Assembly (NCBI GenBank): GCA_016209495.1
Contig: JACQVX010000242.1
Location: forward strand, 1 to 35,240
DNA from: Planctomycetota bacterium
Lineage (GTDB): Bacteria; Planctomycetota; JACQVX01
DNA length: 35,240 bases
Reading direction: 5' to 3'
The position numbers were made by a program, and so were the translations under genes. Below, one piece after another: positions 1 through 35,240 of the stretch. How positions within the stretch are numbered: the first letter of the stretch is position 1; every line of letters starts with the position of its first letter. The notes beneath the pieces are model-generated. The model searched no databases. It was given only the letters and a program-made list of their open reading frames with translations, and had not been told where the DNA came from.

Positions 1-3000
1 CCCGGGGCGGCGGTGGCGCTCACGTTGACGCTGAACTGCAGGGTCCGGGTGGCGCCACCCGGCACCTGGCTGACCGTGTCCGTGCGGCTGGAGATGAAGT
101 CCGCCGGGTTCGGCGTGAAGCCCAGGGCGGCCGCGGTGAGGTCGGCGGCAGCCTGGGCGGAATTCGTGGCCCGCACCTGGACCACGACGCCGGACTGGGC
201 CTGGCTCACGGTGAGGGGCGCCGCCACGACCTCCAGGGCGAGGGCGGGCGCCGTCTGGACGGTCCAGTCGTCCGTGGTCTCGGCTCCAGGGTTGGAGACG
301 TCCGCCCCGCTCACATCGTCGGTGGCCGTCACGGCGGCGTCGATCCCGTGCAGGCCCGTGGCGGCCAGCGCGGCCACGCTCACATCGAAGCTCAGGGTGC
401 GGCTCGTGCCTCCAGGCACCTGGGTGACGCTGTCCGTGCGCAGGGCGGTGAAGTCCGTGGCGAAGGGGCTGAAGAGCAGCGCCGCGTCGGAGACGTTGGC
501 GCCGGCGGCGATGGCCCCGTTGGTGGCCTCCACCTGGACGCCCACCCCCGTCTGGCCCCGGGTCACCAGGCCCTGGGAGGCCGTGACGCTGAGCACCAGG
601 CTCGCCCCGTTGAGGACGACCCAGCTCGACGTCGTGTCCGCGAAGAGCCGGGAGTAGTCCGCGCCCCCGTTGGCGTCGTCCGCGGTGACGGAGGCGTCGA
701 TGGTGTTGGGGACCGTGGCCGCGCCCAGGTTCACGTTGACGCTGAAGCTGAGCGTGGCGTTCCCGAGGCCCGCCACCTGGGTCACCGTGTCCGTGCGGGT
801 CGAGGTGAAGTCGGTGGAGTTGGGCGCGAAGGCCAGGGCCGCGGCGGTGATGTCGGCGGCGGCCGTCCCGGCATTGGCCACCGCCACCGTCACCACCGAG
901 CCCGTCTGTCCGCGGGTGACGGAGGCCGGGGAGGAGACGGCCAGACTCAGGTCCGGGACGCTCTGGACGGTCCAGGTGTCCTTGGTGCTCGCCGTGAGGA
1001 GCGAGGCGTCCTCGTTGCTGTTGGCGTCGCTGGCGATCACGCTCCCGTCCAGGGTGACCACGGCGATGGTGGCGGAGAGGTTCACGTTCACGTTGAAGCT
1101 CAGGGTGACGCCCGCGCCGCCGCCCGTCACCTGGGTGAGGGTGTCCGTCCGCGTCGAGCTGAAGTCCCCGGGGACGGGGGTGAAGGCGAGGGCAGCCAGG
1201 GCAAGATTGGCGGCCGCCTGCCCGGCGTTGACCAGCCGGGCGCTCACCGCCACGCCGGTCTGACCCCTGGTCACGGTGGTGGTGGCGGCCAGGACCTCCA
1301 GGGTGAGGGCCGGCGGGCTCTGGACCAGGACCGTGTCCAGGTTGTCGGCGTTCGCCTTGGAGACGTCGGCCCCGCTGTTGGCGTCGTCCGCCGTCACCGC
1401 GGCGTCCACGGTGCTGGTGATCAGGGCCGCGGTGCCCGACACCAGCACGTTGAAGATCAGGTCCCTCGACCCGCCGCCGCCGGGCACCTGGGTCACCAGG
1501 TCGGTGCGGGTGGCCGTGAAGTCCGTCCCGGCGGGGCTGAACGAGATGGCCCCTCCGGTGATGTCCGCGGCGGCCCCGCCCAGGTTGTCCACCTTCACCT
1601 TGAAGAAGCCGTTGACCTGGCCCTGGGTGACCGTGGCCGGGGCGAGGACCGTCACCACCAGGACCGGCGCCGACTGGACGACCCAGGTGTCCTTGGTGTC
1701 GGCGTTCGCCCTGGAGACGTTGACCCCGCTCACGTCGTCCGTGGCCCCGCAGGAGGCGTCCACGGTCTGGGTCCCCAGGGCCGCCAGGGCGTTGACGTCC
1801 ACCGTGAAGGCGAAGCTGTTGGTGGCCCCGCCCGCCACCTGGGTGACCGTGTCGGTGCGGGCCACGGTGAAGTCCGCGGGGCTCGTGATGGCCAGGTTCG
1901 CGGCGGAGATGTTCGCCGCGGCCTGGCCCACGTTCTGGACCCGCACCGTCACGCCTACCCCGGTCTGGCCGCGGGAGACGGTCCCCGTGCTCGCCACCAC
2001 CTCCAGGGTGAGGGCCGCCTCCTGGAGGACGGTCCATACGTCCGTGGTGTCCGCGGCGGGACGCGAGGCGTCCATGCCGCCGTTGGCGTCGTCGGCGCTC
2101 ACCGAGGCGTCGATGGTGCGCACCCCCAGGCTGGCCGACGTGGAGACGTTGACGCTGAAGTCCAGGGTGGCGCTCCCCAGGCCCGCAATCTGGGTTACGG
2201 TGTCGGTCCGGAGGGCCGTGAACTCGGTGGCCCCGGGACTGAAGGCCAGGGCGGCGCCGGTGAGGTCCGCCGCCGCCTGTCCGCCGTTGTACACCTGCAG
2301 GCTCACCGGGATCCCAGGCTGGCCGCGGGTGACGGTGGTGGGGGTCGCCAGGACGGTGAGCACCAGGGCCGGCGGGCTCTGGACGGTCCAGGCGTCCGTG
2401 GTGCCGGCGGTGGGCTGGGAGGCGTCCACCCCGGTGTTGAGGTCGCTGGCGGTGACGCTGGCGTCCACGGTGTTCAGGCCCAGGGTGGCGGTGGTGGAGA
2501 CGTTGACGGTGAAGTTCAGGTTCGCGCTGGAGCCGCTCAGGACCTGGGAGATGGTGTCCGTGCGCAGGGCGAAGTAGTCCGGCGGATTGGGCAGGAGCAC
2601 CAGCGCCGCCCCGGTGATCTCGGCCGTGGCCCCTCCCGTGTTGAACACGGTCACGGTCACCGGCGCCCCGGTCTGGCCCCGGGTCACCAGGGTGGGCCCG
2701 GCGAAGACCTGCATGCTCAGCGCGGGCGGGTCCTGGACCTCCCACGAGTCCGAGGTGTCCGCCGTGGGTCTGGAGACGTCGCCGCCGCTCACCACATCCG
2801 TGGCGGTGATGCCGGCGTCCACCGTGTGGAAGCCCAGCCCGGCCGCCCCGTTCACGTCCACGGAGAAGGTGAGGTTCCGGGTCCCCGCCGCCGGGACGTT
2901 GGTCACGCCGTCGGTCCGGGCGGAGGTGAAGTCCGCCGGGGTGGGAGTGAAGACCAGGACCGCATTGCCGATGTTCGCGTCCGAGTCGCCCACGTTGTCC

Positions 3001-6000
3001 ACCTGCACCGTGACCGCGGCGGCGGACTGGCCGCGGGTGACCTTGGTCGGGGCGAAGACCGCCACCACCAGGGTGGCCCCGGCCTTGACCTGGAAGGTGT
3101 CCTGGGTGTCCGCCGTGAGGCGGGAGACGTCCAGGCCGCTGTTCGCGTCGTCCGCCGTCACCATCCCGTCCACCGTCTCGATGCCCAGGGTCGCCGTGGC
3201 CGACACGTTGACGCCGAAGCTGAGGGTCACGTTCCCGAGGCCCCCCACCTGGGTCAGGGTGTCGGTGCGGGAGGCCGTGAACTGGGTCGGGTTGGCCGTG
3301 AAGGCCAGCCCCGCGGAGGTGATGTCCGCCGCCGCCGTCCCCGAGTTCGACACGGTGATGAAGAGGGGCGTGTTGGTCTGGCCCTGGCCCACCGCCGACG
3401 GGGCCAGGACGGCGGTGGTGAGGGAGGGCGGGCTCTGGACCGCGACCGTGTCCAGCGTGTCGGCGTTCGGCCGGGAGACGTCCTGGCCGCTGTTCGGGTC
3501 CGCCGCGGTCACGGACGCGTCGATGGTGCTCACCGCCAGGGTCGCCGCGGCGTTGACGTTCATGCTGAAGCTCAGGGTGGCCGACGAGGCCCCGCCCACC
3601 TGGGTCACTGTATCGGTCCTGGTCAGGGTGAAGTCCGTGGCGTTGGGGGTGAACGCCAGGGCCGCGCCGGAGATGGTCGCCAGGGCGGTGCCGGCGTTCG
3701 TCACCTGCACCAGGACCGGGACGGCAATCTGGCCCTGGGTCACCGTGGCCTGGGCCAGCACGACCGCCACCGCGAGGGTAGGCAGGGACTGCACGGTCCA
3801 GGTGTCCTTCGTGGCGGCCGCCAGGGCGGAGACGTCCTGCCCGCTGTTCGTGTCCGTGGCGCTCACGGAGGCGTCCACCGTGTGGGCGCCCAGGTTCGCG
3901 GCGGCCCCCACGGTCACGGTGAAGGCCAGGTTCACCGTGCCGCCGCCCACCACCTGGGTGATGCTGTCGGTCCGGACGTCCAGGAAGTCCGCGGGGAAGG
4001 GCGCGAAGTAGAGGTCCGCCGCCCCGAGGATGGCCGTGGCCCCGCCGGCGTTGACCACCCGCAGGCCGACCCCCACCCCGGTCTGGCCCTGGGTCACGGC
4101 CACGGGCCCGGCCTGAACCTCGAGGGCGAGGCTGGGCAGGCTCTGCACCACCCAGACGTCGGTCGTGTCCGCGGCGGCCCTGGAGGCGTCGTAGCCCGAG
4201 TTGGCGTCGGTGGCCGTCACGGCGGCGTCCAGGGTGTGGAAGCCGGTCGTGGCCGCCAGGTCCACCGCCACCTGGAAGTTCAACGTCCGCGTGGCGCCGC
4301 CCGCCACCTGGGCCACCGTGTCGGTCCGGGTCGCGGTGAACTGGGTGGTCCCGGGGGTGAACAGCAGGGCAGCCGCCGCCAGGTTGGCCGCCGCGGTGCC
4401 GCCGTTGGCCACCCTCAGGTCCACCGGGAGCCCGGTCTGGCCCTGGGTCACCGTGCTCGCCGCCGCCAGGACCTCCAGGGTGAGGGCCGGCGGGCTCTGG
4501 ACGGTCCAGACGTCCGTCGTCGCCGCAGAGGCCGCCGAGGCGTCGTAGCCCGAGTTGGCGTCGTCGGCCGTCACCGCCGCGTCCAGGGTCACCGGCCCCA
4601 GCGCGGCCGCGGCGCCCACGTCCACGCCGAAGCTCAGGGTCAGGGCCCCCAGGCCGGGGACCTGGCTCCCGGTGTCGGTGCGGGCCGCGGTGAAGTCCGT
4701 GGCGCCGGGCGCGAAGGCGAGGAGCGCGGCGGTGAGGTCCGCCGCCGCCTGGCCCGCGTTGGCGGCGCGCACGTCCACCGCCACGGACGACTGGCCGCGG
4801 GAGACCGTGAGGGCCGCCGACAGGACCTCCAGGGAGAGGGAGGGCGGGGTCTGGACGGTCCAGGCGTCGCGGGTGTCCGCGGTGGCCCTGGAGGCGTCGG
4901 CGCCGCTGTTGGCGTCGTCGGAGGTCACCGCCGCGTCGATGGTGTTCGAGGCCAGCACCGCAGTGGCCTTCACGTCCACCAGGAAGCTCAGGGTCGCCGA
5001 CTCGCTCCCGGGGACCTGGACCAGGGTGTCCGTGCGGGTGGCCGTGAAGTCCCCGCCGTTCGTGAAGCTCAGGGCCGCCCCGGTGAGGTCCGCCGCCGCC
5101 GTCCCGGCGTTGGACAGGTTCACCGTCACGGGGATGGCCGATTGTCCGCGGGTCACCAGGGCCAGGGCCGCGACCACCTCCAGGGTGAGGCCGGGCGCCG
5201 ACTGCACGGTCCAGGCGTCCTTCGTATTGGCCGTGGCGAGGGAGACGTCCGCCCCGGTGTTGGCGTCGCTGGCGGTCACGGCGGCGTCGATGGTGGTGGA
5301 CACCAGGGCCGCGAGGGCGTTCACGTCCACCACGAAGGCCAGGTTCTGGGTCCCGCCGCCCGCCACCTGGCTCACCGTGTCGGAGCGCAGGGCGGTGAAA
5401 GCCGTCGCGTTCGGGGTGAAGGAGAGGGCCGCCGCCGCCAGGTTCGCCGCCGCGGTCCCGTTGTTCGTCACCTGCACCGTGACGGGGACGTTGAGCTGCC
5501 CCTGGCTCACGGTGCTCGCCGCCAGGACCGCCGCCTGGAGCGCGGCCGCGCTCTGGACCGTCCAGACGGCCTTCGTGTCCGCCGTGGCCCTGGAGACGTC
5601 GGCCCCGCTGTTGGCGTCGTCGGCCGTCACCGCGGCGTCCACCGTCACCGGCCCCAGGGCAGCGGCCGCGGACACGTCCACGGTGTAGACCAGGGTGGAG
5701 GTCCCCACGCCCGGGAGCTGGGTCAGGGTGTCCGTGCGGGTGGCGGTGAAGTCGCCCACCGCGGAGAAGGCCAGGGCGTCCCCCGTGAGGTCGGCGGCGG
5801 CGGTCCCCGCGTTGGACACCCGGACCGTCACGGGCACCGTCGTCTGGGCCTGGGTCACCGTGGCCGGGGCCACCACCTCCAGGGTCAGGGCCGGCGCGGA
5901 CTGGACCGTCAGGGCGCCTGTGGTGTCGGCCGCGAGCCGCGAGGCGTCGTAGCCCGAGTTGGCGTCGTCCGCGGTCACCGCCGCGTCCACGGTCACGGTC

Positions 6001-9000
6001 CCCAGGGCCGCCAGGGCCGCGACGTCCACGCTGAATGCCAGGGTGGAGGTGGCGCCCCCCGGGACCTGAGTCAGGGTATCCGTGCGCGTCGCCGTGAAGT
6101 CGCCCGGGTTCGTGAAGGACAGTGCGGCCCCCGTGAGGTCGGCGGCCGCGGTTCCAGAGTTGGTGACTTCCACGCTCACCGGCACCCCAGCCTGGCCCCG
6201 GGTCACGGTGGGCTGGGAGGGGAGGACTCGAAGGGTCAAGGCGGGGGCCGTCTGGACCGTCCAGGCGTCCTTCGTGTCCGCGGTGGGCCGGGAGACGTCG
6301 TAGCCCGAGTTGGCGTCGTCGGCCGTCACGCCCGCGTCGATGGTGTGGCTCCCCAGGCCCGCGATGGCGGCCACCGTCACGTCGAAGCTCAGGTTCCGGG
6401 TGCCGCCGCCCGGGACCTGGTTGAAGGTGTCGGTCCGGGTGGAGATGAAGTCGGCGGGCGCCGGCGAGAAGGCCAGGGCGGCGCCGGTCAGGTCCGCGGC
6501 CGCCTGCCCCGCGTTGGAGACGCGCACCGTCACCGGGATGGCGCTCTGGCCCCGCGTCACGGAGGCCGGGCCCGCGAGGACCTCCGTGGTGAGCGCGGGG
6601 GCGGTCTGGACGATCCACGAATCGGTGGTGTCCGCGTTGGGCCGGGACACGTCCGCCCCGCTGTTGTCGTCCGTGGCGGTGAGGGCGGCGTCGATCACGT
6701 GGAAGCCGGGCGTCGCCGCGGCACCCACCTCCACGCTGAAGCTCAGGGTCCCGCTCGCGCCCCCGGCGATCTGCGTGATGGGGTCCAACCGCGTCGCGGT
6801 GAACTGGGTCGCGAAGGGGCTGAAGGCCAGCGCCGCACCCGTGATGTTGGCTGCCGCGGTCCCCAGGTTGTCCACGATCGCCGTCACGCTGACGGCGCTC
6901 TGGGCCTGGGTGACCAGGGTGGGTGTGGTCAACACTCGCACCTGGAGGCCCGGGGGGCTCTGGACGGACCAGGTGTCCACGGTGTCGGCGCTGGCCTTCG
7001 AAACGTCGTAGCCGCTGTTGGCGTCGTCGGCGCTCACCGCGCCGTCGACGGTGTGGGTGCCGAGGGTGGCGGCGGCGTCCGCCGCCACGGTGAAGCTCAG
7101 GGTGACGCTGGAAGCGCCCAGGACCTGGGTCTGGGTGTCGGTGCGCGTCGCGGTGAACTGGGCGGCCCCGGGGCTGAAGGCCAGGGCCGCGCCCGTCAGG
7201 TCCGCCGCCGCGGTCCCCGCGTTCGCCACCCGCAGCGTCACCGGGATGCCCGTCTGGCCCTGGGTCACGAGCCCCGCGGCCGCGTCCACCGCCAGGGTCA
7301 GGACCGGCGGGCTCTGCACGAGCCAGGTGTCCACGGTGTCGGCGTTCGCCCGGGAGGCGTCGGTCCCGCTGTTGGCGTCGTCCGCCGTCACGGCGGCGTC
7401 CAAGGTGTTCACCGCCAGGGCCGCCGTGGCGCTCACGGTCACGGTGAAGGCCAGGGTGTTCGAGCCCAGGCCGGCCACCTGGGTCTGGGTGTCCGTGCGG
7501 ACGGCGGTGAAGTCCGGGGCGTTCGTGAAGGCCAGGGCGGCGCCGGTCAGGTCCGCGGCGGCCTGGCCGACGTTGGCCACCGTCACCGTCACCGGGATGG
7601 CCGACTGGCCCTGGGACACGGTGGCCGGGGCCGCCACCGCCAGGGTCAGGGAGGGCGCGGTCTGCACCGTCCAGGTGGCCTGGGTGGTGGCCGTGGCGAG
7701 GGAGACGTCGTAGCCCGTGTTGGAGTCGTCGGCCGTCACCGAGGCGTCCACCGTGTGGGTCGCCAGGGCCGCCCCGCCGGCCACGTCCACGGAGAAATTC
7801 AAGGTCCGGGTAGCGCCGCCCGCCACCTGCGTCTCCGTGTCGGTGCGCGTGGGGACGAAGTCGCCCGGGTTCGGGGCGAAGGCCAGGGCCGCCGCCGTGA
7901 GGTCCGCCGCCGCCTCGCCGCCGTTCGTCACCCGGAGGTAGACCGGCACGCCGGTCTGGGTTCGGGTCACCAGGGCCTGGGAGACGACCACCTGGGTCGT
8001 GAGGGCGGCCGGGGTCTGGACGGTCCAGGTGTCCGTGCTGTCCGCCGAGGCGCGGGAGGCGTCGTAGCCCGAGTTGGCGTCCGTGGCGGTCAGGGCCGCG
8101 TCCAGGGTGTGGAAGCCGGTGGTCGCGGCGGCGCCCACGTCCACGCTGAAGAGCAGGCTCACGGCCCCGCTGCCCGCGATGGAGGTGATGGCGTCGGTGC
8201 GGGTGGCGGTGAACTCGGTGGCCCCGGGCGCGAAGGAGAGGGCCGCCGTGCCGATGGTCGCCCCGGCGGTCCCGCCGTTGGCCACGGCCAGGGTCACGGC
8301 CACGGCCGACTGGCCGCGAGACACGAAGGTGGGCTGGGCCAGGACCTGGAGCACGAGGGTCGGAGGGCTCTGGACTGTCCAGGCGGCCATGGTGTCGGCC
8401 GTGGCGCGCGAGACGTCGTAGCCCGAGTTGGCGTCGTCGGCCGTCACCGCGGCGTCGATGGTCTGGACCCCCAGGGTCGCGGCGGCGGCGACGTTGACCG
8501 TGAAGCTCAGGGTCACCGTGGTGGTGCTACCCACCTGGGTCAGGGTGTCGGTGCGGGAGGCGGTGAACTCGCCCGCGCCAGGGCTGAAGGCCAGGGCCGC
8601 CCCCGTGAGGTCCGCGGCGGAGGTCCCGGCGTTGGCGAGGCGGACTGTCACGCCCACCGCCGACTGGCCGCGGGAGACGGTGGCCTGGGAGGCCACGACC
8701 TCCAGCGTCAGGGAGGGCGGGCTCTGGACCGTCCAGGAGTCGACGGTCGCCGCCGCCGCCACCGAGGCATCCGCCCCGCCGTTGGCGTCGTCCGCGGTGA
8801 TGGCGCCGTCGATGGTGTGGACGCCCAGGGCCGCCGCGGAGGCCACGGCCACGGTGAAGTTCAGGGTCAGCGCGCCGCCCCCGGCGACGGTCGTAGCCGT
8901 GTCCGTCCGCGTCGCGGTGAACGCGGTCGCCCCGGGGCTGAAGGCCAGGGCCGCCGCCGTGAGGTCCGCCGCCGCCGTCCCGGCGTTCGTCACTCGGAGG

Positions 9001-12000
9001 TCCACCGGGATCCCGGTCTGCCCCTGGGTCACCAGGGCCAGGGCGGCGGAGACCTCCAGGCTGAGGGCGGGCGGGCTCTGGACGGTCCAGGTGTCGATGG
9101 TGCTGGCGCCGGGCAGCGAGACGCTCGTCCCGCTGTTCCCGTCGTCGGCGGTCACCGCGGCGTCGACGGTGGTGGGCCCCAGGCCCGCGGCCCCGGAGAC
9201 GGTCACGGTGAAACTCAGACTCTGGGTCCCGCCGCCCGGCACCTGGGTGACGCTGTCGGTCCGGGAGAAGGTGTAGTCCGGCGGGACGAAGAAGAGGAGC
9301 GAGGCGGCCGTGAGGTCCGCCGCCGCCTGGCCGGCGTTGGCCACCCGCACCGTCACCGGGACGCCCGTCTGGCCCCGGGTGACCAGGGCGGGGGAGGCCA
9401 CGACCTCGCTCGAGAGCGAGGCCGGGGTCTGGACGGTCCAGGCCCCGGTGGTATCGGCGTTCGCGCGGGAGGCGTCGGCGCCGCTGTTGGCGTCATCGGA
9501 GGTCACCGCGGCGTCGATGACCTGGAAGCCCAGGGTCGCGGCCGCGTTCACGTCGACGTCGAAGCGGACGGTGCGCGTGACGCCGCCCGCCACCTGGGTC
9601 TCCGTGTCCGTGCGGGTGGCGGTGTAGTCGGCGGGGACGGTGAAGGCCAGGGCCGCCCCGGTGAGGTCCGCCGCCGCGGTCCCACCGTTCGAGACCTCCA
9701 GGCGCACCAGGACAGCGGTCTGGCCCCTGGAGACCAGACCCTGGGAGGGCGCGACGCGCAGCGTGAGGCTGGGCGGGGTCTGGACGGTCCAGGTGGCCCT
9801 GGTGTCCGCCGTCGAGCGCGAGGCGTCGTAGCCCGTGTTGACGTCCGCGGCGCTCACCGAGGCGTCCAGGGTCTGGACCCCCAGGGTCGCGGCGGCGTCC
9901 ACGTTCACGCTGAAGCTCAGGGTCGCGGTCCCGGGGCCGGCGATCTGGGTCACCGTGTCCGTGCGGGTCGCGGTGAACTCGGCGGCCCCGGGGCTGAAGG
10001 CCAGGGCCGCGCCGCCGAGGTTCGCGGCGGCCGACCCGACGTTGGTGAGCCGCACCGTCACCGGGACCGCGCCCTGGCCCCGGGTCACGGTGGGCTGGGA
10101 GGCCACCACCTCCAGCGCGAGGGAGGGCGGGGTCTGGACGGTCCAGGTGGCCTTGGTGTCCGCCGTGGGCCTGGAGGCGTCGGCCCCGGTGTTGGCGTCG
10201 TCGGCGGTCACCGCCGCGTCCAGGGTATGGGCCCCGGTGGCCGCCGCGACCGCCACGTCCACGGCGAAGACCAGGGTCGCGCTCCCCCCGCCGGCAACCT
10301 GGGTCACGGCGTCGGTGCGCGTCCCGGTGAAGGCCGTGGCCGCGGGGCTGAAGGCCAGGGCCGCGGCGGTGAGATCCGCCGCGGCGGCCCCGGCCGGGTT
10401 CAGAAGCTCGACGGTCACTGCCACGGCCGTCTGGCCCTGGCTCACCAGGGGCTGGGAGGCCACCACCCGAAGCGTGAGGGCCGGGGCGGTCTGCACCGTC
10501 CAGGCGTCCTTCGTGGCGGCCGCCGCGACCGAGGCGCCGGCGCCCGAGTTGGCGTCGGTGGCCGTGACGGCCGCGTCGAGGGTGTTCGCCACGGCCGCCG
10601 CGGCGACGTTCACGTTCACGAGGAAGCTCAGGGACCGGGTGGAAGAGCCGGGGACCTGGGTCTGGGTGTCCGTCCGGGCCACGGTGAAGTCCGTGGCGTT
10701 GGGGCTGAAGGCCAGGTCCGCCGCCGACACGGCCGCCGCCGCCTGGCCGGCGTTGGTGGCCTCCACGGTCACCGGCACCGAGAACTGGCCCTGGGTCACG
10801 GTGGCGGCGACGGCCACGACGCGCAGCGTCAGGGCCGGGGCCGTCTGGACGGTCCAGACCGCGCGCGTGTCGGCCGTGGGCCGGGAGGCGTCCGCGCCGC
10901 TGTTGGCGTCGTCGGCCGTCACCGAGGCGTCCACCGTGTGTGCCCCCAGGGTGGCGGCCGAGGCCACGTCCACCGTGAAGGCGAGCGTGGCCCCGCCGGC
11001 CCCCGGGACCTGGGTCAGGGTGTCGGTGCGGGTGGCGGTGAAGTCCCCGGCGAAGGGGCTGAAGGAGAGGGCCGCGCCGGTGAGGTCCGCGGCGGCGGTC
11101 CCCGCGTTCGTCACCTGGACCTGCACCGGGGTCCCGGTCTGCCCCTGGGTCACGGTGGCCTGGGCGAGGACGGCCACGGTAAGGACCGGCGGCGACTGCA
11201 CGGTCCAGGCGTCCTTCGTGTCAGCGGTGAGCCTGGACGCGTCCAGGCCCGTGTTGGCGTCGTCCGCCGTCACCGAGGCGTCGAGGGTCGTGGCCCCCAG
11301 GGCGGCGCCGGCGGCCACGGAGACGGTGAAGTCCAGGTTGGCGCTCCCCCCGCCCGCCACCTGGGTCACGGTGTCGGTGCGACTGGCGGTGAAGTCCGTG
11401 ACACCGGGGCTGAAGCCCAGGGTGGCCCCCGTGAGGTCCGCCGCCGCCCCGCCCGCGTTGTCCACCTGCACGGTGATCGCGAGCGCGCCCTGGCCCCGGC
11501 TCACGGTGGCGGGCGCCGCTATTACCGCCGTGGCGAGCGCCGGGGCCGTCTGCACGGTCCAGACGCCCTTCGTGCCCGCGGTGGCCTGGGAGACGTCGGC
11601 CCCGCTGTTGGCGTCGTCGGCGGTGACGCCGGCGTCGATGGTGGCCGCCCCCGGGGTCGCCGTGAGGGCCACGTCCACCGAGAACTGCAGGGTGACCGTG
11701 GCGCTCCCGGGGATCTGGCTCAGGGTGTCGGTGCGGGTGGCGCTGTAGTCGGCGGGGGTGGGGCTGAAGGCCAGGGCCACCCCCGTGAGGTCGGCCGCGG
11801 CGGTCCCGCCGTCGGTCACCCTCACGGCGACCCCGACCGCCGACTGGCCCCGGGTGACGCTGGCCTGGGAGGGCAGGACCTGGACCGTCAGGACCGCGGC
11901 GCTCTGGACCGTCCAGACCTCGGTGTCGGCGGCCGTGAGGGCGGCGCTGCTATTGGCATCGGCCGCGGTCACCCCGGCGTTCAGGGTGTGGAAGCCGAGG

Positions 12001-15000
12001 GAGGCGGCAGCCCCCACGGAGACATCGAAACTCAGGGTGAGCGTGGCGCCGCCCGCCGCCTGGGTCGCCGTGTCCGTGCGCGTCGCGGTGAAGTCGCCCG
12101 GGACCGGCGTGAACGAGAGGGTCACCGCCGCGAGGTCGGCCGCCGCCTGGCCCCCGTTCGCCAGGGTCACGAGGACGCCGATGCCCGTCTGGGCCCGACT
12201 CACGGTGGCGGGGGCGATGACCGTGGCGGCGAGCGACGGCGGGGTCTGCACCGTCCAGGCGTCCTTCGTCCCCGCCGTGGCGAGGGAGACGTCGTAGCCC
12301 GAGTTCGCGTCCGCGGCGCTCACGCTGGCGTCGATGGTGTTCGCCGCGGCGACGGCGGTAGTGGAGACGTTCACCTGGAAGCTCAGGGTCTGGGCGGCGC
12401 CGCCGGCGATCTGGGTCACCGTGTCGGTGCGGGTGACCGTGAAGTCGGCGGCGTTCGTGAAGGCGAGCGAGGCCCCGGTCAGGCCGGCCGCCGCCTGGCC
12501 GGCGTTCGTCAGGACGGCCGTCACCGGCACGGCGGTCTGGCCGCGCGAGACCAGCGTGGCCGCCGCCGAGACCGCGAGGCTCAGCGTCGCGGGGGTCTGG
12601 ACCGTCCAGGCGTCCTGCGTGTCCGCGGTGAGCCGGGAGACGTCCAGACCGTTGTTGGCATCGTCGGCGGTCACCGTGGCGTCGATGGTGTTCGCCGCGG
12701 CGACGGCGACCCCGCTCACGTTGACGCTGAAGCTCAGGGTCCGGCTGGCCCCGCCGGGGACCTGGGTCACGGCGTCGGTGCGGGTCGCAAGGAAGTCGGG
12801 GCCGTTGGGGGTGAAGACCAGGGCGGCGGCCGTGAGGTCCGCGGCCGCGAGCCCGGAGTTGACCACCACGACCGAGACGGGGACCGCCGTCTGGCCCTGG
12901 CTCACCAGGTTGGCGAGGGCGGAGACCAGCGTGGTGAGGGCCGGCGCGGTCTGCACGGACCAGGAACCCGTGGTATCCGCGTTCGGCCGGGAGGCGTCGT
13001 AGCCGCTATTGGCGTCGTCCGCCGTCACCGCGGCGTTGATGGTGTGGAAGCCCAGGGTCGCCGCCGCCGCCACGTCCACGGTGAAGCCCAGGTTGGCGAC
13101 CCCGCCGCCGCCCGCCACCCCCGTCAGGGTGTCGGTGCGCAGGGCGGTGAAGTCCGTGGCCACGGGCGTGAAGGCGAGGGCGGCCCCCGTGATGTCGCCG
13201 GCCGCCGCCCCGCCGTTCGTCACGCGCAGGGTCACCGCCACACCTGTCTGGCCCTGGGTCACCGAGGTCTGGGAGGGGAGGACCTGGAGCGTCAGGTCCG
13301 GCGGGTCCTGGACGGTCCAGGTCCCCTTGGTGTTCGCCGTCGAGCGCGAGACGTCCACCCCGCTGTTGGAGTCGTCGGCCGTCACCGCGGCGTCGATGGT
13401 GGAGAGCCCCAGGGGAGCGGAGACGGCCACGTCCACGTCGAAGGCGAGGGTGACGGCGCCGGCGCCGGGGACCAGGGTGAGGGTGTCGGTGCGGGTGGCG
13501 GTGTAGGCGGTGGCCGAGGGGCTGAAGGAGAGTGCGGCGCCCGAGAGGTCCGCCGCGGCCAGGCCCGCGTTCTGCACCTCCACCGAAACCGCCACCCCGG
13601 ACTGGCCCTGGCTCACCAGGGAGCGGGAGGGGATCACGTTCAGCTCGAGGATGGCGGGGCTCACCACCGTCCAGGCGTCCTGGGTAGCGGCCGTGGCCAC
13701 CGAGGCGTCCAGGCCGGAGTTGGCGTCCGTGGCGCCGGCGCCGGCGTCGATGGTGTGGGAGCCCAGGGTCGCGGCGGCGCCCACGGCCACCGTGAAGCTG
13801 AAGGTGACGCTGCCGCCGCCCGGCACCTGGGTGACGGTGTCCGTCCGCGTGGAAGTGAAGTCCAGCGCGCCCGGGGTGAAGTTCAGGCTGGACCCGGTGA
13901 TGGTGGCGGTGGCGGTGCCGGCGTTGGTGGCCACCACGCTCACGGCCACGGCGCTCTGGCCCTGGGTCACGGTGGCGGCCGGGGCGGCCACCTGGAGGGC
14001 CAGGACCGGCGGGCTCTGGACGGTCCAGGAGTCCCTGGTGTTCGCGGTGGCCAGGGAGGCGTCGGTCCCGCTGTTGGCGTCGTCCGCCGTCACCGCCGCG
14101 TCCAGGGTGGTCCCCCCCAGGGCGGCGGCGAGGTTCACGTCCACGGCGAAGGCGAGGCTCCGGGTGGCCCCGCCGGCCACCTGGGTCACCGCGTCGGTGC
14201 GCGTGGCGGTGAAATCCGTGGCCACGGGGCTGAAGAGGAGCGCCGCGGCCGTCAGGTCCGCCGCCGCCTGGCCGCCGTTGGCGACCTCGACCGTGACGCT
14301 CACCAGGGTCTGGCCCCGGCTCACGGTGAGCGGGCTCGCCACGACGCGGGCCGTGAGCGAGGGGGCCGTCTGCACCGTCCAGACGTCCTTCGTCGCCGCG
14401 GCCGCCACCGAGGCGTCGGCGCCCGAGTTGGCGTCATCGGCGGTGACGGAGGCGTCCACCGTCTGGGACCCCAGGGTCGCGAAGGCCGCCACGTCCACGG
14501 TGAAGCTCAGGGTCCGGCTCCCCAGGCCGGCCACCTGGGTCTCCGTGTCCGTGCGGCTGGCGGTGAACTCGCCGGGATTCGTGAAGGACAGGGCCGCGCC
14601 GGTGAGGTCGCCCGCGGCCTGGCCCGCGTTCGCCACCTGGAGGGCCACCACCACCCCGGTCTGGCCGCGGGTCACGAGCGAGGGCGCCAGGACCGTCAGG
14701 TTCAGGGCGGGCGGGGTCTGGACGGTCCAGGTGTCCTTCGTGAGGGCCGTCCCCACGGAGGCGTCCACCCCGGTGTCGGCGTCGTCCGCCGTCACCGCGG
14801 CGTCGATGGTGGCCAGGCCCGCCGGGGCGGCGGCCGCCACGTCCACGCCGAAGGCCAGCGTGACGGTCCCGCCCCCCGTCACCTGGGTCACCGTATCCGT
14901 GCGCGTGGCGGTGAAGGCCGTGGCCGCGGGGCTGAAGGCCAGGGCGGCCCCGGTGATGTCGGCGGCCGCCAGGGCCGCGTTGGTCAACTCCACCGACACC

Positions 15001-18000
15001 GCCACCCCGGACTGGCCCCGGCTCACCAGGGTCGGGACGGCGACGACGTTGAGGCGGAGATCCGGCGGACTATTGACGTTCCAGACGTCCTTCGTGGTGG
15101 CCGTGAACTGGGACTCGTCCAGGCCGGTGTTGGCGTCGTCCGCGGTCACCGAGGCGTCCACCGTCGTGGACCCCAGGGCCGCGGCCGGGGCGACGTTCAC
15201 GTTGAAGCTCAGCGTCGCGCTCCCGTTGGTCGCCACCTGGGTCACCGTGTCGGTGCGCGTCGTGGCGTAGTCCGCCGGGTTGGCGAAGACCAGGGCCGCC
15301 CCGGTGAGGTCCGCGGCGGCCGCGGAGACGCCCGGGTTGTCCACGCGCACGAGCACCAAGACCCCGGCCTGGCCCCGGGTGACGGTGGCGGGGGCCAGGA
15401 CCTCGGTCACGAGGGCGGGCGGGTCCTGGACGAGCAAGAGGTCCGTGGTGTCCGCGCTCGCCCTGGAGGCGTCCGCGCCGGTGTTGGCGTCGTCGGCCGT
15501 CACCGCCGCGTCCGCCGTGTGGAAGCCCAGGGGGGCGAGGGCGTCCACGTCCACGAGGAAGGCGAGGGTGGCCCCGCCGCCCCCCGCGACCTGGGTGACC
15601 GCGTCGGTCCGGGTGGCGGTGAAGGCGGTGGCCGTGGGGCTGAAGGCCAGGGCCGCGGCCGTGAGGTCCGCCGCCGCCGTCCCGCCGTTGGCCACCGCCA
15701 CCGTCAGGGCCACGGCCGATTGGCCGCGGGACACGGTGGCCGGTGCCGCCACCGCCAGGGTGAGGGCGGGGGCGCTCTGGACGGTGACCACGGCCCGCGT
15801 GTCGGCGGTGAGCCGGGAGGCGTCGTAGCCCGAGTTGGTGTCCGTGGCCGTGACCGAGGCGTCCACGGTGTTGGGACCCAGGGCCGCCGCCAAGGCCACG
15901 TCCACGCTGAAGCTGAGCGTGGCGCCGCCCAGGCCCGCCACCGCCGTCACCGTGTCCGTGCGGCTTGCCGTGAAGTCGCCCGGGTTGGTGAAGGCCAGGG
16001 CCGCCGCCGAGAGGCTCGCCGCCGCCGTCCCGGCGTTGGCCACCTCCACCGTCACACCCAGGGCCGTCTGGCCCTGCGTCACGGTGGGCTGGGCGGCGAG
16101 CACCCGGAGCGTGAGCGCCGGGGCGCTCTGGACCGTCCATGCGTCCTTCGTCCCCGCCGCCGCCAGGGAGGCGTCGTAGCCCGAGTTGGCGTCGTCCGCA
16201 GTCAGGCTGGCGTCCAGGGTCGCCGACCCCAGGGTGGCGGCGGGGGCCACGTCTACCGAGAAGCTCAGGGTCACGGTGGCGAGCCCGCCCACCTGGGTCA
16301 CGGTGTCCGTGCGGGTGGAGGCGAAGTCGCCCGGGACGGGGCTCATGGCCAGCGCCGCGGCCGTGAGGTCGGCGGCGGCCGCGCCGGCGTTGGCGACCCG
16401 CAGGCTCACCGGCACGGCGCTCTGGCCCCGGCTCACCAGGGTGGCGGCGGCGAGCACCTCGGCCGAGAGGACCGGGGCGTCCTGCACGGTCCAGGCGTCC
16501 GTCGTGTCCGCCGCGAGCCGGGAGGCGTCGGCCCCGGTATTGACGTCCGAGGCCGTGACCGCGGCGTCCAGGGTGTGCGCCGCCAGGGCCGCGGCGGCGG
16601 AGACGTCCACGTTGAAGCTCAGGGTCGCCGTGGAGAGGCCCGCCACCTGCGTCACGGTGTCTCCGCGGGTCGCTGTGAACTCGGTCGCTCCGGGGCTGAA
16701 CGAGAGGGCGGCGGCGGCCAGGCTGGCCGGGGAGGCGCCCAGGTTCTGCACCTCCACCGAGACGGGGATGGCGGACTGGGCCCGGGTCACGGTGGAGGCC
16801 GCCGCGGAGACGACGAGCCGCAGATCGGCGAAGGTCTGCACGGTCCAGGCGTCGGCGGTGGCGGCGGAGGCCACGGAGACGTCCGCCCCGTCGTTGAGAT
16901 CCGTGGCGGTGGCCGCCGCGTCGATGGTGTGGGCCCCGGTGGCGGCGGCCAGGTCCACGGCCACCTGGAAGCTCAGGGTCGCCGACCCCAGACCGGCGAG
17001 CTGGGTCAGGGTGTCGGTGCGGGTCGCGGTGAACTGGGTCGCCCCGGGGCTGAAGGAGAGCCCGGCGGCGGCTAGGTTGGCCGTGGCCGTCCCGCCATTG
17101 GCCAGCCGCACGCCCACCGCGACCCCGGTCTGGCCCCGGGTGACCACGGTGGCGGCGGCCAGGACCTCCAGGCTCAGGGCGGGGCGGCTCTGCACCGTCC
17201 AGGCGTCCTTGGTCCCCGCGGATGCCAGGGAGACGTCGGCCCCGGTGTTGGCGTCGTCGGCGCTCACCGCCGCGTCGATGGTGCTCGCCCCCAGGGTCGC
17301 GGCGGCGCTCACGTCCACGAGGAAGTCCAGGCTTCCGCTCGCGCCGCCCAGGATCTGGGTCAGGGTGTCGGTCCGGGTGGAGGTGAAGTCCCCGCCCACG
17401 GTGAATCCCAGGGCCGCCCCGGTGAGGTCCGCCGCCGCCCCGCCCACGTTGTCCACCTGCACGGTCACCGGGATCCCGGTCTGGCCGCGGGACACGGTGA
17501 GCGCCGCGGCCAGGACCCGCGCCTGGATCTGGGCCGCGAGCTGGACGGTCCAGGTGTCCTTGGTGCTGGCGGTGGCGACCGAGATGTCGTAGCCCGAGTT
17601 GGAGTCGTCGGCCGTCACTGCGGCGTCCAGGGTGGCGGCGCCCGGGGCGGCCGTCGGGGCCACCGTCACGCTGAAGGTCAGGCTGGCGCTCGCGCCGCCG
17701 GTCACCTGGGTCACCGAGTCGGTGCGGGCCACCAGGTAATCCGCGGGGCTCGTGAGGGAGAGCAGGGCCCCGGTCAGACCGGCGGCGGCGGCGCCCGTGT
17801 TGACGACCCGCACCTGGACCGCGACCCCGGTCTGGGCCTGGGTCACGGTGGCGGGGGCCAGGACCTCCGTCGTGAGGGCCGCCGGGACCTGGACGGTCCA
17901 GAGATCCGCGGTGTCGGCGTTCGCGCGGGAGATGTCGGCCCCGCTGTTGGCGTCCGAGGCGGTGAGCGCGGCATCGACGGTATAGAAGCCCACCCCCGTG

Positions 18001-21000
18001 GCCGGGGCCAGGTCCACCAGGAAGCCCAGGTTCGCGCTCATCCCCCCGGCGAGCTGCGTCAGGGTGTCGGTGCGGGACGCGGTGAAGCTTGTGGCGCCGG
18101 GGGTGATGGCCAGCGCCGCCGCGGCGATGAGCGCCGGGGCCCCGCCGGTGTTGTCCACCTGCAAGGTGACGGCCACGGCGCTCTGGCCCTGGGAGACCGT
18201 GGCGGGCGCCAGGACGGCCAGGGTCAGGTTGGCGCCGGCCAGGACGGTCCAGGCGTCCGGGACGTCGGCGTTCGCCCGCGAGACGTCCGCGTTGCTGCTG
18301 GCGTCCACGGCGGTGACCGCCGCGTCCAGGGTGTTCGCCGCCAGGGCGGCCGTGGAGGAGACCGCCACGTCGAAGGCCAGGGTGGCGCTCGCCCCGCCGG
18401 CCACCTGGGTCGCCGTGTCGGTGCGGGTGGCGGTGAAGTCGCCGGCGCTGGTGAAGGCCAGGGCCACGCCGGCCAGGTTCGCGGCCGCGCCGCCCGTGTT
18501 GTCCACCCGCAGGCTGACCGGCACCGCGGGCTGGCCACGGGACACGGTGGGGGGGGCGAGGACCGTGAGGAACAGAGAGGCCCCGATCTGGACGACCCAG
18601 GTGTCCTTCGTCGCGGCCGAGGCCGCCGAGACGTCGGTGCCGCCGTTGGCGTCCTGGGCCGTGACGGCGGCGTCCACGGTGTGGGTCCCCAGGGTCGCGG
18701 CGGCGTCCACGTCCACGGTGTAGGTCAGGGTGGCGTTCGAGGCGCCCGCCACCTGGGTCAGGGTGTCGGTCCGGGTCGCGGTGTACTGGGTCGCGCCGGG
18801 GCTGAAGGAGAGCGCGGCGGCCGTGAGGTCCGCCGCCGCCTGTCCGCCGTTGGCCACCTGGACCGAGACGGCGACCGCCGTCTGGCCTCGGGTCACGAAG
18901 GTGGGCGCCGCCAGGACCGCGAGGGCCAGCGTCGGGGGGCTCTGCACGGTCCAGGCGTCGGTGGTGTCGGCATTGGGCCTGGAGACGTCCGCGCCGCCGT
19001 TGGCGTCGTCCGCCGTCACGGAGGCGTCGATGGTGTGCGAGCCCAGGGTTGCCGTGACCGCCACGTTGACGCTGAAGGCCAGGGTGACGGTGGCCCCGCC
19101 GCCCGCCACCTGGCTCAGGGTGTCCGTGCGGGTGGAGAGGAAGTCGGCGGGGGCCGGGGAGTAGACCAGGGCCGCCCCCGTGAGGTCCGCCGCCGCCCCG
19201 CCGGCGTTCGTCACCCGCAGGGAGACGGGGACGGCCGCCTGGCCGCGGGAGACGGTGAGGGGCCCCGCCAGCACCTCGGTGGTGAGGGAGGCGATGGACT
19301 GGACGGTCCAGGTGTCCACCGTGTCCGCCGAGGCGCGAGACTTGTCCACCCCGCTGTTGGAGTCAGAGGCCGTCACCGCCGCGTCCAGGGTGTGGAAGCC
19401 CAGGGTCGCCGCGGCGTCCACGTCCACGGTGAAGGCCAGGCTGCGGGCCGTCCCCCCGGGGACCTGGGTGAAGGCGTCCGTGCGGGCCGCGGTGAACTGG
19501 GTGGCCCCGGGGCTGAAGGAGAGCGCGGCGGCGGCGAGGTCCGCCGCGGCGGTGCCCGTGTTCGTGACACGCAGGGTCACCGGTACGCCGGCCTGTCCCT
19601 GGGTCACCAGGGTGCTCGCCGCCAGGACCTCCAGGGTGAGGGAGGCGCCGCTCTGCACCGCCCAGGCGTCGGTGGTGTCCGCGCTTGCCCTGGAGATGTC
19701 GTAGCCCGAGTTGGCGTCGTCCGCCGTCACCGCCGAGTCCAGGGTCACGGTCCCCAGGGTCGCGGTCGCGGCCACGGCGACGTTGAAGCTCAGCGTGGCG
19801 CTCGTCCCGCCCGCCACCTGGGTCACCGTGTCCGCGCGCGTCGCGGTGAAGTCGGCCGGGGTCGAGAGGACGAGGACCGCGGCCGCGAGGTCCGCCGCCG
19901 CCCCGACGTTGTTGGTCGCCACGACCTGGACCGGGATTGCGCCCTGGCCCTGGGTCACCGCGGCCGGGGCGCTCACGGCCAGGGTAAGGGCCGCCGGGGC
20001 CTGGACGGTCCAGGCGTCGGCCGTCGCCGCGGCGCCCACGGAGACGTCCTGGCCCGTGTTGGCGTCGTCGGCGGTGATGGCCGCGTCGATGGTGACAGGC
20101 CCCAGGGTGGCGGCGGCCCCCACGTCCACGCTGAAGCTGAGCGAGGCGCTCCCCCCGCCGCCCGCCACCTGGGTCACCGTGTCGGTGCGGGTGGAGGTGT
20201 AGCTCGCCGCCCCGACGCTGAAGGCCAGGGCCGCGGCGGTGAGGTCCGCCGCGGCGTCCCCGGCGTTCGTCACCTGCACCGTCACGCCCACGCCGGACTG
20301 CCCCCGGCTCACGGTGGCCGGCGCCGCCAGGACCGCCAGGGCCAGGACCGGGAGCTGCTGCACGGTCCAGGTCCCCGTGGTGTCGGCGGTGGGCCGGGAG
20401 GCGTCGGTCCCGCTGTTGGCGTCCTGGGCCGTGACGGCGGCGTCCAGGGTGTGGACCCCGGGGGTGGCCACGACGGATACATCCACCGAGAAGCTCAGGC
20501 TCCGCGCCCCCAGCCCCGGCACCTGGGTCTGGGTGTCGGTGCGGGTGGCCAGGAACTGGGCCGTCCCGGGGGAGAATGCGAGCCGGGCGTTGGAGAGCGT
20601 CGCGGCCGCCGTCCCCCCGTTCGTCGCCACCAGGGTGACCCCGACCGAGGTCTGTCCCTGGGTCACGCTCGACTGGGAGGGGACCACCCGCAGGGCCAGG
20701 TTCGGCGGGGTCTGGACCGTCCAGGTGAGGATCGTGTCGGCGGTGGTCCTGGAGACGTCGGCCCCCGTGTTGGCGTCGGTCGCGGCGAGGGCCGCGTCCA
20801 CCGTGGTGAAGCCCGGGGAGGCGAGGCCGGCCACGCTCACCGAGAAGGCCAGGTCCTGGGTGGCCCCGCCGGCCACCTGGGCGATGCCGTCCGTGCGGGT
20901 GGCGGTGAAGTCCGTCGCCACCGGGCTGAAGCCGAGCGAGGCCACGCCCAGGGCCGCGAGGGCCTGGCCGGAGTTCACCACCCGCAGGCTCACCGAGGCC

Positions 21001-24000
21001 CCCACCTGGCCCTGGGTCACGGTGGCGGTGGGGGAGAGTACCTCGAGGGTGAGGGCGGGGGCCGTCTGGACGACCCAGGAGTCCTTGGTGCCCGCGGCGG
21101 TCTGGGACACGTCCTCGCCGGTGTTGGCGTCGTCGGCCGTCACGGCCGCGTCCAGGGTCACGGTCCCCAGGACGGCGGCGGCCGAGACGCTCACGCTGAA
21201 GCTGAGGCTCGCGGTGACCCCCCCCGCGATCTGGGTCACGGTGTCGGTACGGGTCGCCGTGAAGTCGCCGGGGGCCGAGATGAGGAGCGCCGCCCCGGTG
21301 ACGTCGGCCGAGGCGGCGCCCGGGTTCTCGGTCTCCACGGTCACGGCGATGCCGGTCTGGCCCCGCGTGACCGTGAGGGGGAGCGCCACCACCGCGAGCC
21401 TCAGCAACGGCGGACCCTGGACCAGCCAGGAGTCCTTCGTGTCGGCGGCGAGGCGCGAGGCATCCGCCCCGGAGTTGGAGTCGTCGGCGTTCACGATCGC
21501 GTCGATGGTGTTGGCGATCTGGGCCGCCAGGGCGTTGACGTCCACGGTGAAGCTGAGGGTCCGCGCCCCGCCGCCCCCGGTGACCAGGGTGACGCTGTCC
21601 GTGCGCGTGGCGGTGAAGTCCGCCGGGTTGCTCAGGGCCAGGGAGGCCCCGGTCACGTCGGCGTTGGCCCCGCCGCCGTTGACCAGGCGCACGGTCACCG
21701 GGATGCCCGTCTGCCCCTGGGTCACGGTGGGCGCCGCCGCGATGACCTCCAGGCTCAGGCTCGGAGCGACCTGCACGGTCCAGATGTCGGTCAGGTCGGC
21801 GGTGGGCCTGGACTTGTTCGCCCCGCTGTTGACGTCGGAGGCCGCCACGTTGGCGTCGATGACGTTGACCACCGGACTGGCGGTCCCGGTGACCCCCACG
21901 CTGAAGAGCAGGCTCGCGCTGGTGCCGCCGGGGACCAGGGTGATGGAATCGGTGCGGGCCGCGGCGAAGTCCGTGGGGTTGGTGAACTGCAGCACCGCCG
22001 CGGTGAGGAGCGCCGACGCCCCGCCGCTGTTGGTCACGATGACCGTCACCGGGACCCCGGCCTGGGATTGGCTCACGGTCACCGGGTTGGCCGTCACCGT
22101 GGTGTTGAGGGCGGCCGGGGTCTGGACGGACCAGGCGTCGGTGGTGTCCGCGTTCGCGCGGCTGGTGTCGAAGCCGCTGTTGGCGTCCACGGCGCTCACG
22201 GCCGCGTCGATGACCTGCAGGCCCGTGGTCGCGGCCGCGTTCACGTTGACCACGAAGCTCAGGGTGAGGAAGTCCCCGCCGGCCAGGGTGGTCTGGGAGT
22301 CGGTGCGGTTGGCGGTGAAGTCGCCCGGGACCGGGCTGAAGCTCAGGGCCGCCCCGGAGATGGTGGCGGTGGCGGAGCCCACGTTCTCCGCCTGCACGTC
22401 CACCCCCACGCCGTTCTGCCCCTGGGAGACGGTGACGGGGGTCGCCAGGACCAGGAGCTTGAGCGAGGCGGAGGACTGCACCTCCCAGGTGTCCAGCGTC
22501 TGGGCGCCGAAGCGGGAGACGTCCACGCCGGTGAAGGTGTCCTGGGCGCTCACGTTGGCGTCCACCGTCTGGACGCCCAGGGTCGCGCCCCCGGAGACGT
22601 CCACCAGGAAGCTGAGGGATTTCGTGGCCCCGCCCAGGATCTGGGTCACCGTGTCCGTGCGGGTGGCGGTGAACTCGCCGTTCTGGGTGAAGCGCAGCTC
22701 GGCCGACAGGACGTCGATGGTCCCAATCCCCTCGTTGATCGTCTCCAGGCTGACCAGGACCCCGGTCTGGCCCCGGGTCACCGTGGTGGGCCCCGCCAGG
22801 ACCCGGAGGCTGGGCTGGGTCGCGTTCAGCACCACCAGCGTGTCCTTGGTGTCGGCCGCGGACTTCACTACCGCGGCCCCGCTGTTGGCGTCGGCGCCCG
22901 TCACCCCCGCGTCGAAGGTGTGGGTCCCGATGGGGGCCCCGGGGGCCACGTCCACGTTGAAGCTCAAGGTCACGCTGGCCCCGGATCCCACCTGGGTCAC
23001 CGTGTCGATGCGGACCGGGAGGAAGGCGCTGGCCAGGGGCGAGAAGGCGAGCCCGGCCCCGGTGAGGTTCGCCGGGGCCGCGCCGGCCTCGTTCGTGACC
23101 TTCACCGAGACCGGCACCCCCGATTGCCCCCGGAAGGCGGTGGGCGGGGCGTCCACGAGCAGGCTCAGGGCCGGCGGGGTCTGGAGCGTCCAGATGTCCG
23201 TGGTGTCGGCGCTGGCCCTGGACCGGTCGTAGCCGCTGTTGGCGTCGGTGGCCGTGACGGAGGCGTCGAGCGTGATGAAGCCCGCCCCCGCCGCGGCCGA
23301 GACGTCCACCAGGAAGCCGAGCGTGGCGCTCGCGCCGCCCGCCAGCTGGGTCATGGTATCGGTGCGCGCGACCAGGAAGTCGCTGGCGGTGGGGCTCAGG
23401 ACGAGCCCCGCCGAGCCGATGTTCGCCGCCGCGGTCCCCCCGTTCGTGATAGCCACGGAGACCGCGACGTCGTTCTGCCCCTGGGAGACGGTGGCCGGGG
23501 CGCTCACCGAGAGGCTGAGTACCGGAGGGCTCTGGACGGTCCAGGTGTGGAGCGTCCCCGAGCCGTTGGAGGCGTTGGCGCCGCTGTTGGCGTCCACCGC
23601 CGTCACGACCGAGTTCAGGTTGCTGGGGGCCAGGGCCGCGCCCACCAGCACGTCCACCGAGTAGGTGAAGCTCACGCTGGCCCCCGAGGCGATCTGGGTG
23701 ACGGTGTCGGTGCGGGTCAGGGCGAAGTCGCCCGGGGCGGAGATGTTCAGGGCCGCGCTGGACACGTTGGCGGCGGAGCCGCCGGTGTTGTCCACCCGGA
23801 CCACCACCGGGATGGCGCTCTGGCCCCGGCTCACCAGGGCCGGCGCGGTGATGGAGACGATGGCCAGGAAGGGAGAGGCCTGGACGGTCCAGGTGTCCTT
23901 GGTGGAGGCGGTGACCACCGAGACGTCGAGGCCCGTGTTAGCGTCGTCCGCGGTCAGGGCCGCGTCCAGGACCTTGAGGCCCAGGACCGCGGCCGGGCCC

Positions 24001-27000
24001 ACGTCCACCGCGAAACTCAGGGTCCGGGTCGCTCCCCCCGGCACCTGGGCCACCGTGTCGGTGCGGGTGCGGATGAAATCGGCCTGGTTGGGGCTGACGC
24101 TGAGAGAGGCGCCGGTGAGGTCCGCCGCCGCCGTCCCGCTGTTGGCCACGGTGACGGTGACCGAGACCCCGCTCTGGGCCTGGGAGACCAGCGGCGGGGC
24201 GAAGACGCCCAGGACCAGGGCGGGCGGGCTCTGGACCGTCCAGGTGGCGGTGACGTCCGCCGCGGCCCTGGAGACATCGGCCCCGGAATTGGCGTCCCAG
24301 GCCGTGACGGACGCGTCGATGGTGACGACGCCGAGGGGGGCCGTGGCCGAGGCGTCCACCAGGAAGTTCAGGTCCCCGCTGCCCCCGCCGGCCACCTGGG
24401 TCACGGGGTCGATCCGGGTGACGGTGTAGGTCCCCGCGGGTGCGCTGAAGGAGAGGGTCGCGCCGCCGATGGTGGCCGCCGCCTGGCCGACGTTGTCCAC
24501 GGTGGCCGTCACGGGTCGGGCCGTCTGGCCCTGGGTGAGGGTCACCACGGTGGTCGTGACGGTCAAGGTGAGGAGCGGGGGCCCCTGGACGGTCCAGGTG
24601 TCGGTGGTGTCGGCGGCCGCCTTGTCGGCGCCGGCCCCGGTGTTGGCGTCCGTCGCCGAGAGGGACGCGTCCACGGTGGCCGTCCCGAAGGGGGCGCTGG
24701 CGGAGACCGCCACGTAGAAGCTCAGGGTGACGGTGGCGCCGATCGCCACCTGGGCCGCGGTGTCGGCACGGGTGGCGGTGTAGCTCGCCGCGCCGGGGCT
24801 GATGGCCAGGGCGGCCGCGGAGAGGTTCGCCGCGGCCGCCGTGGGGGCATTCTGCACCGTGACCGATACGGCGGTCGCCGTCTGGCCCCGGGTCACCGAG
24901 GGCGGCGCCAGGACGGCCACCGCCAGGGAGGGCGGGGTCTGGACCGTCCACGTGGCCTTGGTATCGGCGGTGGACCGGGAGGCGTCCGCGCCGCTGTTGG
25001 CGTCGCTGGCCGTCACGGCGGCGTCCACGGTGACGACCCCGGTGGCGGCACCGGTGCTCACCGCCACGGAGAAGGAGAGGACGGCCGTGGCCCCGCCAGT
25101 CACCTGGCCCACGGTGTCGGTGCGCGTGGCCGTGAAATCCGCGCTCGCCGTGAACGAGAGGGTGGCCGTGCCCACGTTCGCCGCCGCCTCGCCGGTGTTG
25201 GTCGCCTGCACCGTGACCGCCGCGGCGGACTGGCCCCGGCTGACGGTGGCCGGGCCCTGGACCGTGAGCTGGAGCCCCGCGGGGGCCTGGACCGTCCACG
25301 TGTCTGTCACGTCCGCCGTGTTCTCGGAGACGGCCGCGCCGCTGTTCGCGTCGGTGCCGGCCAGGCTGGCGTCGATGGTCCGCAGACCGCTCGGGGCGGC
25401 AGCCGAGACGTTCACCGAGTAGCTCAGGGTGACGGTGGCCCCGGAGACCACCTGGGTCGCGGCGTCCGTGCGGGTCGCCGTGAAGTCCGCCGCCGCGCCG
25501 CCGAAGCTCAGGGCCGCCGAGGCCAGGTTGAGGGGCGAGGCATCCGCCTCGTTCGACACCTCCACGGCCACGCCCACCAGGCTCTGTCCCCGGCTCACGA
25601 GGGTCGGGGTCGCTCGCACCACGACCGTGAGGGTCGGGGCCCTGAGCACGGTCCAGGCGTCGGTGGTCTGTGCGGAGGAGCGGGACGCGTCGGCCCCGCT
25701 GTTGACGTCGCGCGCGGTCACGGCGGCGTCCACCGTGTGGGTCCCCAGCGTGGCGTTCCCGTTGACGCCCACGCTGAAGACCAGCGTCACCGTGGCGCCC
25801 CCCGCCACCTGCGCGGTCGTGTCGGTCCGGGTCGCCGCGAAGTCCGCGGCGCCGGGGCTGAACTTCAGAGCGGCCGCGGTGAGGTCCGCCACGGCCTGGC
25901 CCGCGTTGGAGCACGCCACGCTCACGGAGACCCCGACCTGCCCCTGTGAGACGGTGTTGGTGGCCAGGACCACGCGCAGGGCCAAGGAGGGGACAGACTG
26001 CACGGTCCAGGTGTCCTTGACGCCGGCGGAGGCCAGGGAGGCATCGGCCCCGGTGTTGGCGTCGGTGGCGGACAGCGAGGCGTCGATGGTGGCGACCCCC
26101 AGGGCGGCGGCGGAGGCGACGGCCACGCTGAAGGAGAGGCTGGCGCTGGCCCCGCTCCCCACCTGCGCCACCGTATCGGTGCGCGTGGCGGTGTAGTCCG
26201 AGGCCACGGGGCTGAAGGCCAGGGTCGCGGCGTGCAGGTTCGCCGGGGCCCCTGTCGCCCCGTTCACCACCAGGACCGTCACCGGGACCAGGGTCTGGCC
26301 GCGGCTCACCAGGGTGGGGGCCGCGAGGACCGAGAGGCTCAGGACGGGGGGGGCGTTGACCGCCCAGGTGTCGCGGGTGTCGGCGCTGGACCGGGAGGCA
26401 TCGGCCCCGGTGTTGGCATCGCTGGCGGTGACGGAGGCGTCCAGGGTATAGGTCCCGGTGGCCACGCCGAGCGCCACGTCCACCTGGAAGGCCAGCAGGG
26501 CCGTGGCCCCGCCGGCCACCTGGGCGATGGCGTCGGTCCGGGCCACGGTGTAGCTCGATGCGGAGGGGCTCAAGGAGAGGCCCGCCCCCGTCAGGGTGGC
26601 CGTGGCGGTCCCGGTGTTCTGGACCCGGAGCGCCACCGCCGCCCCGGTCTGGCCGCGGGTCACGGTGGCGGGCGCCTCGACGGTGAGCTGCAGGACCGGC
26701 GGGCTCTGGACCACCCAGGAGTCGTCCGCGTCCGCCGCGGCCCTGGAGACGTTGGCCCCGCTGATCACGTCCGAGGCCGTGACGGCGGCGTCGACCCTCT
26801 GCGTCCCGAGGGTGGCGGTCGACGCCACGCCCACGGTAAAGCTCAGGGCGCCCACCTGGCCTGCCTCCACCCGCGTGACCGTGTCGGTCCGCGTCACGGC
26901 GTAGTCGGCGGCCTGGGCGAAGACCAGGGCGGCCCCCGTGAGGTTCGCCCCCACGGTGCCCGTGTTCTGCACGAGCACGTTCACCGCGATGCCCGCCTGC

Positions 27001-28120
27001 CCCCGGGACACGGTGGCGGGGGCCGTGCTCACGGTGAGCGAGAGGACGGGCGCGGCCGAGACGACCCAGGAGGACGCGAAGTCCGCGCGGGCCTTCGAGG
27101 CGTCCGCCCCGGAGTTCTGGTCCTTGGCGGACACGGTCGCGTCCACGGCCACCGTCCCCAGGCCGGCGGTGGCGCCCACGGTGACGACGAAGCTCAGGTT
27201 CGCGCTCCCCCCGGCGGCAAGCTGCAGGATGCCGTCGGTCCTTGCCACCGTGTAGTCGGCGGGGACCGGGAATACCAGGGCGGCCGAGGAGAGGCTCGCG
27301 GTGGCGCCCCCGGTGTTGTCCACCTTGAGGGTCACGGACACGCCGGTCTGGCCGCGCATCACCTTGGAGGGGGAGATGACCGTGACCAGGAGCTGGGGGG
27401 CGGCCTGCACGGTCCAGGTGTCCGGCGTGTCCGCCTGGGACTTCGAGAAGTCGCCGCCGGTCCGGACGTCCCTCGCGGTGATGCGGGCGTGCAGGGTGGC
27501 GCTCCCGGGGGAGGCGAAGGACTTGACGTCCACGGTGAAGGCGAGCGTCACCGTGGCCGCCGCCTCGACCCGCGTCACCGTGTCCGTGCGGGTCACGACG
27601 TAGTCCCCGGTCCGGGCGAATACCAGCCCGGCGTCCTGGATCTCCGCCGCCTCGGTGCCGCTGTTGGCGACCGTGACGGTCACGGGGAGGCCCTTCTGGC
27701 CCTGGGTCACCTGGGTGGGGGGGGTGCTGACGGCGACCGCGAGGATGGGACCGCCCCGGATGTTCCAGGTGTCGGTCTGGCGGGCCTTGTCGAGGGTCAG
27801 GATCTCGCCCGAGCTGGTGTCCACGGCGCTCAGCCGGGCGTCCACCGTGTGGACCCCCACGGCGGCGTTCCTGGAGACAAGGACGGAGAAGCTGAGGGTG
27901 ACCGACTGGGCGCGCTGGACCTGGGTCACCTGGTCCGTGCGCTCGACGGTGTAGTCGCCGGGGCGCTCGAAGACCAGGGAGGCGCTGGAGACGCTCGCGG
28001 CCGAGCCGCCGATGTTGACCAGGGTGACCCGGACCGTCACGTTGCCCTGGCCCTGGGCGACCTCGGTGGGCTCCGCGTCCACGCTCATCTCCAGCCGCGC
28101 CGGGCCGGAGATCAAGCCCT
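1..28120 (-). repeat. About 79 complete tandem units plus one partial, period about 352 bp (about 117 aa), divergent at the nucleotide level
   Basis: The linker 'D.WTVQ.AP' (plus strand: ctctggacggtccaggtgtcc and variants) was counted 79 times from about 264 to 27765, mean spacing about 352.6 bp. Approximate consensus unit: L.LTV...PT.VTQGQTGVPVTVTVRNTGTAAADLTGAALAFSPGATDFTATRTDTVTQVAGGATATLSFSVDVAAAATLGVHTIDAAVTADDANSGADVSRPNADTKDTWTVQSAP. Confidence 0.92.
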
Positions 28121-28220
28121 TGACGTCGAAGTTGCCACCCCCGCCACCCGCGTCGCAGCCTGCGATGGCCGCGGCGGTCATGGCGGAAACCGCGATGAGA
28201 AAACGGCGGGCGCCAGCCAC
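1..28220 (-). CDS. Giant tandem-repeat putative lipoprotein (CARDB/NEW3/DUF11-like beta-sandwich repeats), C-terminus truncated by the left window edge
   Basis: Reverse-complement reading with codons whose lowest plus coordinate is a multiple of 3 gives coherent protein at both ends and at points checked between. N-terminus: MAGARRFLIAVSAMTAAAIAGCDAGGGGGNFDVKGLISGPARLEMSVDAEPTEVAQGQGNVTVRVTLVNIGGSAASVSSASLVFERPGDYTVERTDQVTQVQRAQSVTLSFSVLVSRNAAVGVHTVDARLSAVDTSSGEILTLDKARQTDTWNI. The conserved linker Trp codon is in the same frame at 264, 621, 972, 1683, 6969, 14025, 22131 and 27765. No listed minus-strand ORF in 1-28,178 lies in this frame, consistent with an unbroken frame lacking a stop in the window. 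GTG start at 28220-28218 is preceded by GGGAG at SD-like spacing. Confidence 0.93.
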   Translation of the reverse strand, partial: MAGARRFLIAVSAMTAAAIAGCDAGGGGGNFDVKGLISGPARLEMSVDAEPTEVAQGQGNVTVRVTLVNIGGSAASVSSASLVFERPGDYTVERTDQVTQVQRAQSVTLSFSVLVSRNAAVGVHTVDARLSAVDTSSGEILTLDKARQTDTWNIRGGPILAVAVSTPPTQVTQGQKGLPVTVTVANSGTEAAEIQDAGLVFARTGDYVVTRTDTVTRVEAAATVTLAFTVDVKSFASPGSATLHARITARDVRTGGDFSKSQADTPDTWTVQAAPQLLVTVISPSKVMRGQTGVSVTLKVDNTGGATASLSSAALVFPVPADYTVARTDGILQLAAGGSANLSFVVTVGATAGLGTVAVDATVSAKDQNSGADASKARADFASSWVVSAAPVLSLTVSTAPATVSRGQAGIAVNVLVQNTGTVGANLTGAALVFAQAADYAVTRTDTVTRVEAGQVGALSFTVGVASTATLGTQRVDAAVTASDVISGANVSRAAADADDSWVVQSPPVLQLTVEAPATVTRGQTGAAVALRVQNTGTATATLTGAGLSLSPSASSYTVARTDAIAQVAGGATALLAFQVDVALGVATGTYTLDASVTASDANTGADASRSSADTRDTWAVNAPPVLSLSVLAAPTLVSRGQTLVPVTVLVVNGATGAPANLHAATLAFSPVASDYTATRTDTVAQVGSGASASLSFSVAVASAAALGVATIDASLSATDANTGADASLASAGVKDTWTVQSVPSLALRVVLATNTVSQGQVGVSVSVACSNAGQAVADLTAAALKFSPGAADFAATRTDTTAQVAGGATVTLVFSVGVNGNATLGTHTVDAAVTARDVNSGADASRSSAQTTDAWTVLRAPTLTVVVRATPTLVSRGQSLVGVAVEVSNEADASPLNLASAALSFGGAAADFTATRTDAATQVVSGATVTLSYSVNVSAAAPSGLRTIDASLAGTDANSGAAVSENTADVTDTWTVQAPAGLQLTVQGPATVSRGQSAAAVTVQATNTGEAAANVGTATLSFTASADFTATRTDTVGQVTGGATAVLSFSVAVSTGAATGVVTVDAAVTASDANSGADASRSTADTKATWTVQTPPSLAVAVLAPPSVTRGQTATAVSVTVQNAPTAAAANLSAAALAISPGAASYTATRADTAAQVAIGATVTLSFYVAVSASAPFGTATVDASLSATDANTGAGADKAAADTTDTWTVQGPPLLTLTVTTTVVTLTQGQTARPVTATVDNVGQAAATIGGATLSFSAPAGTYTVTRIDPVTQVAGGGSGDLNFLVDASATAPLGVVTIDASVTAWDANSGADVSRAAADVTATWTVQSPPALVLGVFAPPLVSQAQSGVSVTVTVANSGTAAADLTGASLSVSPNQADFIRTRTDTVAQVPGGATRTLSFAVDVGPAAVLGLKVLDAALTADDANTGLDVSVVTASTKDTWTVQASPFLAIVSITAPALVSRGQSAIPVVVRVDNTGGSAANVSSAALNISAPGDFALTRTDTVTQIASGASVSFTYSVDVLVGAALAPSNLNSVVTAVDANSGANASNGSGTLHTWTVQSPPVLSLSVSAPATVSQGQNDVAVSVAITNGGTAAANIGSAGLVLSPTASDFLVARTDTMTQLAGGASATLGFLVDVSAAAGAGFITLDASVTATDANSGYDRSRASADTTDIWTLQTPPALSLLVDAPPTAFRGQSGVPVSVKVTNEAGAAPANLTGAGLAFSPLASAFLPVRIDTVTQVGSGASVTLSFNVDVAPGAPIGTHTFDAGVTGADANSGAAVVKSAADTKDTLVVLNATQPSLRVLAGPTTVTRGQTGVLVSLETINEGIGTIDVLSAELRFTQNGEFTATRTDTVTQILGGATKSLSFLVDVSGGATLGVQTVDANVSAQDTFTGVDVSRFGAQTLDTWEVQSSASLKLLVLATPVTVSQGQNGVGVDVQAENVGSATATISGAALSFSPVPGDFTANRTDSQTTLAGGDFLTLSFVVNVNAAATTGLQVIDAAVSAVDANSGFDTSRANADTTDAWSVQTPAALNTTVTANPVTVSQSQAGVPVTVIVTNSGGASALLTAAVLQFTNPTDFAAARTDSITLVPGGTSASLLFSVGVTGTASPVVNVIDANVAASDVNSGANKSRPTADLTDIWTVQVAPSLSLEVIAAAPTVTQGQTGIPVTVRLVNGGGANADVTGASLALSNPADFTATRTDSVTLVTGGGGARTLSFTVDVNALAAQIANTIDAIVNADDSNSGADASRLAADTKDSWLVQGPPLLRLAVVALPLTVTRGQTGIAVTVETENPGAASADVTGAALLISAPGDFTATRTDTVTQIAGGVTASLSFSVSVSAAAVLGTVTLDAAVTADDANTGEDVSQTAAGTKDSWVVQTAPALTLEVLSPTATVTQGQVGASVSLRVVNSGQALAALGVASLGFSPVATDFTATRTDGIAQVAGGATQDLAFSVSVAGLASPGFTTVDAALAATDANTGADVSRTTADTILTWTVQTPPNLALRVVPSQSSVTQGQTSVGVTLVATNGGTAAATLSNARLAFSPGTAQFLATRTDTQTQVPGLGARSLSFSVDVSVVATPGVHTLDAAVTAQDANSGTDASRPTADTTGTWTVQQLPVLALAVLAAPATVSRGQSGVGVTVQVTNAGDAAADLTAAALAFSVGAASYTSTRTDTVTQVAGGGGSASLSFSVDVGAAATLGPVTIDAAITADDANTGQDVSVGAAATADAWTVQAPAALTLAVSAPAAVTQGQGAIPVQVVATNNVGAAADLAAAVLVLSTPADFTATRADTVTQVAGGTSATLSFNVAVAATATLGTVTLDSAVTADDANSGYDISRASADTTDAWAVQSGASLTLEVLAASTLVTQGQAGVPVTLRVTNTGTAAADLAAAALSFSPGATQFTAARTDAFTQVPGGTARSLAFTVDVDAAATLGFHTLDAAVTASDSNSGVDKSRASADTVDTWTVQSIASLTTEVLAGPLTVSRGQAAVPVSLRVTNAGGAAADLTGAALVYSPAPADFLSTRTDTLSQVAGGGATVTLAFSVNVAVTATLGSHTIDASVTADDANGGADVSRPNADTTDAWTVQSPPTLALAVLAAPTFVTRGQTAVAVSVQVANGGQAAADLTAAALSFSPGATQYTATRTDTLTQVAGASNATLTYTVDVDAAATLGTHTVDAAVTAQDANGGTDVSAASAATKDTWVVQIGASLFLTVLAPPTVSRGQPAVPVSLRVDNTGGAAANLAGVALAFTSAGDFTATRTDTATQVAGGASATLAFDVAVSSTAALAANTLDAAVTAVDASSNADVSRANADVPDAWTVLAGANLTLAVLAPATVSQGQSAVAVTLQVDNTGGAPALIAAAALAITPGATSFTASRTDTLTQLAGGMSANLGFLVDLAPATGVGFYTVDAALTASDANSGADISRANADTADLWTVQVPAALTTEVLAPATVTQAQTGVAVQVRVVNTGAAAAGLTGALLSLTSPADYLVARTDSVTQVTGGASASLTFSVTVAPTAAPGAATLDAAVTADDSNSGYDISVATASTKDTWTVQLAAQIQARVLAAALTVSRGQTGIPVTVQVDNVGGAAADLTGAALGFTVGGDFTSTRTDTLTQILGGASGSLDFLVDVSAAATLGASTIDAAVSADDANTGADVSLASAGTKDAWTVQSRPALSLEVLAAATVVTRGQTGVAVGVRLANGGTATANLAAAGLSFSPGATQFTATRTDTLTQLAGLGSATLSFQVAVDLAAATGAHTIDAAATATDLNDGADVSVASAATADAWTVQTFADLRLVVSAAASTVTRAQSAIPVSVEVQNLGASPASLAAAALSFSPGATEFTATRGDTVTQVAGLSTATLSFNVDVSAAAALAAHTLDAAVTASDVNTGADASRLAADTTDAWTVQDAPVLSAEVLAAATLVSRGQSAVPVSLRVANAGAAAADLTAAALAMSPVPGDFASTRTDTVTQVGGLATVTLSFSVDVAPAATLGSATLDASLTADDANSGYDASLAAAGTKDAWTVQSAPALTLRVLAAQPTVTQGQTALGVTVEVANAGTAAASLSAAALAFTNPGDFTASRTDTVTAVAGLGGATLSFSVDVALAAALGPNTVDASVTATDTNSGYDASRLTADTRAVVTVQSAPALTLAVAAPATVSRGQSAVALTVAVANGGTAAADLTAAALAFSPTATAFTATRTDAVTQVAGGGGATLAFLVDVDALAPLGFHTADAAVTADDANTGADASRASADTTDLLLVQDPPALVTEVLAPATVTRGQAGVLVLVRVDNPGVSAAAADLTGAALVFANPADYATTRTDTVTQVATNGSATLSFNVNVAPAAALGSTTVDASVTADDANTGLDESQFTATTKDVWNVNSPPDLRLNVVAVPTLVSRGQSGVAVSVELTNAALAAADITGAALAFSPAATAFTATRTDTVTQVTGGGTVTLAFGVDVAAAAPAGLATIDAAVTADDADTGVDASVGTALTKDTWTVQTPPALNLTVLAPSLVTRGQTGVVVALQVANAGQAAGDLTGAALSFTNPGEFTASRTDTETQVAGLGSRTLSFTVDVAAFATLGSQTVDASVTADDANSGADASVAAAATKDVWTVQTAPSLTARVVASPLTVSRGQTLVSVTVEVANGGQAAADLTAAALLFSPVATDFTATRTDAVTQVAGGATRSLAFAVDVNLAAALGGTTLDAAVTADDANSGTDASLATANTRDSWTVQSPPVLALQVAAPAATVTQGQSAVAVSVVATNAGTATATITGSSLNFTPGALDFTSTRTDTVTQVPGGGSVTFSFTVAVGAAATLGSHTIDAGAGATDANSGLDASVATAATQDAWTVVSPAILELNVIPSRSLVSQGQSGVAVSVEVQNAGLAAADLSGAALSFSPSATAYTATRTDTLTLVPGAGAVTLAFDVDVAVSAPLGLSTIDAAVTADDSNSGVDVSRSTANTKGTWTVQDPPDLTLQVLPSQTSVTQGQTGVAVTLRVTNGGAAAGDITGAALAFTPVATDFTALRTDTLTGVAGGGGVANLGFTVDVAAAATLGFHTINAAVTADDANSGYDASRPNADTTGSWSVQTAPALTTLVSALANLVSQGQTAVPVSVVVVNSGLAAADLTAAALVFTPNGPDFLATRTDAVTQVPGGASRTLSFSVNVSGVAVAAANTIDATVTADDANNGLDVSRLTADTQDAWTVQTPATLSLAVSAAATLVSRGQTAVPVTAVLTNAGQAAAGLTGASLAFTNAADFTVTRTDTVTQIAGGAAQTLSFQVNVSTTAVAAANTIDASVSAADANSGYDVSLATAGTKDAWTVQTPPSLAATVIAPATVSRAQTGIGVLVTLANGGQAAADLAAVTLSFTPVPGDFTATRTDTATQAAGGATLTLSFDVSVGAAASLGFHTLNAGVTAADANSSAALTAADTEVWTVQSAAVLTVQVLPSQASVTRGQSAVGVAVRVTDGGTAAADLTGVALAFSPTPADYSATRTDTLSQIPGSATVTLQFSVDVALTATPGAATIDAGVTADDANSGADVSQATAGTKGVWTVQTAPALATAVIAAPATVSRGQGALAITVQVDNAGGAAADLTGATLGFSPGVTDFTASRTDTVTQVAGGGSANLDFTVSVAAGAALGATTLDASVTADDANTGLDASRLTADTKDAWTVQSPPVLTVAVLAQATVTQGQTGTPVQVQVTNAGTAAADLTGAALSFSPFAGDFTATRTDTLTQVPGAGGATLAFTVDVASAATLGAHTVDASVTADDANSGADASRPTADTRAVWTVQTAPALTLRVVAVAATVTQGQFSVPVTVEATNAGQAAAAVSAADLAFSPNATDFTVARTDTQTQVPGSSTRSLSFLVNVNVAAAAVANTLDAAVTATDANSGAGASVAAAATKDAWTVQTAPALTLRVVASQPLVSQGQTAVAVTVELLNPAGAAAADLTAAALAFSPAATAFTGTRTDAVTQVAGGGSATLVFAVDVAVAAATGAHTLDAAVTADDANTGADASRPTADTKATWTVQTPPSLALEVVASQPTVTRGQGAVPVTVRLTNVGSAAANLGGAALAFSPGAAEFTATRTDTVTQIAGPGTATLSFSVNVDAAATLGVQTLDASVSAADVNTGYDASRSTADTRATWTVQTPPSLTLRVAPSQGLVSRGQTAVLVRLEVSNGGTAAADLTGAALAFTVPADYTATRTDTETQVAGGVTRTVRFDVDVNAAATLGFQVIDAAVTSDDANSGADASRANADTTGAWTVQTPASLSSEVVASPALVTRGQTGVPVTVRVANAGQAAADLTAASLLFFVPPDYTFSRTDSVTQVPGGGTQSLSFTVTVSGAAGLGPTTVDAAVTADDGNSGTSVSLPGASTIDTWTVQSPPALSLEVSAALALVTQGQTGIPVDLRVTNAGTAAADLTAAALAFSPGATAFTATRTDTATTVAGGGALTLNFTVAVASAAALGVHTIDGAITADDANGGADASVAAAATVDSWTVQSPPSLTLEVVASQATVSRGQSAVGVTVRLANAGTSAADLTGAALAFSPGAGEFTASRTDTLTQVGSTTTVTLSFTVNVAAAATLGVQTIDAAVTADDANSGYDVSRATADTMAAWTVQSPPTLVLQVLAQPTFVSRGQSAVAVTLAVANGGTAGATIGTAALSFAPGATEFTATRTDAITSIAGSGAVSLLFSVDVGAAATTGFHTLDAALTATDANSGYDASRASADSTDTWTVQTPAALTTQVVVSQALVTRTQTGVPVYLRVTNGGEAAADLTAAALAFAPNPGDFVPTRTDTETQVAGGATRTLNFSVDVAGGAALATHTVDASVTADDSNTGYDVSLATATTQATWTVQTAPSLTLAVAAPATVSQGQSAIPVTVTVANVGQAAADLTGAALAFTNAPDFTAVRTDTQTQVAGLGSNTLAFTVTVSATAALAVNTLDAAVTADDANSGTDASRANADTVDTWLVQSPPVLTLAVDAAAGLVTQGQTGIPVTLRVANAGTAAADLTGAALAFSPGAAQFTATRTDTQTQVLGASSVTLSFTVAADAAATLGTHTVDGAVSADDANSGYDVSKASADTVDTWSVQSPPGLQVRVLTTPTLVTQAQSAVSVTAIVDNLGTAAANITGAALAFSPFATQFTATRLDPITQIAGGASGTLSFSVEVGAAATPGFHVIDAALTATDDNSGADVSRPNADTTDSWIVQTAPALTTEVLAGPASVTRGQSAIPVTVRVSNAGQAAADLTGAALAFSPAPADFISTRTDTFNQVPGGGTRNLSFDVTVAAIAGLGSHTIDAGVTADDANSGYDVSRPTADTKDAWTVQTAPALTLRVLPSQPTVTRGQAGVPVSVEVTNSGTAAADLTGAALSFTNPGDFTATRTDTLTQVPGGATSTLAFSVDVAALAALGTVTVDAAVTADDANSGYDASRLAADTTGALTVQSAPALTLEVVAPATVTQAQTTVPVTVRVSNAGTAAADLTGDALAFSAVGDFTATRTDTLTQLPGVGTSTLVYTVDVSAAAALGPVTVDAAVTADDANSGADVSRATADTKAVWTVQSAAALQAAVLAASTVSQGQLNVPVTVQVTNNGTAAANLAAAALSFTPNATAFTALRSDTVSQVAGGGTQNLAFVVDVNALAALVSTTIDAAVTASDANTGADVSLATANTKDAWTVQSAPGLTLEVVAALALVTRGQSAIPVTVNLSNAGTAAADLTGAALSFTNGGDFTATRTDTLVQVPGSESATLSFLVDVKATAVLASNTIDAAVTSDDANSGADASRATADTRDAWTVQTPPSLSLEVLSAALTVSRGQSSVAVDVRAANAGQAAADLTAALLAFAPGATDFTAARTDTGSQVPGLGALTLSFGVDVGAAAALGPVTLDAAVTADDANSGYDASAASAATTDVWTVQSPPALTLEVLAAASTVTQGQTGLPVDLRVANGGTAAANLAAAALLFTPGTTQFTATRTDTVAQVAGGATRTLNFQVAVDLAATTGFHTLDAAVTATDANSGYDASRAAADTTDVWVVQSLPSLALEVQAGPVAVTQGQTGVGVGLRVVNAGGATAILGAADLYFAPFPADFLDVRTDSITQVVGGGTVNLAFTVTVGAAANLGAHTVDASVSATDTNSGQDVSALAAATKDTWTVQSLPTLAVAVVLAQATVTQGQIAVPVLVQVTNAGTALATISGAALAFTPNATDFTLTRTDTVTQVGGASSATLSFSMNVNAAATLAVSTIDASVTAADPNSGQDVSRPNADTLDTVAVQSPPSLTTAVLAPSAVGQGQTNTPLFITVSNSGTAAADITSAGLAFTANPTQFTASRTDTLTQVGGLGNVTLSFGVNVSATATLGIETVDGMVTADDANSGLDVSRLTADTQDTFQVKAGATLVVAVFAPTKVTRGQSAAAVTVQVDNVGDSDANIGNAVLVFTPTPADFTSARTDGVTNVPAAGTRNLTFSVDVNGAAGLGFHTVDAGITATDVVSGGDVSRPTADTSDSWEVQDPPALSMQVFAGPTLVTRGQTGAPVTVTVFNTGGATAEITGAALVLLPNPPDYFALRTDTISQVLSGSSANLNFTVNVSTTATLGLNTVDASVTASDLNTGVDASQPTAGTTDAWTVQSPPALVLTVLATPTTVTRGQPGIPVSLQVYNGGQAAADLTGAALAFSPGATEFTALRTDTVTQIAGLGSATLDFSVNVSTSASLGVRTIDASVSADDANGGMDASRPAADTTDVWTVLQEAALTLEVVASTGTVSRGQTGVGVTVRVQNVGQAAANISAANLAITSPADFTVARTDTVTQVAGGATNSFAFTVDVNALAALGTQTVDASCGATDDVSGVNVSRANADTKDTWVVQSAPVLVVTVLAPATVTQGQVNGFFKVKVDNLGGAAADITGGAISFSPAGTDFTATRTDLVTQVPGGGGSRDLIFNVLVSGTAALITSTVDAAVTADDANSGADVSKANADNLDTVLVQSPPALTLEVLAATTTVTRGQTGVAVSARLVNAGQAAANLALAALAFTPVPGDFSSTRTDTLTQVTGGGAGVTLSFNVNVNLSATIAVVTLDGSVIASDANSNEDASLLTASTKDTWTVQSVPDLSLAVSSPASVTRGQTGSVVTVAVANAGTAAADITAAALAFAPNSTDFTSTRTDTVTQVAGLGNATLSFSVNVNLGAATVPNTIDASVTADDANGGADYSRLFADTTSSWVVLNGASLVLSVTASQGLVTRGQTGVGVQVEATNGAIAAGANVSDAALLFSPFATDFTALRTDSVTQVPGGTSRTLSFDVSVAALAATGLHGIDAAVTATDDVSGADVSNPGAETTDDWTVQTAPALALEVVAAPLTVSQAQSGVVVQVRATNSAQAAADLTAAALGFTPNPADFISSRTDTVSQVPGGATRTLQFSVNVSATAAP
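28155..28220 (-). other. Predicted lipoprotein (SPase II) signal peptide with lipobox IAG|C, Asp at +2, followed by a Gly-rich linker
   Basis: Minus-strand translation from GTG 28220: M-A-G-A-R-R-F-L-I-A-V-S-A-M-T-A-A-A-I-A-G-C-D-A-G-G-G-G-G. Short basic n-region (RR), hydrophobic h-region, and IAGC matching a lipobox. Confidence 0.8.
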
Positions 28221-28332
28221 TGGCGCTCCCGCCACGCGACCCCCCTGCACTCGAATCCCCCCCGTCCGGAGTGGGCTGGTCGCACCCCTCGACCTTGCCC
28301 TTTGGCGGGTCTCCAGACGATGACCCGTGGAA

Positions 28333-28361
28333 AACATACGATGGGACCGCTGGCCTGGCAA
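28333..28361 (-). promoter_or_regulatory. Candidate sigma70-like promoter for the giant repeat gene: TTGCCA-N17-TATGTT
   Basis: Reverse complement of tggcaa (28356-28361) and aacata (28333-28338), 17-nt spacer, about 105 nt upstream of the proposed GTG. Confidence 0.4.
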
Positions 28362-28369
28362 AGGGGCCC

Positions 28370-28398
28370 TTGACTCACAAACCACGCATGGCTAGTAT
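28370..28398 (+). promoter_or_regulatory. Candidate sigma70-like promoter (distal): TTGACT-N17-TAGTAT
   Basis: TTGACT 28370-28375, TAGTAT 28393-28398, 17-nt spacer, next to an AT-rich tract (28418-28437) in an otherwise very GC-rich region. Confidence 0.35.
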
Positions 28399-28500
28399 GT
28401 TATGGCAAGCAAGCACAATTTTTTTATTTTTATTGAACCTTCAGCGGGCATTGAGCGTGGGGTCACGAGGGTGAAGAGCCGGCGGCACGGCCGGGCGATC

Positions 28501-28528
28501 TTGACTACCCCCCATCGGCCGCTAGGAT
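28501..28528 (+). promoter_or_regulatory. Candidate sigma70-like promoter (proximal) for the aldehyde dehydrogenase gene: TTGACT-N16-TAGGAT
   Basis: TTGACT 28501-28506, TAGGAT 28523-28528, about 50 nt before ATG 28580. SD-like GAGGA at 28568-28572. Confidence 0.45.
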
Positions 28529-28579
28529 GCGGCGCCGCTCCAGACCCTCGGCGAACGCACATCCTGCGAGGACCCACCA

Positions 28580-30055
28580 ATGACTACCGGCACCGGCACC
28601 GCGACCCAGGCGAGGCTCTACATCGGTGGAGAGTGGCGAGAGGCCGCCGACGGCGGCACCTTCGAGACGTACAACCCCGCCACGGAAGAGCTCAACGCGC
28701 TGGTGTCCTCCGCCGGTGAGGCGGACGTGGACGCGGCGGTCGCCGAGGCCCGCAAGGCCTTCGAGGAAGGCCCGTGGGCCACCATGGACGCGGCGGGCCG
28801 CGCCCGGATCCTCTGGCGGATGGGTGACCTCCTGGAGGAGAGGGCCGACGACGTGGCCCGCGTGGAGACCGCCGACAACGGGAAGCCCATCTTCGAGTCC
28901 CGCTACATCGATGTCCCCTGCACGGCGGACTGCTTCCGCTACTATGCGGGTTGGGCCACGAAGCTCCACGGGCAGACGATCCCCGTGGCGGGCCCATACC
29001 TTAATTACACGCTGAGCGAGCCGGTGGGCGTCGTGGCGGCCATCGTGCCCTGGAACTTCCCACTGCTCCTGGCGGCGTGGAAGATCGCGCCGGCCCTGGC
29101 CACCGGGAACACCGCCATCGTCAAGCCCGCCACCCACACCCCCCTATCCATCCTGCGGCTCGCGGAGATCGGGGAGGCCGCGGGTCTCCCCCCCGGCGTC
29201 CTGAACGTCCTGCCCGGCCAGGGCTCGCGTATCGGCCCGAGGCTCCTCGAACACCCGGGGGTGGACAAGGTCTCCTTCACCGGCGAGACGGCCACCGGGC
29301 GCGAGGTCCTGCGCCGCTCGGCGGGGTCCATCAAGCGGGTGACGCTGGAGCTGGGGGGCAAGTCCCCCAACGTGGTCTTCGCCGACGCCGACCTGGACGC
29401 GGCGGTGAAGGGGGCCACCACCGGGATCTTCTACGGGAAGGGGGAGGTGTGCGCGGCCGGCTCCCGGCTCCTGGTGGAGAGGTCCATCCACGACGCATTC
29501 GTGGAGCGGCTCGTGGAGCGGGCGCGGCGCCTGGCGCCGGCGGACCCGATGCACCCCAAGACCCGCCTCGGGGCCCTGGTGAGCCGGGCCCAGCTCGAGA
29601 AGGTCCTCTCCTACGTCGAGACGGGCCGGCGCGAAGGCGCGAGGCTCGTGGCGGGGGGAGCCCGGGTGGACATCGGGACGGGCAAGGGCTACTTCATGGC
29701 CCCCACTATCTTCGACCGAGTCTCCAACGCGATGGCCATCGCCCGGGAGGAGATCTTCGGCCCCGTCCTGTGCGTCATCCCCTTCGAGACCGTGGACCAG
29801 GCCCTGACCATCGCCAACGACTCCCCCTACGGCCTGGCGGCGGCCGTCTGGACCCGGGACGTGGCCAGGGCCCACCGGGTCGCGCGGCGAATACGCGCCG
29901 GGACGGTCTGGATCAACACCTACAACAACTACGACTCGGCCTCGCCCTTCGGGGGCTACAAGCAGAGCGGCTTCGGCCGCGAGCTGGGGGAAGGCGCCCT
30001 GGCGAGCTACACCGAGGTCAAGAGCGTGTGGGTCAACCTGGGTCAGGAATCGTGA
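28580..30055 (+). CDS. NAD(P)-dependent aldehyde dehydrogenase (betaine aldehyde dehydrogenase-like)
   Basis: 491 aa. Contains ALDH motifs PWNFPLLLAAWKIAPALATGNTAIVKPA, VSFTGETATG, VTLELGGKSPNVVF (general-base Glu), GEVCAAGSRL (catalytic Cys), EEIFGPV and PFGGYKQSGFGRELG. Confidence 0.96.
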   Translation: MTTGTGTATQARLYIGGEWREAADGGTFETYNPATEELNALVSSAGEADVDAAVAEARKAFEEGPWATMDAAGRARILWRMGDLLEERADDVARVETADNGKPIFESRYIDVPCTADCFRYYAGWATKLHGQTIPVAGPYLNYTLSEPVGVVAAIVPWNFPLLLAAWKIAPALATGNTAIVKPATHTPLSILRLAEIGEAAGLPPGVLNVLPGQGSRIGPRLLEHPGVDKVSFTGETATGREVLRRSAGSIKRVTLELGGKSPNVVFADADLDAAVKGATTGIFYGKGEVCAAGSRLLVERSIHDAFVERLVERARRLAPADPMHPKTRLGALVSRAQLEKVLSYVETGRREGARLVAGGARVDIGTGKGYFMAPTIFDRVSNAMAIAREEIFGPVLCVIPFETVDQALTIANDSPYGLAAAVWTRDVARAHRVARRIRAGTVWINTYNNYDSASPFGGYKQSGFGRELGEGALASYTEVKSVWVNLGQES

Positions 30056-30193
30056 AGGAGCAACGGCTGCACTCGACCGGCTGGAAATCACCCCCCAGCT
30101 GGTGATCGCCGCCACCACCGGCCGCTGCGTGGATAGGGACCTGGGGGTGGCGCTGGCATGCGACCTGCGCCACCCGGAAGGGAGCCTGAGACC

Positions 30194-31465
30194 ATGATGA
30201 AACCCGGACCGGACATCGGACGCCACCTCACCCGCGCCTGGGAGGTCTACAGCAAGGACTTCGGACCCTACGTCCTGGCCCAGCTGGTAATACCCCTCAT
30301 CATCCTGGGCCTGATGGTCTTCACCCTGGGCATCGGCGCCCTCATCATGGGACCTGCCCTGGCCATCGCCCAGATCCTGATGTTCAACCGGGCCCTTCGC
30401 GGGGAGACGGTGCGGGTGGGGACCATCTTCGACGTGGCCCGGGGGCGTTACCTCCACGCCCTAGTGGGGGTGATCCTCCTCGGCCTCATGGCCTACGGGG
30501 TCCTCTTCATCGGCCTTGCCCCGGGCGGGGCCTTCTTCGGCCTCGCCGTGGCCATCGACGACCGCACCGCCTCGCCCATCCTCGCGGTGTTCGCCGTCCT
30601 CTTCATGGTCGCGGGCCTGTGCTGGGCCTACTGCCGGATCCTGCGCTGGATGTTCTGCCTGCCCATCATGGTGGACACGGGCCGTTCCTTCGGCGAAAGC
30701 CGGCACATGAGCATCCGGTGGGTCCGCGACCACGGCGGGGTCCTCTGGCACTTCCTCTTCTTCCTGGTGGCGCAGATCATCGGCAGCATCGGGAGCATGG
30801 CCTGCTACGTGGGCGCCCTCTTCACCCTGCCCATCCAGTCCGCCATGTTCGCCTCGCTCTATCAGGAATACCTGGACGCGGAGGCAGGGACCCTGCCCGC
30901 CACCGTGCCGGTCCCGGGCCCAGCCCCTGCCCAGGCCGCGGCCGCCCCCGCCGCCGTCCGGGTCCAGCCCGTGGCCCCGCCCCCCGCGCGAGCCACGTCC
31001 CCGGCCTCGGCCGCCGCGCAGGCCGTGCCCCAGACCCATGCCCCCTCGCCGTCCGGGCTCTCCCCCGCGGAGGTCCTGCGCCTCCTGGAGGAATACCCCC
31101 GCGGCTACGTCTGGCGTTACCCGGAGGCCGAACGGGCGGCCAGGATGTTCAACACGACGAGCACCTTCGCGCGGGAGTCCCTGAGCGAGGTCCTGGTGGT
31201 GGAGGCCGGCGGGGAGGCCTCGTCCATGGTGGCGGTCCTCCTCTCCGCCGAACCCAACCGCACGCGCCTCAACGGCCAGGCCATCGAGCGCGTCCTCGTG
31301 CCCAGGCTTCCCTTGACCCTCTCGGCCACGCCGGAGGAAGGCCTCGCCGCGGCGCGCGCCCTGGCCGATGCCCTCCGCTCCGGGACCCTGAGGGTCTCCC
31401 GTGCCGGCCGCATCCCGGTCCAGGACGAACGGCCCGCCGCGGCCCTGAGGGGTACTACTGCTTGA
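30194..31465 (+). CDS. Polytopic membrane protein with Pro/Ala-rich linker and soluble C-terminal domain of unknown function
   Basis: The ORF track start (30158) is probably too early. ATGATG at 30194 with GGGAG upstream gives MMKPGPDIGRHLTRAWEVYSKDFGPYVLAQLVIPLIILGLMVFTLGIGALIMG... with several hydrophobic segments, then a P/A-rich linker (VPVPGPAPAQAAAAPAAVRVQPVAPPPARA) and a soluble tail (SPAEVLRLLEEYPRGYVWRYPEAERAARMFNTTSTFARESLSEVLVVEAGGEAS...). Confidence 0.8.
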   Translation: MMKPGPDIGRHLTRAWEVYSKDFGPYVLAQLVIPLIILGLMVFTLGIGALIMGPALAIAQILMFNRALRGETVRVGTIFDVARGRYLHALVGVILLGLMAYGVLFIGLAPGGAFFGLAVAIDDRTASPILAVFAVLFMVAGLCWAYCRILRWMFCLPIMVDTGRSFGESRHMSIRWVRDHGGVLWHFLFFLVAQIIGSIGSMACYVGALFTLPIQSAMFASLYQEYLDAEAGTLPATVPVPGPAPAQAAAAPAAVRVQPVAPPPARATSPASAAAQAVPQTHAPSPSGLSPAEVLRLLEEYPRGYVWRYPEAERAARMFNTTSTFARESLSEVLVVEAGGEASSMVAVLLSAEPNRTRLNGQAIERVLVPRLPLTLSATPEEGLAAARALADALRSGTLRVSRAGRIPVQDERPAAALRGTTA

Positions 31466-32505
31466 GGGCAGTCGTCGTCCGCGCGCACGGGGACGTGGAT
31501 CGCCTCGTCTTCGAGGAACGGCCTGTACCCGAGCCCGGCCCCCACCAGGTCCTCGTCCGGGTCGCGGCCGCAGCCCTCAACCACCTGGATATCTGGGTGC
31601 GGCGCGGGATCCCGGGCCACCCCTTCCCCCTGCCCCTGGTGCCGGGTTCGGACTTCGCGGGGGTCGTGGAGCGGGTGGGCGACGGGGTGCAGGGCCTCCG
31701 GCCGGGGGACCGGGTAGCCGGCAACCCGGGCCACTCCTGCGGCGCGTGCGAGGCCTGCCTCTCCGGGCGGGACCCCTTCTGCCGGGACTACGGCATCCTG
31801 GGCGAGGACCGGGACGGGGCCTGCGCCGACTACGTGGCCGTGGGGGCAGCCAACCTCAACTCGGTCCCGCCCGGGATGTCGCTCACCGAGGCGGCCGCCG
31901 TCCCACTGGTCTTCCTCACGGCCTGGTCCATGGTGGTGCGCCGCGCCCGGGTGCGGCCGGGGGAGACCGTCCTGGTGCTGGCCGCGGGTAGCGGGGTGGG
32001 CCACGCGGCGGTGCAGATAGCAAGGCTCTGGGGCGCCCGGGTCCTCGCCACCGTCGGGGGCGCGGCCAAGGCGGAGCGTGCCCGGGCCCTGGGGGCCGAC
32101 GAGGTCATCGACCACACCCGGGACGACGTCCTGGAACGGGTGAAGGGGCTGACGGGGCGCCGAGGGGTCGATGTGGTCGTGGAACACGTCGGGGCCGCCA
32201 CCTGGGAGACGAGCCTGCGCTGCCTGGCCCGGGGCGGGAGGCTCGTGACCTGCGGGGCCACCAGCGGCTACGAGGCGTCGACCGACCTCCGGCTCGTGTT
32301 CTTCAAGGGTCTCTCCATCCTCGGCTCCACCATGGGAGCCAAGGGCGACCTCCACGAGATCTGGCGCCACGTGGCGGCCGGGAGGCTGAGGCCGGTGGTG
32401 GACCGGGTCTATCCCCTCGATGCCATCCGGGAGGCCCACCGGCACCTGGAGGCCCGCGAGCACTTCGGCAAGGTGGTCCTGGACATGGGGGGGCGCTCCT
32501 CGTGA
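31462..32505 (+). CDS. Zinc-type alcohol dehydrogenase / MDR superfamily oxidoreductase
   Basis: TTG start overlapping the upstream TGA (TTGA) gives MRAVVVRAHGDVDRLVFEERPVPEPGPHQVLVRVAAAALNHLDIWVRRG. Structural-Zn Cys cluster CGACEACLSGRDPFC and Rossmann segment VLVLAAGSGVGHAAVQIARLWGARVLATVGG are present. The listed ORF start (30619) reads through the upstream gene in another frame. Confidence 0.92.
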   Translation: MRAVVVRAHGDVDRLVFEERPVPEPGPHQVLVRVAAAALNHLDIWVRRGIPGHPFPLPLVPGSDFAGVVERVGDGVQGLRPGDRVAGNPGHSCGACEACLSGRDPFCRDYGILGEDRDGACADYVAVGAANLNSVPPGMSLTEAAAVPLVFLTAWSMVVRRARVRPGETVLVLAAGSGVGHAAVQIARLWGARVLATVGGAAKAERARALGADEVIDHTRDDVLERVKGLTGRRGVDVVVEHVGAATWETSLRCLARGGRLVTCGATSGYEASTDLRLVFFKGLSILGSTMGAKGDLHEIWRHVAAGRLRPVVDRVYPLDAIREAHRHLEAREHFGKVVLDMGGRSS

Positions 32506-33260
32506 CCACGGTGCGCGTGGAGGTGGCGGAAGGCATCGCCCTGGTCACCCTCGACCGCCCGGAGGTCCGCAACGCCATCAGTGCCGAGGTGGTCTCCGAG
32601 CTGCACGCGGCCCTGGACGACCTGGGGTCGCGAGAGGACCTCCGGGCCGTCATCCTCACGGGCGCGGGGGGGAAGGCCTTCGCCGCCGGGGCGGACATCG
32701 CGGAGCTGGTCCTCCGGCGGCGCGACGACGCCTTCCGGGCCATCAACGCGGGGCTCTTCCGGAGGGTGGAGTCCTTCCCCCGGCCCACCATCGCCGCGGT
32801 GCGTGGCTGGGCCCTGGGGGCGGGCTGCGAGCTGGCCCTCGCCTGCGACCTCCGGGTCTGCGGGGAGTCGGCGCGCTTCGGGCAGCCCGAGGTGGGTCTG
32901 GGGATCATCCCCGGCGCCGGGGGCTGCTACCGGCTCCCGCGCCTGGTGGGCGTGGGCATCGCCAAGGAGCTGATCTATACCGGCCGCATCATCGATGCGG
33001 CGGAGGCCCTGCGCATCGGCCTGGTCAACCGGGTGGTGGCCGACGGGGAGCTGGAGGAGACGGCCCGGGCCCTGGCCGCCGAGATCGCCCGCAACGACCC
33101 CCTGGCGGTGCGCCTGGCCAAATCCGTGATGGACGCGGCCTTCACGGGCGCGGAGCCCTACGGCCTGGAGCTGGCTGCCCAGGCCTCCTGCTTCGAGTCG
33201 CCGGCCAAGGAGGAGCGGATGCGCTCCTTCCTGGCGCGACGCAAGAAGGATGACCGGTGA
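32502..33260 (+). CDS. Enoyl-CoA hydratase/isomerase (crotonase) family
   Basis: 252 aa from GTG. Crotonase motifs VTLDRPEVRNAIS, KAFAAGADIAEL, AAVRGWALGAGCELALACDLRV, FGQPEVGLGIIPGAGGCYRLPRLVG. Both active-site Glu positions are present. Confidence 0.95.
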   Translation: MTTVRVEVAEGIALVTLDRPEVRNAISAEVVSELHAALDDLGSREDLRAVILTGAGGKAFAAGADIAELVLRRRDDAFRAINAGLFRRVESFPRPTIAAVRGWALGAGCELALACDLRVCGESARFGQPEVGLGIIPGAGGCYRLPRLVGVGIAKELIYTGRIIDAAEALRIGLVNRVVADGELEETARALAAEIARNDPLAVRLAKSVMDAAFTGAEPYGLELAAQASCFESPAKEERMRSFLARRKKDDR

Positions 33261-34123
33261 GCCCCTGGGCGCCGAGGCGCGTCGTCGTGGTGGGCGCCGG
33301 GACCATGGGCCACGGCATCGCCCAGGTGGCGGCCATGGCGGGCTGGGAGACGGCCCTCTACGACCTGACGCCGGACCTGGTGGATCGAGGCCTGGGCCGC
33401 ATCCGGACGAACCTCCAGAGGGGGGTGGAGCGGGGCAAGGTGGGGGCGCCGGCGGCGGAGGCGGCCCTGGCGCGGCTCCGCGGTTCCACGGACCTGGAGG
33501 GCGCAGCGGCCGGCGCCGACCTGGCCGTGGAGGCGGTCCCGGAGGACCTGGAGCTGAAGCGGCGGGTCTTCGCGCGCCTGGGCGCCTCCTGCCCCGCCCA
33601 CGCCCTGCTCGCCACCAACACCTCCTCCCTCCCCGTGGGGCGCATCGCCGAGGGCTGCCCCAGGCCCGAACGTGTCTGCGGCATGCACTTCTTCAACCCG
33701 GTCCACATCCTCCCCCTCTGCGAGGTGGTGCGGGCCTCCACCACTACCGACTCCACCGTGGAGCGGGCCGTGGCGGCCGCACGGGCCATGGGCAAGACGC
33801 CCATCGTGGTGCGGGACGCCCCGGGCTTCGCCTCCAGCCGCCTGGGGGTGGCGCTGGGCCTGGAGGCCATCCGCATGGTGGAGGAGGGCGTGGCCTCGAA
33901 CGAGGACATCGACAGCGCCATGACCCTGGGCTACAACCACCCCATGGGTCCGCTGCGCCTCACCGACCTGGTGGGCCTGGACGTCCGGCTGGCCATCGCG
34001 GAGCACCTCGCCCGCGAGCTGGACCCGGTGCGCTTCCAGCCCCCTGCGCTCCTGCGGCGGATGGTAGAGGAGGGCCGGCTGGGGAAGAAGACCGGCCAGG
34101 GCTTCTACCGCTGGGAGGAGTGA
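33257..34123 (+). CDS. 3-hydroxyacyl-CoA / 3-hydroxybutyryl-CoA dehydrogenase
   Basis: 288 aa from GTG. VVVVGAGTMGHGIAQVAAMAGWETALYD (NAD-binding), ATNTSSLPV, GMHFFNPVHILPLCEVV (catalytic His), PGFASSRL, GYNHPMGPLRLTDLVGLD, GRLGKKTGQGFYRW. Confidence 0.96.
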   Translation: MSPWAPRRVVVVGAGTMGHGIAQVAAMAGWETALYDLTPDLVDRGLGRIRTNLQRGVERGKVGAPAAEAALARLRGSTDLEGAAAGADLAVEAVPEDLELKRRVFARLGASCPAHALLATNTSSLPVGRIAEGCPRPERVCGMHFFNPVHILPLCEVVRASTTTDSTVERAVAAARAMGKTPIVVRDAPGFASSRLGVALGLEAIRMVEEGVASNEDIDSAMTLGYNHPMGPLRLTDLVGLDVRLAIAEHLARELDPVRFQPPALLRRMVEEGRLGKKTGQGFYRWEE

Positions 34124-34132
34124 GAGGGCGGG

Positions 34133-34846
34133 ATGGGCCCCGTCGCCAACGCCCTGGTGACCGGGGGCGCACGCCGGGTCGGGGCGGCCATCGCCAGGGA
34201 GCTGGCGGCGCGAGGGGCCCGCCTGGCGATCCACTACCACCGGAGCGAGCCCGCGGCCCGCGCCCTGGCGGCGGAGCTGGGCGGCGTGGCGGTGTGCGCG
34301 GATCAGACCGATGCGGCCCAGGTGGAGCGGGCCCTGGGGGAGGCCTGGGACGCCCTGGGCAGCCTGGACCTGGTGGTGGCGAACGCCGCCACGTTCCGCC
34401 GCACGCCCCTCGATGGGCTGAGCGAGGCCGACTTCGACGAGCAGGTGGGGGTGAACCTCAAGGGACCCTTCCTCTGGTGCCTCGCCGCGGGCCGGCGCAT
34501 GAAAGCCAGGGGGGCGGGCTGCCTGGTGAACGTGTCCTGCGCGAGCACCCGCCGCCCCTGGGCCGACCACGTCCCCTACGCCGCCGCCAAGGCGGGGGTG
34601 GAGGGCATGACCCTGGCATTGGCCCGGGCCCTGGCCCCCGCCGTCCGCGTGAACGCGGTGGCCCCGGGCCCCGTCCTCCTGCCCGAGGGCTCCGACGGGG
34701 CCCAGGCCGCCCGGGCGGCCGCCGCCACGCTCCTGGGGCGCGTGGGCCGCCCCGAGGACGTGGCCCGCGCCGTGGCCTTCCTGGCCGAGAGCCCCTACAT
34801 CACGGGCCAGGTCCTGGCGGTGGACGGCGGGATGGGGATCCGCTAG
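34133..34846 (+). CDS. SDR family NAD(P)-dependent oxidoreductase
   Basis: 237 aa. NALVTGGARRVGAAIARELAARGARLAIHYH, LVVANAA, NVSCAS, YAAAK catalytic motif, VNAVAPGPV, C-terminal YITGQVLAVDGGMGIR. Confidence 0.95.
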   Translation: MGPVANALVTGGARRVGAAIARELAARGARLAIHYHRSEPAARALAAELGGVAVCADQTDAAQVERALGEAWDALGSLDLVVANAATFRRTPLDGLSEADFDEQVGVNLKGPFLWCLAAGRRMKARGAGCLVNVSCASTRRPWADHVPYAAAKAGVEGMTLALARALAPAVRVNAVAPGPVLLPEGSDGAQAARAAAATLLGRVGRPEDVARAVAFLAESPYITGQVLAVDGGMGIR

Positions 34847-34857
34847 GATCGCCGCCC

Positions 34858-35240
34858 ATGCTGCACGCCCTGCTCCTGGCGGCCCTCACGCTCCAGAACG
34901 GCGCCCCCGTGAACCTCGCCGTCCGCTCGGACGCTTCGATACGGGTGATCTGGCTCAACTACGCTGGCGCAGGCGAGTCCCGACTGGCGGCCGGGGAGTC
35001 GGTGGAGGTCGCCGATGCCGCCGAGGGCTGGACCCTGCGCTGGGTGGGGGATGCCGAGGGGATGGCCCTCGACGGGGTCGAGGCGCTCGCCCTCGCCCTG
35101 GCCCGCACGGACGACGGCCGCGACGCCCTGGAAGCCACCATGCCCAGGGCCGGAGACACCACGGAGGACCCGCCCTCCACGCGTCTCCACGTCTTCCCCT
35201 ATCGCTTCGTCCCGGCCGGCGGCGTCCCGGAAGGGCCGGA
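34858..35240 (+). CDS. Truncated ORF with VHL beta-domain-like N-terminal segment (runs off the right edge)
   Basis: Open frame from ATG 34858 with no stop to the window end: MLHALLLAALTLQNGAPVNLAVRSDASIRVIWLNYAGAGESRLAAGESVEVADAAEGWTLRWVGDAEGMALDGVEALALALARTDDGRDALEATMPRAGDTTEDPPSTRLHVFPYRFVPAGGVPEGP. The minus ORFs over this span (34843..35190, 34959..35180) look like antisense shadows. Confidence 0.65.
   Translation, partial: MLHALLLAALTLQNGAPVNLAVRSDASIRVIWLNYAGAGESRLAAGESVEVADAAEGWTLRWVGDAEGMALDGVEALALALARTDDGRDALEATMPRAGDTTEDPPSTRLHVFPYRFVPAGGVPEGP

Follow-up and report, generated by a model that had tools for sequence, protein, structure and literature searches.

An unbroken planctomycetal gene of 9,406 or more codons encodes a predicted lipoprotein built of tandem CARDB-type Ig-like units

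RESULTS

An open-ended gene and its neighbours

The whole stretch of DNA analysed here, hereafter the window, measures 35,240 nt and coincides with the entire contig C219 of a metagenome assembly, G000 (4.08 Mb in 291 contigs, 86% complete). A variable piece of the host RpoB gave a single confirmed match (61% identity, Planctomycetota bacterium JAFGKN010000545), and the nearest relatives among the genomes searched could be placed at phylum level only; judged by these matches, the host is an outlier within the Planctomycetota.

One minus-strand gene (3..28220, GTG start) runs uninterrupted over at least 9,406 codons of the contig and encodes a protein of about 0.9 MDa: the part present amounts to 919 kDa (pI 4.05) and the 3' end lies beyond the contig. 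The stop-free frame extends from 28385 to 3 (9,461 codons, the first upstream stop being at 28394), with 0 in-frame stops in the 9,406 codons between the GTG at 28220 and base 3. A preliminary description of this DNA had postulated a gene of at least ~9,400 codons in a single constant frame from about 28,220 to 1, of which about 0.9 MDa was visible with the C-terminus unreached, and these points hold. It had also ascribed the absence of the gene from the ORF list to its open end; indeed, the gene is listed at once when open ends are allowed. Its statement that the gene runs off the window is correct as regards the open end, but the extension to the left that it proposed cannot reach the C-terminus: the window being the whole contig, the 3' end is absent from the assembly and not merely from view.

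The length of the frame far exceeds that expected by chance: 100 first-order Markov sequences of matched composition had maximal stop-free runs of 746 codons on average and of 1,522 at most. GC at codon positions 1, 2 and 3 of the giant frame is 0.67, 0.59 and 0.97; for comparison, 86 long ORFs taken from other parts of the host genome have a mean GC3 of 0.91. When the aligned repeat units described below are read in all six frames, the sense (minus) frame alone is stop-free and has the lowest pN/pS (0.79–0.80), although this figure carries little weight alone, since G/C saturates the third positions.

The plus-strand frame of 5,690 codons (3..17075) is an antisense shadow and not a gene. It owes its openness to the scarcity of three sense codons among the 9,406: TTA is lacking, and CTA and TCA appear once each. 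Long and open as the plus-strand ORFs are, this codon bias explains their openness, and it is the minus frame that shows the coding pattern of codon-position GC, the Pfam matches and the near-perfect fold prediction; the probability that they are real genes is negligible, in keeping with what the preliminary description had held. ORF lists that omit open-ended frames may thus conceal a contig's principal gene and display its antisense instead.

The GTG at 28220 is most likely the start of the gene, as judged from sequence features. It is preferred because a Shine-Dalgarno-like GGGAG (28226..28230, minus strand) lies 5 nt upstream, because GC3 rises there from 0.64 to 0.87 and because the signal peptide begins at this codon: codon-position GC is flat over the 55 preceding codons (0.67/0.69/0.64) and takes a coding pattern over the 55 following ones (0.71/0.58/0.87). 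Farther upstream, an AT-rich divergent intergenic stretch (28330..28430, minus strand) with promoter-like sites on both strands separates the giant gene from an aldehyde dehydrogenase gene. Between 28150 and 28620, three sigma-70-like matches were found against 0.0 expected in shuffles; as consensus matches only, they are putative promoters.

The aldehyde dehydrogenase gene begins a plus-strand run of metabolic genes (28580-34846), divergent from the giant gene, which also includes genes for a membrane protein with a sub-threshold GPDPase_memb match, a zinc-type quinone oxidoreductase/ADH, an enoyl-CoA hydratase, a 3-hydroxyacyl-CoA dehydrogenase and a short-chain dehydrogenase. This run resembles a cluster for the degradation of fatty acids or acyl-CoA and seems unconnected with the giant gene.

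A predicted lipoprotein signal

The first 22 residues of the giant protein, MAGARRFLIAVSAMTAAAIAGC, were read by eye as a lipoprotein signal peptide (MAGARRFLIAVSAMTAAAIAG followed by Cys22; 28155..28220, minus strand), with the codon for Cys22 at 28157-28155. The short lipoprotein signal, TAAAIAGC, ends in the lipobox IAGC (residues 19–22), which fits the pattern [LVI][ASTVI][GAS]C and is preceded, again by eye, by RR and a hydrophobic stretch. A Gly-rich linker, DAGGGGGNFDVKGLISG (28104..28154, minus strand), joins the presumed lipid anchor to the first repeat unit. Only 3 of the 9,406 residues are Cys, Cys22 among them. The host genome encodes both Lgt (PF01790, 191 bits) and the signal peptidase II LspA (PF01252, 124.7 bits). 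We predict that the giant protein is a lipoprotein with Cys22 as lipidation site.

The close repeat family is present in 2 of 392 Planctomycetota genomes, the host included. In the other one (G020), a short relative comprises LGAC, NKGGGGGGSS and two units, beyond which sequence resembling IPT, PPC and FG-GAP domains was recognized by eye. Lipobox, Gly linker and units follow one another as in the giant protein, which supports a lipid-anchored explanation. A single three-unit query of the genome contig collection gave 268 candidate stretches, none of which was confirmed; a profile built from 12 three-unit stretches contained no part of sufficient conservation to scan that collection.

Eighty divergent units in tandem

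Segmentation, Pfam (PF07705) and AlphaFold2 together delineate 80 tandem CARDB-type Ig-like units of 115–119 aa (3..28103, minus strand). The units run head-to-tail from 28103, unit 80 being truncated by the contig edge, and a period of about 118 aa persists over the entire giant frame. Pairwise amino acid identity of the 79 full units averages 0.53 (range 0.32–0.73). The first unit diverges most, sharing a mean identity of 0.38 with the other units, and the units close to the visible C-terminal end have a slightly lower identity.

Four residues, Gln19, Arg56, Asp58 and Asp96, are invariant in the 79 full units. The last of these opens an acidic loop, D96-x-N98-x-G100-x-D102, whose other positions are conserved in 70 (N98), 76 (G100) and 68 (D102) of the 79 units; this conservation suggests a putative, still conjectural, metal site.

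We considered whether the array could be chimeric, or the gene a decaying one whose translation has been lost: the sequence stems from a metagenome assembly, tandem arrays are known to cause assembly errors, and the contig breaks within the array. However, the DNA identity of the units averages 0.65 and does not exceed 0.81, and within the giant gene exact repeats reach 40 nt in a single case and 50 nt in none. With such divergence, ordinary short reads could place the units and assemble the array, so that, unlike that of identical-repeat arrays, its length is credible from short reads. A frame of 9,406 codons without stop, with a GC3 of 0.97 and the lowest pN/pS of all frames, also argues against decay. 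Artefact and decay are therefore both very improbable; by these sequence measures, the array is not an assembly artefact, and it is old.

Separately, units spaced by 4, 11 and 15 positions (252-28103, minus strand) show a small excess of identity (z of 3.8, 2.9 and 2.6, respectively), which hints at a trace of old multi-unit block duplications.

Family and fold of the units

Three stretches of the protein were scanned. The Pfam family CARDB (PF07705) passed its gathering cut-off (22.7 bits) in two of them, with 39.7 and 24.4 bits, the former a modest score for a match that spans 1,300 aa; it was not listed for the third (12003-15002). The NCBIfam model choice_anch_D (choice-of-anchor D) barely passed (45.2 bits versus 45). 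The scanned parts gave no Pfam or NCBIfam match to an enzyme, a dockerin, a cohesin or a carbohydrate-binding family.

AlphaFold2, run on input alignments derived from the window only, modelled a single unit with a pLDDT of 98.6 and three units in tandem with a pLDDT of 97.6. The modelled unit is a seven- to eight-stranded Ig-like beta-sandwich. A structure search of the PDB returned the CARDB domain of PF1109 (3idu; E 2.6e-3, TM 0.57/0.60, 0.60 by target) and many Ig-like domains, including those of adhesins, cohesins and sialidases; with moderate TM-scores (0.5–0.7), these matches indicate the fold and not the function. A sequence search of the PDB with a 26-row unit alignment found no relative. 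The models thus predict with high confidence that every unit is an Ig-like beta-sandwich. The secreted beta-rich repeat protein of the preliminary description is in this way refined to a predicted lipoprotein with predicted CARDB repeats.

Note that the three-domain model also gave fold matches to ciliary ASH/MSP-like proteins and to integrins, which we rejected as generic Ig-like folds that do not reflect homology.

Candidate C-terminal ends

Beyond C219, only two contigs of the host genome contain the repeat family, C78 and C5, and either may carry the C-terminal end, or head, of the giant protein. The frame in C78 (1-5631, plus strand) has no 5' end: it opens inside a unit and continues for 1,877 aa to a stop, with two units, then Big_1 and Big_5 domains and a long orphan C-terminal region. 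Across 391 other Planctomycetota genomes, this tail matched Ig-like domains only, and nothing over its full length. The frame in C5 (5195-1563, minus strand), likewise devoid of a 5' end, opens inside a unit and reaches its stop after 1,211 aa; after one further unit it has a pair of He_PIG domains and a Kelch propeller. No RTX family was reported in either contig.

GC3 is 0.96 in C5, 0.80 in C78 and 0.97 in the array, a composition that favours C5 over C78 as the C-terminus of the giant gene but is only suggestive. Neither contig could be linked to C219: no 22-mers are shared near the contig ends, only three are shared within the repeats, and the best matches of the C5 and C78 units are scattered over the array. 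If one of the two were the end, the protein would comprise about 10,600 to 11,300 aa, plus the content of the gap.

As for the surroundings of these frames, an ISAZ013-type transposase comes after that of C78, a contig whose GC (0.66) and GC3 (0.80) are low for the host genome and which may have been acquired or misbinned. A short frame with a lipobox-like LLLSGC start comes after that of C5.

DISCUSSION

A proposed lipid-anchored stalk and its alternatives

We propose, with a probability of roughly 0.6, that the visible sequence is the 5' part of a gene whose product is exported, anchored by a lipid and fibrous, forming an envelope stalk that presents a binding head. The protein would be exported by Sec and then lipidated on Cys22, Lgt and LspA both being encoded. 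Folding in series, the units would form an unbranched acidic stalk, 0.3–0.4 micrometres long if straight: 80 units at about 4.75 nm per domain give about 0.38 µm, the rise per domain being borrowed from a tetra-tandemer of the adhesin MpAFP (190 Å per four domains; PMC4083281), from which this fold may differ. The stalk would serve as a spacer holding the C-terminal head off the membrane, and the head would bind polymers or other cells, or adhere.

Foremost among the alternatives, though itself unlikely, is an extracellular scaffold or biofilm matrix protein whose array would bind polysaccharide or calcium along its length, the lipid merely tethering it. The strong acidity of the protein (net charge of about -408, pI 4.05) and the near-invariant D96-x-N98-x-G100-x-D102 loop as a possible metal site are consistent with such a role; however, the metal site is conjectured from conservation, and the scanned parts lack enzyme, dockerin, cohesin and carbohydrate-binding families.

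Ranking after the scaffold, and a shade more doubtful, is a periplasmic tether, i.e. a lipoprotein that remains attached to the inner membrane and bridges the periplasm or scaffolds it, its length serving envelope architecture and not adhesion. The residue following Cys22 is Asp. In Escherichia coli, an Asp directly after the lipid-bearing Cys is an inner-membrane retention signal. LolA was not found in the host genome, which is 86% complete, and together with the Asp this means that we can only infer surface exposure of the giant protein. Yet the +2 rule is not established for Planctomycetota, the genome is incomplete, and the other host lipoproteins sampled (n = 4, one with Asp) are too few to judge sorting. 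In favour of a tether, the planctomycete Fuerstia marisgermanicae is described as having an enlarged periplasm (PMC5177795), but 80 straight units would be many times longer than an ordinary periplasm. Less probable again is a specific version of this idea, a giant lipid-anchored tether or ruler whose length, set by the at least 80 Ig-like units, would organise or span an enlarged planctomycetal periplasm.

Whether stalk, scaffold or tether, the protein raises the questions of why a 4-Mb genome devotes at least 28 kb to one lipoprotein, and of how a chain of about 1 MDa is exported and folded.

Comparison with known systems

The likeness to the CARDB family (PF07705; PF1109, 3idu) lies in a score above the curated cut-off and in the predicted fold; what differs is the presence of 80 copies in one chain, with modest scores. 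CARDB in general occurs in 98 of the 392 Planctomycetota genomes, and giant CARDB-containing frames were found elsewhere in the phylum (10,951, 8,640, 6,233 and 6,008 aa, the second and third open). These share phylum, size class and CARDB matches with the giant gene but differ in architecture: the 10,951-aa frame has a LEPRLLL motif at its start and cadherin-like repeats near its end, the 6,008-aa frame a protease-like stretch at its start, and two others dockerin-like repeats at their ends. No lipobox was seen in the termini read. By sequence, they are of the same size class but are not the same protein. The 10,951-aa frame is complete (32.9 kb; G219:C58 66001-118168, minus strand).

In the host genome itself, another locus (G000:C58:16000-22206) encodes a lipobox protein (GMAGCNSGS) with Kelch-like repeats recognized by eye and, in a separate open-ended frame of 766 aa, Pro/Thr linkers, CARDB-type units and a glycoside-hydrolase-like tail.

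Giant genes have been defined by Reva and Tummler as exceeding 5 kb, a definition used in PMC5177795; the gene described here measures 28.2 kb without its end. Planctomycetota are described as unusually well endowed with giant genes, with a maximum of 36,239 bp in F. marisgermanicae, and their products are suspected surface proteins (PMC5177795); longer giants are reported in Omnitrophota (PMC12057145). The planctomycetal giant genes resemble ours in phylum and as single genes of tens of kb, but PMC5177795 describes no homogeneous CARDB array, and our gene is still incomplete at 28.2 kb. Among the papers of the library searched for giant or tandem CARDB proteins, no counterpart of an 80-unit array behind a lipobox was found.

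The RTX adhesin MpAFP, with about 120 tandem Ig-like domains of ~104 aa forming an extender of ~0.6 µm (PMC4083281), is likewise a tandem Ig-like extender of MDa size. MpAFP has identical repeats, type I secretion and an RTX C-terminus, whereas the repeats here are 53% identical and follow a lipoprotein signal; RTX/type I adhesins have an N-terminal retention domain and no Sec signal, and the N-terminus here is a Sec-type lipoprotein signal. By analogy with giant Ig-like adhesins, the array likely acts as an extender for a binding head, a lipid anchor replacing type I secretion.

The giant gene is thus an exceptionally regular and well-assembled example from a poorly sampled branch of the Planctomycetota: giant size alone is already known in the phylum, and the distinctive trait is that 80 CARDB units, divergent as they are, form one homogeneous array after a lipobox.
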